Shown one piece after another: positions 1 to 64,000 of a DNA stretch of 64,000 nucleotides. Below the pieces are notes generated by a model that was not told where the DNA came from, made no database searches, and was given only the letters and a program-made list of their open reading frames with translations. The DNA comes from Arthrobacter sp. ES3-54 (GTDB lineage Bacteria > Actinomycetota > Actinomycetes > Actinomycetales > Micrococcaceae), in contig NZ_JAQFIF010000001.1 of assembly GCF_029504395.1 (NCBI RefSeq), forward strand, positions 558,001 to 622,000, written 5' to 3'. The translations under genes and the position numbers were made by a program. Within the stretch, counting starts at the first letter, position 1. Each line of letters starts with the position of its first letter.

Positions 1-135
1 TACTCGGCGGACCGCTTCAACTACTTCCAGGTCCGTACCGGTGACGGGCACACGTGGCAGGTGGAGGACGCAGAACTGCTGGCGTCCGGAGACCTGAAAT
101 TCTACGGAAAGTTAAATGAACATGTTGACATCTAA
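1..135 (+). CDS. C-terminal end of CgeB-like glycosyltransferase (partial)
   Basis: The open frame runs in from the left edge and stops with TAA at 133-135. Its first residues read YSADRFNYFQVRTGDG. The same YSADRFNY motif followed by a GDG occurs near the C-terminus of the 616-residue glycosyltransferase at 24854-26704, so this is very probably the tail of a paralogue. In both places the gene overlaps a following wecC. Only 44 codons are visible, so activity cannot be judged here. The last ~20 residues differ between the two copies. Confidence 0.7.
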   Translation, partial: YSADRFNYFQVRTGDGHTWQVEDAELLASGDLKFYGKLNEHVDI

Positions 136-1405
136 GACTGCCGAGACTGAGGCTCCCATCAGGACAGTCGCTGTCGTCGGTCTGGGCTACATAGGGCTGC
201 CCACGGCCGCCATCCTGGCCACCAACGGACTTGAAGTGATCGGCGTTGACGTCAATCCGGGTACCGTGAAAGCCAGCAATAATGGCGACGTGCCTTTTGT
301 GGAACCTGACCTGGGGGTCCACGTGGCCGGCGCCGTCAGCCAGGGCCGGCTCCGGGCTCAGCTCGAAACCCCCGCCGCGGATGCCTACATTGTGGCGGTG
401 CCCACCCCGTTCAAGGCAGACAAGTCCGCCGACATGTCCTACATCGCCGCTGCCGCTCGGGCTATCGCCCCGCAACTGACTGGCGGGGAACTGGTGATCC
501 TCGAGTCGACGTCGCCTCCCGGCAGCACGGCCCGGCTCGCCGAGCTGATCCTGGGACTGCGCGCGGACCTCAGCCTGGACGGCCACGACGGCAAACCGAA
601 GCTGCTGGTGGCACACTGCCCCGAAAGGGTACTGCCGGGCCGGATCATGATCGAGTTGGTCACCAACGACCGCGTGGTGGGCGGCCTCACCGCCGAGGCC
701 GCAGAGGCCGCCGCCGCGCTGTACGCGGTGTTCTGCCAGGGCGAAATCCACCTCACCGACGCCGCCACGGCAGAGATGTCCAAGCTCGTGGAGAACGCCT
801 ACCGCGACGTCAACATAGCCTTTGCGAACGAGCTGTCTGTCATCAGCGACAACCTCAATATCGATGTGTGGGAACTCATCCGCCTGGCCAATCATCACCC
901 CCGCGTCAACATCCTCCAGCCGGGCCCCGGCGTCGGCGGCCACTGCATCGCCGTGGACCCCTGGTTCATTGTGGCTGCCGACCCCGAGAATTCGACCCTG
1001 ATCCGGACCGCCCGGGAAGTCAATGACGGTAAGCCTGGCTACATCGTGGAACAGGTCCGAAAGGCCGTCAGCGAGATCAGCAGTCCGACCATTGCCTGCC
1101 TGGGCCTTGCCTTCAAGGCAAATATTGACGACGTCCGGGAGTCACCGGCCGTGGAGATCGTCCGACGTGTGGCCGTGCAGCATCCGGAGGCCGAGATTCT
1201 TGTCGCGGCACCGCACAAGGATCATCTGCCGCAGGTGCTGGCCGCGCTCCCGAACGTAAGTCACGTGGACACCGACAAGGCTATCGAGGCTTCCCAGGTG
1301 GTTGTGCTCCTGGTGGATCACGACAAGTTCCGCGAGATCGAGCCGGCCAGCCTCAGCGGCAAGAGAATTATCGACACCCGCGGCTTCTGGCGCGACAGCG
1401 AGTAA
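116..1405 (+). CDS. wecC: UDP-N-acetyl-D-mannosamine dehydrogenase (copy 1)
   Basis: Predicted to oxidise UDP-ManNAc to UDP-ManNAcA with two NAD+, in the cytoplasm. The N-terminal Rossmann motif is VVGLGYIGLP. The catalytic-cysteine motif GGHCIAVDPWF places the nucleophile at about Cys277. The length of 429 residues is normal for the UDP-glucose/GDP-mannose dehydrogenase family, and WecC-type enzymes fit better than UDP-glucose dehydrogenases because wecB is present at 22393-23538. It overlaps the preceding glycosyltransferase by 20 bases; ATG at 116 or 122 could be used. A close paralogue lies at 26719-27972. The next gene starts 8 bases after the stop, indicating one operon. Confidence 0.92.
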   Translation: MNMLTSKTAETEAPIRTVAVVGLGYIGLPTAAILATNGLEVIGVDVNPGTVKASNNGDVPFVEPDLGVHVAGAVSQGRLRAQLETPAADAYIVAVPTPFKADKSADMSYIAAAARAIAPQLTGGELVILESTSPPGSTARLAELILGLRADLSLDGHDGKPKLLVAHCPERVLPGRIMIELVTNDRVVGGLTAEAAEAAAALYAVFCQGEIHLTDAATAEMSKLVENAYRDVNIAFANELSVISDNLNIDVWELIRLANHHPRVNILQPGPGVGGHCIAVDPWFIVAADPENSTLIRTAREVNDGKPGYIVEQVRKAVSEISSPTIACLGLAFKANIDDVRESPAVEIVRRVAVQHPEAEILVAAPHKDHLPQVLAALPNVSHVDTDKAIEASQVVVLLVDHDKFREIEPASLSGKRIIDTRGFWRDSE

Positions 1406-1413
1406 GAGAGACC

Positions 1414-4400
1414 ATGACTGAGACGAAAAAGAACACAGAACCTGGGTCCGACAACATGGAACTCCTTCGGAAAGCTTGGCGGACGCTCCCGCCGACATGG
1501 CGGAGAAGCATCCGCAGCTCATTCCGTCCGGCGCTAGTGGAGAATGTCGTAAAAGCGACACCAAAATTTCACAAGAGCGTCGACTACGGCCTGTTGAGCG
1601 TGATTGTTCCTATTTATAACGTCGAGGAATACCTCGACGAATGTCTTAAAAGCGTTCTCCGCCAGAGCTACGAAAGACTGGAGGTGATCATTGTCGACGA
1701 CGGGTCCTCCGACGATTCCGTCAGGATCGCTCGCGGATATGAACGCTCGGATGGGCGAATTCGAATCGTGCAGCAACCCAATGCTGGCCTGGGTGCTGCC
1801 AGAAACACGGGTATCGCGGAGGCGCGCGGCGAGTTTATTACTTTCGCTGACTCCGACGACATTGTTCCGATTCGAGCCTACGAGGCGATGATGACGTCGC
1901 TTCACCATTCAGGGTCAGACTTTGCCATCGGTTCATTGAACCGATTGATGGGCAAACAGCGGACTGTTCCAAAGTGGGCGGCAGAAGTCCACAAGTCCGA
2001 TCGCATCGGTGTCACGTTGGAGGATTTCCCCGAGATACTCCAGGACGTCTTTGCGTGGAACAAGATTTTCCGGCGAGACTTCTGGAATGACAACGTGCGC
2101 TTGTTCCCGGAAGGAGTGCTGTATGAAGACCAGGAAACTACAGCTCGCGCCTATGCGCGGTCTTCGGGCTTCGATGTTCTTTCGGAAGTAGTTTATGACT
2201 GGCGGATTCGACAGGACCGATCTTCGATCACCCAGCAAAAGGACAATATAGTCGACCTCTCCGATCGACTACTGGTCGCTTCGCGGCTGCTTGAATTTAT
2301 GTCGGATGCTACTTCGCCCGCAGTCGTCGATTCATGGCTTGCCAAAGTGCTCGGGCCCGATTTAGGCCTCTATTACGCGCAGGTTCCGCGCGTCGGTGAG
2401 GAATACTGGCACCTTCTCCACGAAGCTGTGTCGAAATTGGCGGCGGAAGCCAGGCCGTCCGTCTGGTCGCGGATGGACGTCCACCACCGGATACTAGTGG
2501 ACCTCCTCCGCCGCGATAAACGTGCGGACTTCGAGCGCGTTGTCATAAGCAACGCGGAGACGGGGGCAAGCTACCCGCTGGTCAAGAGCGATGAAGGTTG
2601 GCATGCCCAGCCGGGCTACCTCGTCGAGCTTGAATCCGAAATTTCTCACGAGCTTCTGGCTGTCCGACTCGCCATGCTGAAGATCCAGTCTTCGCTGACG
2701 CGTGTGGAGCTCTTGGATGAAACGCAAATGGTCATCGAAGGCTTTGCCTATGTGCCCGGCATTTCTTCCGATATCACGGCTCCCTTGCTTCAATGCGACC
2801 TCGTGGAAGCACAGTCCGGCTTGAGTTTTCCGCTAACGGTCGAGACCTTTGCGGATCCTGCAATCGATATTGGATCCAACGATGCTTGGACCAGCTACAA
2901 AGAATCTGCATTCCGTGCGAGCATCGACCTGACGTCGCTCCGGGCTGCCACACCGCTAGACGTGGCCCAGCCCGAATGGTATGTCCGGCTCGCGCTGAAG
3001 CTTGGAAATGATCCCCTGGAGTCCCGCTTTGGATCGCGTCAGACTGGGGGAGCAGCCGGAAGCTTGCCGCTGCCCCCGGCTGTCGGTAACAGTCGCTTCG
3101 TCTGTCGGTTCTCCAGCGAGTTCGGACTATCACTGATTAGCGTTGCGCATCGGCGCTTCGTGGAAGACGTCACCTTGGACGGTCGCACGCTGACTCTTTC
3201 GGTAGTCGCCGCTCCAGGTGAAGTCCCCTCGCAAATCATCGTGGAATGTCCTGCCGCCAAGCTGTCAATCAGCGCACGGCCGGTCAACGAGAGTGGCACG
3301 ACCGTTTTCCGCGCCAATATACCGGAGTTGCCCTCTAAAGCAGGAAAGACCAAGCAGCACATCTGGAGAGTGCGCGTTGAAACTCAAGACAAAAAGCTTC
3401 ATCATCTCGCGTGGCGGGGAACAGATTCTCAGCTAGACCGGAAGTCGGGGCCCGGCGACCGGCTCCGCGTACGGGCCAGTGGCTTTGGCTACTTGGAACT
3501 TCACGATCGCCGGTGGCAGGTGGTCGCTGAAAAATTCACTCTTGCAGACGATGGGCAGTCAGTAGTTGTTTTGGCTAAAGCCAGCTTCGCTGACTCAGAT
3601 TCCACCCGTCTCGTGATGCCCAGTTTGGTTCTGGCCAATGGTCGGAGTCTTATCCGACCTTCCCGGACGGAATGGGTTCATGGCCAAAACGAAATTGTGG
3701 TCGAGTTTCCTCTCGCCCAGGAAAAGTGGGCGGCCTTCCCACAGGCACCTGAGTCCGGCAGCTACACCCTGCGGTGTCTCACCGCCGGCGACGGATCGAC
3801 GAATGGCGCATATTGGGTACCCGTGGCGCCGCTCATGGAAGCCAGTTTCCCGCTTGAGTTCGCCTTGCCCACAACAACCATCCGGGTCACACGCACCGCA
3901 AAAGCAGCAGCATTGTCCGTGCAATTCAACCCTCCATTCGAGGCAGATGAGCGCGGCCGACTAATGCAGAGCCGCTTGCAGCGCGAAATTCCGGCACTTA
4001 TCCGCCAGCCTGTCGAAGCCGGTGCTGTGCTGTTCGAATCGTTCAGCGGCAAGACCATCGGTGACAGCGGACTTGGTTTGTTCAATGAAATGGTGCGACG
4101 GGGAGACACCCGGGCCAAGTACTGGACAGTTCGTGATTTTTCCATGGCTGTTCCGACGGGTGCTCTGCCCGTCGTCATGTACTCCCGGGAATGGTACCGG
4201 CTGCTCCACACGGCAGAGTTTGTCGTAAACAACAGCAATTTTCCGTACTTCTACCGGAAGAATCCGGGACAGAAGTACATCCAGACGTGGCATGGGACGC
4301 CGCTCAAGAAAATTGGCAACGACATCGTTTCCTCGCAGCTGTCACTTCCTTATATCGGTCTCATGAAGAGGGAATCCGGGTACTGGGATTACCTCCTGGC

Positions 4401-5103
4401 CCAGAACCCGTTTGCGGAGGAGGTTTTGCCCAAGGCATTCGGATTCGAAGGAAGCACTCTTGCCCATGGATACCCGAGGAACGACGCCCTGATTGGTCCA
4501 GCGGCCGCGAAGAAGCGAAAGGCAGTCAGGGCCGCGCTTGGCCTGGCTGATGGAATCAAGGCCGTGCTCTATGCGCCGACCTGGCGGGATAATGTCCGCT
4601 CAGCCAACAACCAGTATGACCTTGTCAATTTCTTGGATGTCCAGAAGGCCGGCGATATCCTCGGCGCCGACTACGCGTTCCTACTGCGCGGTCATCACAA
4701 CGTCTCCGGTCAGCGATCCACAACTGGATTAGATAAGACCATCGATGTTACCGCCTATCCTGATGTCAACGACCTCTATTTGGCGGCAGACATCTTGGTC
4801 ACTGACTATTCGTCTGTAATGTTTGATTTCTGCGTCACAGGAAAGCCGATATATTTCCTGACTCCAGATCTTGAGCAATATCGGGACAATGTTCGTGGCT
4901 TCTACTTCGATTTTGAGGCAGCTGCACCTGGCCCGCTGGCCCGGACAACGCACCAGCTTGCTGAGGCAATTGCTGCGGGGTCGTCAGAAAACCACTATGC
5001 CGCACGCTACGAATCGTTTAGGACGCGGTTCGCAGGCCTGGATGACGGACGTTCTTCTGCCCGTGTATACGATGAAATTTGGGGCGACGGGAAGCTCGGG
5101 TAG
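1414..5103 (+). CDS. bifunctional GT2 / TagF-like glycerophosphotransferase
   Basis: A 1,229-residue protein with two catalytic ends. Residues ~60-290 are a GT2 (GT-A fold) domain with VIVPIYN at 63-69, a VDDGSSDD motif near 94-101 and an intact FADSDD at 144-149. Residues ~870-1220 form a CDP-glycerol glycerophosphotransferase (TagF/TarF) domain, with YIQTWHGTPLKK near 954, an LLRGHH motif and TDYSSVMFDF near 1130. The ~500 residues between look like beta-rich spacer and are not recognised. Known TagF-type enzymes polymerise polyol-phosphate on wall teichoic acid at the inner membrane face. The exact donor (CDP-glycerol or another CDP/NDP compound) cannot be told. ATG 1414 follows GAGAGACC. 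A paralogue with a degenerate GT2 domain is at 15705-19427. Confidence 0.85.
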   Translation: MTETKKNTEPGSDNMELLRKAWRTLPPTWRRSIRSSFRPALVENVVKATPKFHKSVDYGLLSVIVPIYNVEEYLDECLKSVLRQSYERLEVIIVDDGSSDDSVRIARGYERSDGRIRIVQQPNAGLGAARNTGIAEARGEFITFADSDDIVPIRAYEAMMTSLHHSGSDFAIGSLNRLMGKQRTVPKWAAEVHKSDRIGVTLEDFPEILQDVFAWNKIFRRDFWNDNVRLFPEGVLYEDQETTARAYARSSGFDVLSEVVYDWRIRQDRSSITQQKDNIVDLSDRLLVASRLLEFMSDATSPAVVDSWLAKVLGPDLGLYYAQVPRVGEEYWHLLHEAVSKLAAEARPSVWSRMDVHHRILVDLLRRDKRADFERVVISNAETGASYPLVKSDEGWHAQPGYLVELESEISHELLAVRLAMLKIQSSLTRVELLDETQMVIEGFAYVPGISSDITAPLLQCDLVEAQSGLSFPLTVETFADPAIDIGSNDAWTSYKESAFRASIDLTSLRAATPLDVAQPEWYVRLALKLGNDPLESRFGSRQTGGAAGSLPLPPAVGNSRFVCRFSSEFGLSLISVAHRRFVEDVTLDGRTLTLSVVAAPGEVPSQIIVECPAAKLSISARPVNESGTTVFRANIPELPSKAGKTKQHIWRVRVETQDKKLHHLAWRGTDSQLDRKSGPGDRLRVRASGFGYLELHDRRWQVVAEKFTLADDGQSVVVLAKASFADSDSTRLVMPSLVLANGRSLIRPSRTEWVHGQNEIVVEFPLAQEKWAAFPQAPESGSYTLRCLTAGDGSTNGAYWVPVAPLMEASFPLEFALPTTTIRVTRTAKAAALSVQFNPPFEADERGRLMQSRLQREIPALIRQPVEAGAVLFESFSGKTIGDSGLGLFNEMVRRGDTRAKYWTVRDFSMAVPTGALPVVMYSREWYRLLHTAEFVVNNSNFPYFYRKNPGQKYIQTWHGTPLKKIGNDIVSSQLSLPYIGLMKRESGYWDYLLAQNPFAEEVLPKAFGFEGSTLAHGYPRNDALIGPAAAKKRKAVRAALGLADGIKAVLYAPTWRDNVRSANNQYDLVNFLDVQKAGDILGADYAFLLRGHHNVSGQRSTTGLDKTIDVTAYPDVNDLYLAADILVTDYSSVMFDFCVTGKPIYFLTPDLEQYRDNVRGFYFDFEAAAPGPLARTTHQLAEAIAAGSSENHYAARYESFRTRFAGLDDGRSSARVYDEIWGDGKLG

Positions 5104-5307
5104 TCACTATCCGCGACATCCAGCCGGCGTTGGTTTAGGCGGGCCAGGGGGCTCCGCTGTTCGACCGGGACGGGGCCGACCCGCCGCGTTCGAAGATATA
5201 AGCCAACGCCGGCCAAGAAACTCGCGCTATAGCGTCCCTCCCATCCATCGCACTTGGTAGCGTTTGCAACGAAAAACTTGTTGAGCCTAAAAAGAATCGA
5301 AGCCGTC

Positions 5308-6870
5308 ATGTCAAACTATCGCATGGTTGTAAACCCGTGGCCCGTCATATTGCCGTCTTCATCAAAGACGCTTCGTCAGCCGCCACGACCTGCAAATCTG
5401 CAGCAATCCGGCTATCTAGATAAGTTTGATGCGAAAACGGTTTTCTATGATGTCTTTCGAGACGGCTCGGATATTGTTCTCTCCGGACCTCCTCTCCTTA
5501 ATCTTCAGGCCATCCTCGAGTCCACGCAGTTGATGGATGAGAATGGTGCGAGATTGAGAACGACTTATGGTGATCTCGATCGAACGCAGAACTCACGAGT
5601 TTTCGACGGTTCAGACTCGCAGTTCTTGTCTACATCGATTAGCGATATTGATATCTCATTTCCTGTGGCTCCAAGCCTTACGGAACTCTTTGCGGGCAGA
5701 AAAGTACTTTTCACGAAGTCAAAAGACAATGAGTTGACTTGGATTCGAGACTGGGCTTCTTTTCATGTAGTACACCAAGGCATCGATGCCCTTCTCATCT
5801 ATGACAATGGCTCAACAAAATACAGTGCAGAAGATGTTCTCGATTGCCTGAGAGGCATCGAAGGTCTCGAGACGGTCGTAGTTGTTAACTGGCCTTTCCT
5901 CTTTGGGCCCCAGGGAGGCAACTGGGAAGGTCTCAGGAATGCTCCCTGGGATTCCGATTTCTGTGAGTATGGAATTCTACAACATGCGAGGTATAGGTTC
6001 CTCCAGGAAAGTTACGGCGTCATTCATGCTGACGTCGATGAGTTGGTTGTCTCTGAGGATGGGCGAACTGTGTTCGAGATACTCGAAGCTTCCCCTGCGC
6101 CAGTCATTGGCTACACGGGGCGTTGGATCGAGGCTGCTGGTGCTGGCTTGGCGCCTGTGCTTCGTTTTAAAGACTTCAAATACTTTGATTCTCGACGAGC
6201 ACGCACCACTCCCAAATGGTCGGCTCTGACTGAGGGTATTAACGATGCAAAGCAGTGGAAGACGCACCATGTAGAAGGTGTAGCAACTGAGCGGACTGAA
6301 TCCGTACTTCACCGACACTTTGTTGGCATTAGTTCGAACTGGAAGTTCGACCGAACGAAGCAACGAGAAGTTGACGCTAAGCATTTCGTGGTAGACGACC
6401 GAATGGTTGGCCTACTCGCAAATCCGAGGCTGTCGAATGGACGGCAGGCCCAAGCGGGGTCGCCCGCCCCTCGTATTGTCGAATCGGGTAATTCTGGAGA
6501 TGTCCTGCTTGAGGTTCAGAAAGAGATTCACGCGAGTGGTTTTCTGCCGCAACCTGTGGCTCGGGAGTGGTATCACACGAAAGCAAAGCTGGTCTTTGAC
6601 TACAAGTGGGGTGACCTAAGGTTTGCATTTGACATCACCAATGAAGATGGGGAAATCGTGGTCCAGTTTCTTGGGCGGGACAAAATGTCTCAAGACATGG
6701 TGGAGCGGATATTGTCGACTGCCGGACTCGACGCACCAGTGGGAAGGCAGGGAAAACATACCGTCCTCACTCTAAAAGCTCGCGTCGTTGGGGGAGGGGC
6801 AGATGTTGCCAAATGTATGTCGTGCATTTTGAATGCCGCACGTAATGGCGGCATGTCCCGCGTCTCGTGA
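5308..6870 (+). CDS. glycosyltransferase, GT2/GT92-like
   Basis: Predicted glycosyltransferase of ~520 residues. Around residues 150-260 it has WIRDWASFH..GIDALLIYDNGS, then ADVDELVV. This layout (family-2-like 'Glyco_tranf_2_4' or GT92: strand, YDNGS, and DxDE metal site) fits a GT-A enzyme acting on an extracellular glycan. The acceptor is unknown. The frame is open from TTG 5254; ATG 5308 or ATG 5323 is more likely, although no strong ribosome site precedes either. Base composition is clearly poorer in G+C (about 50% in sampled lines) than the housekeeping genes to the right, suggesting recent acquisition. It lies 204 bases after the TagF-like gene, so co-transcription is possible but not certain. 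Confidence 0.65.
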   Translation: MSNYRMVVNPWPVILPSSSKTLRQPPRPANLQQSGYLDKFDAKTVFYDVFRDGSDIVLSGPPLLNLQAILESTQLMDENGARLRTTYGDLDRTQNSRVFDGSDSQFLSTSISDIDISFPVAPSLTELFAGRKVLFTKSKDNELTWIRDWASFHVVHQGIDALLIYDNGSTKYSAEDVLDCLRGIEGLETVVVVNWPFLFGPQGGNWEGLRNAPWDSDFCEYGILQHARYRFLQESYGVIHADVDELVVSEDGRTVFEILEASPAPVIGYTGRWIEAAGAGLAPVLRFKDFKYFDSRRARTTPKWSALTEGINDAKQWKTHHVEGVATERTESVLHRHFVGISSNWKFDRTKQREVDAKHFVVDDRMVGLLANPRLSNGRQAQAGSPAPRIVESGNSGDVLLEVQKEIHASGFLPQPVAREWYHTKAKLVFDYKWGDLRFAFDITNEDGEIVVQFLGRDKMSQDMVERILSTAGLDAPVGRQGKHTVLTLKARVVGGGADVAKCMSCILNAARNGGMSRVS

Positions 6871-7004
6871 GCTAAGTTGGTAGGTCGACTGAGTTGCCGG
6901 CCTAGAAATGGCGTGTGGCGGTTGGTGTACGAAGCCATGGCGCCATCGTAGCTGGACGGAGTAAGTAAAAGCCGTGGGTCACGGTTTGCTGGATCCGGCA
7001 GATG

Positions 7005-8093
7005 TCACTTACCCAGCGGTTTCGCCGCCTGCATCTTGCCTCGGACACCGTCGCTCCGGTTGTGCTGGAGTACGAGTACGCGCCCGTCTTTCGTGACTGA
7101 AGGGTTGTTGTTCACAATCTGGACCGAGACGAGTCTGCCATCAAGATTGAAGGCGCCTTCTGCCTCGTATGTGTAGTTCGCGTTCGTGAGGTATCCGGGC
7201 TTGAGTTTGTTGACTACATCCCTAAAGTCGGCGCGTGTGTATTTGCGGGAGAGCGCCAGTTTGCCGTTGGTGTCCCATGCCTGGAAGGTCGGACTCTCCG
7301 ACTGACTACCTTGGATGAGGTAGAAGTATTTCCCGACCCATGCCAAGCCTTGATTTTTCGCTGCGGTCTTCGCGCCGGCCTTCGCGGGGATGGTTGCCAG
7401 CAGGGTGGGAGTACCGTCCCGGACGCTGCGCCAGTCGTAAACGTAGAAGTTTCTTACAGAAGTGGTTCCGGCATCAGTTGTTGCAAAATATCTGCCGGAT
7501 ACGTCAGCTCGCCAGACACCCTTAATTGGAATGTTGGGGCCCTTGATACCGGTGGTGTAGTTGTAGATAGCGTAGGTGGATGAATTCGCCGGGCCTCCAC
7601 CGGTTGCTCTGATGATGAAACATAGTTGCCCTCTTTGGTTGTAAAACCAGGGCAATGCTTCTGTCCAGCACAGATTCTCGGTCGTAACAGTTCTCGAAGA
7701 CTTTCTGACTCCTGACCGGAGGGTTCGCACGTCGATGCGCAACTTCGTGCCATCCTGGTTTGACACATATATTTTCTTGGCGGCCTTGTTGATAGAGACG
7801 CCCTGGGGCCAGGAAGTTTCACCTCTTTCCCGGACGGGAAAATCGCACAGGAGCGCCACTCGATCGAGGTATGAGAGCGGATCTGAGGCCATCTGGAGCG
7901 TTCCCCTGTATGTCGTCCTGGGGACGGCGAGGCTGGCGACCGCGCCGATTTGTGGTGGCGCGGCGGCGTTGTTCAGGGCTGTGGCGGTGGCTGCTAGCGC
8001 GGCTCCCAGCCAGGCCCGCCGCGTCAAAATCAGCCATTGCGCAGCGCTGAACGGATTCCCTTGGGGCGAAGGCCCCATTGCAGAGCCCGTCAT
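7005..8093 (-). CDS. exported Tat-type protein, propeller-like, unknown function
   Basis: A 362-residue protein with a twin-arginine-like signal: LTRRAWLGAALAATATAL at about residues 27-44. The remaining ~310 residues contain repeated short beta motifs (WPQGVSINKAAKKIYVSNQDG, then ADVSGRYFATTD, then NQGLAWVGKYFYLIQGSQ) that resemble blades of a beta-propeller. The pattern reminds me of the TagC/helveticin-J type proteins found near teichoic acid genes, but I cannot confirm that by eye. It is a single minus-strand gene between plus-strand glycosyltransferase and acyltransferase genes. A role outside the membrane in polymer handling is only inferred from context. Confidence 0.55.
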   Translation of the reverse strand: MTGSAMGPSPQGNPFSAAQWLILTRRAWLGAALAATATALNNAAAPPQIGAVASLAVPRTTYRGTLQMASDPLSYLDRVALLCDFPVRERGETSWPQGVSINKAAKKIYVSNQDGTKLRIDVRTLRSGVRKSSRTVTTENLCWTEALPWFYNQRGQLCFIIRATGGGPANSSTYAIYNYTTGIKGPNIPIKGVWRADVSGRYFATTDAGTTSVRNFYVYDWRSVRDGTPTLLATIPAKAGAKTAAKNQGLAWVGKYFYLIQGSQSESPTFQAWDTNGKLALSRKYTRADFRDVVNKLKPGYLTNANYTYEAEGAFNLDGRLVSVQIVNNNPSVTKDGRVLVLQHNRSDGVRGKMQAAKPLGK

Positions 8094-8441
8094 AACAAAA
8101 AGGTACTCTCAAGCTCTCCGGACGTCCATGGCCTGCGGGTAGAATCGCGCGGGTCGGACGCATCCTGATTCCGGGCCGCCCCTTTCGTAGCGTGCTGGGA
8201 TTTCATTTCGACTGCACTAAATCACCGGATGCACGCGTTTGGGCGAAATAAGGGCAACTGGGGTCGGAAACTCGAAGGGTCGCCCTCGTGAACCGACTCA
8301 TTGCGACGCTTTCGACTTTGAACGCGGCGGGACTCTGTTGCAGCAGGGTTGCTGAACGGTCTATGGGCGCAGAAAGGGTCCCACCATCCGCTGATGGCGC
8401 GGGCGATAGGATGGAGGCCGATAAATATAGGGAGACACCAG
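8094..8441. other. divergent intergenic region
   Basis: 348 bases between the exported protein (minus) and the acyltransferase (plus). No convincing gene was seen. It holds a GGGTAGAATC decamer at 8137-8146, which recurs at 12453-12462 upstream of another glycosyltransferase, and the conserved promoter-like block at 8401-8431 described separately. An open frame running upstream of 8442 is in frame with the acyltransferase but lacks family features. Confidence 0.5.
8401..8431 (+). promoter_or_regulatory. conserved promoter-like block, copy 1
   Basis: GGGCGAT, then AGGATGGAG, then CGATAAATATAGG. The TAGGAT at 8407-8412 could be a -10 hexamer. A nearly identical block lies at 9312-9344 in front of the next gene. 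A short inverted repeat (CCATC/GATGG, 8383-8396) sits just upstream. No good -35 is visible. Confidence 0.5.
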
Positions 8442-9137
8442 ATGACCGTTTTGCAGGGCGCCATGATTACGGCTGGCGACTATGGCAATGGCAACAAGAT
8501 CGTTGGGGCGCCGAGGACTTCGCCCGGCACGACACTGACCTTCGCGGGGTCAAACTGCACGGCCACGTTCGGGCCCGGGTCCACGGTGGAGGGCCACTTG
8601 AGTTTCCGCCGCGACGACTCGTCCATCGCCGTTGGGGAGCGGTCCGTGTTCCGCGGCCTGATGAGCCTCGGCCTCGGATGCGAAATCAGCGTCGGTGACG
8701 GCCTGTACTGCGGTGCAGGCGCATACCTGACCACCGCCGAGGGCGCGAGCATCAGGCTCGGAAACGACCTGCTTATTTCTGATCGCTTCCAAGCCCGCGC
8801 CGACGACTCCCACCCTATCTATGACGGGGTCACCGGCCGGAGGATTAACGTCTCGAAGTCCATTACGGTGGGTGACCATGTGTGGATCGGCGCAGACGTC
8901 ATCCTCATGCCCGGCGCCACGGTCGGGTCCGGAAGCATCCTGGGGATCCGCAGCATGGTCACCAAGTCCAGGCCTGTGCCGGAGAACTGCCTCGCTGTAG
9001 GCTCGCCCGCAGAGATTCAGCGTCGGCAGGTCGTGTGGGTTCGGAAGCACCTGCAAAGCGGTCTCGACGTCGACGATGCCATTGAGCCCGTATTCGTCGA
9101 GTACGAATCCGTGGCCGCGGGATCTCACCTTCCCTAG
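8442..9137 (+). CDS. hexapeptide-repeat acyltransferase (left-handed beta-helix)
   Basis: A 231-residue protein of the LbH/WbbJ-type O-acyltransferase family. It is made of hexapeptide-like repeats throughout (for example IRLGNDLLIS, ITVGDHVWIGADVILMPGATVG, GSILGIRSMV). The loop DDSHPIYD supplies the catalytic-type His, and the C-terminal turn reads NCLAVGSPAE. Such enzymes acetylate a sugar hydroxyl using acetyl-CoA in the cytoplasm; the substrate here is presumably a sugar of the wall polymer. ATG 8442 is preferred over the longer open frame from 8349 because GGGAGAC lies just upstream and the conserved promoter-like block ends there. The next gene begins 220 bases later with its own copy of the block. 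Confidence 0.8.
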   Translation: MTVLQGAMITAGDYGNGNKIVGAPRTSPGTTLTFAGSNCTATFGPGSTVEGHLSFRRDDSSIAVGERSVFRGLMSLGLGCEISVGDGLYCGAGAYLTTAEGASIRLGNDLLISDRFQARADDSHPIYDGVTGRRINVSKSITVGDHVWIGADVILMPGATVGSGSILGIRSMVTKSRPVPENCLAVGSPAEIQRRQVVWVRKHLQSGLDVDDAIEPVFVEYESVAAGSHLP

Positions 9138-9290
9138 TCAAACGGGGAAGCTATCCCGTTTAGTTCGCGCCAGGCGCTCGCCCGGGTACAGAGGGCCAGC
9201 ACCGAATGGTGCCGGCAGGGTTGATCCGAGCCGTCATCGTCGTTGTGTGTGTTGAATGACTGCGACCTGAGGACCAAACGCACGACAATC

Positions 9291-9316
9291 CGCCCGCCAT
9301 TCAGGGTTGGCGGGCG
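9291..9316 (+). repeat. inverted repeat at the -35 region
   Basis: A perfect 9-base inverted repeat (CGCCCGCCA / TGGCGGGCG) with an 8-base loop, ending 3 bases before the TAGGAT of the promoter-like block. It could end transcription from the acyltransferase gene or be a protein-binding operator. No T-run follows, which argues against a simple intrinsic terminator. Confidence 0.45.
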
Positions 9317-9344
9317 ATGTAGGATGAAGATCGATAAATTTAGG
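9312..9344 (+). promoter_or_regulatory. conserved promoter-like block, copy 2
   Basis: GGGCGATGTAGGATGAAG then CGATAAATTTAGG. It aligns with 8401-8431 with one two-base gap and a handful of substitutions, although the downstream coding sequences are unrelated. TAGGAT at 9320-9325 is the likely -10. The ribosome site AGGGGGA follows before GTG 9357. Confidence 0.5.
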
Positions 9345-9356
9345 TAGGGGGACGCT

Positions 9357-10436
9357 GTGGACGCGGACATGTTGCAGGTCTTGAAGGATCTGTTGTCAGA
9401 AGCGCGCGAGGCGCGCACGAGCCACGACATCGAACAAATGGAGCTCTCGCGGAAGCTGCTGTGGGAGGCTCGTGAGGCCCGTATAAGCCAAGGGCGCCAG
9501 CAGCTTGAGCTTTCTCGGAAATTGTTGTGGGAGGCTCGTGAGGCCCGCTTGAAACAGGGCCAGGAGCAGCTCGATCTTTCCCAGAAACTGTTGTGGGAGG
9601 CTCGTGAGACCCGCGTAAACCAGGGCCGGGAGCAGATTGAGCTTTCTCGGAAACTCCTATGGGAAGCCCAGATGGCGAGGAAGACAAACGACGCCATCCG
9701 GATCGCGCTGACCGCTCCGGTCCTGGATCGCGTGAGCGTGTTCGCCGAGTCCCGGCAGCTCGGGTTCTTGGAGACAGTCTGGCGTCTCCGTGACAGTGGC
9801 GAGAGCTTTGCGCGGTTCGGTGATGGCGAATTGAAGACTATGCTGCGACCCGACTACAAACTGGCTTTCCAGCCGAACTCTGCTGCCTTGAGTGCCGCAC
9901 TTCGGTCCGCGCTAGAGCCGACGGAGGGTCTACTGACAGGATTCCCCAACGTCTACCGTGACACACACTGGTCGGGCGTGTGGGCCGATGTATGGGGGCA
10001 GCTTGAACCCCTTGTCACGCCATTCGAGGTCATGGGCAACAGCCACGTAACCCGGCCCATCTTCTTCGAAACGACGGGCATGGAAGGTGTTAATGCCTGG
10101 CGTTCTGTGTGGGAAGGCAGGTCCGTTACCGTCGTCACCGGTGAAGGCTCGCGGTTTGATCTAATTCCGGAACTGTTCAGCAACTTGGCCGGTTCAAAGT
10201 TCTTGTACACGCGGCCAATTGATGCCTTCAGCGATCTTCAGCGCCTCTTGGCTGAGATTGCGCTGGACAGCTCGGACATAGTCCTTATCGCACTCGGCCC
10301 GGCAGGTACCGTGCTCTCGTCCAAGCTGGCTAAGGCCGGAAGGCGAGCTATTGATATCGGTCACATCAGCGACAGCTACGAGAACGTATTCCGCAGCGGC
10401 GAATGGCCCGAGGCGAAAGCCCTTACGTCTGCTTAA
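9357..10436 (+). CDS. GT-D-fold glycosyltransferase with N-terminal coiled-coil repeats
   Basis: A 359-residue protein with two parts. Residues 28-115 are four tandem 22-residue repeats of the form (L/M)ELSRKLLWEAREAR..QGR.Q, after a degenerate first unit; 22 residues equals two hendecads, so a long straight coiled coil is expected. Residues ~125-355 look like a GT-D (DUF1792-type) glycosyltransferase: SFARFGDGEL at 150-159 carries the DxE-type metal motif of that fold, and a late DIGH motif follows. GT-D enzymes are known from streptococcal adhesin glycosylation and polysaccharide loci. GTG 9357 follows AGGGGGACGCT. The coiled coil might dock the enzyme onto a partner or multimerise it; this is inference. 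Confidence 0.75.
   Translation: MDADMLQVLKDLLSEAREARTSHDIEQMELSRKLLWEAREARISQGRQQLELSRKLLWEAREARLKQGQEQLDLSQKLLWEARETRVNQGREQIELSRKLLWEAQMARKTNDAIRIALTAPVLDRVSVFAESRQLGFLETVWRLRDSGESFARFGDGELKTMLRPDYKLAFQPNSAALSAALRSALEPTEGLLTGFPNVYRDTHWSGVWADVWGQLEPLVTPFEVMGNSHVTRPIFFETTGMEGVNAWRSVWEGRSVTVVTGEGSRFDLIPELFSNLAGSKFLYTRPIDAFSDLQRLLAEIALDSSDIVLIALGPAGTVLSSKLAKAGRRAIDIGHISDSYENVFRSGEWPEAKALTSA
9438..9701 (+). repeat. 4 x 66 bp in-frame tandem repeat
   Basis: Four consecutive 66-base units (9438, 9504, 9570, 9636), each encoding 22 residues of the GT-D protein. A conserved core encodes LSRKLLWEAREAR. The first three units share long identical stretches around GTGGGAGGCTCGTGAG, so copy number could change by slippage or recombination without breaking the frame. 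Confidence 0.9.
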
Positions 10437-10796
10437 GGCTTGATTTTCCCCGTCTCGGTGACGGTAATGCCTGTCGAGCGACTCGTCCTACGGTACCAAC
10501 CCGCGCATTCAATGGCAGTGCATCGTCGTCGGTCAGACCAAGCGCCATAACGCAGTTTTTGCCAAGGATTCCGACGATGGGCCGCTTGCTGGTTGCGGGT
10601 GCATCGACAATCTGGTTTCCTCAGTCCGGGGTCAATGATGGGATCTCTGTCGTTCGGCAAACCGGTTGCTCTGGATCAGGGTCGAAATATCGGGTGCCAG
10701 AGGGCACACAATCGTAGTCGGAAACAGGGGTAAGCAAGCTGTGAGCAGGACCGATCAACTCATGTGCCGAAGGTCAGTACCAGCGAAAGGTTGCTC
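10437..10796. other. intergenic region, no gene recognised
   Basis: 360 bases between the GT-D gene and the first FN3-EEP gene. Short open frames exist on both strands (for example minus 10433-10660) but none has a recognisable domain or convincing start. It may carry the promoter of the downstream exported protein; no clear -10/-35 pair was found. Confidence 0.4.
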
Positions 10797-12146
10797 ATGC
10801 TGAGAGTGTTGGCCCTTCGTCCCCCGCGTTTCGTCGCCATCTTGGTGGCATGCATCCTCATGATGACGACAGTAGGTGCGCAACCAAGTTCGGCGGCCAT
10901 GGCGTACCCAGCGCCCGCGGGTCTCAAGTCGTCGTTCCAGAGTCCGACAACCGTGACCCTTTCATGGACAGCTGTCGCAGGTGCAACGAACTACCGCCTG
11001 CAACGTGCCGGCAACTCTGCCATGACGGGTGCCACTTACTCTTCCTTCACGGGGACCAGTGCGGACGTCAGGGGGCTTCAGCCCGGCACGACATACTATT
11101 TTCAGGTTCGAGTCATAAACTCAGCGGGGACAGGGGTAAGCGACTACTCAGCCACGTTGGCGGTGAAAACCAAACCGAAACCCGTGTTACCCGCGATCAG
11201 CAATCCACTCCGCGTCGCCACGTACAACGTCTCCTGCGATTACTGCTATGCCCGTCAGGCCAATGAATTGCCTTGGAGCGGCAGGCGGGACGCAGTCGTG
11301 AAGACTGTATCGTCGCAAAGACCCGATGTCCTGGGAGTGCAGGAAGCTTCCTCCGGGCGGCTGCAGGGTGACACATCAGTGGCGGGACTTACACAGTTTG
11401 AAGACCTCACGAATCGCCTCGTCGCGTCCGGTGTTGCCTATAAGTTGAGTAACGCGAAGAGGAACAACTGCGTCAATGACACGACCCCATATCAGTGCGT
11501 CTACCAGTACAAGGGCGCTTCGGACGGAACAAAGATTCTTTACAACAGCGCCAAGGTAGACCTCGTTAGCCAGGGGTCACTGAAACTCGCCTCGCAGACC
11601 GGGGCAAGCGATCGGTACCTTGCCTGGGCCGTTCTTCGTCAGAAATCAACGAATAAGTCGTTCTTTTTCGGCAATGCGCATCTAATTGATCACATGTCCG
11701 ACCCTTCCTACTTTAATCTGAGGCAGAAGCAAGCGCAGCAGATTGTTTCGACAATTGCGGCGAAAAATACCGCAAGATTGCCGGTGTTGATCGTAGGCGA
11801 CCTTAACTCCAATAAATGGACTTCGCCAGCTAATGCACCTTATGACATTCTCACGGCTGCCGGTTACATCGACCCGCTCGGCAACACGTACAAGAATGAT
11901 TTGCCCAGCAGCAAGGCGACGGCCGAGAAGACGATCAGGGCAAATTTCGAGAGTTTCAACGGTTTTTCCCGTAAAGCGCCGGCTAGAAATACTTATGGGA
12001 ACGGCACATACATGGATTACATCTTCACGTCATCGATGCGGACTGCAGTGTGGGAGAACGTCGTAAATATTGATTCCAATGGGAACTACGTGGGCACCAT
12101 ACCTTCAGACCACAACATGATCCGTGCCGACGTTCAGTTGCCGTAG
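10797..12146 (+). CDS. secreted FN3 + EEP-family phosphodiesterase/nuclease (copy 1)
   Basis: A 449-residue exported protein. The N-terminus has a Sec-type signal (Arg-rich start, hydrophobic VAILVACILMMTTVGA, cleavage near SSAAMA). Residues ~36-125 are one fibronectin type III domain (LSWTAVAGATNYRLQ, LQPGTTYYFQVRV). Residues ~130-449 are an endonuclease/exonuclease/phosphatase domain with ATYNVSC, GVQEAS (metal Glu), GNAHLIDH (catalytic-type His), VGDLNSN and SDHNM. The family hydrolyses phosphodiesters in DNA, RNA, sphingomyelin or inositol phosphates; the substrate here is unknown. Cys pairs (CDYC) suit an extracellular protein. ATG 10797 is chosen over GTG 10764 because GCGAAAGG lies 6 bases upstream. 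A paralogue is at 14049-15458. Confidence 0.8.
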   Translation: MLRVLALRPPRFVAILVACILMMTTVGAQPSSAAMAYPAPAGLKSSFQSPTTVTLSWTAVAGATNYRLQRAGNSAMTGATYSSFTGTSADVRGLQPGTTYYFQVRVINSAGTGVSDYSATLAVKTKPKPVLPAISNPLRVATYNVSCDYCYARQANELPWSGRRDAVVKTVSSQRPDVLGVQEASSGRLQGDTSVAGLTQFEDLTNRLVASGVAYKLSNAKRNNCVNDTTPYQCVYQYKGASDGTKILYNSAKVDLVSQGSLKLASQTGASDRYLAWAVLRQKSTNKSFFFGNAHLIDHMSDPSYFNLRQKQAQQIVSTIAAKNTARLPVLIVGDLNSNKWTSPANAPYDILTAAGYIDPLGNTYKNDLPSSKATAEKTIRANFESFNGFSRKAPARNTYGNGTYMDYIFTSSMRTAVWENVVNIDSNGNYVGTIPSDHNMIRADVQLP

Positions 12147-12577
12147 CCACGGGATGACTGGCACATTCCACGAATGACCGCAGTGGGTCAGCTTCTGCGT
12201 AGTTAACGCTCGGTCGATACTGGCGCTTGGCGGCTGTCCGCAGGCAGTGCCTCGAGGAAACCGAAGCGGCCGCCTGCAAGGGTTCGAGGGCGGGATCGGA
12301 GATGGCCTGGCCACCGGAAACGAGCAGCTCCACACCGCCATGCGGGACCACTACCAGGAGCCCGATGCTGCCGTTAGGCCTACTGTGCCGACGGATTGTT
12401 TAGGCGGGCAATGTGTCATGGCCCCTTAGATTCGTAGCTACGTGGGGCCCCCGGGTAGAATCCTATTTTGTGGTGAAGGGGTCAAAACCGATTGAGCCGC
12501 TGCCGCAGTGCTTGCGCGTACAGGGATAGGCAGTGCGCCGGCCATCAAAGTTTCCCTTGCTAAGGAGCACCAAGATC
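12147..12577. other. intergenic region, no gene recognised
   Basis: 431 bases between an exported EEP gene and a GT2 gene. Minor open frames on both strands lack known domains. GGGTAGAATC at 12453-12462 includes a possible -10 (TAGAAT, 12456-12461), about 115 bases before the start of the glycosyltransferase. No terminator was seen after the EEP gene. Confidence 0.4.
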
Positions 12578-13987
12578 ATGCCGCAAGGCCCCCACTCCGA
12601 TGCCATACCCTCCGAAGACGTGCCCGCGGTTTCGGTTGTTGTGCCGGTCTTCAATGCCATGCCGTACCTCCGAGAACTGCTCGACTCGCTTTCGGCGCAG
12701 GATCTGGATGCAGATGCGTTTGAAGTATTCCTGGTTGATGACGGGTCCACGGACGGCGGCTCGGCGTACATGGATGAGTTCGCCTCGCGCCACGCCAACG
12801 TGACCGTGGTGCACCAGGGGAACCATGGCTGGCCGGGTCAGCCTCGTAACGTGGGTATCGCTAGCACATCAGGGACGTACTTATTCTTCGCCGACGCCGA
12901 CGACGTACTTGCTCCGCACGCGCTGAGGGAGTTGGTTGCCTTTGCCGACGCTCACGGTTCAGACGTCGTCATTCCGTCAATGGCAGGAACCCACGGCCGC
13001 ATTGTACCTCCTTGGCTTTACATCAAGACTGACATTGACGTTGCCTTGCCTAAGGCCTTCAAGACTCTTGCCCCGCAAAAGCTCTACCGGCGCTCATTGC
13101 TGGCCGACAACGACATCCGCTTTCCTGAAGAGAAAGTCCGCCTCGAGGACGGAATCTTCAACGCGGCGGCCTACCTCGCCGCGAAACGAATCTCGGTCTT
13201 GGGCGGCGAAACTCTCTACTTCCTGCGGAACCGAGACGACGGACAGAACATCAGCTCGGGCGGGTTTGATCCCGTGGGGTATACCGGCTCGGTGGCAAGC
13301 ATCTGCGACGTTGTCGTTGCTGCCAATCTTGACCCTGACGTCACGGCGGACGTTCTCGCAGGGCTCTACCGCAGGAAATGCCTCAAAATTTACACCCCCG
13401 GCCGGTTTGAGCGCTACTCCTCCAAACGACGGGAGGAATGGCTGAGGGCTCACCGGGACTTCATCGACCGGTTCATTCCCGAAAGTGTTGAGAACCGGCT
13501 GCCCGAGCCTTACCGGAGCCGCTCTGCACTGGTTCGGCGACAAGACGCCGAGTCGCTACTGGACCTCGGCCGCAACGAGGGCGATCCGCGCCTGAAGGCT
13601 GCTTTCTGGGGCGGACAACCCTCGGGCGACGGGGACCTGGAACTTTTCTTCGAAGCCTCTGTGGTAGGCAGATTTGAAATGCCGGAACTCGTGTGCGAAC
13701 TGCGACACAGGGACGGAAACGGACTGATGGCCGTCCCCGTCGAGCGCGACCGGCGAATTCCGACCGTTTATTCCAAGGCTGGTCTTTTTCGAGGACTATT
13801 GACTTCCGAGGCCCTGAATGCACTGCGAGCCGGCACCCATGACTTCTTCCTGGCCTCATATATTGATAGAAAATACATCACGGCCCGGGTTAGGCGCCTC
13901 GAGTCCAGCGGACTACCTGACATGGACCGCAACGTGCATTTGTACGGCACAGGGCATGGGAATCTTAGTCTCGCCGTAGCAAATTAG
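12578..13987 (+). CDS. GT2 family glycosyltransferase (teichoic-acid type)
   Basis: A 469-residue protein with an N-terminal GT-A domain: VSVVVPVFN, then VDDGSTDGG, GQPRNVGI and FADADD, with a complete set of acidic motifs. The following KLYRRSLLADNDIRFPE and VRLEDGIF are typical of GT2 enzymes of teichoic acid and capsule loci. The C-terminal ~180 residues form an unrecognised domain resembling the beta-rich spacers of the TagF-like proteins. ATG 12578 has AAGGAG 10 bases upstream and is preferred over GTG 12533. It probably adds a sugar to the polymer made by this locus; donor and acceptor cannot be read from the sequence. Confidence 0.8.
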   Translation: MPQGPHSDAIPSEDVPAVSVVVPVFNAMPYLRELLDSLSAQDLDADAFEVFLVDDGSTDGGSAYMDEFASRHANVTVVHQGNHGWPGQPRNVGIASTSGTYLFFADADDVLAPHALRELVAFADAHGSDVVIPSMAGTHGRIVPPWLYIKTDIDVALPKAFKTLAPQKLYRRSLLADNDIRFPEEKVRLEDGIFNAAAYLAAKRISVLGGETLYFLRNRDDGQNISSGGFDPVGYTGSVASICDVVVAANLDPDVTADVLAGLYRRKCLKIYTPGRFERYSSKRREEWLRAHRDFIDRFIPESVENRLPEPYRSRSALVRRQDAESLLDLGRNEGDPRLKAAFWGGQPSGDGDLELFFEASVVGRFEMPELVCELRHRDGNGLMAVPVERDRRIPTVYSKAGLFRGLLTSEALNALRAGTHDFFLASYIDRKYITARVRRLESSGLPDMDRNVHLYGTGHGNLSLAVAN

Positions 13988-14048
13988 TATTCAACTTCGG
14001 CGTGTCGCTGGGCGTGGGTTAGTGAATGCGGTGCTTTAATGCGAGACT

Positions 14049-15458
14049 TTGACCGTCTCTAAGCCCACAAGCCTTATTCAGCGTCTCGCGAGGTTACTCT
14101 TGGCCATATTGCCTGCCCAGTCCAAATTTCGTTCCGCCCGGCGTTGGCGTATTTTGCCAGTGGCGCTGTTGGTCCTACTTCTCGCTATGCCGCTGTCGGC
14201 TGCTATGGCCACGACGTATGCCGTTCCGACCGGACTTAAGTCGTCTGTCCAGGGCACCACATCCCTCACCTATAAGTGGAACGCCGTTGCTGGAGCTCCC
14301 AAATACCGGATTCAGATTTCGCCTAACGCTGACATGTCCAGCGCAACGTTTTTCAGGTTCTCTTCCACGACGGGAGAAATCAGGAACTTGAAGCCGAACA
14401 CCAAGTACTACGCGAAAGTACGTGTCATCACTTTGGACGGGGTAAACCTCAGTCCGTATTCTGCGGCTGTCGCGGCCAAGACGCTCGCCGCAACCACTCT
14501 GCCCCCCATATCGAACCCACTCTCGGTGGCGAGCTATAACGTCAAATGCGACAACTGCTTTGACGGATTGGCGAATGAACTGTCCTGGGCTGGTCGCCGG
14601 GATGCAGTAGTGTCCAGCATCGTGTCCAAACGGCCGGACGTCGTCGGGGTTCAGGAGGCCTCCCAGGGCTGGCTGAAGAACGAGACACGTGCCGGCGGGC
14701 TGACCCAGTTCGAGGACCTCCAGGAGAGGCTGTACAAGCGGGGAGTCAACTACCAGTTGGCCAACGCCAAACGCAATAACTGCGTCAATGACGTCACGCC
14801 GACCAACTGCGTTTTCGCGGATAAAGGGGCCTCGCAGGGAACCAAGATTGTCTACAACAAGGGCACTCTGGAACTCATGAGACAGGGCTCGGTTGCGCTT
14901 CCGAAGATTAGCTCGACGGACAACACTCGGTACCTCGCTTGGGCAGTCCTGCGCCAACGGTCAACCGGGAAGTCCTTTTTCTTTGGCGACACGCAGCTGG
15001 ACTCAAGCAAAGCCAGTGCCTACTACCTGCTGAGGCAGTCACAGACTTCGGCCATAGTCTCAGCGATCGCGCGCCTCAACACAGCAAAACTGCCCGTGCT
15101 CATGGTGGGTGATTTCAATTCCCACAAGTGGACGGAACCATCAAATGCTCCGTACGACAAGATGATTGCAGCCGGATATGTTGACCCGCTGGGCAACACA
15201 TACAAAAACGACGCGCCGTCATCAGCGGCGACCGCTGAACAGCGGGTTCGAGCCAACTACGACAGCTTCAACGGGTTCGAGCGCAAAGCCAGGGCGCGCA
15301 ACACGACAGGGAACGGAACGTACCTCGACTACATCTTTACCTCCAAGATGAGGGTGGGGAAGTGGGAGACCGTCATTAACATGGATTCTTCCGGTAACTT
15401 CATCGGAACAATTCCGTCCGACCACAATATGGTCAACGCCGTCGTCCAATTGCCTTAG
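14049..15458 (+). CDS. secreted FN3 + EEP-family protein (copy 2), catalytic His changed
   Basis: A 469-residue paralogue of 10797-12146 with the same order: signal or anchor segment (ILPVALLVLLLAMPLSAAMA), one FN3 domain, and an EEP domain with ASYNVKC, GVQEAS, VGDFNSH and SDHNM. The position matching GNAHL of copy 1 reads GDTQL, so the His expected to act in catalysis is Gln. Activity may be lost or altered. Cys pairs (CDNC; NNC..TNC) are kept. The best in-frame start is TTG 14049 with no strong ribosome site, so the N-terminus is uncertain. A strong hairpin terminator follows at 15477. Confidence 0.75.
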   Translation: MTVSKPTSLIQRLARLLLAILPAQSKFRSARRWRILPVALLVLLLAMPLSAAMATTYAVPTGLKSSVQGTTSLTYKWNAVAGAPKYRIQISPNADMSSATFFRFSSTTGEIRNLKPNTKYYAKVRVITLDGVNLSPYSAAVAAKTLAATTLPPISNPLSVASYNVKCDNCFDGLANELSWAGRRDAVVSSIVSKRPDVVGVQEASQGWLKNETRAGGLTQFEDLQERLYKRGVNYQLANAKRNNCVNDVTPTNCVFADKGASQGTKIVYNKGTLELMRQGSVALPKISSTDNTRYLAWAVLRQRSTGKSFFFGDTQLDSSKASAYYLLRQSQTSAIVSAIARLNTAKLPVLMVGDFNSHKWTEPSNAPYDKMIAAGYVDPLGNTYKNDAPSSAATAEQRVRANYDSFNGFERKARARNTTGNGTYLDYIFTSKMRVGKWETVINMDSSGNFIGTIPSDHNMVNAVVQLP

Positions 15459-15476
15459 GAACCGTCTGTTGATCGC

Positions 15477-15524
15477 GGGCACTCGTCGCAACCCCGGGTT
15501 GCGATGAGTGCCCGTGTTTCGTTT
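15477..15524 (+). terminator. intrinsic terminator
   Basis: A 17-base stem (GGGCACTCGTCGCAACC with its complement, one G·U pair) and a 3-base loop at 15477-15513, followed by GTGTTTCGTTT. It lies 18 bases after the stop of the second EEP gene and would end this plus-strand series. Confidence 0.85.
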
Positions 15525-15704
15525 GCGGAGGCAGCCAGACGATACCGCGGACGGCGACAGTGCTAATCAAGAATCACTCGCGGGCACTACGATTTCGGAT
15601 TCAGGTTTCCTTCGAGCACCCGGTGCCACGCGGCACTCATAGCTCAAGCGCTCGACCCAGTTCCAACAAGATTCTGATCGGGTCATCCCAAGCGGCTTAT
15701 ACGT

Positions 15705-18700
15705 TCATCCGGTCGGGCCCTGGCTGGGAGGCACACCCAGCTCTGCCCTGTCCGGCCACAGCGTATCGAAGACGCGGGCCGTCGCGTGCCCGTCACAGTG
15801 CGGAGCGAACATCTTGACGAAGGCCTCATATTTGCGGGCATACAGGCCAGCTACGTCCGAGATGTTCTTGATTGATTCAATGACTTCCTCCGTGGTGCTG
15901 TGGAGGGGGCCTGGCGCCTTTTCTTCAAGATCGAAGTAGAAGCCCCGGGTTGAGTCCCGGTATTGCTTGATGTCCGGGGTCAGGAAGATGATCGGCTTGC
16001 CCGTCACACAGAAATCGAACATGACGGATGAATAATCGTTCACCAGGATGTCTGCGGCCGTGTAGAGGTCGTTGACTTCCGGGTACTCGGTCACATCGAT
16101 GACGAACTTGTTTGCCGCCGTCTGCCTCTGGCTTGCGATGTTGTGGTGTCCGCGCAGAAGCAGCACGTAATCGCTGCCGAGCTGCATCTGGGCCTTTTCG
16201 AAATCGAGGTAGGTGACCATCTCGTACTGCCGTGAGGCGTTCTTTGCATCGTCGCGCCAGGTGGGGGCGTAAAGGATCGCAGTCTTGCCGTCGGGGATGC
16301 CGAGCTTGGTGCGGATGGCAGCACGGTTCTGCTCCATCCGCTCGGGGGTGAGGCTGTCGTTACGCGGATAGCCCTCGACCACAACCCTGCCCTCGAACCC
16401 GAAGCACTCTGCAAGGACCCCGGCGGCGTATTCGTTCTGCGCCAGGAGGGCATCCCAGTACTCCGCCTCCCGCCACATGAGGTTCCAGTATGAAAGGGAG
16501 AAGCTCGTCCGGGCGACGTCGTTGCCTAGCTTCTTTAGCGGAGTGCCGTGCCAGGTCTGGATATAGACCTGACCCTCACGCTTGCGGAAGTAGAACGGGA
16601 AGTTGTTGTTGTTGATCAGGATCCGAGACTCGGTCAAGAGGCGGTACCACAACCGAGAACCGATCAGAACCGGTTCGGTTCCGCCCGGCACAGGCACCGA
16701 GTAGTCCGCGACCGCCCAGTACATGGGCCACTTGCTTCCCCTGCGCTGGAATTCTTCCAGGAGGCGGCGCGGGCTGTCTGTGGCGCGGCGCCCACCGAAG
16801 CACATGAACAGAACGGCGTCCTGAAGTTCAGCGCTTCCGGCCAGCGTTACCGGAGTGCGCAGCGTCTGTTGGGCGAATCTGCCGAGTTCATCAGCGGCGT
16901 AGGGCGGGCGAAGGTGGATGGTTAGCGCGCCGTTCCTTGACGTGCGGCTTACTCCGATTTCGAGCCGGTCCGCTTCCATTCTCGCGGGCATCTGTTTCTG
17001 AAACCCGGACGACGCCGGAATCCAGTACCCGAGGTGGTCGGCGACCCCCGGCGGGACGTGACGCACGCTGTAGGCCCCGGTTTCCGGCATTACCTCGTCA
17101 CCGCCCCAAGGCCGCTGAGGCAACAGGAATTCGGCAGTGAAGACGTTGCTTCCCTCATTGGTCCGGACGGCCAAGACAACGTCAGTCGCAGGGATGACGG
17201 CCTTCCCACTGGCGAGGACAATGCGGGGGACCGGGGTCATCGGCAGGTCTGCAGTGCACTCGATTCGAAGGGTGCGTTTGTCGGGTGAAACGTCGACTTT
17301 GGACGCAAAAACGCGGCGCTTCCGCTCCTCGACAGCGATAAACCCGTAACCTGTCAGGCTCAGCCTGAGGCTTCGGGTATCGTCGGACTGCGCCAGGAGC
17401 TCGTGGGAGCCCCCCTGCCACGCCACTGGCTGCGGCGCTTTAAGGCCGTTGTCCAGACGCAGCTGCCACTCGTACTCCACTGTTGCTCCGGCTGACGTTG
17501 CGAGCGCCGGGATGTTGATGGTGTAGGCGGCCCGGTTCCCGGCCACTTCCTGGCAGGTAGCGGTCTTCCGGATGCCAAACTTTCGGCTCTCGATGGAAAC
17601 CCTGGCGGCCACAGGGGCCGCATGGGCTTCGACGGTGAGCTTCAGGGTTCGCCCCGCCAGTTCCATCGATGTTGCCACATACCGTGGTGTGACCGGAATC
17701 AAAGTCAGGCCGGTGGTTGACGCGCGCATCTCCACGGCCATCCTTGTGGTGCCCTGCATGGGCCCCACGGGCAGCTGACCGGTTGAACCGTTGAGGTCAC
17801 GGCGCGTCAATGGCGCTGCGAGTGTGTGACCGCCGGCACTGACAGTCAGGAGAACGTGCCAGCTGGCGGGCTCTGCAGCCCCGTTCTCTTCAAGCACCAC
17901 GGCCGGGTCAATGGTGGCACTGAAACCCGCGTCAGCGTAGGACGTCCAGTTGTCATTGGACTCCCAATCGATGGACTTGTCCGTGTGGCGCACCACTGCC
18001 AGGGGAACAGCCCGACCGCTGGTGAGGTTGACGAGGGACGCCTGGATGGCGAGGTTGCCACCGCTTGGATCCACTGAGGAGATGTACGCGTGACCGCCGA
18101 TTACTAGCTTGCCATCGTCCTGCCAGTCGAAACGGGTCATCTTGCTGACCAGGCGCAGGTCAATATCGCGGCAGGACAGGAGCCCGGGTTCGTAGCCTGA
18201 AAGTTCGTCCAGATACAGGGGCCGTGCGAGGATCCCGGAAGCCGTCACCACCGTCGGAAAGCTGGACGCGTAGTCGCTCCGGTGGTTACAGATACGGACA
18301 ACGTCCTCGCGCTTGTCCGCGATGACGGCGGAGAGGATGAGCCGGTTGTGGATCCGGATGAGATCCCAGTCCAGCTCCTGACCTTCGCTAAGGCGCAGCA
18401 CGGTGGCATGCAGCAAATCCCAGTACTCGAGGCTGGTGCGGGGCACCACCTCGTAATAACGGAATAGCCCGTTTCCCAGTTCTTCGGAAAGCAAACTCCG
18501 ATAGTCTTCGGGCGCCGACACCGCGCGGACTACAGCGGCCAAGGACTCGAGACGGTGCAGGCGGTCTTCGAGGTATCCCGGCTGGCAGATCAGCTCGCGG
18601 GACGGTGGCCGGATAGCGGAGTCCAAGGATGTATTGACGACCTTGCGGTTCAGAACGTCGAATGACTTGGCGCGCGTGTACAGGGTGGCAACGGCCTCGT

Positions 18701-19427
18701 ACTGCCAGTGTTCGCGATCCACTGCGACGTCGGCGGTTGCCGAAATCCAGAAATCACGCCTGAATAGCTTGTTGGCAAGGGCGCCATCAACCAGGATCTC
18801 CGGGACGTCCGCAAAACTGGCCCCGGGCCGGGGTTTAGCGTGGATTTTCTGCTGCCGTGGCGACGTGGAGCTGATTTTGCCCTTCACGATTCCGGTCATA
18901 CCGACGACGAAAGACGAGCCGGTCTCGCGCAGCGAGCGGAGCATGGTGTCCAAGCTATGTTTTTCAACCACATCCCCCGCCATGAGGAACATCAGGTATG
19001 GGGCCCGCGAAGAGGCCACGGCGCGGTCCCGGGCTTCTTCCTCGCCGACGCCGGAAAGTGCGAGGTACTTCACCCGGCGGTCACGCTTCACGAATGGCTG
19101 TACTGCTCCCTTGCCCACGCTGGCCGATGACGTATCAATGACGATCATTTCCAGCGCGGGTTTCTGGCCAACTAGGCTTCTCAGCGTCTTATCTGGATCG
19201 GACGCGTAATCTGTCACCAGGACGACGACGGAGAGCTGTGGTAGCTGAAAGATGCCGAGTGGGGATGCGTTGAGCGCACGTTGAACCTTGGCCAGGTTGG
19301 CCGGATGGGCCAACTTCCGGATCTGCTGTTGATGCTGCGGAGGCAACGCCCGCCATGCGCGCCGCAGATTCCTCTTAGCAGCGGCTTTCAACGAAGCTAT
19401 GGCTTGGCTCTCCCTGCGACCTGGCAT
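15705..19427 (-). CDS. TagF-like glycerophosphotransferase with degenerate GT2 domain
   Basis: A 1,240-residue paralogue of 1414-5103. The C-terminal CDP-glycerol glycerophosphotransferase domain is intact (YIQTWHGTPLKK, PTWRDD, LLRGHHN, NDYSSVMFDF). In the N-terminal GT2 domain (residues ~65-290) the acidic motifs are gone: VDDGSSDD is replaced by IDTSSAS near 97-103 and FADSDD by FLMAGD at 147-152. This half is therefore likely inactive or purely structural. ATG 19427 is preferred because GAAAGAAG precedes it; the frame stays open to 19574. It is the last gene of a minus-strand run that starts with the metallophosphoesterase. Polymer type is not determined. Confidence 0.82.
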   Translation of the reverse strand: MPGRRESQAIASLKAAAKRNLRRAWRALPPQHQQQIRKLAHPANLAKVQRALNASPLGIFQLPQLSVVVLVTDYASDPDKTLRSLVGQKPALEMIVIDTSSASVGKGAVQPFVKRDRRVKYLALSGVGEEEARDRAVASSRAPYLMFLMAGDVVEKHSLDTMLRSLRETGSSFVVGMTGIVKGKISSTSPRQQKIHAKPRPGASFADVPEILVDGALANKLFRRDFWISATADVAVDREHWQYEAVATLYTRAKSFDVLNRKVVNTSLDSAIRPPSRELICQPGYLEDRLHRLESLAAVVRAVSAPEDYRSLLSEELGNGLFRYYEVVPRTSLEYWDLLHATVLRLSEGQELDWDLIRIHNRLILSAVIADKREDVVRICNHRSDYASSFPTVVTASGILARPLYLDELSGYEPGLLSCRDIDLRLVSKMTRFDWQDDGKLVIGGHAYISSVDPSGGNLAIQASLVNLTSGRAVPLAVVRHTDKSIDWESNDNWTSYADAGFSATIDPAVVLEENGAAEPASWHVLLTVSAGGHTLAAPLTRRDLNGSTGQLPVGPMQGTTRMAVEMRASTTGLTLIPVTPRYVATSMELAGRTLKLTVEAHAAPVAARVSIESRKFGIRKTATCQEVAGNRAAYTINIPALATSAGATVEYEWQLRLDNGLKAPQPVAWQGGSHELLAQSDDTRSLRLSLTGYGFIAVEERKRRVFASKVDVSPDKRTLRIECTADLPMTPVPRIVLASGKAVIPATDVVLAVRTNEGSNVFTAEFLLPQRPWGGDEVMPETGAYSVRHVPPGVADHLGYWIPASSGFQKQMPARMEADRLEIGVSRTSRNGALTIHLRPPYAADELGRFAQQTLRTPVTLAGSAELQDAVLFMCFGGRRATDSPRRLLEEFQRRGSKWPMYWAVADYSVPVPGGTEPVLIGSRLWYRLLTESRILINNNNFPFYFRKREGQVYIQTWHGTPLKKLGNDVARTSFSLSYWNLMWREAEYWDALLAQNEYAAGVLAECFGFEGRVVVEGYPRNDSLTPERMEQNRAAIRTKLGIPDGKTAILYAPTWRDDAKNASRQYEMVTYLDFEKAQMQLGSDYVLLLRGHHNIASQRQTAANKFVIDVTEYPEVNDLYTAADILVNDYSSVMFDFCVTGKPIIFLTPDIKQYRDSTRGFYFDLEEKAPGPLHSTTEEVIESIKNISDVAGLYARKYEAFVKMFAPHCDGHATARVFDTLWPDRAELGVPPSQGPTG

Positions 19428-19576
19428 TCTTGGATTCGCTTCTTTCGTCTGTTTCCAACCGGTGGTTGTTGCGTCATTGGGTAAAAGTAGATGGGTGCAG
19501 CCTCCGCGTTGCTCGCTGAACCATCTGTCAATAATGGCACGGGGTTCCCGGCAGACCCATCCCAGAGGGCTCAAGC

Positions 19577-21511
19577 CTAGAAGGGCTTCTTGAGGATCAA
19601 GTCGACATTCTGGTCCTTGATGCCGCCGCTCATCTCAGCGCGATCCAGTCCTGGACGGTTCATGGCGAGTTCGAGGCTCAATGCCGCAAGGGACTGGGCA
19701 GTTTGCTCGCCCTCGTGCCGCACGCTCTCCGGCGTCGAATGGTCCACCAAAGTGGCCGCAATTGACAGCGTTCCGTCGCCGTTGTCCATGAGCTCGACAA
19801 TTCTCGATTGCTGCGGGTAGTCAATGAGGGAGGCCGTGGTAATTTCCCAGAATCCGCCATATTCATATTTGGCTTTGTGCGGGGTCACTTTGTGCTTGTG
19901 CCTGTGGCCGTTCATCCACGCGACCACGTTGGGGAAGCGGGACAGCAACTCCAGGAGTGCAGATCGATTCAACGCCGGCCGACCGCCGTCGGACGATTGC
20001 TCCTCTTTGTCAAAGGTGGACAGTGGATGGTGGCTGAACAACACTATGAGGCGGTCCTGAGCCGTGGATGCGGTGAGCTTGCCCTTGGAATCGTAGGATT
20101 TCGCGGACGCGCCCTTGAGTTGTTCCTCAAGCCAGTCGGCCTGGGCCGCATCCAGGACGGCCACGGTGCTGCCATCCGGGCTCGCTGTGTTCAGCATGAT
20201 GCCGACTACCCCGGGAGATACGTCGAAGGTGTAGTAGGGCTTCGCCTCGGAGTCCGGGCCGGAACCAAACTGAACCCTGGATTCACCGGCCGGCAAGGCG
20301 TCCATGAACTCTGCCTTGGAGAACGGGCGGCGTAGTTTCGAGGCATTCACGGTTCGGGAAGGCATTGATTTGATAAGCCTGCGGCGTTCGCCGGTATTGG
20401 AACCATTGACATCCTTCCAGAAGTCAGTGGTGTCCATGCCTTTCGGGAGCCGAATCGGAAGCCGGTCACCGATTCGAAGAGTGTCAACGAACTGCGCCTT
20501 GGGGGAAACCGGGTCCGAAGGGGACCGACCGGCTTCATCGTGATTTCCCACGCCGATGTACCACGGGAAAGCTGAACCCTGCGCGTTCACCGGCTTGATG
20601 GCCGCCGTGAGAAATCCGGGAACGGTGGGATAACCGTGCAGCGCCTTCCAATCATCCGGGGAGATCAGCGTATTTTCCGGCTCGGGATGCCAAATGCTCT
20701 TCGACAGCTCGCGAGGAGCCGGGCCGTGGTCCTGGACGCCGCGATAGGCAGCGGTGGGATGTGAGGTCACGGATCCCCCCTGGAAAACACCGGCTGCGGC
20801 CGACAGTTCGCTGAGGGCAAAGGTGTTGGTGAGATCGCCCGTGGTCACTAGGCAGTCAATAGCGCGTTGGCCAATGGGGCCAATGCGGACCGCGTTGAAC
20901 TTCCGGACCGTCGCGTCCAGAACGTGGACCGTCAAGAGGTCCTGGGGCCTGAATCTCCCGGACGAAGGGTATCCGTCCGAGAAGTCAAAGTATTGCCACA
21001 GAAAGGACAGCCTGCCGGGATTGGCTGCGTCGAGAACGTGTGCGTCCGTCAGATGTCCGAATGTTGCCAGCCCGATGCGCTGGCGGCTAACAGCGCGGCC
21101 CCGGGTGCAGAGGTCCTCACGGACCAGCGTCTCAAGGGCCGGTCCGCGCGCCAGCCTCTGGTAGGGCAGGCGAGGCGCGGCCCGGGATCCTAAGATGACG
21201 GTGGCTTCCAGTGTTGACAGCGGTGCTGCCGGCTCCGGAATTGCCTGTGCGTTCCCCGAGGATTTGGATGAGGATTCCGATGTTGATCCGGAAGCCCCCA
21301 GCACAGTGACGCCTACCGCACCAGCCAGAGACCACCGGAGGGCTCTTCGCCGGGATACAGGCGTGTTGTTCGGCTGTCGCACTTGCTGATGTAACCCTTG
21401 CTGTTGCGATCGGCTTGCGGTGGCGTCAGTCGCCTGAGCCGCCAAACTTCGGACTGCTGAGCTGCCCTTAGAGGCTGGCGTTGGCCCGGACGAGGTCGTC
21501 CGGGAAGTCAA
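19577..21511 (-). CDS. exported calcineurin-like metallophosphoesterase (PPA1498-like)
   Basis: Metal-dependent phosphoesterase, up to 644 residues. All signature motifs are visible: HLTDAH, TTGDLTNT, VGNHDE, FSHHPLST and NGHRHKHK. Size and layout recall the actinobacterial TIGR03767 (PPA1498) family. A twin-arginine signal, VSRRRALRWSLAGAVGV, lies ~50 residues after the first ATG, so export as a folded metalloprotein is likely. The ATG start at 21511 overlaps the upstream gene by 44 bases; GTG 21382, after CAAGGG, would give a conventional Tat leader and may be the true start. The position between a TagF-like gene and a nucleotidyltransferase suggests a wall-polymer phosphodiester as substrate, which is inference. 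Confidence 0.82.
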   Translation of the reverse strand: MTSRTTSSGPTPASKGSSAVRSLAAQATDATASRSQQQGLHQQVRQPNNTPVSRRRALRWSLAGAVGVTVLGASGSTSESSSKSSGNAQAIPEPAAPLSTLEATVILGSRAAPRLPYQRLARGPALETLVREDLCTRGRAVSRQRIGLATFGHLTDAHVLDAANPGRLSFLWQYFDFSDGYPSSGRFRPQDLLTVHVLDATVRKFNAVRIGPIGQRAIDCLVTTGDLTNTFALSELSAAAGVFQGGSVTSHPTAAYRGVQDHGPAPRELSKSIWHPEPENTLISPDDWKALHGYPTVPGFLTAAIKPVNAQGSAFPWYIGVGNHDEAGRSPSDPVSPKAQFVDTLRIGDRLPIRLPKGMDTTDFWKDVNGSNTGERRRLIKSMPSRTVNASKLRRPFSKAEFMDALPAGESRVQFGSGPDSEAKPYYTFDVSPGVVGIMLNTASPDGSTVAVLDAAQADWLEEQLKGASAKSYDSKGKLTASTAQDRLIVLFSHHPLSTFDKEEQSSDGGRPALNRSALLELLSRFPNVVAWMNGHRHKHKVTPHKAKYEYGGFWEITTASLIDYPQQSRIVELMDNGDGTLSIAATLVDHSTPESVRHEGEQTAQSLAALSLELAMNRPGLDRAEMSGGIKDQNVDLILKKPF

Positions 21512-22166
21512 CCTCCACGGCGTAGAACTCGCTGATGTCCACAGGGGTCCACTTGACGTCGTCCTGCTTGATGGTCAGTTCGATCGCGCGCTCAAAGTAG
21601 TCCTGGTCGTCGACTTCGATGAGTCGCTTGAGGAACTTCTTCTTGTCCTTGGAGCTGACGTAGTTGATGCCGACAGCCTCGCCCTGGGCAACATCGGCGG
21701 GGACAGTCTTGGACAGCTCCAGGATGTTGCCGTCGGCGTCGGTGGTGTACTTGACTTCCTCGTCGGAAACCGAGGACACATCAACGGTGATGAAGGATTC
21801 ATCGCGCTTGATGTAGGGCGCCAGCATCTGAAGAATGTCGGGGTCGAACACGACGTCGCCGTTCATCCAGAGGACGCCACCCTTGGCCGAATTCCGGATC
21901 GCCTTCAGGAGGCTCTTGGAGGTGTTGGTCTGGTCAAAGTTCTCGTTGTACACAAACGACGCGTCCGGGACGTGTTCGAGGATCATTTCGAGCTTGAAAC
22001 CAACAGCAATGGTGAGGCGGAGCCCCTTGCCGAATGCTTTCCGCAGGTTGTGGACCTGCTGGTGCATGATGGTGCGGCCGTCACTGAGCTCTGTCATGGG
22101 CTTCGGGTGCGGACGTGCCAGCCGCGTTCCCATTCCGGCGGCAAGAATTACGGCCTGGACTTTCAT
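21468..22166 (-). CDS. LicC-like nucleotidyltransferase
   Basis: A 232-residue sugar/alcohol-phosphate nucleotidyltransferase. The N-terminal signature is VQAVILAAGMGTRLA with PKPM, followed by the metal-site WMNGDVVFD. Small enzymes of this shape include phosphocholine cytidylyltransferase (LicC), so a CDP-activated alcohol or choline-like donor is plausible; sugar-1-phosphate substrates cannot be excluded. No choline kinase gene is present in the window. AGAGGAAAAACAC precedes ATG 22166. The 3' end overlaps the longest form of the metallophosphoesterase gene. Confidence 0.75.
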   Translation of the reverse strand: MKVQAVILAAGMGTRLARPHPKPMTELSDGRTIMHQQVHNLRKAFGKGLRLTIAVGFKLEMILEHVPDASFVYNENFDQTNTSKSLLKAIRNSAKGGVLWMNGDVVFDPDILQMLAPYIKRDESFITVDVSSVSDEEVKYTTDADGNILELSKTVPADVAQGEAVGINYVSSKDKKKFLKRLIEVDDQDYFERAIELTIKQDDVKWTPVDISEFYAVEVDFPDDLVRANASL

Positions 22167-22372
22167 GTGTTTTTCCTCTTCTACGAGCGATCCTGGTGGC
22201 GGGAGCGGCGAGCCATTGCATCGCTAGAGATCGCCCCAGAACCGTTTACACGGACCAGAGGGCGCCTCCCCCGCGTCCAAGCATAAGGGCTGAGCATCGG
22301 TGGCACCGAATGATGCGCGCAATCCTACGTTAATGCTGTGTTAACTTCCCGGATGACGTCCCGTTGCCGTGG

Positions 22373-22386
22373 GCGCAATATTGCGC
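22373..22386. repeat. perfect 14-base palindrome
   Basis: GCGCAATATTGCGC directly after the 3' end of wecB (minus strand). It could form a short hairpin ending wecB transcription or be a protein site ahead of the nucleotidyltransferase gene. No T-tract follows in either direction. Confidence 0.4.
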
Positions 22387-22392
22387 GGGCGC

Positions 22393-23538
22393 TTACCCGC
22401 CGGTGAAGTCGCTAATCCGGGACCCCACGCCCACGAGTTCCTCGATGGCTGCCACGGTCCGCGCGGCCGCCTTGCCGTCCCCGTAGGGGTTGACGGCGTT
22501 TGCCATCGCGGCAAAATGTCCGGGGTTGTGGAGCAGGCGGGTCACCTCGGTGACGATCCGTTCTTCGTCCGTACCGATCAGCTTCACGGTGCCGGCTTCA
22601 AGGGCTTCGGGGCGTTCGGTGTTTTCCCGCATCACGAGGACCGGCTTGCCGAGGCTTGGGGCTTCCTCCTGCACTCCGCCCGAGTCCGTCAACACCACAT
22701 GGGCGACGGACAGTAGCCGGGTGAATTCGCCGTAGGCCAGCGGTTCCGTGACCAGGACGTTGGCCTTGCCCTCCAGCGCGGGAAGCACTGCCTCGCGCAC
22801 CACGGGATTCTTGTGGGCGGGCAGGACGATCACGAGGTCCGGCTCGGCGTCGGCGATCCGGGCCAGCGCCCGTCCCACGCCGCGCATGGATTCGCCCTGG
22901 TTCTCACGACGGTGCGTGGTAACCAGCAGGATCCGGCGACCGCTGGCGGCGAGTTCTTCCAGCCTGGGGTCCGTGAAGGGGAGCTGCTTGTCCACTGTGG
23001 CGAGCAGGGCGTCGATCACCGTGTTTCCGGTCACCACGATGTCCTGAGGGCTGATGCCTTCCCTCAGCAGGTTTTCCCTGCTGGTGGAGGTGGGTGCCAG
23101 GTGCAGGCGGGTGATCTGGCTGGTGATCTTGCGGTTGGCTTCCTCCGGAAACGGGGAGAGCAGATCGCCGCTGCGCAGGCCGGCCTCGACGTGCACCACT
23201 GGGATGCCGTGATAGAACGCCGCGATGGCGGCAGCCGTGGACGTGGTGGTGTCGCCCTGGACAACGACGGCGTCTGGCCGCGACTGGGCGAAGAGCGTCT
23301 CTAGGCCGTCGATGGTGCGCGTCATGATGGCGGACAGCGACTGGCGCTGCTGCAGGATGTTGAGGTCATGGTCCGGAACGATGCCGAACAGTTCGTTGAC
23401 CTGGTCCAGCATCTCGCGGTGTTGGCCCGTGACCGTCACGATGCAGCGGAAGTGCGGAGACTCCTGCAGGGCACTGACGATCGGCGCCATCTTGATGGCT
23501 TCCGGCCTGGTTCCGAAGATCGGCATGATGCTGTGCAT
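22393..23538 (-). CDS. wecB: UDP-N-acetylglucosamine 2-epimerase (non-hydrolysing)
   Basis: Interconverts UDP-GlcNAc and UDP-ManNAc in the cytoplasm. It is 381 residues long, the usual size. Motifs include PIFGTRPEAIKMAP at the N-terminus, TGQHREM, VVQGDTTT, HVEAGLRSGD, PFPEEANR, TTHRRENQG and LTDSGGVQEEAP, all expected for the family. GGGGGATAGTCC precedes ATG 23538. It provides the substrate for the two WecC enzymes in this window, so UDP-ManNAcA is very likely made. The upstream minus-strand gene ends 53 bases before it. Confidence 0.93.
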   Translation of the reverse strand: MHSIMPIFGTRPEAIKMAPIVSALQESPHFRCIVTVTGQHREMLDQVNELFGIVPDHDLNILQQRQSLSAIMTRTIDGLETLFAQSRPDAVVVQGDTTTSTAAAIAAFYHGIPVVHVEAGLRSGDLLSPFPEEANRKITSQITRLHLAPTSTSRENLLREGISPQDIVVTGNTVIDALLATVDKQLPFTDPRLEELAASGRRILLVTTHRRENQGESMRGVGRALARIADAEPDLVIVLPAHKNPVVREAVLPALEGKANVLVTEPLAYGEFTRLLSVAHVVLTDSGGVQEEAPSLGKPVLVMRENTERPEALEAGTVKLIGTDEERIVTEVTRLLHNPGHFAAMANAVNPYGDGKAAARTVAAIEELVGVGSRISDFTGG

Positions 23539-23591
23539 GGACTATCCCCCAGAAAGGTTGGTTGTGGTGTGTAAAGGCTAGCGGGGCCGGT

Positions 23592-23915
23592 TCAGCCCAG
23601 CAGCAACAAGGCGATCACGAGAGCCGGGACGCTGACCGCGACGAAGACGACGGCAAGCAGTGCCGCCATGCGCTTGCGGCGGTAGGCGACTTCCGCGTCG
23701 TCGAGGTCCAGGTTTGCGGCCCGCTTGGCCGGCGCTGACCGTTCGCTTTCCTGCTGCTGTGTGGTCGGTTCACGCGATGCGCGGACCGCGGACAGCGGAT
23801 GCGGCGCGGCATCTGGGACCAGAAGCGTATCTGGAATGTCCTCGTGCAGGCGGCGCCGGCGCAAGTGTCGCGGGGCCGCGACTAGCGGGGGAGCGCCGTC
23901 GGCAGGGTTCTCCAA
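23592..23915 (-). CDS. small single-pass membrane protein, unknown
   Basis: A 107-residue protein. The N-terminal ~80 residues are charged and low in complexity (RHLRRRRLHED; ESERSAPAKRA). A single hydrophobic segment, MAALLAVVFVAVSVPALVIALLLLG, closes the C-terminus, so it looks tail-anchored. No known family was recognised. It precedes wecB on the same strand and may be co-transcribed. Codon use is typical of the genome, which supports a real gene. Confidence 0.5.
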   Translation of the reverse strand: MENPADGAPPLVAAPRHLRRRRLHEDIPDTLLVPDAAPHPLSAVRASREPTTQQQESERSAPAKRAANLDLDDAEVAYRRKRMAALLAVVFVAVSVPALVIALLLLG

Positions 23916-23990
23916 CGTATCGTCCTCCTCGGCTCAATGAATGGTCAATCAGGCAGACGGCTTCAACCTGACGAGGTTCAATTCTTACAT

Positions 23991-24572
23991 TTATGCGCCA
24001 TGATTGGCGCATTCCGGCCGCAAGGAAGCGTCGATCAGTCCTCCGGTTTCGATGACGAAGCGCCGGATCCATTGGCCCAAGTCCAGGCCTGGATGCGAGG
24101 CAACCATCTGGACTTCCGCCGTCGTGCACTGTCCTATGAGACGGCCGGCGCGGGTGACGTGGTAGCTCGAGGTCACCACGGTGACGGACTTCCAGCCGTT
24201 GGCCTCGATCAGGCGGGAGATTGCCCGCGCCTCTCCGCGGGTGTCCAGGTCCGGGGGCCGGAAGCAGATGACATCCGCATTGGGGAAGGCGGCTGAATTG
24301 CATGCCTCATCCGCCTCACGGTTGCCAAAAGTGTCCGTGTGCGAGATCACCAAAACCGGGATGTGAAATTCGGCCTGGACCTGGCGGGCCACTGGCAGGC
24401 GTTCGGAGGCCGCGCCGCCCAGCATGATGATGGCGTCCGTCCGGTGCACGCTGAGCGGATCCACGTTGATGAACAGTTGAACGGCAATGATCAGCCACAG
24501 CAGGACGCCCCCGGCGGCGAAGGCAAGCACCCTGCGGGTGGCGGTGTTGACCGCGGGGACAGAAAGAGGCAC
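23991..24572 (-). CDS. YdcF/SanA-like DUF218 membrane protein
   Basis: DUF218 (ElyC/SanA/YdcF) protein of about 193 residues from GTG 24572; the frame is open to 24692. One N-terminal membrane helix (VLAFAAGGVLLWLIIAVQLFINV) is followed by the domain motifs TDAIIMLGG, GNREADEA, RGEARAISRLIE and VVTSSYHVTRA. Relatives in other bacteria are linked to envelope precursor or vancomycin phenotypes, but the reaction is unknown. The first ~40 codons of the longer frame look non-coding (Cys-rich, no family match), so GTG 24572 is preferred. It is divergent from the glycosyltransferase operon starting at 24854. Confidence 0.75.
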   Translation of the reverse strand: MPLSVPAVNTATRRVLAFAAGGVLLWLIIAVQLFINVDPLSVHRTDAIIMLGGAASERLPVARQVQAEFHIPVLVISHTDTFGNREADEACNSAAFPNADVICFRPPDLDTRGEARAISRLIEANGWKSVTVVTSSYHVTRAGRLIGQCTTAEVQMVASHPGLDLGQWIRRFVIETGGLIDASLRPECANHGA

Positions 24573-24853
24573 GGCTGAGAGTCTTTCACGCGGTGGCGAG
24601 AGGGAGAAATGGTGGAGGATCCCTGCGGAAAAACTTGCGCAACAGGTGAGTAGCCCGGTGTTGTTTGGCCTTCGTTCACCTTGGACCGCCATTCCCTTTA
24701 CCTGAGCCTCCTAGCTTCGATGAAGGTAGGGGGCCCAGGGTCTTTTTGGCCCTGTGACGGATTTCCTTTGGCACCTTGGCCGGAGGGGCGCATCGCTGAG
24801 GAGAACCGAGTAGTGCCTGCAGACGGAATGAATTGCCGTAGGAGCCCGGACTG

Positions 24854-26704
24854 ATGGGCATCCTCAACGACACGCGAAAGGCTCTGCGGCATTTTCGCTC
24901 TGCTGTACGGCCGCGGGCCAAGGGTTCAGCGGGCGAATGGTCCGGGCGGGGCGGAGACCGCCAGCTGCAGTTCAGGCCGTACGACACTTCCGGACAGGGG
25001 CCGCGGCGCGCAGACCTGAACGTGGGCGTGATTCTTGATGATTTCTCCCGCACGGCTTTGCGGTTCGAGTGGAATTTAGTCGAACTGCGCCGGGAAGAGT
25101 GGCGTGATCAACTTGGCCAGACTCGGATCGATTTCTTGTTCGTGGAATCTGCATGGAACGGAAATTCCGGATCCTGGCAATATCAGCTCACCGGTTCTTC
25201 GGGTCCAGGCACCGAGCTGGTCCGGCTCGTGGCCTGGTGCCGTTCCCAGGGAATTCCGACTGTCTTCTGGAATAAGGAAGATCCGCCCCATTACGATGAT
25301 TTTCTGCCCGCAGCCAAGCTGTTTGACCACGTCTTCACGAGTGATTCTGACCGCGTTCCCAACTACGTGAGGGATTTGGGCCACGACCGCATAGGCACTC
25401 TTCCGTTTGCAGCCCAGCCGGCTATTCACAACCCTGTCCGGTCGGGCCTCGGATGGCACTCGCGCGGCGTGGCTTTCGCGGGGATGTACTTTGCCCACAA
25501 GTTCCCCCAACGCCGCGCGCAGATGGACATGCTCCTGGGCGCGGCCATTGCTGAAGCTGGATCGGGCGGCGCCGAGCTGGAAATCTTCTCCCGCCAGCTG
25601 GGAGGCGACAAGAACTATCAGTTCCCTGAGCCGTTTGACCAACATGTTGTCGGGTCATTGAGCTACGCGCAGATGCTGACCGCCTACCGGGCGTACAAGG
25701 CCTTCTTGAATGTAAATTCCGTGACCGATTCGCCCAGCATGTGCGCCCGGCGGATATTTGAGATCACCGCCTCGGGAACACCGGTCGTCTCGACGCCAAG
25801 CGCGGCGATATCGCGCTTCTTCGACGAAGGTGAGGTGCTGGTTGCCGAGGCCAAGCCTGAGGCGGAGAGGATTCTGCGGAGGCTGACATCCGACGACGAA
25901 TTCAATGAGAGGGCGGTCCACAAGGCCCAGCGCCGGATTTGGGGTGAGCATACCTACGCGCACCGCGCAGAATCCATCGTTCAAGCGGTCGCGCCCGAAC
26001 GATGCCGGCCCGTCGGCCTGCCGTCAGCCAGTGCATTGGTGAGCACAACAAGCCCGCAACAGCTCAGGCAAATATTTCAGACCGTCGGCGGCCAGGACGG
26101 CGTCGATTTGGAGCTCGTCCTGCTGACTCGCGGCTTTACAGCCGCCGAGGACCTGCTCGCTGAGCTGGCCCACACCTATGGCGTGGCGAAATACAAAGTC
26201 CTTCCCGCCCCGGCCGCCCTGACCCTAGGGGAGTGCCTCAACCGGTGCATTGAAGCATCGACGGGGGTGGTGCTGACCAGGATGGACGGCGAGGACTACT
26301 ACGCGCCCAACTATCTGGTTGATCTGCTGCATGCGCTCACTTATTCCGGGGCGGATGTGGTGGGGAAGCAGTCCCACTACTCTCACTTGCGTGCCAGCCG
26401 GGCCACCGTGCTCCGTGCTGCCCACCAGGAGCACCGGTTTAGCGGGCAGGTGGCTGGACCCACCATCACAGCACCCAAGGCGGTCTTTGAGGCGCACCCG
26501 TTTGAGGCGCTGAGCCACGGCGAGGACACCGCCTTCCTTACGTCCGTCGCGGCGGCCGAGGGCTCCATTTACTCGGCCGACAGGTTCAACTACTGCCAGA
26601 TGCGCCCCGGCGACGGGAATGGCCCGGGCGTGCCGGACGACGGACCCGCAGGGGCCGGCGAGATTCAAATTTTCGAAAATCCACGTGAATTCATCACGCT
26701 TTGA
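24854..26704 (+). CDS. CgeB-like glycosyltransferase with C-terminal GT-A-like domain
   Basis: A 616-residue protein. Residues ~55-390 resemble the CgeB/spore-maturation GT-B family (LNVGVILDDFS, IPTVFWNKEDPPHYDDF, FTSDSD, then VVSTPS near the donor site and the EITASGTPVV stretch typical of Glyco_trans_1_2 domains). Residues ~410-600 look like a shortened GT-A domain (LVLLTRGF, LNRCIEASTG, RMDGEDYY). ATG 24854 follows GGAGCCCGGACTG. The gene overlaps the downstream wecC frame by 4 bases (TTGA) if TTG 26701 is used. The paralogue at the left window edge has the same neighbour. Confidence 0.75.
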   Translation: MGILNDTRKALRHFRSAVRPRAKGSAGEWSGRGGDRQLQFRPYDTSGQGPRRADLNVGVILDDFSRTALRFEWNLVELRREEWRDQLGQTRIDFLFVESAWNGNSGSWQYQLTGSSGPGTELVRLVAWCRSQGIPTVFWNKEDPPHYDDFLPAAKLFDHVFTSDSDRVPNYVRDLGHDRIGTLPFAAQPAIHNPVRSGLGWHSRGVAFAGMYFAHKFPQRRAQMDMLLGAAIAEAGSGGAELEIFSRQLGGDKNYQFPEPFDQHVVGSLSYAQMLTAYRAYKAFLNVNSVTDSPSMCARRIFEITASGTPVVSTPSAAISRFFDEGEVLVAEAKPEAERILRRLTSDDEFNERAVHKAQRRIWGEHTYAHRAESIVQAVAPERCRPVGLPSASALVSTTSPQQLRQIFQTVGGQDGVDLELVLLTRGFTAAEDLLAELAHTYGVAKYKVLPAPAALTLGECLNRCIEASTGVVLTRMDGEDYYAPNYLVDLLHALTYSGADVVGKQSHYSHLRASRATVLRAAHQEHRFSGQVAGPTITAPKAVFEAHPFEALSHGEDTAFLTSVAAAEGSIYSADRFNYCQMRPGDGNGPGVPDDGPAGAGEIQIFENPREFITL

Positions 26705-26718
26705 TAGGGGTCAACAGA

Positions 26719-27972
26719 TTGACTAGCTTCCAGACCATCGCCGTCATTGGACTTGGGTACATCGGGCTGCCTACAGCCGCGATCCTGGCGACCAACGGCC
26801 TTGACGTGATCGGCGTCGACGTCAATCAGCGGACCGTCGACGCCGTGAACGATGGGCGAGTCCCATTTGTTGAACCGGACCTCGGGATTCACGTCGCTGG
26901 AGCCGTCAGCCAGGGTCGGCTCAAGGCAACCACCCAGACGCCCGCCGCAGATGCGTACATTGTGGCCGTGCCAACGCCGTTCACGGCTGACAAGAGCGCC
27001 GACCTGAGCTATATCGAGGCGGCCGCGCGCGGGATCGCGCCGGTACTACAGGGCGGCGAACTGATCATCCTGGAATCAACGTCACCCCCGGGGGCAACCC
27101 GCCACCTGGGCGAGTACATCGTCTCGCTCCGGCCGGACTTGTCGCTGGACGGCGGCGAAGGCAGGCCTGCAATTCTCCTGGCCCACTGCCCCGAACGGGT
27201 ATTGCCCGGCAAAGTCATGATCGAGCTTGTGACCAACGACAGAATAGTTGGAGGGGTCACCCGCCGGGCCGCCGATCTTGCTAAAGACCTCTACTCGGTG
27301 TTTTGCCAGGGCGAAATACTGGTCACCGATGACGTAACCGCGGAAATGGCCAAACTGGTCGAAAACTCCTACCGCGACGTCAATATTGCGTTCGCCAATG
27401 AACTGTCGGTCATCAGTGCAAAGTTGGGCATCAACGTCTGGGAACTGATCCGGCTGGCAAATCACCACCCCCGCGTCGACATCCTGCAACCGGGCCCTGG
27501 CGTCGGTGGGCACTGCATCGCGGTTGATCCCTGGTTCATCGTCGCTGCGGCACCTGCCGAGTCGCGTTTGATCAGGACAGCCCGGACCGTCAACGACGAT
27601 AAGCCCCGCTGGGTCCTGGACCAGGTGCATGCTGCATTCGCCAAGCTGCCCAAGAACGCCGAGGTTGCCCTCCTTGGGCTCGCCTTCAAGGCAAATATTG
27701 ACGACCTGCGTGAGTCGCCTGCCATTGAAATTGCCCATGCCGTCGCCGAATCGATGACAGGCATCCGGATCAACGTGGCCGAGCCGCACATCGACAGCCT
27801 GCCCGGAAGCCTGCAGCGTCAGGACAACGTCCGGCTGGTGCCCCTGGAGGAAGCCGTGAGCCGTTCCTCGCTGGTGGTGGTGCTGGTTGACCATGACGCC
27901 GTTCGCGCGCTGCCCCCCGAAGTCCTGGCCGGCAAGCTCCTGGTCGATACCCGAGGGGTCTTCAGCTCATGA
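26719..27972 (+). CDS. wecC: UDP-N-acetyl-D-mannosamine dehydrogenase (copy 2)
   Basis: Close paralogue of 116-1405 with the same landmarks: IAVIGLGYIGLP Rossmann motif, PGVGGHCIAVDPWF catalytic Cys, and AFKANIDDLRESPA. Oxidises UDP-ManNAc to UDP-ManNAcA. TTG 26719 is preferred because GATAGGGG lies 9 bases upstream and the protein then starts near MTSFQTIAVIG; TTG 26701 is the alternative. It overlaps the next gene by 4 bases (ATGA), so translation is probably coupled. Two functional copies in one locus are unusual and may reflect a cassette duplication. Confidence 0.92.
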   Translation: MTSFQTIAVIGLGYIGLPTAAILATNGLDVIGVDVNQRTVDAVNDGRVPFVEPDLGIHVAGAVSQGRLKATTQTPAADAYIVAVPTPFTADKSADLSYIEAAARGIAPVLQGGELIILESTSPPGATRHLGEYIVSLRPDLSLDGGEGRPAILLAHCPERVLPGKVMIELVTNDRIVGGVTRRAADLAKDLYSVFCQGEILVTDDVTAEMAKLVENSYRDVNIAFANELSVISAKLGINVWELIRLANHHPRVDILQPGPGVGGHCIAVDPWFIVAAAPAESRLIRTARTVNDDKPRWVLDQVHAAFAKLPKNAEVALLGLAFKANIDDLRESPAIEIAHAVAESMTGIRINVAEPHIDSLPGSLQRQDNVRLVPLEEAVSRSSLVVVLVDHDAVRALPPEVLAGKLLVDTRGVFSS

Positions 27973-28853
27973 TCCTTCGAATCCAACAGAGAATGCGCTC
28001 AGCCTTCAAGAGCCGGGGCGTCGTTGCGACGGCCCTCTGCGGGATGGTGGCCGCACTCGGTGGATCCCTGTACTTTGTGCTCGGGCATCCGGCGTTCGCG
28101 GTTCTGTCCCTCGCATTGTTCACGCTCATGGCGGTGCTGGCCATTTCGCAGCTGGTCAGCCTGCGGTGGCTCCAGGAAACTGAAGCCAGGAAGGCCCGCT
28201 CGCGCTTCCGCGAGCTGCGCGACATGGTGACCGGGCTTTCTCTGGACCACCAGGTGCCGAAAACGGCAGCCGCCGCGGCGGCGAAGAAAGAACTGGCTCC
28301 GCCCGTGGCTCCAGCGTCCGGCCGGGCGGTTGGCCGGCTCGCGGCCGCCGTCATGGATGACGAGGACCGTCAAGCCAAAATTCTCGGCTACCTCGGAGCG
28401 CCTCCAACGGCGCCGTGGGGCGGACGGATTGTCTACGCGATCGCGGGCCAGGACCTTCAGCAGTACCTGGGCGACGCGCATGCGCTTGAAACCCTGCGTC
28501 CGAGCACCATAGCGGCCCAGGTTGCCAACGGGCGCGGTTCCGCTCTGATTCTCGATGACAGCGCCTTCACCGCCGGGATCTGGTTCGGCGCCGATTCCGC
28601 GGCGGGGACCTTGCTTGCAAATGAAATCCTCCGGGCGCTCGCTGAGTGCCGCTCCCAAGGGATGCCGGCCTACTTCGTGAGGACACGGCGGGAGGCCGAC
28701 ACCTACACCACGGAGTTCGAAGCTGCAGCGGATGTTGTGTTTTCGGATCGTTCCTCCATGGAGCAGTGGACCGAAGACTACAAATTCGGCCTGCTCACTT
28801 CGCTCGAAACATTCGCCACAATGAAAAAGGGAGCGCTCATTGGATCGCACTGA
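27969..28853 (+). CDS. membrane protein of unknown function in glycosyltransferase operon
   Basis: A 294-residue protein with two predicted membrane helices near residues 18-65 (VVATALCGMVAALGGSLYFVLG; FAVLSLALFTLMAVLAISQLV). An Arg/Lys-rich linker with an Ala run follows. The cytoplasmic C-terminal domain (~150-294) reads like a truncated Rossmann or GT-B-like unit (ALILDDSAF, GIWFGADS, CRSQGMPAYFVRT, ADVVFSDRSS). That domain resembles the N-terminal part of CgeB-like proteins (CRSQGIPTVFW in the 24854 gene), so it may be a non-catalytic relative. Overlaps at both ends (4 and 14 bases) put it in one tightly coupled operon with wecC and the tandem glycosyltransferase. Confidence 0.6.
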   Translation: MILRIQQRMRSAFKSRGVVATALCGMVAALGGSLYFVLGHPAFAVLSLALFTLMAVLAISQLVSLRWLQETEARKARSRFRELRDMVTGLSLDHQVPKTAAAAAAKKELAPPVAPASGRAVGRLAAAVMDDEDRQAKILGYLGAPPTAPWGGRIVYAIAGQDLQQYLGDAHALETLRPSTIAAQVANGRGSALILDDSAFTAGIWFGADSAAGTLLANEILRALAECRSQGMPAYFVRTRREADTYTTEFEAAADVVFSDRSSMEQWTEDYKFGLLTSLETFATMKKGALIGSH

Positions 28854-31014
28854 CGAAACGACGTCCGCGCGGACGGTCCTCCTCTACGGGGACGTCGACC
28901 TCAATATCATCGACGGATCCTCCGTGTGGCTTGTTTCCATGGCTGAAGCGTTGTCACGGACGGGCTCCAAGGTCTGCGTCCTGCTCAAGACTGAGGTCAC
29001 GAAGACCCGGCTGCTTGAGCGGATAGCGGAGCTGCCCGGAGTAGAAATCGCCCAGCCGGGCGACATGGTGGGCATGGAGACGCTGCAGCCACGCGTTGCA
29101 GCCCAGCGCATGGCCCAACTTGACGCGGAAAGGCCGTTCGACGTCGTGATCGCCCGTGGCACCCAGGTAGCGGCGCACGTCGCGAACTCCAAAGTGCTTG
29201 GTCCCAAGTCGTGGCTCTACATCACGGACATCGCTCATCCCAGTTCCCGGCTTTCCGAAACTGACCTTGCGATGCTCAGGCGGACCGTCGGACAATGCCG
29301 GCGCTTCTTCGTGCAGACGGAGGCCGCACGTTCCTATGTAGAAGCGACGATTCCCGAAGCTGCAGGCAAAACGCTTGTCCTGACGCCGATGGTGCCCGAT
29401 GAATACTTTGACCTGCGGGGGAATTCCCCGGCCGCCGGTAGGAAACTGAGTGCCGTCTACTCGGGCAAGTTCGCCAGGAAGTGGCGCACGCTCGAGATGT
29501 GCTCCCTCCCCGCTGCGGCCGCGGAGCAAAAGCTTGCCCTGGCGGTGACGATGATCGGGGACAAATTCCAGCATGATCAGCAAGACCCGTTGTGGTCGGC
29601 CTCCATGGAGGAGGCGGTGGGCTCGCCCGGCATCGACTGGTTGGGCGGGGTGTCCCGTGATGCGGCCGCAAAGGAGGTCAGCAGGCACGACGTCGGCCTG
29701 AGCTGGCGTGACCGGAGCATGGACGCAAGCCTCGAGATCTCCACCAAGGTCCTCGAGTACGCTGCCCTCGGGGTGCCTCCGATGGTGAACCGCAACGCCC
29801 AGCATCTTGAGCTTTTCGGTGCCGACTATCCGCTGTATGTCGATGACGATTCGACCGAAGGCGTGGTCAGCACCCTCCTGAACGCCAGGGACAACCTGGC
29901 CGAGCTGAAGAAGACGGTCAGCAACCGCGTAAGGCACTACTCGATTTCGTCAGCGGCTGCCCGGCTGAACGCCTATTTCGAGCGGTCCGAGGCAGACTAC
30001 GTCCGCAGTCCGCGCAGCAAGCAGAAGACAAGGGTCCTGATTGCCGGCCACGATCTCAAGTTTGCCGGCGAGCTCGTTTCCGTCCTCGAAATGCGGGATG
30101 ACATCGACCTTGCCTTCGACCACTGGAAGTCACTGCACCACCACGATGTCCATGAGTCCGAACGGCTCAGGGACTGGGCCGACGTCATCATCTGCGAATG
30201 GTGCGGCCCCAACGCCGTCTGGTACTCCAATAACAAGCGCCGCAGGCAGAAGCTCATTGTGCGTCTCCACATGTTCGAGCTCAACGGCCCCTGGATGAAG
30301 GATGTGGCCGCTGACAACATCGACTCGCTGATCTGCGTCTCAAGCCTCTACGTGGATCGCACCCGCGCAAGTACCGCCTGGACCGACACCGCCTTCCGGG
30401 TCATCCCTAACGCCGTTGACCTTGTGGACCTCCGCCGATCCAAGGAACCGGATCATCGCTTCCGACTGGGGCTGGTGGGCATCGTCCCGATGCGCAAGCG
30501 CCTGGACCGGGCCCTTGACCTGCTGGAGGAACTACTGCAAGAGGACCCCCGGTACACCCTGCACGTGCGCGGAAGAATGCCGTGGGAATACCCCTACGAG
30601 TGGAAGAAGCCGTTCCAGCGGGAGGCGTACCTGGAAATCTTTGACCGGATCGGACGGTCCCCGGCGCTCCGGGATGCCGTGGTCTTCGAACCGTTCGGCC
30701 CGGACATGGCGTCCTGGTTGCGAAAGATTGGCTATGTGTTGTCGCCCAGTTCGGATGAGAGCTTCCACCTCGCCCCGGCTGAGGGAATGGCGTCAGGGGC
30801 GGTGCCGCTGTTCTGGCAAAGGCCGGGAGTGGACGACATATTCAGCAATCGCTGGACCCGCGAGACCACTTCCCAGATCCGGGCATTTGTCTCGGCTCTC
30901 AACAGTTCCCCGCACGCGTATGCCGAAGAGTCCAGGGCCGCTGCCGAATACGTTCAACGCTTCGATATGCGGTTCACGGGCGAACAATGGCTGGAGGAAA
31001 TATTTGGCAGCTGA
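28840..31014 (+). CDS. tandem GT-B glycosyltransferase
   Basis: A 724-residue protein that appears to hold two GT-B (GT4-like) modules. Module 1, residues ~10-390: TVLLYGDVDLNIIDGSSVWL, then MVPDEYFD, then STKVLEYAALGVPPMVNRN. Module 2, ~400-724: KTRVLIAGHDLKFAGEL, IPNAVDLVDL, GLVGIVPMRKRLDRALDLL and SSDESFHLAPAEGMASG. Both carry donor-site-like signatures, so it could add two sugars in sequence. TTG 28840 is preceded by AAGGGAG with 6-base spacing and overlaps the previous gene by 14 bases. It is the last gene of the envelope locus. Confidence 0.75.
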   Translation: MDRTDETTSARTVLLYGDVDLNIIDGSSVWLVSMAEALSRTGSKVCVLLKTEVTKTRLLERIAELPGVEIAQPGDMVGMETLQPRVAAQRMAQLDAERPFDVVIARGTQVAAHVANSKVLGPKSWLYITDIAHPSSRLSETDLAMLRRTVGQCRRFFVQTEAARSYVEATIPEAAGKTLVLTPMVPDEYFDLRGNSPAAGRKLSAVYSGKFARKWRTLEMCSLPAAAAEQKLALAVTMIGDKFQHDQQDPLWSASMEEAVGSPGIDWLGGVSRDAAAKEVSRHDVGLSWRDRSMDASLEISTKVLEYAALGVPPMVNRNAQHLELFGADYPLYVDDDSTEGVVSTLLNARDNLAELKKTVSNRVRHYSISSAAARLNAYFERSEADYVRSPRSKQKTRVLIAGHDLKFAGELVSVLEMRDDIDLAFDHWKSLHHHDVHESERLRDWADVIICEWCGPNAVWYSNNKRRRQKLIVRLHMFELNGPWMKDVAADNIDSLICVSSLYVDRTRASTAWTDTAFRVIPNAVDLVDLRRSKEPDHRFRLGLVGIVPMRKRLDRALDLLEELLQEDPRYTLHVRGRMPWEYPYEWKKPFQREAYLEIFDRIGRSPALRDAVVFEPFGPDMASWLRKIGYVLSPSSDESFHLAPAEGMASGAVPLFWQRPGVDDIFSNRWTRETTSQIRAFVSALNSSPHAYAEESRAAAEYVQRFDMRFTGEQWLEEIFGS

Positions 31015-31046
31015 AGTCACGGCCCGGCTCTGTCAGCCCCTCGCGG

Positions 31047-31059
31047 TAGCGTAGGGCTG
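31047..31059 (+). promoter_or_regulatory. candidate -10 for leaderless thiL
   Basis: TAGCGT at 31047-31052 ends 6 bases before the GTG at 31059. No separate Shine-Dalgarno fits at normal spacing, so the transcript may begin at the start codon. Confidence 0.4.
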
Positions 31060-31088
31060 TGCCTGAATCTCCTGTGCCTGAATCTCCT
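31059..31088 (+). repeat. 15-base tandem repeat carrying start codons
   Basis: Two identical copies of GTGCCTGAATCTCCT, followed by a related third unit starting GTGCCCGAACAC. Each unit begins with GTG in frame with thiL and adds PESPV to the N-terminus. Confidence 0.85.
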
Positions 31089-32144
31089 GTGCCCGAACAC
31101 CTGCCGACGGACGCCACATTGACCGTTGCCGGGCTGTCGGAGTCCCAGCTGCTGGGGCGCATCTTCCCGCGGCTCACCGTCCCGGAGCCGACTGGCGGCC
31201 CGGAAGCGGCGACGTACTTGCTGCTGGGGCCGGGGGACGACGCCGCCATTGTCGCCGCGCCGGACGGCCGGTCTGTGCTGAGCATCGACACGCAGGTGGC
31301 CGACCAGGACTTCCGGCTCCAGTGGAACAACGGCTACCGGACCACCGGGTACGACGTCGGCTGGAAGGCCGCGGCGCAAAACCTCAGCGACATCAATGCC
31401 ATGGGCGCCCGGGCCACGTCCCTTGTGGTGAGCCTGACGATGCCGCCGGAGACCCTTGTCCGTTGGGTGGAAGATTTCGCGGACGGACTCGTGGCCGGGA
31501 TCAGGGGGCTGGGGGCACGGGCCTGCGCGGTGGCCGGCGGTGACCTCGGCCGGGGCCGCGAGCTGGCAGTCAGTGTGGCCATCCTGGGGACCCTTGACGG
31601 CAAGGAGCCCGTGCTGCGTTCCGGAGCCCGGCCCGGGGATACCGTGGCGCTGGCGGGAACAGTGGGCCGGGCCGCCGCCGGGCTGGCGCTGCTGGAGTCG
31701 GACGTCCGTGTGGGGGACCTGACCGCCGAGCAGCGCTCCCTCATGGACACCCAGTGCCGGCCGCAGCCGCCGCTCGCGGCCGGACCCTTGGCGCGTGAGG
31801 CCGGCGCCACGGCCATGATGGACATTTCGGACGGCCTGGTCCGGGACGGAAACCGCATGGCGGCCGCCAGCCATGGCGTGCTGAACCTGGACGCCGCCGC
31901 CCTGAAGGAGCTGGCCGCTGCGCTGCTGCCGGCGTCGGAGCTGTTGGGAGCAGACCCGATGTCCTGGGTCCTCGGCGGCGGCGAGGACCACGGACTGCTG
32001 GCCACTTTTCCCGCGGGGGCTCAGCTCCCTCCCGGGTTCACTGCGATAGGCTCGGTAGAGGCCCCTGCACCAACCGAGAGCACGGGAGTAACGATCGCGG
32101 GCAGGCCCGCTGACGCTGTGGGATGGGATCACTTTGCAGACTAA
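31059..32144 (+). CDS. thiL: thiamine-monophosphate kinase
   Basis: Phosphorylates thiamine monophosphate to thiamine diphosphate with ATP, the last step of cofactor synthesis. The PurM/ThiL-type ATP-binding motif GPGDDAAIV is present, with SIDTQVADQDF and MDISDGLVRDG further on. It is 361 residues long, near the family norm plus a short N-terminal extension. The start lies in two perfect 15-base repeats (GTGCCTGAATCTCCT at 31059 and 31074) plus a third GTG at 31089, so three in-frame starts compete. The 3' end overlaps the DAK2 gene by 11 bases. Confidence 0.92.
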   Translation: MPESPVPESPVPEHLPTDATLTVAGLSESQLLGRIFPRLTVPEPTGGPEAATYLLLGPGDDAAIVAAPDGRSVLSIDTQVADQDFRLQWNNGYRTTGYDVGWKAAAQNLSDINAMGARATSLVVSLTMPPETLVRWVEDFADGLVAGIRGLGARACAVAGGDLGRGRELAVSVAILGTLDGKEPVLRSGARPGDTVALAGTVGRAAAGLALLESDVRVGDLTAEQRSLMDTQCRPQPPLAAGPLAREAGATAMMDISDGLVRDGNRMAAASHGVLNLDAAALKELAAALLPASELLGADPMSWVLGGGEDHGLLATFPAGAQLPPGFTAIGSVEAPAPTESTGVTIAGRPADAVGWDHFAD

Positions 32145-33255
32145 GATTGCCGCCAACGCGCAAGCGATGAAGCGGTGGTTGGGCAAGGCGGAAACCACGC
32201 TCGGCAACCACAGCGACCGCCTGAACGCGATCAACATCTTTCCCGTGGCCGACGGCGACACCGGCACCAACCTCTACCTGACCGTCCGTGCCGCGGCCCA
32301 CGCCGCGGACGCCGTCACCGGGAGTGGCACAGCCGCTGGCCAGTCCACGCACCCCGCCGCGGACCCGCACGACGTCGGCGCCGTCCTGGCGCAGGCCGGC
32401 CAGGTGGCCATGGAACAGGCCCGTGGCAACTCCGGAACCCTGTTTGCCGTCTTCCTCGCCGCCGCCGCCGAACCGCTGGCCGGGCACACCCGGATCAGCT
32501 CACCGCTGCTGGCCGCGGCCCTGAACCGGGCCCAGATCCGAGCCTGGTCCGCGCTGAGTGATCCCGTGCCCGGCACCATGCTCTCCGTCATGGAAGCCGC
32601 CGCCCGGGCCGCGGCCGCCGTGGACTCCGCCCACGACGGCGATGACAGCAACCAGACCCTCGGTCTGGCCCTGGATGCCGCCGTCGAGGCAGCCCTGGCC
32701 GCCGTGGTGCGCACGGAGGACCAGCTCGATGCCCTGCACGCCGCCCATGTGGTGGACGCCGGCGGCGTGGGCATGCTCCTGATCCTGGACTGCCTCCGCT
32801 CCGCGGTGCTGGGCGAGGAGCTCCAAAGTGAACTGCTGGACGGCCTGCACGGCTACGACGTCCAGGACCCGCACATCCACGTCGGCATGCCGCGCGACGA
32901 AGGCGTCGAGGTCATGTGCACCATCTCCCTGTCCCCGCTGGACGCCGCGATGATGCGCCAACGGCTCGACGAAATGGGCGACTCCGTAATAATGAGCCAG
33001 GTCGGAGGGGCCGCGGACGCCGCCGGGCAGTACCGCTGGCGCGTCCACGTCCACGTCCTGGATGCCGGCCCCGCCGTCGCGCTGATCCGTTCCTTGGGCG
33101 AGCCTACGGACATTTCCGTGAGTGAGCTCGCCGTGCCGCGCGATCCGCAACCCCAGCCCGCCACCGTTGCTGCCTCCGTTGCCGCCACCGCTGCCCCCTC
33201 CGTTGCTCCCGCAATTGCCGCCGAAAACCGAAACCCCGACGGACATGCACGCTGA
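32134..33255 (+). CDS. DAK2-domain protein (FakA/YloV-like)
   Basis: A 373-residue protein with a DhaL/DAK2 kinase-type domain in its first ~200 residues: NIFPVADGDTGTNLYLT supplies the Asp cluster that binds Mg-ADP, and ARGNSGTL and DAGGVGMLLIL follow. Firmicute homologues (FakA) phosphorylate fatty acids bound to FakB; this protein is shorter and no FakB gene is in the window, so fatty-acid kinase activity is uncertain. The last ~35 residues are Ala/Pro-rich. TTG 32134 overlaps thiL, and the 3' end overlaps recG by 11 bases. A position just before recG is common for this family. Confidence 0.85.
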   Translation: MQTKIAANAQAMKRWLGKAETTLGNHSDRLNAINIFPVADGDTGTNLYLTVRAAAHAADAVTGSGTAAGQSTHPAADPHDVGAVLAQAGQVAMEQARGNSGTLFAVFLAAAAEPLAGHTRISSPLLAAALNRAQIRAWSALSDPVPGTMLSVMEAAARAAAAVDSAHDGDDSNQTLGLALDAAVEAALAAVVRTEDQLDALHAAHVVDAGGVGMLLILDCLRSAVLGEELQSELLDGLHGYDVQDPHIHVGMPRDEGVEVMCTISLSPLDAAMMRQRLDEMGDSVIMSQVGGAADAAGQYRWRVHVHVLDAGPAVALIRSLGEPTDISVSELAVPRDPQPQPATVAASVAATAAPSVAPAIAAENRNPDGHAR

Positions 33256-35473
33256 ACTTGAACTGGGCCTCGAGCGCCGCATCGGCAAGCGCTCCGCGGC
33301 TGTCATCGAAAATCACCTCGGCATCACCACTGTCGGCGGGCTCCTGAACTACTTCCCGCGCCGCTATCTCAGCCGCGGCGAGCTGACGCCCATCAGCGAG
33401 GTCCCGCTGGACGAGGAAGTGACCCTGATCGCCCGGGTGGTCTCCAACAGCACCCGGGCCATGCGCGCCCGGCGCGGTTCCCTCACCGACGTCGTGATCT
33501 CCGACGACGCCGGCGGAGCGCTGCCGGGCACGCTCAAGGTCAGTTTCTTCAACGGGTTCCGGGCCAAGGCCGAGCTGCAGCCGGGCCGGCGCGCCATGTT
33601 TTCCGGCAAGGTCACCCGCTACGGCGGGTCCCTCGGCCTGACCAACCCCGATTTCCTGCTGCTCGACGAGGACCCCGACACCCCGGGCATCGACCCGGAG
33701 AAGCTCGCCGCCATGCCGATCCCGGTCTACCCGGCCACGGCCAAGCTCACCAGTTGGTCCATCCAGAAGGTCATCTCGACACTGCTGGACACCGTGGATC
33801 TTGAAACCCTCGGCGACCCGCTGCCCGCGGAGATCGCGGCGCGGGAGAAGTTCCTGCCGGTCGCGGACGCCTACCGGCTGATCCACGCCCCGCAAACCCC
33901 GGCGGACTTCCAGCGCGCCCGCGACAGGTTCCGCTACCAGGAAGCCCTGGTGCTCCAGTCGGCCCTGGCCCGCCGCCGCGCCCAGCTCGCCGCCGAGGAA
34001 GCAACGGCCCGCCGCCCGGCACCGGACGGGCTGCTGCCCGCCTTCGACCGCCAGCTGCCGTTCACGTTGACCGCCGGCCAGACCGCCGTCGGCAAGACGC
34101 TCTCCGACGAGCTCGCCCAGGACTCGCCGATGAACCGGCTGCTCCAGGGCGAGGTGGGCTCCGGCAAGACGATCGTGGCCCTTCGCGCCATGCTGCAGGT
34201 GGTGGACGCCGGGGGACAGGCCGCCCTGCTGGCCCCCACGGAAGTCCTCGCCGCCCAGCACTATGAATCCATCCGGCGCACGCTCGGACCGCTCTCCCGG
34301 GACGGGATGCTCGGCGGGTTCGGCCCGGACGCCGTCCAGGTCACCCTCCTCACCGGCTCCATGCCCACCGCGGCGCGGAAGCAGGCCATGTTGGACGCGG
34401 CCTCCGGAACGGCGGGAATCGTGATCGGCACCCACGCCCTGCTCAGCGACAACGTGTCCTTCTACGACCTCGGCCTGATTGTGGTGGACGAGCAGCACCG
34501 CTTCGGCGTGGAACAGCGCGACGCCCTCCGGGCCAAGGCCAGCAAACCGCCGCACCTGCTGGTCATGACCGCCACCCCGATTCCGCGGACCGTGGCCATG
34601 ACCGTGTTCGGAGACCTCGAAACCTCCGTGCTGGATGAGCTCCCCGCCGGCCGCGCCCCAATCTCCACGCACGTGGTGGGGCTCGCGGAACACCCGGCCT
34701 GGGTCACCCGCATCTGGTCCCGTTCGCGGGAGGAGATCGACGCCGGACATCAGGTCTACGTGGTCTGCCCCAAGATCGGCACGGACGACGACGGCGACTT
34801 CACCCCGGGCGAGGCCGAACCATCCGCCGCGGACCTAGAAGGCGAGAACGGCTCGCGGGAACTCGCCTCCGTCACCGGCGTCGTGGAACACCTCCAGGAC
34901 GAACCGGCCCTCGCCGGGGTGGCTGTGGCGCCGCTGCACGGCCGGCAGGACCCGGTGCTGAAGTCCGAGACCATGGCCTCCTTCACCGCCAATCAGACCA
35001 AACTGCTCGTCTCCACCACCGTGATTGAAGTGGGCGTGGACGTGCACAACGCCACGCTCATGGTGATCCTGGACGCGGACCGGTTTGGCATCTCCCAGCT
35101 CCACCAGTTGCGCGGCCGGGTGGGCCGCGGCGGGCTGCCCGGGACCTGCCTGCTGGTCACCACCCTGGAGCCGGGCCATCCGAGCCGGCGCCGGCTCGAT
35201 GCCGTGGCTGCCACCACCGACGGCTTCGAACTGTCCCAGGAGGACCTCAAGCTCCGCCGCGAAGGCGACATCCTCGGCGCCTCGCAGTCCGGCGGCCGCT
35301 CCACCCTGAAGCTGCTGCGCGTCCTCGAACACGAGGACGTGATTGCCCGGGCCCGGCAGGACGCCCAGCGGATCGTGGCCGCCGATCCCTCACTGGCCGG
35401 CCAGCCCCGGCTCGCGGCCGCGATCGACGAATATTTGAACCCCGAGAAGGAGGCGTTCCTTGAACGCGGCTAG
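33245..35473 (+). CDS. recG: ATP-dependent DNA helicase RecG
   Basis: Branch-migration helicase that remodels stalled forks and Holliday junctions. It is 742 residues from ATG 33245, slightly above the common ~690. The wedge/OB domain comes first (GGLLNYFPRRYLSRGEL), then helicase motifs: GEVGSGKTIVAL (Walker A), VVDEQHRFG (DEQH box), MTATPIPRT and HQLRGRVGRGG. A longer frame from 33122 adds a Pro-rich stretch without family support and lies over the preceding gene. It is probably translated in coupling with the DAK2 gene. Confidence 0.95.
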   Translation: MHAELELGLERRIGKRSAAVIENHLGITTVGGLLNYFPRRYLSRGELTPISEVPLDEEVTLIARVVSNSTRAMRARRGSLTDVVISDDAGGALPGTLKVSFFNGFRAKAELQPGRRAMFSGKVTRYGGSLGLTNPDFLLLDEDPDTPGIDPEKLAAMPIPVYPATAKLTSWSIQKVISTLLDTVDLETLGDPLPAEIAAREKFLPVADAYRLIHAPQTPADFQRARDRFRYQEALVLQSALARRRAQLAAEEATARRPAPDGLLPAFDRQLPFTLTAGQTAVGKTLSDELAQDSPMNRLLQGEVGSGKTIVALRAMLQVVDAGGQAALLAPTEVLAAQHYESIRRTLGPLSRDGMLGGFGPDAVQVTLLTGSMPTAARKQAMLDAASGTAGIVIGTHALLSDNVSFYDLGLIVVDEQHRFGVEQRDALRAKASKPPHLLVMTATPIPRTVAMTVFGDLETSVLDELPAGRAPISTHVVGLAEHPAWVTRIWSRSREEIDAGHQVYVVCPKIGTDDDGDFTPGEAEPSAADLEGENGSRELASVTGVVEHLQDEPALAGVAVAPLHGRQDPVLKSETMASFTANQTKLLVSTTVIEVGVDVHNATLMVILDADRFGISQLHQLRGRVGRGGLPGTCLLVTTLEPGHPSRRRLDAVAATTDGFELSQEDLKLRREGDILGASQSGGRSTLKLLRVLEHEDVIARARQDAQRIVAADPSLAGQPRLAAAIDEYLNPEKEAFLERG

Positions 35474-35497
35474 GACCACACATCAAGGGCTTCGGCC

Positions 35498-36121
35498 ATG
35501 AGCCGGATCATCTCAGGCACCGCCGGCGGAACGACGCTGGTCAGTGTCCCTGGGAGCCTGACGCGGCCCACGACAGACCGGGTCAAGGAAGCGCTGTTCT
35601 CCCGGTTGGACGCCTTTGACGCTATTTCCGGCGCCCGAGTGCTGGATCTGTACGCGGGATCCGGTTCGCTGGGTGTGGAGAGCGGCAGCCGCGGCGCTGA
35701 CTCCGTGGACCTGGTCGAATTCGATGCCAAGGCCAGCGCCGTCTGCCAGCGCAACGCGGACCTTGTCAACACCGTCGCGGGCCGCAAGGTGGTCTCCGTG
35801 CACCGCTCCAAGGTCGAATCCTTCCTGGACCGGACCGCTGAGGCCCTGCGCTGGGACCTGGTATTCCTGGACCCGCCCTACCCCCTGGACGAGCCGGCCC
35901 TCGCTGCCGTGCTGGCCAAGCTCGTCCCACACCTGGCTGAGGGGGCCGTCGTGGTGGTGGAACGCTCATCCCGGACCCCCGAGCCGGCATGGCCCGAGGG
36001 CATGGAACGGTTTGCCGAGAAGAAGTACGGCGAAACCCGGCTATGGTTCGCCGAGCCCGGTGTTGAAGCCGTGGAAGCCCTGGAAGCCGCGGACGGCGTG
36101 GATTTAGAGGTGGGGGACTAG
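35498..36121 (+). CDS. rsmD: 16S rRNA (guanine(966)-N2)-methyltransferase
   Basis: A 207-residue SAM-dependent methyltransferase that methylates G966 of 16S rRNA. Motifs: SRIISGTAGG at the N-terminus, TRPTTDRVKEALFSRL, VLDLYAGSGSLGVE for SAM and VFLDPPYPL as catalytic motif IV. It starts 24 bases after recG. The stop overlaps the stop of the convergent minus-strand gene by 4 bases. Confidence 0.93.
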   Translation: MSRIISGTAGGTTLVSVPGSLTRPTTDRVKEALFSRLDAFDAISGARVLDLYAGSGSLGVESGSRGADSVDLVEFDAKASAVCQRNADLVNTVAGRKVVSVHRSKVESFLDRTAEALRWDLVFLDPPYPLDEPALAAVLAKLVPHLAEGAVVVVERSSRTPEPAWPEGMERFAEKKYGETRLWFAEPGVEAVEALEAADGVDLEVGD

Positions 36122-36903
36122 CCGGCCAGCACGTCCAGCTCGACGCCGGCCAGCAGCCTGGCCGGATGCGGGCCGCGCGCCGTGAGCGCCGCCGTCCAGA
36201 CTTCCGGCCACGGGCCCTGCGTCCCGGTCAGGATGATGTTGCCGGGGTACCGGCCGGTGAACATTCCGGCCTCGGCGAAGGCCGAGACGTCGGCCATGGC
36301 ACGGCGCATGGCCGAGACCTGGCTCCGGACCAGGGTCAGCCCGGGTTCGTCGCCCACGTTGACTATCAATACCCCGCGCGGCGTCAGCCGAGCCGCCGCC
36401 TCCTGGTAGAACTCTGCGCACGCGATGTGTTCCGGCGCCTCGGGCCCGGAGAAGATGTCCAGGATCACGACGTCGAAGCGCAGTTCCGCCGGGAGCCCGG
36501 CGAGGGCGTCGCGGGCATCGCCGATCACCGTGTGCAGCTGCGTTCCCTCCGGCAGGGGCAGCTGCGCCAGCACGAAGTCCAGCAGTTCCCGCTCCAGCTC
36601 CACGGCGTACTGGACCGAGCCGGGCCGGGTGGCCTGGATGTAGCGGGCCAGCGTCAGGGCGCCCGCGCCCAGGTGCAGTGCGCTGATGGGCTCGCCCCAC
36701 GGGGCGGCGAGGTCCACCACGTGCCCGATCCTGCGCAGGTATTCGTAGAAGATGTCCGCGGGATCGGCCAGGTTGACGTGGGACTGTTCGGCGCCGCCGA
36801 TGCTCAGCACGAAGCCGCCGTCGGTAAAGGGATCCGGTTCGATCGTGGCGTGCTGCCCGGTGGTCCGCAGGAACCGCGTGGCTCCGGGTTGCTGCCCGGC
36901 CAT
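36118..36903 (-). CDS. spermidine synthase-like methyltransferase-fold protein
   Basis: A 261-residue protein with the Rossmann core of the spermidine synthase family (ALHLGAGALTLARYI; VELERELLDF; GDARDALAGLP; FDVVILDIFSGPEAPEH). Many actinobacteria carry such 'fused spermidine synthase-like' proteins, and true polyamine synthase activity is often doubtful. ATG 36903 is used, or GTG 36909, which overlaps the upstream aminotransferase stop by 4 bases (GTGA). The two genes are surely co-translated. Confidence 0.75.
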   Translation of the reverse strand: MAGQQPGATRFLRTTGQHATIEPDPFTDGGFVLSIGGAEQSHVNLADPADIFYEYLRRIGHVVDLAAPWGEPISALHLGAGALTLARYIQATRPGSVQYAVELERELLDFVLAQLPLPEGTQLHTVIGDARDALAGLPAELRFDVVILDIFSGPEAPEHIACAEFYQEAAARLTPRGVLIVNVGDEPGLTLVRSQVSAMRRAMADVSAFAEAGMFTGRYPGNIILTGTQGPWPEVWTAALTARGPHPARLLAGVELDVLAG

Positions 36904-36905
36904 GC

Positions 36906-38117
36906 TCACAGCCTGTCGCGCAAGGTCGCCAGCCGCTCGGCGGCCTCCTCCAGGACGTGCAGCTGCTTGCAGAAAGCGAAGCGGAGCAGGCTGCGGGTGC
37001 GCTCGGCGCCGTCGGGGTGGCAGAAGACCGGCACCGGGATCGCGGCGACGCCCACGAGGGCCGGGAGCCTGCGGGCCAGCTCCACGGAATCGGTGATTCC
37101 CAGCGGAGAGGTGTCCACGTTCACGAAGTAGGTGCCCTGCGGCGTCAGGACGTCAAGGCCGGCTGCCCGGAGGCCCTCGCTGAGGATGTCGCGCTTGTAC
37201 CGGAGCGTGTCGGCGATGCCGGCGTAGAACTCGTCCGGGAGCCCCAGCCCCACCGCGATCGCGGCCTGGAAGGGCGTGCCGGAACTGTAGCTCAGGAACT
37301 GCTTGACCGTCCGGGCGGCGGCCACGAGGTGCTCCGGTCCGGAGAGCCAGCCGATCTTCCAGCCGGTGAAGGAGAACGTCTTGCCGGCCGAGGAAATGGT
37401 CAGCGTGCGCTCGGCCGCGCCGGGCAGGGTGGCCAGCGGGATGTGCTGCACACCAAAGGTCAAGTGCTCGTACACTTCGTCGGTGATAATGACGGCGTCG
37501 TATTTTTCGGCCAGTTCGACGACGCGCGCAAGCACCTCGCGGGGGAACACCGCGCCGGTCGGGTTGTGCGGATTGTTGATCAGCACCACCTTGGTGCGGT
37601 TGCTGAACGCGGCCTCGAGCGCGGCCAGGTCCGGCATGAAATCCGGGGCCAGGAGCGGGGCCGTGACGTGCGTGGCGCCGGCGAGCCCGATGATGGCGCC
37701 GTAGGAGTCGTAGAACGGCTCAAACGTGAGCACCTCATCTCCCGGACCGACCAGCGCGAGCAGCGAGGCGGCGATGGCCTCCGTGGCGCCGGTGGTGACG
37801 ATGATCTCGGTCTGGGGATCGGGTGTCAGCCCGTAGAACCGCTCCTGGTGGACTGCGATCGCCTCCCGGAGGGGCAGGATGCCCTTGCCGGGCGCATACT
37901 GGTTGGCTCCGGCGGCGATGGCGGCCTGGGCGGCTTCTTTGATCTCGACGGGGCCGTCCTCGTCCGGGAAGCCCTGGCCGAGGTTGATGGCGCCCGTGCT
38001 GAGCGCCAGGGTGGTCATCTCCTCGAAGATCGTGACGCCCAGCGAACCGTCGGGGGAGAGCAAGTTGGCGCCGGTGGCGGCGCGCTGCCACGGGAACTGG
38101 GGAGGGAGCTGGGACAT
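36906..38117 (-). CDS. PLP-dependent class I/II aminotransferase
   Basis: A 403-residue fold-type I aminotransferase. The PLP lysine is in SSAGKTFSFTGWKIGW, and NNPHNPTGAVF, TDEVYEHL and the C-terminal Arg region LLRFAFCK are family marks. It is closest in look to the kynurenine/methionine aminotransferase group, which in actinobacteria includes enzymes named DapC; the amino-acid substrate cannot be settled from sequence alone. It starts 48 bases from the divergent coaD and shares a 4-base overlap with the following gene. Confidence 0.85.
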   Translation of the reverse strand: MSQLPPQFPWQRAATGANLLSPDGSLGVTIFEEMTTLALSTGAINLGQGFPDEDGPVEIKEAAQAAIAAGANQYAPGKGILPLREAIAVHQERFYGLTPDPQTEIIVTTGATEAIAASLLALVGPGDEVLTFEPFYDSYGAIIGLAGATHVTAPLLAPDFMPDLAALEAAFSNRTKVVLINNPHNPTGAVFPREVLARVVELAEKYDAVIITDEVYEHLTFGVQHIPLATLPGAAERTLTISSAGKTFSFTGWKIGWLSGPEHLVAAARTVKQFLSYSSGTPFQAAIAVGLGLPDEFYAGIADTLRYKRDILSEGLRAAGLDVLTPQGTYFVNVDTSPLGITDSVELARRLPALVGVAAIPVPVFCHPDGAERTRSLLRFAFCKQLHVLEEAAERLATLRDRL

Positions 38118-38153
38118 TCAGCCATGTTATCCCGGCCTGCGGCGCGGATACGG

Positions 38154-38159
38154 TAGGTT
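38154..38159 (+). promoter_or_regulatory. candidate -10 for leaderless coaD
   Basis: TAGGTT ends 6 bases before ATG 38166. No Shine-Dalgarno lies at a useful distance, which fits a leaderless transcript. Confidence 0.45.
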
Positions 38160-38165
38160 CGGAGC

Positions 38166-38666
38166 ATGAGACGCGCTGTTTGCCCTGGCTCCTTTGACCC
38201 CATTCACAATGGACACCTTGAAGTCATTGCGCGCGCCGCGGGCCTCTTCGACGAGGTGATCGTGGCCGTGTCAACGAACTACGCCAAGAAGTACCGCTTC
38301 AGCGTTGAGGAGCGGATCGACATGGCCAAGGAAACGTTCGCGTCCTTGCGCGGCATCGTGGTGGAACCCGTGGGGGAGGGGCTCCTGGCCGAGTACTGCA
38401 GGCAGCGCGGTGTGTCCGCGATCGTCAAGGGCCTGCGCTCGTCCTCGGACTTCGACTACGAGCTGCCGATGGCCACGATGAACCGGCAGTTGACCGGCGT
38501 CGAGACGGTGTTCCTGCCGGCGGAAAGCCACTACCTGCACCTGTCCTCCACCCTCATCAAGGAGGTCTTCGCCCTGGGCGGGGACGTCTCGGACTTTGTT
38601 CCCCGCTCGGTGCTGAAACGGCTGGCTCCGGGCGAGCCGGTCCAGAACCGGGCGCGCAAAGTGTAA
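38166..38666 (+). CDS. coaD: phosphopantetheine adenylyltransferase
   Basis: Transfers AMP from ATP to 4'-phosphopantetheine in coenzyme A synthesis. The protein is 166 residues, the normal length. CPGSFDPIHNGHLEV gives the HxGH nucleotidyl-transfer motif, and HLSSTLIKEV is the second signature. RSSSDFDYELPMA marks the substrate loop. Its place upstream of DUF177–rpmF–rnc is conserved in actinobacteria. Confidence 0.95.
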   Translation: MRRAVCPGSFDPIHNGHLEVIARAAGLFDEVIVAVSTNYAKKYRFSVEERIDMAKETFASLRGIVVEPVGEGLLAEYCRQRGVSAIVKGLRSSSDFDYELPMATMNRQLTGVETVFLPAESHYLHLSSTLIKEVFALGGDVSDFVPRSVLKRLAPGEPVQNRARKV

Positions 38667-38754
38667 GCTTGACCGGTACTCGGCGGCCTGCTGCCGGTTG
38701 CGTGGCCCGAATCCAAGGCCGCTTTGTGGTGTGAACCGCAGGCGTGCCCCCGGT

Positions 38755-38784
38755 TTGAGTCCGTCCGGAAGTTCAGGCTAAGAT
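38755..38784 (+). promoter_or_regulatory. promoter of DUF177-rpmF-rnc operon
   Basis: TTGAGT at 38755-38760, an 18-base spacer, and TAAGAT at 38779-38784. This is one of the best -35/-10 pairs in the window. The 5' leader would be about 27 bases and would contain the AGGAG at 38808. Confidence 0.6.
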
Positions 38785-38817
38785 AGTACGTCGGTCATAT
38801 GTTCAACAGGAGTTCTC

Positions 38818-39366
38818 ATTAAACGAGATGCTAGTTCGCCCTTGGCGTTCGACGTCAAGGACCTCGGACGCAGTCCGGGAAGCATGCGAACGCTGACGGA
38901 ACATGTACCCGCGCCAAGTGATCTTGGCGTGGCGCTCATTGGCGTGCAGGAAGGCTCGGATGTTGAGCTGGACCTGCGGCTTGAGGCCGTACACGAAGGA
39001 ATTTTGGTATCAGGAACCGCGCTCGTTGAAGTAACTGGCGAATGCGGCCGATGCCTGGATCCCCTTGCGTATGACCAAGAGGTCGATGTGCAAGAACTTT
39101 TCTTCTACGAGGACGCTGTGTTCTCCGACGAAGAAGACGAAGAAGAGCAACGTCGAGTCGAGCACGATCTGATCGATCTTGAGCCGGTGTTGCGGGACGC
39201 AGTTGTCACCATACTGCCGTTCCAGCCGGTGTGCCGGGAAGACTGCCAGGGCCTTTGTTCCGAATGTGGAGCACGCCTGGAAGACGAGCCGGGGCATCAC
39301 CACGAGGTCGTAGATCCTCGCTGGGCCGCCCTGGCTGACTTGGCTAAGCCTGACCGGCAAAACTGA
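38818..39366 (+). CDS. DUF177/YceD family protein, probable ATT start
   Basis: A 182-residue DUF177 (YceD) protein, linked in other bacteria to rRNA metabolism and encoded before rpmF. Features are PLAFDVKDLGRSPGSM at the N-terminus, GECGRCLD and CQGLCSECG with paired Cys. No ATG, GTG or TTG lies in frame between the upstream stop (38779-38781) and TTG 38842. AGGAG at 38808-38812 is correctly spaced (5 bases) for ATT 38818, giving KRDASSPLAFDV, which matches the few residues normally preceding the PLAFDV block. TTG 38842 has no ribosome site. A sequencing error in an ATG is the other explanation. Confidence 0.85.
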   Translation: MKRDASSPLAFDVKDLGRSPGSMRTLTEHVPAPSDLGVALIGVQEGSDVELDLRLEAVHEGILVSGTALVEVTGECGRCLDPLAYDQEVDVQELFFYEDAVFSDEEDEEEQRRVEHDLIDLEPVLRDAVVTILPFQPVCREDCQGLCSECGARLEDEPGHHHEVVDPRWAALADLAKPDRQN

Positions 39367-39402
39367 TTTGTAAGTGTTTTTCTAGAGAGAAATGAGTTAG
39401 CC

Positions 39403-39606
39403 GTGGCTGTCCCGAAGCGGAAAATGTCTCGCTCGAATACCCGCGCCCGCCGCTCCCAGTGGAAGGCAACTGCCCCCCACCTGGTGAAGACCGTAGAGAA
39501 CGGCCAGGTTGTTTACAGCCTGCCGCACCAGGCAAAGGTCGTTACCGACTCGGCTGGCACCGCGCTGTTCCTTGAATACAAGGGCCGCAAGGTCGCAGAC
39601 GTCTAA
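39403..39606 (+). CDS. rpmF: 50S ribosomal protein L32
   Basis: A 67-residue ribosomal protein starting [17 protein letters not shown], the conserved L32 basic N-terminus. The four-Cys zinc ribbon found in some bacteria is absent, as in other actinobacterial Zn-free (C-) copies. GTG 39403 has GAGAGAAATGAG upstream. It lies 36 bases after DUF177 and 21 before rnc, a conserved operon. Confidence 0.95.
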
Positions 39607-39627
39607 TCCGCCAACAGGCTGAAAAAG

Positions 39628-40350
39628 ATGTCTTCAACTGAAGAGCTTCTGAAGCGTCTCGGTGTCACTATTGACGCCGGGACGCTTCGTCTTGCGCTCA
39701 CACACCGTTCCTACGCCTACGAAAACGGCGGCATTCCCACCAACGAACGGCTCGAGTTCCTGGGCGACTCCATCCTGGGCTTCTCCGTGACGGACGCGTT
39801 GTACCGCGATAACCCCACGCTGCCCGAAGGGGACCTGGCCAAGCGCCGTTCCGCCGTCGTCAGCACCAGGGCACTGGCCGGCATCGGCCGCAGCATTGGG
39901 CTGGGCGAATACATCTACCTCGGACAGGGCGAGAAGCTCACCGAAGGCAAGAACAAGGCCTCCATCCTGGCGGACACCATGGAGGCGCTGATCGGCGCCA
40001 CCTACCTCTCCAACGACATCGAGACGGCCCGGCAGCTGGTTATGCGGCTGGTCGGCCCGCTGTTGCAGGACGCCGCAGCCCTCGGCGCCGGCACCGACTG
40101 GAAGACGAGTATCCAGGAATTGGCGGCCAGCCGGCAGCTCGGAACCATCAACTACGCGGTGGACGGCTCCGGACCGGACCACGCCAGGACGTTCGAGGCC
40201 GTGCTGCGGATCGGCGGCACCGACTACGGCACCGGCAGCGGCAACTCCAAAAAAGAAGCCGAGCAGGAAGCCGCCGCCGACGCCTGGCGCCGGCTGACCG
40301 CCCCGTCCGCGCCTGACCCGCAGCAGCTGAACACCCAGACCGGCAGCTAG
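39628..40350 (+). CDS. rnc: ribonuclease III
   Basis: Double-strand-specific endoribonuclease processing rRNA and mRNA. It has 240 residues: a catalytic domain with the signature [14 protein letters not shown], a second acidic site around [15 protein letters not shown], and a C-terminal dsRNA-binding domain ([29 protein letters not shown]). mutM starts 9 bases after the stop. Confidence 0.95.
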
Positions 40351-40359
40351 GCGGCGGCG

Positions 40360-41367
40360 TTGCCTGAACTGCCCGAGGTCGAGGTGGTCCGGCGCGGCCT
40401 GGTGAGCTGGGTGCGGGGCCGGACCATCACCTCCGTCGATGTGCTGGACCCGCGTTCCCTGCGCCGGCATGCCTTGGGCCCGGAAGACTTTGCCGGCAAC
40501 CTTGAGGGCGCACGGGTGCTGGACGTGGTCCGCCGCGGCAAATTCCTCTGGATGCCGCTGGCGGACACGCCCGCCCCGTCCGGGAATGGTGACCTGTCCG
40601 GGAATGGTGACCTGTCCGGAGACCCCCGCCCGTCCGCAGAGCCGGCCCCCGCCGTCGCGCTCATGGCCCACCTTGGCATGTCCGGTCAGCTGCTGATGCA
40701 GGACCCCGGGGTTCCGGACGAAAAACACCTCAAGGTCAGGCTCCGGCTCAGCCCCGCCGACGGCATGCCCGAGCAGCTCCGGTTCGTGGACCAGCGCATC
40801 TTCGGCGGCCTGTTCCTCACCTCGCTCATCCCCACTGACGACGGCGGCCCCGGCGGCCTGGCCGAAACGCCGCTGCCCCTCATCGCCGAGGAAGCCTCGC
40901 ACATTGCCCGGGACCCGCTGGACCCCTGGTTCTCCTTCGACGCCTTCTACCGGCGCCTGCGGGCACGCAAAACCGGGCTCAAGCGGGCGCTGCTGGACCA
41001 GGGCCTGGTCTCCGGTATCGGCAACATTTACGCGGACGAGGCCCTCTGGACGGCGCAGCTGCACTATGCCCGGCCCACCGACACCCTGCGCCGCGCCGAC
41101 GCGCTGCGACTCCTCGACGCCGCCCGCGAGGTCATGACGGATGCGCTGGCCGCCGGCGGCACCAGCTTCGATTCGCTCTACGTCAACGTCAACGGAGCTT
41201 CCGGGTACTTCGACCGCTCCCTGAACGCCTACGGCCGGGAGGGCCAGGAGTGCAAGCGCTGCGCCGCCGCCGGCCGGGTCAGCCTGATGAAGCGGGAACA
41301 GTTCATGAACCGTTCCTCTTACACCTGTCCCGTCTGCCAGCCCAGGCCACGGAAGGGCCGCTGGTAG
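40360..41367 (+). CDS. mutM: formamidopyrimidine-DNA glycosylase
   Basis: Removes oxidised purines (8-oxoguanine, FaPy) and nicks the AP site. [13 protein letters not shown] supplies the catalytic Pro-1 and Glu-2 after Met removal, and the zinc finger C-x2-C…YTCPVC closes the protein. It is 335 residues, longer than the usual ~270-290: an extra loop near residues 70-98 holds [13 protein letters not shown], encoded by an 18-base repeat. The start codon is TTG 40360. Its 3' end overlaps the convergent oleD gene by 65 bases. Confidence 0.93.
40579..40619 (+). repeat. 18-base tandem repeat inside mutM
   Basis: TCCGGGAATGGTGACCTG occurs twice (40579-40596, 40597-40614), followed by the start of a third unit (TCCGG). 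It encodes SGNGDL repeats in an exposed loop; changes in copy number keep the frame. Confidence 0.85.
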
Positions 41368-42340
41368 GGGGAGTCCGGCCGTAGTGCTCGGCCAGCCTCG
41401 CCAGGCCCTCGTCAAGCGAAACGGCGGGGGACCAGTCGAGGAGTTCCCGGGTCTCGCGCTGGTCGAACCAGTGGGCGGTGGAGAGCTGTTCAGCGAGGAA
41501 CCTGGTCATCGGCGGCTCCCCAGCCCGGCCGGACCGGGACCAGACCTTCTCCACCACCGATCCTGCAGCACGCGCGAGGCTGCCCGGCACCGCCCACGAG
41601 GGCGCAGGGACGCCGCCCGCGGCGCAAATTCCCGCCAGCAGCTCGCCGACGGGGCGGGGTTCGCCGTTGCTGACCACGAGCGCCCGGCCGTGGATGTGCT
41701 CCATGCGGTGCAGCGCGGCGACGATGGCCGCAGCGGCGTTGTCCACGTACGTGGTGTCGATCAGGGCTGCACCGGCGTCGAGCAGCGGCAGGCGGCCGCG
41801 GCTGGCACGTTCCAGCACCCGTCCCACTAGTTGCGTGTCGCCGGGACCCCAGACGATGTGCGGGCGCACTGCCGCGACCCGGAAGTCCGGCGAGTCCGCA
41901 GCCAGCGCCAGCAGTTCGGCCTCGGCTTTGGTGCGGGAGTAGTCGCCGTGCGCGCGGACCGGGTCCGCCGGCTCGGCGCCCAGCCCGGCGATGGCGGCCC
42001 CGGAGTTGGCTACGGAGGGGGAGGAGACGAACACCAGGTCCCGCACGCCGGCCCCGCGTGCCGCCCGGAGCAGGCGGCGCGTGCCTTCGACATTCACCTC
42101 GTCGAACTCCGCCGCGCGGCCGGTGAAGGAGACCTTCGCGGCCAGATGGATGACACCCTCGGCGCCGGCGACGGCCCGGCGGACGGCGTCCTCGTCCGCG
42201 ACGGACCCGGAGACGTCCGCGGCGCCGTCGACGCCGGAGGGACGGCGCTGGAACGTGGTGACGGCATGGCCCTGCCGCACCAGCAGCCCGGCCACCTCCC
42301 GGCCGAGCAGGCCGCTCGCGCCGGTGACGAGGACCCTCAC
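41303..42340 (-). CDS. oleD: NAD(P)-dependent 2-alkyl-3-ketoacid reductase (OleD-like)
   Basis: A short-chain/epimerase-type reductase of 345 residues. [11 protein letters not shown] is the nucleotide site and [10 protein letters not shown] the YxxxK catalytic pair. In the known olefin pathway OleD reduces the beta-keto acid made by OleA to the beta-hydroxy acid. GTG 42340 overlaps the stop of oleBC by 4 bases (GTGA), so translation is coupled. The first ~140 codons of a longer frame are the out-of-frame shadow of oleBC and are excluded. It overlaps mutM by 65 bases tail to tail. Confidence 0.85.
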
Positions 42341-45042
42341 GGCGTGCCCGGACGGCCGCCGGCCAGCACCTTTGACGCCCAACTGGACAGGCGGGTCCTG
42401 TCGATCTTGGCGTTGTGGCGGATGTCGGTCGGCTGGGAGGGGACGGCGAGCACGGCCGAGACGCTGACGCCTGCCGCACGGGCGGCGTCCCGTACGCGGC
42501 CTGCCAGGTGCGGCACGGCGGGGCCGGCGCGGCGGACCGGCGGAACGGTTTCGACGACGGCGACGACGGCCTGGGTCCCGGACTGACCGACCCCGACGAC
42601 GCCGGCCATCCCGACGTCGTCCAGGCGTTCGATGGCCTGCTCGGCGCCAACGGGCGTCACCACAGCACCCGGCGCCGTCACGACGTGCACGAGGCGTCCT
42701 TCCACCCAGAGCCGGCCGGCGGCGTCGAGGTGCCCGACGTCTCCGGTGCGGTGCCATCCGGCCGTGCGGACGCTCTCACGCTGGGTCAGCCAGAGCCTGT
42801 CGTAGGCTTCCTTCACATGCGGGGCGCTGACGAGGATCTCGCCGGTGACTCCCGCCTCCGTGACGGGGCTGTTCCCGGGTGCGGTGCCGTCCGCGGCGAG
42901 CGGGATGACGGCCAAACAGGCGCCGTGCACCGGCCAGCCCACGCACACGCCGTTGCCGGCCCCCGCCACGGTTCCGGCGGCGGCGTCTGCCCCGGCGGCG
43001 CGGATCTGTTCGAGGCTGATGTCGGTGACGGGCAGCGCCTCGGTCATCCCGTACGGGGTATGCAGCGAGGCCCGGGGCAGCAGCCGCTGCACCTCGGCGA
43101 GGAGGGGCTCGGGGACGGGCGCGCCGGCGGAGAGCAGCAGCTCCACCCGCCCCAGGGCCTGGTGCCCGGTCCGGCTCAGGCCGCCCTGGGTCGCGAGGAC
43201 GTTGCGCAGCGCCGCGGGTGAGGCGAAAATCACCGTGGCGTCGATGGCCGCGGCGGCGGCCGCCAGCGCGCTGGCCGTCAGCGTGCGGGGCATGGTGACG
43301 TCCATGGCGGGCGTCACCGAGACGGCTCCGAGCGCCGGTCCCAGCAGGGCGAACGGCGCGAAGCCCGCCACCAGGCGTGCGCCCGGGCGGATCCCCAGCG
43401 TCGCGGCCACTGTATCCCGCATTGCCGCCAGCTGCCGGTGCGTGTAGAGCACGCCCTTGGCGGGACCGGTGGAGCCGGAGGTGAAGAGCACGGCGGCGGG
43501 GGCGTCCGGGTCCGGAACCAGGGCCGGATCCCGGCAAGGGAGCTCCGGGCTGGCCCCGCGGCGGCGGAGGGCGGCGAGGGAAGTTTCGACGGCGAGGAGG
43601 CGGCGGCGGGTGGCCGGCAGGTCCCGGACACTGATGCGCCGTCCCGGCCAGCCGAGTACCGAGGCAGCCGCCAGCGCCTTGTCGATTCCGATGAGGAAAT
43701 CCGGGGTGGCGCCCTTCACGGCGCGGCTCAGGCCGCGGGTGCCCAGGCCCGCGTCGGCCACGATGACCACCGCGCCGAGCCGCAGGCAGGCATAGAGGAC
43801 CACGGTCAAGTCCACGCCCGGCGGAATCATCAGGCTTACCCGGCTGCCGTGCCCTACACCGGCTTCCTGCAGGCCCGCCGCGAGGGCGGCGATATTCTGT
43901 TCCAGCTCCCGCCAGCTGAGCGAGCGGGCGACGCTGCCGTCCGCTGCCATTTCCGCCACGGCGGTATCCCCGGCTGCGGGTCCCGCCGCCAGCGCGGTGA
44001 GCGGCGCCCAAAGCGGCGGGACCCCGGTGCCGGCCTCCAGGGGCTGGGCCCCGTATTCCAGCAGCTGCCGGTCGGCCGGGGCGTCGGTCCGCTGAAGGCC
44101 GTGTTCGCTGTCCCGGCCGCGCTCGGCAAGCCACTCGAAGACGGGAGCGGCGATGTCCCGGTCTTCCGCGACCAGGTGGCCGGCGCCCTCGAAACGGTGA
44201 ACTTTCGCGTCCGGCAGCCGGCTGATGAGGTCCTTGAGGTACCGGTCGGAAAAGATCGGATCGCGCGGGCCCCAGAGCATCAGGGCCGGAACTCCTAACC
44301 CGCGCACCCCTTCCGCGACGCGGCTGAGCGTCGGGAAGCTGGGATGGGACGCGTCGGCGGGAATGTCCGCGACAAAGTTCCCCACGCCGGCGCGGCGGTC
44401 GGCGCCGCGGTAGGGGGCCATGAAGGCGCTGCGGACATCCGCAGCGAGCGGCGGGTGGGCCAGGGAATGCGTCACCCGCAGGAAGGTGTCCGACGTCGTC
44501 GTTCCCCAGCGGTGCACGGCGGGGTGCAGGGCAAGCCGCAGCGCCGGCGGGATGCGGGAGGCGGAGGGCTGGTGGACGGCGGTGTTGGTCAGCACCACCC
44601 CGGCGAGCTGCTGCGGATGTGCCACGGCCCAGCCGAGGCTGATCACGCCGCCCCAGTCGTGGCCGACGGTGACCACCGGCCCGTCCAGTCCGAGCGCGGC
44701 GGTGAGGTCGCCCAGGTCGTTGATCCGGTCCTCCAGGCGCCGGAACGTGCCGGTGCGCTCGGAGAAGCCCATATCCAGCTGGTCCACCGCCACCACGCGC
44801 CACGGATGTGCGAGGTCGGATCCGGCGCCCAGCAGGGTCCGCCACAGGTAGGACCACGTCGGGTTGCCGTGCACGCACAGCAGGGTGCCGGCAGGAGTCA
44901 GGCCGCGGCGCGTGAGCTGGGCACCGTTGTCAAGCAGGTGCCAGCGGCGCACGGTTCCGGGCTCATCCACAGCGGAGGTGGACGCCACATCGATTTCGCG
45001 CGACCATTCGGGGTCGACGCCGGGCCAGTCGGCGGCTACCAA
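42337..45042 (-). CDS. oleBC: fused beta-lactone decarboxylase / beta-lactone synthetase (OleBC)
   Basis: About 901 residues. Residues ~20-320 are an alpha/beta hydrolase of the haloalkane-dehalogenase type (LCVHGNPTWSYLWR; VGHDWGGVISLG with the nucleophile Asp). Residues ~340-900 are an acyl-CoA-synthetase-like enzyme (FTSGSTGPAKGVLYTH; TPYGMTEALP; WHRTGDVGHLD). In the olefin pathway OleC closes the beta-hydroxy acid to a beta-lactone with ATP and OleB removes CO2 to give the cis-alkene. The B–C fusion is known from Micrococcus and Arthrobacter. TTG 45042 has GGTGGA upstream and overlaps the oleA stop; the frame is open to 45090. Confidence 0.88.
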   Translation of the reverse strand: MVAADWPGVDPEWSREIDVASTSAVDEPGTVRRWHLLDNGAQLTRRGLTPAGTLLCVHGNPTWSYLWRTLLGAGSDLAHPWRVVAVDQLDMGFSERTGTFRRLEDRINDLGDLTAALGLDGPVVTVGHDWGGVISLGWAVAHPQQLAGVVLTNTAVHQPSASRIPPALRLALHPAVHRWGTTTSDTFLRVTHSLAHPPLAADVRSAFMAPYRGADRRAGVGNFVADIPADASHPSFPTLSRVAEGVRGLGVPALMLWGPRDPIFSDRYLKDLISRLPDAKVHRFEGAGHLVAEDRDIAAPVFEWLAERGRDSEHGLQRTDAPADRQLLEYGAQPLEAGTGVPPLWAPLTALAAGPAAGDTAVAEMAADGSVARSLSWRELEQNIAALAAGLQEAGVGHGSRVSLMIPPGVDLTVVLYACLRLGAVVIVADAGLGTRGLSRAVKGATPDFLIGIDKALAAASVLGWPGRRISVRDLPATRRRLLAVETSLAALRRRGASPELPCRDPALVPDPDAPAAVLFTSGSTGPAKGVLYTHRQLAAMRDTVAATLGIRPGARLVAGFAPFALLGPALGAVSVTPAMDVTMPRTLTASALAAAAAAIDATVIFASPAALRNVLATQGGLSRTGHQALGRVELLLSAGAPVPEPLLAEVQRLLPRASLHTPYGMTEALPVTDISLEQIRAAGADAAAGTVAGAGNGVCVGWPVHGACLAVIPLAADGTAPGNSPVTEAGVTGEILVSAPHVKEAYDRLWLTQRESVRTAGWHRTGDVGHLDAAGRLWVEGRLVHVVTAPGAVVTPVGAEQAIERLDDVGMAGVVGVGQSGTQAVVAVVETVPPVRRAGPAVPHLAGRVRDAARAAGVSVSAVLAVPSQPTDIRHNAKIDRTRLSSWASKVLAGGRPGTP

Positions 45043-46076
45043 ACGATTTCCACCATGGCGGTGTTCAGGCCGGAACCGACGCCCATGCACAGCACGCGGT
45101 CCCCGGCTGCGAGAGACTGCGCTTCGGCCGCGAGGGTCATTGGGAGGGAGGCCGGGCCCACATTGCCCCAGTGCGGGAACGTGATCGGCACCTTGTCCGG
45201 GTCCAGGTCAATGGCGTTGATGATGGCCTGGGTATAGGCATTGCTCACCTGGTGTGTGACGTAGCGGTCCATCGAGGCCCAGTCCCATTCCGGCTGGGCC
45301 TCGTGCCAGGCGTCCACCACGAGCTTCAGGCCGCCGTCGAGCAGGCCCTTGGTGTCGGTGGCCATGCCGTCGATGCCGCCCACGCACAGTTCATGGTGCT
45401 CGGTGCCGGCACGCATCACGCCGCCGAGGATGCGGTGCGCCCCCGAGTGCTGGTCAGCCGGGCCCAGGACGGCAGCAGCGGCTCCGGAGCCGAGGGTCAG
45501 TGTGGCGAACTCGCGGTTGAAGTCCTCGCGGGTCGTCTCGGGCCGCTGCAGCCGGGCCAGGGTGGCCTCCTGCGTTGCCTGGGCATCCTCACCGTTGACG
45601 ATCATCGCGTACTTGATCTGGCCGGAGTCGATCATATTGGCCGCCAGCGTCATGCCGTTGACGAATCCGAGGCAGGCGTTGGCCAGATCAAAGTTCATGG
45701 CCGACGACGGCAGGCTTAGTCCGTGGTGGATCTTCACTGCGACGGACGGTTCGAGGTTGCGGCGCGTAACGGAGGTGTTGATCAGCAGGCCAATCTCGGA
45801 CGCTTCGATGCCGGACTCGGCCAGGGCCTTTGCGCCCGCCTCGATGGCGGCGTCGTCGAACGATGTCCCGGGGGCCCACCAGCGCCGGTGCGTGATGCCG
45901 GCGACCCGTTCGAGCAGCTTCGGGGGGACCCGCAGCCGCCGGAGGGTCGAAGCCAACCTGCGGTCGAAATCCATGGAACTCACGATCGTCGGAGCTTCGA
46001 CACTGCTCACCGAAAGTAAGGCGGTGTTGCTGTGCCGGAATGTTGCGTTGCCTACCAAAATCAAGCCCCTGTTCAC
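45036..46076 (-). CDS. oleA: acyl-CoA condensing thiolase OleA
   Basis: Condenses two fatty acyl-CoAs head to head to a 2-alkyl-3-ketoacid, first step of long-chain alkene synthesis. The thiolase/FabH fold shows NACLGFVNG (nucleophile Cys), VTHQVS (His) and HWGNVGP (Asn). GNATFRHSNTALLSV near the N-terminus is characteristic of OleA. The start is uncertain: GTG 46076, or TTG 46058 just before the GNATF block with AGGGG upstream. It heads a three-gene minus-strand operon with oleBC and oleD. Confidence 0.88.
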   Translation of the reverse strand: MNRGLILVGNATFRHSNTALLSVSSVEAPTIVSSMDFDRRLASTLRRLRVPPKLLERVAGITHRRWWAPGTSFDDAAIEAGAKALAESGIEASEIGLLINTSVTRRNLEPSVAVKIHHGLSLPSSAMNFDLANACLGFVNGMTLAANMIDSGQIKYAMIVNGEDAQATQEATLARLQRPETTREDFNREFATLTLGSGAAAAVLGPADQHSGAHRILGGVMRAGTEHHELCVGGIDGMATDTKGLLDGGLKLVVDAWHEAQPEWDWASMDRYVTHQVSNAYTQAIINAIDLDPDKVPITFPHWGNVGPASLPMTLAAEAQSLAAGDRVLCMGVGSGLNTAMVEIVW

Positions 46077-46326
46077 GTCCGTCCTGCGCTCCGGCGGTTC
46101 GCCGCACCCTCGAGCGCAAGCCCAAGAGCTTAACTATGCCCGGTGCAGGTCAGTTCCTGCATATTCTGCGGCAAAAGCCGCGGTTTTGCACGGGTTCTGC
46201 GCGGACTTGTCGCTACACCGCAGTAGATTGGAAGTATCCGGGGCCGTCCCGAACACCCGCGTCCGTCTGAATCATGCTTTCGTCGAACAGCGGGCCCAGT
46301 CCGCCGACCAGGAGAACCGAAGCACC

Positions 46327-49300
46327 TTGCACCTCAAGAGTCTGACCGTCCGGGGATTCAAGTCGTTCGCCTCAGCGACGACCTTTGAATTCGAACCTGG
46401 CGTCACCGCCGTGGTGGGCCCCAACGGTTCGGGCAAATCCAATGTCGTGGACGCGCTGGCCTGGGTCATGGGCGAACAGGGCGCCAAGACCCTCCGCGGC
46501 GGCAAGATGGAGGACGTGATCTTCGCGGGCACCTCCGGCCGGCCGCCGCTGGGACGGGCTCACGTCTCATTGACGATCGACAACAGCGACGGCGCCCTGC
46601 CGATCGAATACAGCGAGGTCACGATCTCGCGGACCCTGTTCCGGACCGGCGGCTCGGAATACGCCATCAACGGCGCCGGCTGCCGGCTGCTCGACATCCA
46701 GGAGCTGCTCTCCGACTCGGGCCTCGGCCGCGAGATGCATGTGATTGTGGGCCAGGGCCAGCTGGACAAGGTCCTGCACGCCACCCCAGAGGACCGGCGC
46801 GGCTTCATCGAAGAGGCCGCCGGCATCCTCAAACACCGCCGCCGCAAGGAAAAGACGGTCCGCAAACTCGAGGCCATGCAGGCCAACCTGTCCCGGCTCA
46901 GCGATCTCACCGGCGAAATCCGGCGGCAACTGACCCCGCTGGGAAAGCAGGCGGAAGTGGCCCGGCGCGCCCAGAGCGTCCAATTCGAGGTCCGCGACGC
47001 CCGCTCACGCCTCCTGGCCGATGACCTCGTCCAGCTGCAGTCCGCGCTGGCGCAGGACGTCGCGGATGAATCGGCGCTCAAGGCCCGCCGCGGCGTCGTC
47101 GAACGCGACCTCGAGGCTGGACGGCAGCGCCAGGCAGTCCTCGAACGGCTCGCCGCCGAGGCCACGCCCGCGCTGAACGCCGCGCGGGAGAACTGGTACT
47201 CGCTCTCCACCGGGCGCGAACGGCTCCGCTCGCTCGGCTCTCTCGCCGAGGAACGCCGCAGGCTGCTCGGCGCAGCCGACGCGGTTCCGGACACCGGCCG
47301 TGATCCGGACCAACTGGAGCAGCAGGCCGCCCGCGTCCGCGACGAGCAGGCCGGGCTGGAACGGCAGATCCTGGACCGGACGGAGGCCCTGGGTGCCGCG
47401 ACAGCCGCCAAACTTGATGCCGAACAGGCCGCCGCCGCCGAGGACAAACGGCTCGCGGCCCTGCTCCGGGCCGCCGCGGACCGGCGCGAAGGCCTGGCCA
47501 AGCTCGCCGGGCAGGTCGGCGCGGCACGATCCCGCGTCGAGTCGGCCCAGTCCGAGCTCGGACGCCTCCGCGAATCGCAAAAGGCCGGCGAGGAACGCCG
47601 CCGGCACGCGCACAGTGAATTTACGGCCCTGGAGACGCAGGTGGCCGGCGTCGAGGACGGCGAGGAATCGCTCGACGCCGATTACGAGGCCGCGAGCGAA
47701 GACCTCGACAAGGCCACCGCCGAAATTGACGCACTGAAGGCGGCCGAGCGTGAGGGCGAGCGGGAACGCGGCGCCCTCATGGCCCGCCGCGATGCCCTTC
47801 AGCTCGGCCTGAACCGCAAGGACGGCTCCGGGCACGTGCTCGGCGCGGCCGCGGGGAATCTGGCGGCCGGGGTCCTGGGCTCCCTCGCGTCCATGATCAC
47901 CGTGGAGGCCGGATTCGAGGCTGCCGTCGCCGCCGCACTTGGCAGCGCGTCCGACGCCGTGGTGGTCCGGGACCCGGAGACGGCCGCCGCCGCTGTGCGG
48001 CTGCTGCGCGAGGACGACGCCGGCCGCGCCGCGCTGCTGCTCGCCGACGTCCCGGCCGGAGCTTCGCCGCTGTTGGCCGATGCGCTGTCTGCCGATGCAC
48101 TAACCGGCGGGAGCACGCTTCCCGCGGGCGCGCGCTGGGCCGCCGAGCTGGTTTCGGCTGCGGACCCCGACGCCGCCGGCCTGCCGCTGGCCGCCCTGCT
48201 GGCGGGCGTCGCCGTCGTCGAGGATCTGGATGCCGCGGCGCAGCTGATCGCAGCCCGCCCCGGGCTCACCGCCGTGACCCGGGCCGGGGACGTCTTTACA
48301 GCCCTGACCGTGACCGGCGGATCCGCGTCGGCGCCGTCGCTGCTGGAAGTCCAGGCCGCCGTCGACGACGCCGCCGCGAAGCTGGCCGCCGTCACCGCCG
48401 GACTCGAACGCAACCGCTTCGCCCTCTCCACCGCCCGGGCCCGGCGCGCCGAGGCCCAGGACCGGGCGGACGCGGCCCTTGCGAAACTCCACGATTCCGA
48501 CGCGAAACTCGCCGCCGTCGCCGAACGCCTGGGCCACCTGAACGCGGTGCTGCGCAGCGCCGTGGGCGAAAGTGAGCGCCTGGCCGCCTCCCTTGCCAGG
48601 GCCGAGGCCCAGATTGTCAGGGAACAGGACGCCCTGGAAGCGGTGACGGCACGGCTGGCCGCGGCCACCGAAGCCCCCGAGGAGCAGGAACCCTCCCCGG
48701 AGCACCGCGACGCCCTGGCACTGGCCGCCTCGCTGGCCCGCACGGCCGAAATGGAGGCCAGGCTCGCCCTCCGCAGCGCCGAGGAACAGCTCACGGCCAC
48801 CCGCAACCGGGCGGCCTCGCTGGAACGGGCCGCCGCCACCGAACGCCGCGCCCGCGAGGAAGCTGCCGAACGGGCCCGCCGCCGCCGGCTCCAAGCCGGG
48901 CGAGCCGCGGCCGTCGCCGTCGCCGTACAGCAGATCATCGGGTTCATCGACGTGTCCGTGGAGCTCGCCAGCCGGGAGCGGGACAGCGCCGAGGAACGCA
49001 AGGAATCGATGGACCGTGAGCTTGCCGGGGCCCGCAGCGGCAACGACGCCCTGGCCCGCGAACTGGCCGAGCTCACCGACTCCGTGCACCGCGACGAGCT
49101 CGCCCGCACGCAGCAGCGGCTGCGGATCGAGGCCCTGGAACTCAAAAGCGTGGAGGAGCTCGGGCTGACCGCCGATCAGCTCGTGGCCGATTACGGCCCG
49201 GACCGGCCCGTCCCGGTGCCGGCCGACGACTCGGCGGACAAATGGGCCGCCCTGCGCGCCCCGGTGGACGAGGACGGCCGCGAGATTTCCGAGGGCAAGC

Positions 49301-49962
49301 CCTTCGTCCGGGCCGAGCAGGAAAAACGGCTCAAACGCGCCGAACGCGATCTCGCGGCCCTCGGCAAGGTCAACCCGCTGGCGCTCGAGGAGTTCGCCGC
49401 GCTCGAGGAGCGCCACCAGTTCCTCAGCACGCAGCTCGAAGACCTGAAGTCCAGCCGCAAGGATCTGCTGGACATCATCAAGGAAGTCGACGACCGCGTC
49501 CAGAAGGTCTTCGCCGAGGCCTTCGATGACACCTCACGGCAGTTTGTCCGCGTCTTCGCCCGGCTCTTCCCCGGCGGCGAAGGCCGACTGGTCCTGACCG
49601 ACCCCTCCGACATGCTCACTACCGGCATCGAGGTGGAAGCCCGGCCGGCCGGCAAGAAGATCAAGCGGCTCTCCCTGCTCTCCGGCGGCGAGCGTTCCCT
49701 GACGGCGGTGGCGCTGCTGGTGGCCATCTTCAAGGCCCGGCCCTCGCCTTTCTACGTCATGGACGAGGTCGAGGCCGCGCTCGATGACACTAACCTGGGC
49801 CGGCTCATCACCATCTTCGAAGAACTCCGCGAGTCCAGCCAGCTGATCGTCATTACGCACCAGAAGCGCACCATGGAAGTCGCCGACGCCCTCTACGGCG
49901 TCACAATGCGCGGCGACGGCGTCTCCACTGTGATCAGCCAGCGGCTCGGCGCGGACGTCTAG
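46327..49962 (+). CDS. smc: chromosome segregation protein SMC
   Basis: A 1,211-residue condensin subunit that organises and segregates chromosomes. The N-terminal ATPase half has LTVRGFKSFA and GPNGSGKSN (Walker A). Two long coiled coils flank an Ala-rich hinge at ~500-670. The C-terminal half carries LSGGERSL near 1117 and VMDEVEAALDD (Walker B). TTG 46327, after AGGAG at 46311, begins HLKSLTVRGF, the conserved N-terminus; an in-frame opening back to 45349 is antisense to oleA and is excluded. ftsY follows 54 bases later, a conserved pair. Confidence 0.95.
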   Translation: MHLKSLTVRGFKSFASATTFEFEPGVTAVVGPNGSGKSNVVDALAWVMGEQGAKTLRGGKMEDVIFAGTSGRPPLGRAHVSLTIDNSDGALPIEYSEVTISRTLFRTGGSEYAINGAGCRLLDIQELLSDSGLGREMHVIVGQGQLDKVLHATPEDRRGFIEEAAGILKHRRRKEKTVRKLEAMQANLSRLSDLTGEIRRQLTPLGKQAEVARRAQSVQFEVRDARSRLLADDLVQLQSALAQDVADESALKARRGVVERDLEAGRQRQAVLERLAAEATPALNAARENWYSLSTGRERLRSLGSLAEERRRLLGAADAVPDTGRDPDQLEQQAARVRDEQAGLERQILDRTEALGAATAAKLDAEQAAAAEDKRLAALLRAAADRREGLAKLAGQVGAARSRVESAQSELGRLRESQKAGEERRRHAHSEFTALETQVAGVEDGEESLDADYEAASEDLDKATAEIDALKAAEREGERERGALMARRDALQLGLNRKDGSGHVLGAAAGNLAAGVLGSLASMITVEAGFEAAVAAALGSASDAVVVRDPETAAAAVRLLREDDAGRAALLLADVPAGASPLLADALSADALTGGSTLPAGARWAAELVSAADPDAAGLPLAALLAGVAVVEDLDAAAQLIAARPGLTAVTRAGDVFTALTVTGGSASAPSLLEVQAAVDDAAAKLAAVTAGLERNRFALSTARARRAEAQDRADAALAKLHDSDAKLAAVAERLGHLNAVLRSAVGESERLAASLARAEAQIVREQDALEAVTARLAAATEAPEEQEPSPEHRDALALAASLARTAEMEARLALRSAEEQLTATRNRAASLERAAATERRAREEAAERARRRRLQAGRAAAVAVAVQQIIGFIDVSVELASRERDSAEERKESMDRELAGARSGNDALARELAELTDSVHRDELARTQQRLRIEALELKSVEELGLTADQLVADYGPDRPVPVPADDSADKWAALRAPVDEDGREISEGKPFVRAEQEKRLKRAERDLAALGKVNPLALEEFAALEERHQFLSTQLEDLKSSRKDLLDIIKEVDDRVQKVFAEAFDDTSRQFVRVFARLFPGGEGRLVLTDPSDMLTTGIEVEARPAGKKIKRLSLLSGGERSLTAVALLVAIFKARPSPFYVMDEVEAALDDTNLGRLITIFEELRESSQLIVITHQKRTMEVADALYGVTMRGDGVSTVISQRLGADV

Positions 49963-50016
49963 GCAGAACGAAAACGCTGGCCACGGCCCATTTGGGGATT
50001 GTGAGAAGCTAGGGGA

Positions 50017-51228
50017 GTGAACGACATCCTCCCCATTATTCTGCCCATTCTCGCTGTCCTGGTGGTCATCGGTGTGCTGATCCCGGTGCTCATGAAGACC
50101 CGGAAGAACGCCAAGACCTATTCCGGCACGCGTGACGCAAACGACCCCGTGCAGGCGCCGGGAGCCGGGACCCTTGTGGAGGACCGTCCCGCGGCGGCGG
50201 CGCCGGCAAGGACGGCGCCGGACGACGCCGTCGAGCTCGAAGAACCAACGGTCGAGGTGCCGGACGACGCCGCCGGCCTGGAAACCGTGCCGGTGGAAAC
50301 CCCGCTGCCGGTGGCCGGACGCCTCGCCCGGCTGCGCGAGCGGCTGGTCAAGTCCAACAACGTCCTGGGCAAAGGGCTGCTGGCCCTGCTGTCGGCGGAC
50401 AAGATCGACGAAAACGTCTGGGATGAGGTCGAGGAAACCCTCCTGCTGGCCGATCTCGGCACCGAACCGACGATGCAGCTCGTGGACGCGCTCCGTGAAC
50501 GCGTCAAGGTGATCGGCACGCGGGACCCGGAGCACGTCAAGGCATTGCTCCGCGAGGAACTCATCAAGCTTGTGGACCCCACCATGGACCGCAGCCTCAA
50601 CATCGAGCGCCACGCCGACAAGCCCGCCGTCATGATGGTGGTCGGCGTCAACGGTGTCGGCAAGACCACCACCGTGGGCAAGCTCGCCCGCGTGCTGGTA
50701 GCCGAGGACAAGGACGTGCTGCTGGGCGCTGCCGACACCTTCCGCGCCGCCGCCGCCGAACAGCTGGCCACGTGGGGCCAGCGCGTCGGCGTGCCCACCG
50801 TGAAGTCGGACATCGACGGCGCCGACCCGGCCTCGGTGGCTTATGAGGCCGTCAAGGCCGGCATCGACCAGGAAGTCGACGTCGTCATGATCGACACCGC
50901 GGGGCGCCTGCAAAACAAGGTTGGCCTCATGGACGAGCTCAGCAAGGTTAAGCGGGTCATCGAAAAGCTTGCCGAGGTGGACGAGGTGCTGCTGGTTCTG
51001 GACGCCACCACCGGCCAAAACGGACTCAACCAGGCCCGGGTGTTCTCCGAGGTCGTGAACATCACCGGGATTGTCCTGACCAAGCTGGACGGCACCGCCA
51101 AGGGCGGGATCGTCGTCGCCATCCAGAAGTCCCTCGGCGTCCCGGTCAAGCTGATCGGCCTGGGCGAAGGCGCCGATGACCTCGCGCCGTTCGACGCCGA
51201 AGGCTTCGTGGATGCGCTGCTGAACTAA
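50017..51228 (+). CDS. ftsY: signal recognition particle receptor FtsY
   Basis: SRP receptor GTPase of 403 residues. An N-terminal membrane segment (LPIILPILAVLVVIGVLIPVLM) is followed by an acidic linker (~35-105), typical of actinobacterial FtsY. The NG domain has VGVNGVGKTTTVGKLA (G1), DTFRAAAAEQL, MIDTAGRLQNK and TKLDGTAKGG. GTG 50017 lies in GGGGAGTGAAC, so the ribosome site is unusually close. It works with Ffh encoded at 58060. Confidence 0.94.
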   Translation: MNDILPIILPILAVLVVIGVLIPVLMKTRKNAKTYSGTRDANDPVQAPGAGTLVEDRPAAAAPARTAPDDAVELEEPTVEVPDDAAGLETVPVETPLPVAGRLARLRERLVKSNNVLGKGLLALLSADKIDENVWDEVEETLLLADLGTEPTMQLVDALRERVKVIGTRDPEHVKALLREELIKLVDPTMDRSLNIERHADKPAVMMVVGVNGVGKTTTVGKLARVLVAEDKDVLLGAADTFRAAAAEQLATWGQRVGVPTVKSDIDGADPASVAYEAVKAGIDQEVDVVMIDTAGRLQNKVGLMDELSKVKRVIEKLAEVDEVLLVLDATTGQNGLNQARVFSEVVNITGIVLTKLDGTAKGGIVVAIQKSLGVPVKLIGLGEGADDLAPFDAEGFVDALLN

Positions 51229-51241
51229 CGCCCGCTGCATC

Positions 51242-51279
51242 AAAAAATGAGTGCCCCGGTCCTGTGGACCGGGGCACTC
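51242..51279 (-). terminator. strong intrinsic terminator
   Basis: A perfect 14-base stem (GAGTGCCCCGGTCC and its complement, 51249-51279) with a 3-base loop. On the minus strand it is followed by ATTTTTTG, so it mainly terminates the glycosidase gene; the hairpin may also stop ftsY transcripts. Confidence 0.85.
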
Positions 51280-51330
51280 TGGTGTTCCCGCCGCGTTGTT
51301 CCCGCCGCGGCGGGCTGGTGCGTCAGGTGG

Positions 51331-53034
51331 CTAGTACTTGAAGTTCAGGACCGTCACTGTTCCGGCGGTCAGCTTGAACTGCTGGGTCTGGGACTTGTAC
51401 GCGAAGCCGGGCACCGTGGCGCGCTTGGCGACGGGCTGGGGCTCGGTCTTGGCGCCGTCGATGACAGTCTGGTTCTCGGCCGAGTAGCTGGGGCCGCTGA
51501 GCTGGGTCATGGTCCCGGTGACGGGCTTTCCCGGGAGGTTCAGGGTGACGTCGGTCTGCGCGGCCTTTTGGGGGTCGTTTTCATTGATGATCACCACGCT
51601 GGTGCTCCCGTCCGCGTTCTGCAGCGCGTAGCTGAAGGCCAGGCCGCCGCCGGAGCTGTTCAATTTCATGAACTTGCCGGCCTCGAGCTCGGCCACCATT
51701 GACAGGCCGAAGAAGTTGGCCCGGCCGGACATCTGGCCGTTGCCGAACGGGTAGGCGCCTGCGCTGCAAATGGCGGACAGGGGCGGGCCGCCCTTGCACG
51801 TCAGCAACGAGCTGTGGTAGCTGATTCGGGTGATGCCCAGCTGGGCGGCGGTGAGGGCATAGTCTGCCGCCCACAGCGCGGATGCGTGGGTACGGGAGGT
51901 TTCGTTGGAACCGGGGCACGCCGAGATCCCGGTTTCCGGAATCCAGGTTTCCAGGCCCGCGGCATGACCCACCGCGAGGGCCGCCTTCTGGTAGTCGACG
52001 GCACGATCGTGCATCTGCCGGCTCATTGCGTTTGCCATCGTGGGCGAGTCCTGGGGCAAGCTGCCATCACAGTTGGAGAGCGGGTAGTGGTGGAACGTCA
52101 GGATCTTCTTCTGCGGGAGGTCCGCATCGACGAAGGGCTGCCACCACTTCGAGTCAAAGGCGCCCGGTCCGGAGATGGGCACGTTGGGCGCCACGGCGTA
52201 GATCGCGTTGGCGTAGTCCTTCAGTTCCCGAATGTACTGCTCCAGGCTGTAGCCGTCGGTCTTCACGTCGTTGAAGACGAATCCGTTGGGCTCGTTGCCC
52301 ACGGTGATGCTGAGCAGCCGGTCACCGAGGATCTGCGAGGCATTCTTGGCCATGTCCGCGGCCCGGGCCGGGTTGTAGTGGCCCAGGTCCACAGTGAGGG
52401 TGACGTTGGCATTACCGGCCTCCAGGAGAGTTTTCAGCCGGGTCAGGTCTGCCGGTCCCACGGCCTTGACCGGGTGGGTCTTGTCGCCCTTGTAATCGGC
52501 CGGGACGGCCTCGCCTGTGGACGTCCAGAAGAAGCGCCGGTCCACGGCGTTGCCGCCGAAGCGCAGGACCGGCTGGTCCATCTCCTTGAGCAGCTTCACC
52601 ATTGACGCGTTATCGCTGCTGAGGTCGGGATCGGCCAGGTCCGTGGCCTCCAGGGAGATCCCCATTGCGCCCTTGTTCAGCGATGTGCCCACCAGGTCGT
52701 TGGAGACATCGACATTGAGGGGCTCAACCTTCTCCAGCGGCGACCCGGCCGGCGGGCCCGGTTGTTTGTAATAGGTGACCGGGGGTCCCACCTCAGCCGG
52801 GGCGAGCGCCGTAGGTGATGACGACTGCGCGGTCTCGGAAGCGGCAGGCGGGGCGGGTGTCGGGCTTCCGAGGGCTAGGGGAAACACCACTGCGGCTGCC
52901 GCGGCCGCGGCGACCAATCCGGCGCCGGCGAGGATCCGTGTGCGCTTCCTTTTCCCCGCGCTCGTTCCCGCGCTGGCGGGTTGGGCGGGGTCTGGGCTAT
53001 CGGCTTTCCCGGGGGAAGAGTCGAATCTGGCCAT
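51331..53034 (-). CDS. secreted/anchored glycoside hydrolase, GH79-like
   Basis: A 567-residue protein. An N-terminal membrane or signal segment (ILAGAGLVAAAAAAAVVFPLALG) is followed by a Pro/Ser-rich linker. The central (beta/alpha)8 part has LRFGGNAVDRRFFW, TVGNEPNGF (acid/base Glu) and WIPETGISACPG (nucleophile-type Glu). The C-terminal ~120 residues look like a beta-sandwich (VVIINENDPQKA, LTAGTVTVLNF). The order and motifs fit clan GH-A family 79 (beta-glucuronidase/heparanase-like), but GH30 or GH39 relatives cannot be excluded. It faces the outside and probably trims uronic-acid-containing glycans. Confidence 0.7.
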   Translation of the reverse strand: MARFDSSPGKADSPDPAQPASAGTSAGKRKRTRILAGAGLVAAAAAAAVVFPLALGSPTPAPPAASETAQSSSPTALAPAEVGPPVTYYKQPGPPAGSPLEKVEPLNVDVSNDLVGTSLNKGAMGISLEATDLADPDLSSDNASMVKLLKEMDQPVLRFGGNAVDRRFFWTSTGEAVPADYKGDKTHPVKAVGPADLTRLKTLLEAGNANVTLTVDLGHYNPARAADMAKNASQILGDRLLSITVGNEPNGFVFNDVKTDGYSLEQYIRELKDYANAIYAVAPNVPISGPGAFDSKWWQPFVDADLPQKKILTFHHYPLSNCDGSLPQDSPTMANAMSRQMHDRAVDYQKAALAVGHAAGLETWIPETGISACPGSNETSRTHASALWAADYALTAAQLGITRISYHSSLLTCKGGPPLSAICSAGAYPFGNGQMSGRANFFGLSMVAELEAGKFMKLNSSGGGLAFSYALQNADGSTSVVIINENDPQKAAQTDVTLNLPGKPVTGTMTQLSGPSYSAENQTVIDGAKTEPQPVAKRATVPGFAYKSQTQQFKLTAGTVTVLNFKY

Positions 53035-53183
53035 GGGGAATTACCTCCGGGAGTTTGTTACGCGTGCCCCCAGCTTAGCCAAGGAGGGCGGCCGCCGCAG
53101 ACCCGAAGGTCCGGACCCCGGTCCTCGACAGGGATCTGGACATGGTCCCGGGCGCGGCGGACCGGTGGCGGCACCGCCGCAGG

Positions 53184-54434
53184 TCAGGCGCTCTTCGCGG
53201 CGGGGCGGGCGAAGGTTTCGCGGGCCGGCAACCAGACGGCGGCGGCCGCCAGCAGCATGCCGCCCGTGACGCCGAAGGCCCAGCCGTAGCCCAGACGGTC
53301 CGCCAGGAGCCCGGCCACCACGGGTCCGACGATCGCCCCGCTGTCCGAGGCCATCTGGAAGACGGCCAGGACGCGGCCGCCGGAGCGCTCGTTGCCGATC
53401 ACGTCGGCGATCGCGGCCTGCTGGGCCGGTCCGAGCAGGCCGGAGCCGATCCCGGCGCACGCGGAGGCGAACAGGAACCAGGGCAGCTGGTGGGTGAACC
53501 CGATGGCCGCCGTGGCCGTGCCGGTGACCAGCAGCCCGGCCAGCAGGAGCGGCTTGCGGCCCAGGCTGTCGGCGAGCCGGCCGGAGAACGTCAGAGCCAC
53601 CGCGTTTCCGCCCGCGAAGACCGCCAGGGCCCAGCCGGCCGATTCCGGCCCCGCGCCGAGCGCCACGACGGCGAAGAGCGGCACTGTGGCCATCCGCACA
53701 CCGAAGGTGGCCCAGCCGTTGGCAAAGCTCGAAAAGAGGCCGGCCCGGTAGGCGCTGTCCCGCAGCGCGTCCTTCAGTTCCATCGCCGGGGCTGTGGCGC
53801 CGGGCTGCCTCGAGGCGGCCGGGACATGGCTGAGCTGGGTCTGCACCACGAGGGCGGCCAGCACCAGGGTGGCCGCGTAGGCAAGGAAAGGCACCCGCAG
53901 GCCGAAGTTGGCGAGCAGTCCGCCGACGATCGGGCCGCAGACGTTGCCGATCAGGAAGGCGGAGGCATAGGCCCCGGAGACCCGCCCACGGCTTTCCGGC
54001 GGCGCGAGCCGGACCACGAGCGCCATGGACGCCACAGTGAACATCACCGAACCCGCCCCGCCCAGGCCGCGGAAGACCAGCAACTGCCAGTAGTTCTGGG
54101 CGAAAGCGCAGGCCGCCGTCGACGCGGCCACGATCAGCAGCCCGGCCACGTAGACGGGCCGTTCGCCCAGCTTCACGATCAGGGCGCCGCCGGCCGGGGC
54201 GAAAACAAGGCGCATGAACGCGAAGATGCTCACGATCACGGCCGCCGCCGTGGCGCCGACGTCGAACGTGGTGGCGAACTGGGGAAGAACCGGTGCCACA
54301 AGGCCAAAACCGATCGCGATCAGGAAGGCCGCAACCAGCATCACCTTGATGTCCCGGGGCAGCCGGGAACGCCCCGGAACCCGGGAGGGCACCTGGGCTG
54401 CGGCGTCGCCGGCGGGGCGGGAGGTGTTGGTCAT
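53184..54434 (-). CDS. MFS drug/metabolite transporter
   Basis: A 416-residue 12-helix major facilitator, DHA1-like. Helix 1 reads VMLVAAFLIAIGFGLVAPVLPQF; the loop 2-3 region has VKLGERPVYVAGL and the second half repeats it as RLADSLGRKPLLLAGL. The substrate is unknown; exporters of this shape often handle drugs or small metabolites. ATG 54434 has AAGGACG upstream and begins MTNTSRP; longer upstream frames are unlikely. It is divergent from amtB. Confidence 0.85.
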   Translation of the reverse strand: MTNTSRPAGDAAAQVPSRVPGRSRLPRDIKVMLVAAFLIAIGFGLVAPVLPQFATTFDVGATAAAVIVSIFAFMRLVFAPAGGALIVKLGERPVYVAGLLIVAASTAACAFAQNYWQLLVFRGLGGAGSVMFTVASMALVVRLAPPESRGRVSGAYASAFLIGNVCGPIVGGLLANFGLRVPFLAYAATLVLAALVVQTQLSHVPAASRQPGATAPAMELKDALRDSAYRAGLFSSFANGWATFGVRMATVPLFAVVALGAGPESAGWALAVFAGGNAVALTFSGRLADSLGRKPLLLAGLLVTGTATAAIGFTHQLPWFLFASACAGIGSGLLGPAQQAAIADVIGNERSGGRVLAVFQMASDSGAIVGPVVAGLLADRLGYGWAFGVTGGMLLAAAAVWLPARETFARPAAKSA

Positions 54435-54503
54435 AATGTGTTCGTCCTTGGGCAGATGCGGGGCCGGCTGGCGGCGGCTCGTCAAGCGCGGAATTAATCC
54501 GAT

Positions 54504-54541
54504 GAAACATAACCGTAACAAGTGTGAGACGCACCATTTAC
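54504..54541. promoter_or_regulatory. putative GlnR-type operator
   Basis: Four 5-base half-sites with exact 11-base periodicity: GAAAC (54504), GTAAC (54515), GAGAC (54526) and TTTAC (54537), each separated by 6 bases. This matches the known actinobacterial GlnR pattern of alternating gTnAC and GaAAC half-sites. It lies about 140 bases upstream of amtB and 70 bases upstream of the divergent MFS gene. Confidence 0.6.
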
Positions 54542-54682
54542 GTCCGGGAGGTTCTTGTAACAACCCGGCAATGTAAATCCTCCGCCAGCGAAACACGGCC
54601 CCGCGAAACTCGATGTAGAACGCAAATAATGCGTTGGGACCGGCGGACTACTCCGCACCTATTGCAAGAGAGGACGTAGACC

Positions 54683-56050
54683 ATGGAACTCACCGCAGGT
54701 CTCGTTTGGCTCCTGGTCGCCGCGGCACTCGTGCTGTTCATGACCCCGGGCCTGGCATTCTTCTACGGCGGCATGACCCGCGCCAAGTCGGCTTTGAACA
54801 TGATGATGATGAGCTTCGTCGCCATTGGAACCGTGAGCATCATGTGGGTCCTGTGGGGCGCCTCGATGGCGACGAGCAACGAAGACAACTTCTTCCAGAT
54901 CTTCGCCAACCCGTTCAGCCACTTCGGCCTCCACGGCTTCACCGAACCGGCTGATCTGCTCAAGGTCGGCTACGCGGCCACCTTCGCCATCATCACGGTG
55001 GCCCTGATCTCCGGCGCAGTCGCCGACCGCGCCAAGTTCTCCGCCTGGGTGGTCTTCACCCCCGTCTGGGCCACCCTCGTCTACGCGCCGATGGCCTTCA
55101 TGGTCTGGGGCGGCGGGCTCTTCTCCGCCAGTGGCTGGTTCGGCCAGACGTTCGCGCCGGTCATCGACTTCGCCGGCGGCACCGTGGTCCACATCAACGC
55201 CGGCGTCGCCGGCCTGATCCTGGTCCTGATCATCGGTAACCGCAAGGGCTTCGGCAAGGACCCGAACCACCGCCCGCACAACATTCCGTTCGTCATGCTT
55301 GGCGCCGCAATCCTGTGGTTCGGCTGGTTCGGCTTCAACGCCGGTGCCGCCGCCACTGTGGAGCAGGCCGGCCTGATCTGGATCAACACCCTGGCCGCCC
55401 CGGCCGCCGCCATGCTCGGCTGGCTCGCCGTGGAACGCTTCCGCGACGGCCACCCGACCTCCCTCGGTGCCGCCTCCGGCGTGGTGGCCGGCCTGGTCGC
55501 CATCACCCCGGCCTGCGCCAACGTCTCCCCGCTGGGCGCGATCGCCCTCGGCGTCGCTGCCGGCGTGGCCTCCGCGCTCGCCGTCGGCCTGAAGTTCAAG
55601 TTCGGCTACGACGACTCGCTCGACGTCGTCGGGGTCCACCTCGTCTCCGGTGTTGTCGGCACCGTGGCAATCGGCTTCCTGGCCACCCCGACCCAGGGCA
55701 CCGCGGGCCTGTTCTACGGCGGCGGCACCACGCAGCTGGTGGCCCAGAGCCTCGCGGCACTGATGGCCATTGTCTTCACCGCCGTGATGACGTTCATCAT
55801 CGCCTTCCCGATCCACAAGCTCATGGGCTTCCGGGTCTCCCAGGAACAGGAAGTCGTCGGTGTGGACCTGAGCCTGCACGCAGAGACCGCCTACGAGTTC
55901 GGCGTCGGCGGGCACGGCGGCAGCTTCCAGCCGCTGCACGAGCTGATCACCGGCAAGCCGGTCAGCGAAGAGGCAGTCTCCGAGGTTCCGGTGGACGCCG
56001 CGTCCAACGGCAAGCAGAACGCAACGGGTAAGGAAAGTGTGGGGGCATGA
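54683..56050 (+). CDS. amtB: ammonium transporter AmtB
   Basis: An inner-membrane Amt/Rh channel for NH4+/NH3, 455 residues with about 11 helices. Motifs: GLAFFYGGMTRAKSALN in helix 1, FAGGTVVHINAG (signature with the first pore His), GWFGFNAGAA and GVHLVSGVVGT (second pore region). The C-terminal tail (FGVGGHGGSF) is the part that PII proteins contact. GAGAGGACG lies before ATG 54683. The stop overlaps glnK by 4 bases. Confidence 0.95.
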   Translation: MELTAGLVWLLVAAALVLFMTPGLAFFYGGMTRAKSALNMMMMSFVAIGTVSIMWVLWGASMATSNEDNFFQIFANPFSHFGLHGFTEPADLLKVGYAATFAIITVALISGAVADRAKFSAWVVFTPVWATLVYAPMAFMVWGGGLFSASGWFGQTFAPVIDFAGGTVVHINAGVAGLILVLIIGNRKGFGKDPNHRPHNIPFVMLGAAILWFGWFGFNAGAAATVEQAGLIWINTLAAPAAAMLGWLAVERFRDGHPTSLGAASGVVAGLVAITPACANVSPLGAIALGVAAGVASALAVGLKFKFGYDDSLDVVGVHLVSGVVGTVAIGFLATPTQGTAGLFYGGGTTQLVAQSLAALMAIVFTAVMTFIIAFPIHKLMGFRVSQEQEVVGVDLSLHAETAYEFGVGGHGGSFQPLHELITGKPVSEEAVSEVPVDAASNGKQNATGKESVGA

Positions 56051-56385
56051 AACTGATCACGGCAATCGTCCGTCCGGAAAAGCTTGAGGCTATTCGCGAA
56101 GGCCTGGAAGCCTACGGCGTGCAGGGACTCACGGTCAGCGCAGCCAGCGGCTACGGCCGGCAGCGGGGTTACACCGAGGTGTACCGCGGGGCCGAGTATA
56201 ACGTGGACCTCCTGCCCAAGATCCGGGTAGAAGTCCTGGCCACCGACGAACAGGCGGACGACATCCTGGATGTCATCATCGCCAGTTCGAACACCGGCCG
56301 GGCCGGGGACGGCAAGGTCTGGACGATGGATGTGTTCGAGGCTGTCAGGGTCCGCACCGGAGAGCGCGGTTCGGCAGCGATCTAG
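56047..56385 (+). CDS. glnK: nitrogen regulatory protein PII
   Basis: A 112-residue PII protein that blocks AmtB when nitrogen is ample and senses 2-oxoglutarate and ATP/ADP. T-loop YRGAEYNVDLLPK contains the Tyr that is modified in relatives, and TGRAGDGKVWTMDVFEAVRVRTGERG is the C-terminal signature. It overlaps amtB by 4 bases (ATGA), the standard coupled pair. No glnD follows, so the modifying enzyme must be elsewhere or absent. Confidence 0.95.
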   Translation: MKLITAIVRPEKLEAIREGLEAYGVQGLTVSAASGYGRQRGYTEVYRGAEYNVDLLPKIRVEVLATDEQADDILDVIIASSNTGRAGDGKVWTMDVFEAVRVRTGERGSAAI

Positions 56386-56431
56386 CTGCTCCCCGCTCCG
56401 CCCCGGTACTGGGAACAGATACAGCGGCGCT

Positions 56432-56477
56432 GACAAAGCGGGCCGGCTGCCCCAAAAGGCAACCGGCCCGCTTTGTC
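56432..56477. terminator. bidirectional terminator hairpin
   Basis: A perfect 15-base stem (GACAAAGCGGGCCGG and complement) with an inner TGCC/GGCA stem. It lies between the convergent glnK and zwf. The A/T-rich ends of the stem (ACAAAG…CTTTGT) suit termination in both directions, though long T-runs are missing. Confidence 0.75.
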
Positions 56478-56518
56478 GTCTGGTGCTACGTCTGCTGCTG
56501 CGCCCTGCTGCTCCGGTG

Positions 56519-57907
56519 TTACGCCGGCCAGCCCTCAGGCCCCGGGGTCCCGGCCGGATATTCCTCCAGCGGGACATGCCCGGCGGTCCAGGACTTCAGC
56601 ACCGGCGCCAGGATGCGCCAGCAGTCCTCGGCGGTGTCTGCCCGCACCGAGAGCAGCGGATCGCCGGCCAGGACGCCCTCCAGCACTTCACCGTAGGGGA
56701 GGAGTTCGGAAGCGCTCAGCTCGGCCTGCAACGTGGCCCGGTCCAGGCTCAGGACATCGCCCGGGCCGTTCACGTCGACGTCGAACTGCAGCGTGTCCGG
56801 GCCAAAACCGATCCGCAGCTGATTGGGGGCGTCCACGCCGGCGAACCCCTTCGGCAGGTGCGGCACGGGCCGGAAGGTCACCACGGCCTCCTTGCGTTTT
56901 GTGCCCAGCGCCTTGCCCGAGCGCAGGATGAACGGCACGCCCTGCCAGCGCCAGTTGTCGATCTCCACCTGCACCTCGGCGAGGGTCTCGGTGCCCCTGG
57001 ATGCGTCCACGCCGTCCTCCTTGGCGTAGTCCGGAACTTTGCGGCTGTTGATGGAACCGGCGGTGTACCGTGCCCGGCGGGTGTTCTGGCGGTACGGGGC
57101 CTTGATGCTGCTGGCCCGCAGCACCGTGGCCACGGCATCGCGGAGGTCGCGTTCGTGCACGGACGCCGGCGGCTCGATGGCCATGAGGGCCATGATCTGC
57201 AGCAGATGGCTCTGGATCATGTCGCGGAGGGCGCCGGCGCCGTCGTAGTAGCGGGCGCGGCCTTCGAGGGCGAGGTCCTCATCGAAAATGATCTCGATCT
57301 TTTCGATGTGCTGCCGGTTCCACACCGGCTCCAGGAACGTGTTCGCGAAGCGCAGGCCGAGGATGTTCAGGACGGTTGCCTTGCCGAGGAAGTGGTCAAC
57401 CCGGTGGATGTGGTCCTCCGGGACCAGCGCGGCCAGTGTCTTGTTCAGGTGCTGTGCGGACTGCTCGTCCGAGCCGAACGGCTTCTCCATGACCAGCCGG
57501 GTGCCGGCGGGCACGTCCTCCGGGGCCAGGGCCTCGCACGCGAGCTGGCTGACGTGCGGCGGCAGGGCGAAGTAGACGGCTACGGGGCCTTCCAGCTGCG
57601 CGAGCAGCCCGGCGAGCTGGCCCTTGGCCGTGACATCGAGCTGGTGGTAGGTGCTCTCCTGGCGGATCCGCTTGAGTTCCCCCTTGCCGTGCGCATCGGC
57701 CTGGGAGTTCTCGTCCGCGAAGGACTTCTCGATCCGGCCCAGCCACTGCTCCGGCGTCCAGGGGTCCGATCCCGCTCCGGCCAGGGTGAGGCCGTCGGCG
57801 CGGCCCCGGGCCACCAGGCGGGCCAGCCCAGGCAACAGGAGCCTGCCCGTAAGATCGCCGGAGGCACCAAGGATGAGCAGGGTTTTTACAGTTGTTTGGC
57901 TGGTCAC
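56519..57907 (-). CDS. zwf: glucose-6-phosphate dehydrogenase
   Basis: Oxidises glucose-6-phosphate to 6-phosphogluconolactone with NAD(P)+. The protein is 462 residues, slightly short. LLILGASGDLTGRLL is the nucleotide site; HRVDHFLGKATVLNI near residue 170 is the substrate motif, slightly changed from the usual RIDHYLGKE. EKPFG and the tail region GDPLLSVRADTAEDCWR are also family marks. Because actinobacteria often carry two zwf genes, this could be a secondary isoform outside the pentose-phosphate operon. Confidence 0.88.
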   Translation of the reverse strand: MTSQTTVKTLLILGASGDLTGRLLLPGLARLVARGRADGLTLAGAGSDPWTPEQWLGRIEKSFADENSQADAHGKGELKRIRQESTYHQLDVTAKGQLAGLLAQLEGPVAVYFALPPHVSQLACEALAPEDVPAGTRLVMEKPFGSDEQSAQHLNKTLAALVPEDHIHRVDHFLGKATVLNILGLRFANTFLEPVWNRQHIEKIEIIFDEDLALEGRARYYDGAGALRDMIQSHLLQIMALMAIEPPASVHERDLRDAVATVLRASSIKAPYRQNTRRARYTAGSINSRKVPDYAKEDGVDASRGTETLAEVQVEIDNWRWQGVPFILRSGKALGTKRKEAVVTFRPVPHLPKGFAGVDAPNQLRIGFGPDTLQFDVDVNGPGDVLSLDRATLQAELSASELLPYGEVLEGVLAGDPLLSVRADTAEDCWRILAPVLKSWTAGHVPLEEYPAGTPGPEGWPA

Positions 57908-57925
57908 CTAAGCCAGCATGCCATC

Positions 57926-57953
57926 TTGAAGGCGCATCTTGGTACCCTAGATA
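57926..57953 (+). promoter_or_regulatory. candidate ffh promoter
   Basis: TTGAAG (57926-57931), a 16-base spacer and TAGATA (57948-57953). A leader of roughly 100 bases would precede GTG 58060. It is the best pair in the divergent zwf–ffh gap. Confidence 0.4.
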
Positions 57954-58059
57954 GTCGAGTCCTGTTGTCGAGGCGGTTCGCTCAGGCGAACACCAGTCGC
58001 GACGCTGGCGTGCCGCACCGGCCGCCACCTGTAGATCCACTGAAAGAAGTGCACGGCGC

Positions 58060-59649
58060 GTGTTCAATTCACTCTCTGACCGGTTGACAGCAACCTTCAA
58101 GAATCTGCGTGGCAAAGGCCGCCTGACCGAGGCGGACGTTGACGCCACAGTCCGCGAGATCCGGCGTGCCCTCCTGGACGCCGATGTCGCCGTGCCCGTG
58201 GTCCGGGAGTTCACCGGCCGCGTGCGCGAGCGTGCCCTCGGCGCCGAAGTCTCCGGCGCGCTGAACCCGAGCCAGCAGATCGTGAAGATCGTCAACGAGG
58301 AGCTTGTTGAGATCCTCGGCGGCGAGACCCGCCGGATCCGCCTCGCCAAGACCGGACCCACCATCATCATGCTGGCCGGCCTGCAGGGCGCCGGTAAGAC
58401 CACACTGGCCGGCAAGCTCTCCAAGTGGCTCAAGGCCCAGGGCCACAGCCCCATGCTGGTGGCCTGCGACCTCCAGCGCCCCAACGCCGTCACCCAGCTG
58501 CAGGTGGTCGGCCAGCGCGCCGGCGTGCCCGTGTTCGCCCCGCACCCGGGCGCCACGTCCACCGAGCTGGACCACCCTGCCGGCGACCCGGTCGCCGTCG
58601 CCCGTGCCGGTGTCGAGGAAGCCAAGCGCACCCTTCACGACGTCGTGATCGTGGACACTGCCGGCCGCCTCGGCATCGACGCCGAGATGATGGAGCAGGC
58701 GCGCCAGATCCGCCGTGCGATCGTCCCGAACGAAGTCTTGTACGTGATCGACTCCATGATCGGCCAGGACGCCGTCAACACGGCCATGGCGTTCGATGAG
58801 GGTGTCAACTTCACCGGCATCGTGCTCTCCAAGCTCGACGGCGACGCCCGCGGCGGTGCCGCGCTCTCCGTCACGTCGGTGACCGGCAAGCCGGTCATGT
58901 TCGCGTCCACCGGTGAAGGCCTGGACGACTTCGAGCTCTTCCACCCGGACCGCATGGCCTCGCGCATCCTGGACATGGGTGACGTCCTCACCCTGATCGA
59001 GCAGGCCGAGAAGTCGTGGGACAAGGATGAAGCCGCCCGGATGGCGAAGAAGTTCGCCGACCAGGAAGACTTCACCCTGGATGACTTCCTCGCCCAGATG
59101 CAGCAGATCCGCAACATGGGCTCCATGAAGAAAATGCTCATGATGATGCCGGGTGCGCAGAACATCCGCCAGCAGCTGGAACAGTTCGACGAGCGCGAAA
59201 TCGACCGGGTCGAGGCCATTGTCCGGTCGATGACCCCGCACGAGCGCGTGGCCCCGAAAATCATCAACGGCTCCCGCCGGGCCCGCATTGCCCGCGGTTC
59301 CGGCGTGCACGTCTCCGAGGTCAACGGACTGCTGGAGCGCTTTGCCCAGGCCCAGAAGATGATGAAGAAGATGGCCGCCGGCGGCGGGATGCCCGGCATG
59401 CCGGGGATGCCCGGCATGGGCGGCGGGGGCGGTGCTCGAAAGGGAGCCAAATCCGCGCCTAAGAAGAAGGCCCGCTCCGGCAACCCGGCCAAGGCTGCGC
59501 AGGAACTGCGCGACGCCGAGGCCCGGCGTGCCGCCGGCCCCAAGGCCTTGCCCACCGGAGCGTCGTTCGGCCAGCAGGGCGGCGACTTCGATCCGTCCCA
59601 GCTGAACCTGCCCAAGGGCTTCGACAAGTTCCTCGGCGGCAGTAAATAG
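58060..59649 (+). CDS. ffh: signal recognition particle protein Ffh
   Basis: SRP54 GTPase of 529 residues. The N domain begins MFNSLSDRLTATFKNLRGKG. The G domain has GLQGAGKTTLAGKLS, ACDLQRPNAV, VDTAGRLGID and SKLDGDARGG. The M domain (~300-440) is Met-rich and ends with SRRARIARGSGVHVSEVN, the RNA-binding motif. The C-terminal tail (GMPGMPGMPGMGGGGG and a Lys-rich stretch) is typical of actinobacteria. The start is GTG 58060. Confidence 0.95.
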   Translation: MFNSLSDRLTATFKNLRGKGRLTEADVDATVREIRRALLDADVAVPVVREFTGRVRERALGAEVSGALNPSQQIVKIVNEELVEILGGETRRIRLAKTGPTIIMLAGLQGAGKTTLAGKLSKWLKAQGHSPMLVACDLQRPNAVTQLQVVGQRAGVPVFAPHPGATSTELDHPAGDPVAVARAGVEEAKRTLHDVVIVDTAGRLGIDAEMMEQARQIRRAIVPNEVLYVIDSMIGQDAVNTAMAFDEGVNFTGIVLSKLDGDARGGAALSVTSVTGKPVMFASTGEGLDDFELFHPDRMASRILDMGDVLTLIEQAEKSWDKDEAARMAKKFADQEDFTLDDFLAQMQQIRNMGSMKKMLMMMPGAQNIRQQLEQFDEREIDRVEAIVRSMTPHERVAPKIINGSRRARIARGSGVHVSEVNGLLERFAQAQKMMKKMAAGGGMPGMPGMPGMGGGGGARKGAKSAPKKKARSGNPAKAAQELRDAEARRAAGPKALPTGASFGQQGGDFDPSQLNLPKGFDKFLGGSK

Positions 59650-59664
59650 CCGCACCTGCTGGGA

Positions 59665-59690
59665 GCCGCCGGGACTGTGTCGCCGGCGGC
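59665..59690 (+). terminator. weak hairpin after ffh
   Basis: GCCGCCGG / CCGGCGGC, an 8-base stem with a 10-base loop, 15 bases after the ffh stop. No T-tract follows, so termination is uncertain. Confidence 0.4.
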
Positions 59691-59708
59691 ATCAGCACTG
59701 AAGTGCCA

Positions 59709-59714
59709 TAGGGT
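59709..59714 (+). promoter_or_regulatory. candidate -10 for leaderless hydrolase gene
   Basis: TAGGGT ends 6 bases before ATG 59721; no ribosome-binding site is seen at a suitable distance. Confidence 0.4.
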
Positions 59715-59720
59715 TAGACA

Positions 59721-62431
<2,711 letters not shown>

Positions 62432-62438
62432 TTAGGCC

Positions 62439-63539
62439 ATGACCGGCATCATCGAGTTCAGCGGCCCCATCCTCACGGCGGCGGATCAGGAACGCCGCGG
62501 GCTCTGGTCGGTGGATGGCCTGCTGACCTTCCGCCGTCCGGCCGCCGCGCCGGACCTCGTGCTGGACGGCTGGGTCATTCCCGGGCTCGTGGACGCGCAC
62601 TGCCATATAGGCCTGGGCCCGGGCGGGGACGTTTCCGAGGCCACTGCGGAATCCCAGGCTCTGGCGGACCGCGACGCCGGGACGCTGCTGGTCCGCGACG
62701 CCGGCGCCATCCACGACACCCGCTGGCTCCAGCAACGCGCGGACCTTCCCCGGATCATCCGCTCCGGCCGGCACCTCGCCCGGACCCGGCGCTACCTGCC
62801 GGGCCTGGCCGTCGAGGTCGAACCCGATGATCTCGTCGAGGCGGTGCGCAAGCAGGCCCGCGCCGGCGACGGCTGGGTCAAGCTCGTGGGCGACTGGATC
62901 GACCGCGACGCCGGCGATCTCGCCGCGAGCTTTCCCGCCCGGACGGTCAAGGACGCCGTTCAGGCCGCCCACGACGAAGGGGCCCGCGTCACCGCACACT
63001 GCTTCGCCGAAGACACCCTGGATGACATGCTCGACGCCGGGATCGACTGCATCGAGCACGCCACCGGGCTGCTGCCCCGGCACCTGCCGCGCTTCCTCGA
63101 ACAGGGCGTCCCGATTGTGCCTACCCTAATCAACATCGCCACGTTCCCGGACATCGCCGCCCGGGCCGAGGCCAAGTTCCCCCGCTACGCCGCCCACATG
63201 CGCTCGCTGTGGGAGCGGCGGGCGGAGCGGGTGCTCGAATCCCACGAGGCGGGGGTGGCCGTCTATGCCGGCACCGACGCCGGCAGCGTGATCAGCCACG
63301 GCCGGATCGTGGACGAGATCCAGGCCCTGCACGCCGCCGGCCTTCCCGCCGCAGCCGCCCTCGACGCCGCATGCTGGTCCGCGCGGAAGTGGCTCGGCGC
63401 GGAGTCCATCGGTGAAGGGGCGAGTGCGGATGTCCTGGTCACCGCCGAAGATCCGCGGAGCCAGCCGGCCACGCTCCGCCACCTCAGGCACATCGTGTTG
63501 CGCGGGCTGCCGGTGAACCGGCAACCAGGCCGCCATTAG
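62439..63539 (+). CDS. metal-dependent amidohydrolase
   Basis: A 366-residue amidohydrolase-superfamily enzyme. PGLVDAHCHIG gives the first HxH metal pair; KLVGDWID supplies a likely bridging Lys; VTAHCFAE and CIEHATG carry further metal His residues, and GTDAGS the last Asp. The superfamily includes imidazolonepropionase-like and dipeptidase-like enzymes; the substrate cannot be named. It is divergent from thiC and 81 bases before the VOC gene region. Confidence 0.8.
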   Translation: MTGIIEFSGPILTAADQERRGLWSVDGLLTFRRPAAAPDLVLDGWVIPGLVDAHCHIGLGPGGDVSEATAESQALADRDAGTLLVRDAGAIHDTRWLQQRADLPRIIRSGRHLARTRRYLPGLAVEVEPDDLVEAVRKQARAGDGWVKLVGDWIDRDAGDLAASFPARTVKDAVQAAHDEGARVTAHCFAEDTLDDMLDAGIDCIEHATGLLPRHLPRFLEQGVPIVPTLINIATFPDIAARAEAKFPRYAAHMRSLWERRAERVLESHEAGVAVYAGTDAGSVISHGRIVDEIQALHAAGLPAAAALDAACWSARKWLGAESIGEGASADVLVTAEDPRSQPATLRHLRHIVLRGLPVNRQPGRH

Positions 63540-63546
63540 GAATAAA

Positions 63547-63569
63547 TTGAAGCTTCAAGTAATTTACTT
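63547..63569. promoter_or_regulatory. two overlapping palindromes, possible operator
   Basis: TTGAAGCTTCAA (63547-63558) and AAGTAATTTACTT (63557-63569) are both perfect and share two bases. They sit in an AT-rich patch just upstream of the VOC gene. Such AT-rich nested palindromes often bind MarR-type regulators; no regulator gene is visible. Confidence 0.45.
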
Positions 63570-63620
63570 CTATGCAGAGTCACCGAAAGCCGGTGGCTAC
63601 AGAACCCACGGAGCGTTTCA

Positions 63621-64000
63621 ATGACCGCAGAAGCCAGCACCCAGGACCTCCTTCCTGCCGAACTCACTATGGGCACTGTGATGCTCAAGGTCGGCGACAT
63701 GAAGCTCATGACCGACTACTACCAGCGGGCCCTCGGCCTGGAGACTGTGGCCGAGCAGGACGGCGGGCTCTACCTTGGCCGCCAGCAGAAGCCGCTGGTG
63801 CACCTGGCACCCGCACCTGGCCTGAATCTTCCGTCCCGCGGCGAGGCCGGGCTCTTCCATACCGCCCTCCTCTTCGAGGACCAGCACTCCCTGGCGGCCA
63901 CCATTGCCAGCGCGGCCCAGTACGAGCCCCAGTCCTTCACCGGCAGTGCGGACCACCTGGTCAGTGAGGCCTTCTACTTCAACGACCCCGAAGGAAACGG
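63621..64000 (+). CDS. VOC-family (glyoxalase/dioxygenase-like) protein, partial
   Basis: The 5' part of a vicinal-oxygen-chelate protein, 126 codons before the window ends. TMGTVMLKVGDMKLMTDYYQRALGL is one complete first beta-alpha-beta-beta-beta module, and LFHTALLFED carries a metal-type His. Members include glyoxalases and catechol 2,3-dioxygenases. Weak ribosome-site signal; ATG 63621 begins MTAEASTQD. Function cannot be stated further. Confidence 0.75.
   Translation, partial: MTAEASTQDLLPAELTMGTVMLKVGDMKLMTDYYQRALGLETVAEQDGGLYLGRQQKPLVHLAPAPGLNLPSRGEAGLFHTALLFEDQHSLAATIASAAQYEPQSFTGSADHLVSEAFYFNDPEGN

Follow-up and report, generated by a model that had tools for sequence, protein, structure and literature searches.

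The genome of the soil bacterium Arthrobacter sp. ES3-54 (GCF_029504395.1) carries a locus that encodes together two GT2-TagF fusions, a LicC-like nucleotidyltransferase (NTP transferase), WecB and WecC, two secreted FN3-EEP proteins and a Tat-type TIGR03767 metallophosphoesterase (MPE). The window, i.e., the whole stretch of DNA that was analyzed, comprises 64,000 nt (contig NZ_JAQFIF010000001.1, positions 558,001-622,000), and its GC content is 0.53-0.65 in the first 24 kb as compared to 0.61-0.75 (mostly at or above 0.66) beyond 30 kb. The locus extends past positions 1414-23538, with further glycosyltransferase genes and an ABC-2 exporter upstream of the window; the exporter was recognized by PF01061 and PF00005 in genome G085, and its orthologues upstream of the window are at the level of 96-98%. 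In a survey of 149 genomes (91 of the genus and 58 outside it), nine genomes of the genus, including that of ES3-54, were found to carry such a cassette. The wecB and wecC genes proposed in the earlier note were recovered, as WecB, a UDP-GlcNAc 2-epimerase (22393-23538, minus strand; PF02350, 388 bits), and as two WecC-type UDP-sugar dehydrogenases on the plus strand (116-1405, with PF03721/PF00984/PF03720, and 26701-27972). WecB is common to cassettes with and without TagF, the latter being those of G019, G050 and G083 (93-94%) and G089 (83%). The dehydrogenase at 116-1405 has an orthologue in seven of the nine cassettes (its own and those of six relatives, 82-94%) and was not seen in G010 or, at a locus that is split across contigs, in G014. 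Also on the plus strand are a putative glycosyltransferase (5254-6870; PF13704, E = 0.0055, and PF01697, E = 0.053, both under the cut-off), a hexapeptide O-acetyltransferase-like protein with relatives in G085 and G061 (8349-9137; PF00132), a glycosyltransferase of the GT-D fold (9357-10436; PF08759, 97 bits) and a GT2 enzyme with a TarS linker domain (12533-13987; PF00535 and PF22181, 81 bits). The right part of the locus (24854-31014, plus strand), which has orthologues in G085 and G010, consists of glycosyltransferases (24854-26704 and 28840-31014), the second dehydrogenase and a protein without assignment (27969-28853), and is followed by thiL (31059-32144, plus strand; PF00586), named by its AIRS domain and its neighbourhood. 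A single LCP-like query, presumably a true LCP transferase of the kind that attaches polymers to peptidoglycan, found no match in the window.

Both large proteins match the TagF family PF04464 and carry an N-terminal GT2 domain above the cut-offs of 22.1 and 23.3 bits, respectively, as the earlier note had read them: TagF1 (1414-5103, plus strand) at 322 bits for PF04464 and 126 bits for PF00535, TagF2 (15705-19574, minus strand) at 333 bits for PF04464 and at a weaker 35.9 bits for GT2. They are thus predicted TagF-like polymerases with a GT-A domain. TagF2 is the conserved polymerase of the cassette, with an orthologue in eight of nine cassettes (69-85% in relatives), whereas TagF1 is the variable one, since the second TagF of relatives differs from it, e.g., the TPR-TagF-GT-B protein of G061. 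Among known structures TagF2 is closest to TagF (3l7i, E = 2e-69) and Cps3D (8qoy, E = 3e-36), and in TagF2, the only one of the two that was aligned, the HGTP motif and a second His region align with 3l7i; we take these to hold the catalytic His residues. Two His residues are described as catalytically important in TagF-like polymerases (PMC5974469). The gene at 21468-22166 (minus strand) codes for an NTP transferase of the MobA/sugar-nucleotide type (PF12804, 53 bits), so that the nucleotidyltransferase of the earlier note stands, while the name LicC was given by none of the searched libraries. It is 90-97% identical in the other eight carriers, and the other 82 genomes of the genus contain a single weak match (G049, 23 bits, E = 8.6e-5). 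This enzyme would make the activated donor for TagF. No protein of the genome exceeded the cut-off of TIGR01518 (TagD), the best match, which lies on another contig, reaching 62.9 bits as compared to the required 165.4, and the LicC-like enzyme may replace an alditol cytidylyltransferase (TagD/TarI).

The two secreted FN3-EEP proteins, as the earlier note described them, each possess one FN3 domain, one endonuclease/exonuclease/phosphatase (EEP) domain of PF03372 and, as judged by the sequence, a hydrophobic N-terminal signal for export; both genes, EEP1 (10764-12146; FN3 as PF00041) and its paralogue EEP2 (14049-15458), lie on the plus strand. In EEP1 all checked residues at positions that we assume to be catalytic are present. 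EEP2 has Gln at the position (306 of EEP1) at which 19 of 21 aligned EEPs have His, and the same exchange is found in locus L076, where the EEP likewise follows a relative of the TarS-linker GT2. The number of FN3 repeats per EEP varies from 1 to about 5. The EEP1 model (pLDDT 86.6) is nearest to the solved folds 3mpr, 4c1r, 3g6s and 3l1w; its Z scores are 28-30 against the four nearest EEPs, one of which is named as a mannosyl-6-phosphatase, and lower (21-25) against nucleases and sphingomyelinases, a closeness of fold that proves no function; nucleases also share the EEP fold. Assignment to the extracellular nucleases of the ExeM/NucH type was rejected, since EEP1 reaches 24.7 bits against a cut-off of 300 and EEP2 shows no match. 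A search of the exported enzymes for GDPD (PF03009) found none, the EEPs matching PF03372.

The MPE (19577-21511, minus strand) scores 334.5 bits for TIGR03767 at a cut-off of 330.75, and with its twin-arginine signal it bears out the Tat-type metallophosphoesterase of the earlier note; in four of the nine carriers the MPE falls just under this cut-off (319-327 bits). Its true start is probably 21382, because relatives align from residue 44, and this start ends the overlap with the preceding gene and leaves the twin-arginine signal SRRRALRW as read from the sequence. The D-x-H, GD, GNHD, HH and GHxH motifs, which we take to be those of a calcineurin-type metal site, are kept here and in the relative at L085. 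No Pfam family matched at E 0.001, and a laxer limit gave only PF00149 at 19.0 bits, below its cut-off. The MPE was found in all nine carriers; at L087 it is frame-broken beside an otherwise intact-looking TagF locus. A further exported protein (7005-8093, minus strand) fared differently: the propeller-like fold ascribed to it found no Pfam or PDB sequence match up to E = 10, and its single-sequence AlphaFold model reached a pLDDT of 37. It occurs in two of 149 genomes, in G085 about 93 kb from TagF, a distribution on which it was rejected as a component, and it probably lies outside the conserved system.

Upstream of the NTP transferase-MPE-TagF2 genes, a PHO-box-like direct repeat TTAAC-N6-TTAAC with an 11-nt period (22329-22344, minus strand) was the sole match in the window, a rarity that is no independent test as the pattern was picked after the alignment had been seen. 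Among the nine upstream regions it is exact in five, has one mismatch in two and is absent from two, and it would be consistent with phosphate-type regulation. Pairs of GTTCACC, presumably the consensus of the classical Streptomyces-type PHO box, were not found in the first 24 kb, which contain scattered single heptamers only. Between the convergent EEP2 and TagF2 genes lies a terminator-like hairpin of 20 pairs (15474-15516, plus strand), the longest stem found, although hairpins of this class are not enriched in the region (11 as compared to 12.1 expected by shuffling). A promoter scan was uninformative (1 site against 3.3 expected), and Rfam over positions 1-34000 gave no match to an RNA element upstream of the LicC-like gene. 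No RNA structure is proposed for the conserved leader, the covariation term of its consensus fold having the wrong sign (+1.03). Also rejected were a phage origin of the exported enzymes, relatives of EEP and of the 7005-8093 protein being absent from viral_contigs in a pattern scan, and a plasmid origin, all five plasmid records being below 60% identity and 80% coverage.

Nine of the 91 genomes of the genus encode full-length EEP, and it is these nine that also have MPE and the NTP transferase; strong TagF, at 240 bits or above, is found in all of them and additionally in G062 (EEP versus strong TagF, Fisher p 1.3e-11, phylogeny ignored). The co-occurrence check proposed in the earlier note thus confined FN3-EEP (9/9) and MPE (9/9) to TagF-type genomes, with physical linkage: EEP lies at most about 8.5 kb from TagF in eight of nine carriers; the exception is G032, where it is found together with the exporter and WecC on a separate contig. 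The genes for NTP transferase, MPE and TagF2 are adjacent in eight of nine carriers, G010 having instead the order WecB-MPE-NTP transferase-TPR-TagF. In seven independent pairs of genomes differing in TagF, EEP and MPE follow TagF in six, behave oppositely in none and show no difference in one (p 0.031). Against this stand G062, with strong TagF and neither EEP nor MPE, and five genomes of the genus with weaker TagF and neither enzyme.

Fourteen further EEP-bearing genomes, eight of them Propionibacteriales, all have PF04464, so that TagF is present in every examined genome with full-length EEP (9 + 14 = 23). Polymer genes were found in the examined flanks of 18 of the 23 named EEP loci (in one a GT-B gene only), and TagF in those of 13, three of them weak; the EEPs are thus not located mostly away from polymer loci, which by the earlier note would have refuted its proposal, although five of the 23 loci showed no polymer gene in the examined flank. 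At locus L093, with a weak TagF, the neighbouring genes code for a secreted PLD and for TarI-like and TagD-like proteins; L094 resembles it by N-terminal sequence. Cultured relatives that carry the cassette include Arthrobacter humicola 53 (L077) and Pseudarthrobacter oxydans CC185 (L084). Co-occurrence alone is weak in Propionibacteriales because TagF is common there (50 of 96 genomes), and a further Fisher test (14 vs 24/150) was set aside on account of its ad hoc background. The link runs one way: elsewhere in the order, TagF at 100 bits or more was found in 23 of 58 genomes, and an EEP match that covers the greater part of the query in only one (G136, 58 bits). Among the same 58 genomes, five of eight strong MPE carriers are without strong TagF (none in G100, G118, G122 and G137, weak in G121), and G096, G103 and G136 have both MPE and TagF on different contigs; by search, MPE is absent from all eight Propionibacteriales genomes with EEP. 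Taken in its entirety, TIGR03767 is thus no family dedicated to TagF.

The block lies between ddl, its left flank upstream of the window, and thiL, which are 39 kb apart here as compared to 0.6-4.0 kb in 26 cassette-less genomes. Among 41 genomes chosen from the 91 of the genus (all nine carriers, near relatives by Ddl and others of our choice), the site is empty in 26, with ddl adjoining thiL; cassettes of the TagF type and of two other types were also seen there. On the tree of these genomes the block needs seven state changes, at least six of which are forced by well-supported branches, and TagF carriers are no more clustered on it than under shuffling (an equally low value in 75 of 500 shuffles); the block is exchanged at one site. 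Across cassettes, EEP and MPE are 50-85% identical as compared to 90-97% for the NTP transferase. Six genomes with other polymer cassettes at ddl-thiL lack TagF, EEP, MPE and the NTP transferase genome-wide. Within the genus, Tat-type Glyco_hydro_cc proteins (PF11790) are confined to four of these six, while the TagF-less cassettes of G046 and G089 contain no nameable exported hydrolase, which speaks against a match of hydrolase to polymer.

Polymerases with GT-A/TagF and TPR-TagF/GT-B architectures, both of which occur in the present cassettes, are reported to synthesize poly(glycosylpolyol phosphate) or poly(oligosaccharide phosphate), and the capsule polymerases Cps1B, Cps3D (the sequence match 8qoy), Cps7D and CslB have the same two multidomain architectures (PMC5974469). 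The system described here differs from them in being actinobacterial and in combining two polymerases with exported phosphoesterases at one locus; the part of that report available to us describes no exported phosphoesterase beside a capsule polymerase (PMC5974469). In Bacillus, the exolytic GlpQ and the endolytic PhoD are phosphodiesterases that cut wall teichoic acid and are tied to phosphate starvation (PMC7086022). By contrast to GlpQ, EEP (PF03372) and TIGR03767 are families other than GDPD. PhoD is also of another family than these two, and glpQ and phoD lie outside the tag genes of Bacillus. Elsewhere in the ES3-54 genome, a GDPD lipoprotein gene adjoins a TagD-like gene. The hydrolases AlgL, PelA and PslG are described as encoded in exopolysaccharide clusters (PMC9075953). 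The present locus likewise is a polymer cluster carrying its own predicted depolymerases, and the Glyco_hydro_cc cassettes fit this precedent directly, whereas the predicted phosphodiester bond, the phosphoesterase folds and a class of enzyme that changes with the cassette at one site set it apart. The MPE belongs by score to TIGR03767 (PPA1498-type) and has a Tat signal, and its linkage to TagF was seen here in Arthrobacter-type genomes only. A search of open-licence titles and abstract openings found no description of EEP or TIGR03767 proteins with TagF loci.

The proposal of the earlier note that the locus makes a polymer and carries its own remodelling enzymes is therefore strengthened for EEP and MPE by their co-distribution and linkage with TagF, and loses the propeller-like protein. 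From gene content, conserved catalytic sites, co-distribution, physical linkage and the exchange of the block at one site, we consider it fairly probable that a swappable surface-polymer cassette at ddl-thiL provides a phosphodiester polymer together with its own exported phosphodiester hydrolases. The LicC-like enzyme would supply an activated phospho-donor. From this donor and from sugar nucleotides, among them the UDP-ManNAc/ManNAcA produced by WecB and WecC, the two TagF fusions would assemble a polymer with phosphodiesters in its backbone. The upstream ABC exporter would move this polymer out, and EEP1, MPE and perhaps EEP2 would be exported apart from it by Sec and Tat and would hydrolyse its phosphodiesters beyond the membrane, thereby serving its turnover, its trimming or the recovery of phosphate.

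It is unlikely that EEP and MPE are instead phosphate scavengers, i.e., nucleases or phosphodiesterases acting on soil nucleic acids and lipids and travelling by chance on a mobile island. The EEP fold includes nucleases, EEP1 matches ExeM/NucH weakly (24.7 bits), TIGR03767 is found elsewhere without TagF and a PHO-box-like repeat precedes the operon; however, NucH membership fails at its cut-off of 300 bits, TagF accompanies full-length EEP in 23 of 23 genomes, polymer genes flank 18 of 23 named loci (one with GT-B only), and the TagF-less cassettes at the same site belong to genomes without EEP and MPE. An improbable reading, too, is that the enzymes serve assembly and not degradation by releasing, shortening or re-attaching nascent chains or by removing terminal or side-chain phosphate. 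The strict inheritance of these enzymes along with the polymerase within the genus, the position of MPE between the donor-enzyme gene and TagF2 in eight of nine carriers, the mannosyl-6-phosphatase among the PDB relatives of EEP and the precedent described for AlgL in alginate synthesis (PMC9075953) would agree with such processing. On the other hand, each locus encodes phosphoesterases of two unrelated folds and the EEPs bear 1 to about 5 FN3 repeats, features that look more like extracellular hydrolysis, and the broken MPE at L087, if the breaks are no errors of sequencing, suggests that this locus may do without the enzyme. That the block is a serotype island whose enzymes attack the polymers of relatives or strip phage receptors would surprise us greatly: the highly variable ddl-thiL site (empty, TagF type and two other types) and the greater divergence of EEP and MPE (50-85%) than of the NTP transferase (90-97%) would suit competition between strains, which, however, needs no match of the enzyme class to the cell's own polymerase class, and such a match is seen in 13 TagF and Glyco_hydro_cc cassettes.

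Returning to the cassette with its own hydrolases, we tentatively suggest, as a possibility somewhat short of an even chance, that each ddl-thiL cassette brings an exported depolymerase of the right bond chemistry, i.e., phosphodiesterases where the polymer is of the TagF type (EEP and MPE, or PLD at the corresponding locus of Propionibacteriaceae) and Glyco_hydro_cc glycosidases where TagF is lacking, and that the FN3-EEP proteins represent a new class of teichoic acid hydrolases with the EEP fold. If this holds, the bond in a surface polymer that has not been characterised could be predicted from the kind of exported hydrolase encoded next to its locus, and a testable substrate would be at hand for FN3-EEP, for TIGR03767 proteins of this type and for the PLD secreted from Propionibacteriaceae loci. 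Moreover, defined depolymerases would become available for typing and stripping actinobacterial surface polymers. The reason why polymer loci keep their own hydrolases has been called elusive (PMC9075953), and two related cassettes at one site in sister strains would offer a natural experiment on this question.

The polymer locus takes up the first 31 kb of the window (the genome, G000, comprises 4.77 Mb in 35 contigs) and is low in GC, at 0.53–0.65 across the first 24 kb compared to mostly 0.66–0.75 beyond 30 kb. It begins upstream of the window, where ddl is followed by glycosyltransferase genes of the GT-B type and two genes of an ABC-2 transporter, with domains assigned by Pfam on the orthologues of genome G085. 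Within the window, WecC, the GT2–TagF fusion polymerase TagF1 (1414–5103, +), a putative glycosyltransferase, an exported protein of no assigned family (7005–8093), an acetyltransferase, GT-D, the secreted FN3 and PF03372 protein EEP1 (10764–12146, +), a TarS-linker GT2 and a second such protein, EEP2 (14049–15458, +), are followed by a convergent block of TagF2 (15705–19574, −), the Tat-exported TIGR03767 metallophosphoesterase MPE (19577–21511, −), a LicC-like NTP transferase (21468–22166, −) and WecB; further glycosyltransferases and then thiL close the right end. A second copy of the exported protein, 60% identical, lies ~500 kb away at G000:C1:47403–48335 (extracted loci L037 and L072).

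Searches of 149 genomes, 91 of the genus (G000–G090) and 58 from other families of the order, detected full-length EEP (≥400 bits) in nine genus genomes, namely G000, G010, G014, G032, G061, G073, G085, G087 and G088; FN3-only, EEP-only or partial matches below 60 bits were left out of the EEP counts, as were partial matches below 45 bits from those of MPE. The identical nine carry MPE (≥300 bits) and the LicC-like gene (≥450 bits), the only other genus match of the latter being one of 23 bits in G049. The TagF domain PF04464 at ≥240 bits was found in these nine and in G062, the single strong TagF carrier without EEP or MPE, and at 75–100 bits in five further genus genomes, all lacking both. 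LicC-like, MPE and TagF2 genes are adjacent in eight of the nine carriers, the contig of G073 ending within TagF2, and in G010 the order is WecB–MPE–LicC-like–TPR-TagF. EEP lies within ~8.5 kb of a TagF in 8/9; that of G032 is on a separate contig, adjoining an exporter and WecC. Identities to the window genes were 90–97% for LicC-like, 62–85% for MPE, 69–85% for TagF2 and 50–63% for EEP. On a MurA–GpsA–Ddl tree of 41 genomes, the TagF–EEP–MPE label requires seven changes, at least six of them forced by well-supported branches, and across seven independent TagF contrasts EEP and MPE followed in six, went the opposite way in none and did not differ in one (p 0.031); the association is not merely due to common descent.

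The ddl region was read in 41 genus genomes. The ddl–thiL distance is 39 kb in the window genome and 0.6–4.0 kb in 26 cassette-free genomes (<1 kb in 21 of these). The TagF cassette shares a contig with ddl in 7/9 carriers, ddl being on another contig in G014 and G073. Six genomes (G019, G050, G083, G078, G046 and G089) have other cassettes after ddl, containing exporter, glycosyltransferase and WecC-type genes, and are devoid genome-wide of TagF, the LicC-like gene, EEP and MPE. The far-side thiL was reached in G019, G083 and G089; the cassettes of G078 and G046 run to contig ends, and thiL was not seen among the genes listed after ddl in G050. Glyco_hydro_cc (PF11790) genes with Tat-like signals lie inside the TagF-less cassette in four of the six, adjoining wecB in G019, G050 and G083, and genome-wide PF11790 occurs in exactly G019, G050, G083 and G078 out of 91 (exported proteins at L140:6244–7101, L146:2590–3531, L138:6516–7553 and G078:C18:31013–31699). 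Thus, exported phosphoesterases accompany TagF cassettes, and an exported glycoside hydrolase accompanies that TagF-less type. No nameable exported hydrolase was found in the G046 and G089 cassettes. Each of the four genomes has at least one Glyco_hydro_cc copy in the cassette after ddl and extra copies elsewhere. Several cassettes of both types also hold large proteins of 865–1047 aa adjoining DUF218 (L055:12264–15407, L138:1251–3944, L058:4962–7559), two of the three with sub-threshold metallopeptidase matches and the third with no match.

A scan of genome contigs yielded 23 EEP loci, six from the nine carriers and 17 from 14 other genomes. TagF is present in the examined flanks of 13/23 (10 strong, 3 weak), only exporter, WecC or glycosyltransferase genes in 4/23 and only GT-B in 1/23; no recognised polymer gene was found in those of L075, L086, L090 (a 5.8-kb contig), L091 and L095. 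L093 combines a weak TagF gene with IspD/TarI-like, SDR, TagD-like and secreted PLD genes. Its ABC, weak TagF and EEP genes recur in L094 and L096, and the remaining L094 neighbours resemble those of L093 by N-terminal sequence only. Secreted PLD-like proteins adjoin EEPs in Propionibacteriaceae (L093:6684–8330, at the TarI/TagD/TagF-like locus, and L090:90–1643). All 14 EEP genomes outside the nine carry PF04464, compared to 50/96 relatives of one of them. MPE matches occurred in 6/14, near TagF in four, broken in G155 and 160 kb off in G154, and in none of eight Propionibacteriales EEP genomes. In the 58 genomes from the rest of the order, PF04464 reached ≥100 bits in 23, EEP was absent except for one 58-bit match (G136), and MPE reached ≥250 bits in eight, three of which have a strong TagF, always on a separate contig. 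The co-occurrence with TagF-like genes that the earlier note proposed to test therefore stands for EEP, which predicts TagF but not the reverse, and narrows for MPE, whose predictive value is limited to Arthrobacter-type genomes. At 17 places in 15 genomes outside the genus there is a LicC-like gene (≥200 bits), with a strong TagF within 3 kb in 8/17, which supports a putative role of the enzyme as donor maker for TagF.

The closest solved structures to TagF2 were Staphylococcus epidermidis TagF and, second, Cps3D. Relatives often have a TPR-TagF-GT-B protein as their second polymerase (domains tested in G061, others by similarity), and passages of PMC5974469 describe the same two designs, GT-A/TagF-type and TPR-TagF-GT-B, for Gram-negative capsule polymerases making phosphate-linked polymers. 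The predicted EEP1 model was confident (pLDDT 86.6, 21 sequences), its nearest solved folds being four EEPs (three from Bacteroides, one from Enterococcus; Z 28–30), one called a mannosyl-6-phosphatase, with Nocturnin, CNOT6L, PDE12, TDP2 and sphingomyelinases ranking lower (Z 21–25); likeness of a predicted fold alone gives no function. In the EEP alignment EEP1 keeps every checked catalytic-position residue. One catalytic-position His is kept in 19/21 and is Gln in EEP2 and the L076 protein (9911–11350), each encoded downstream of a TarS-linker GT2; shared by the two, the substitution is not private to one strain. Sequence comparison showed the metallophosphoesterase motifs of MPE to be kept. 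In Arthrobacter sp. EPSL27 (L087:548–1802) the MPE gene is split into several frames beside an intact-looking LicC-like and TPR-TagF locus. Elsewhere in G000 (C11:114999–116931, L150:16999–18931), a TagD-like cytidylyltransferase gene (PF01467) is directly followed by an exported GlpQ-family GDPD gene (PF03009) with a lipoprotein-like signal and apparent other polysaccharide genes nearby, another exported phosphodiesterase family adjoining a putative activated-alditol gene.

A TTAAC repeat with an 11-nt period precedes the LicC-like gene; five of the nine carriers have it exact and two with one mismatch. Passages of a review (PMC7866108) describe a PHO box of S. coelicolor that consists of two direct repeats of 11 nt, and a teichoic acid cluster of that species under phosphate regulation; phosphate control here is no more than a lead. 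In the leader of the LicC-like gene (22167–22345), the last ~80 bases are well conserved across the nine genomes; the leader matched no Rfam family and showed no supporting covariation.

The combination of TagF-like polymerases with exported phosphoesterases, which the earlier note had read as a polymer locus with its own remodelling enzymes, is real, non-random and modular, as seen from distribution, linkage and cassette exchange in the genus. Hydrolases within polymer clusters and teichoicases are already known. Titles and abstract starts in the open-licence papers searched yielded no description of phosphoesterases of TagF cassettes or of hydrolase switching. What is new is that phosphoesterases of unrelated folds are tied to TagF cassettes and that the class of hydrolase switches with the cassette.
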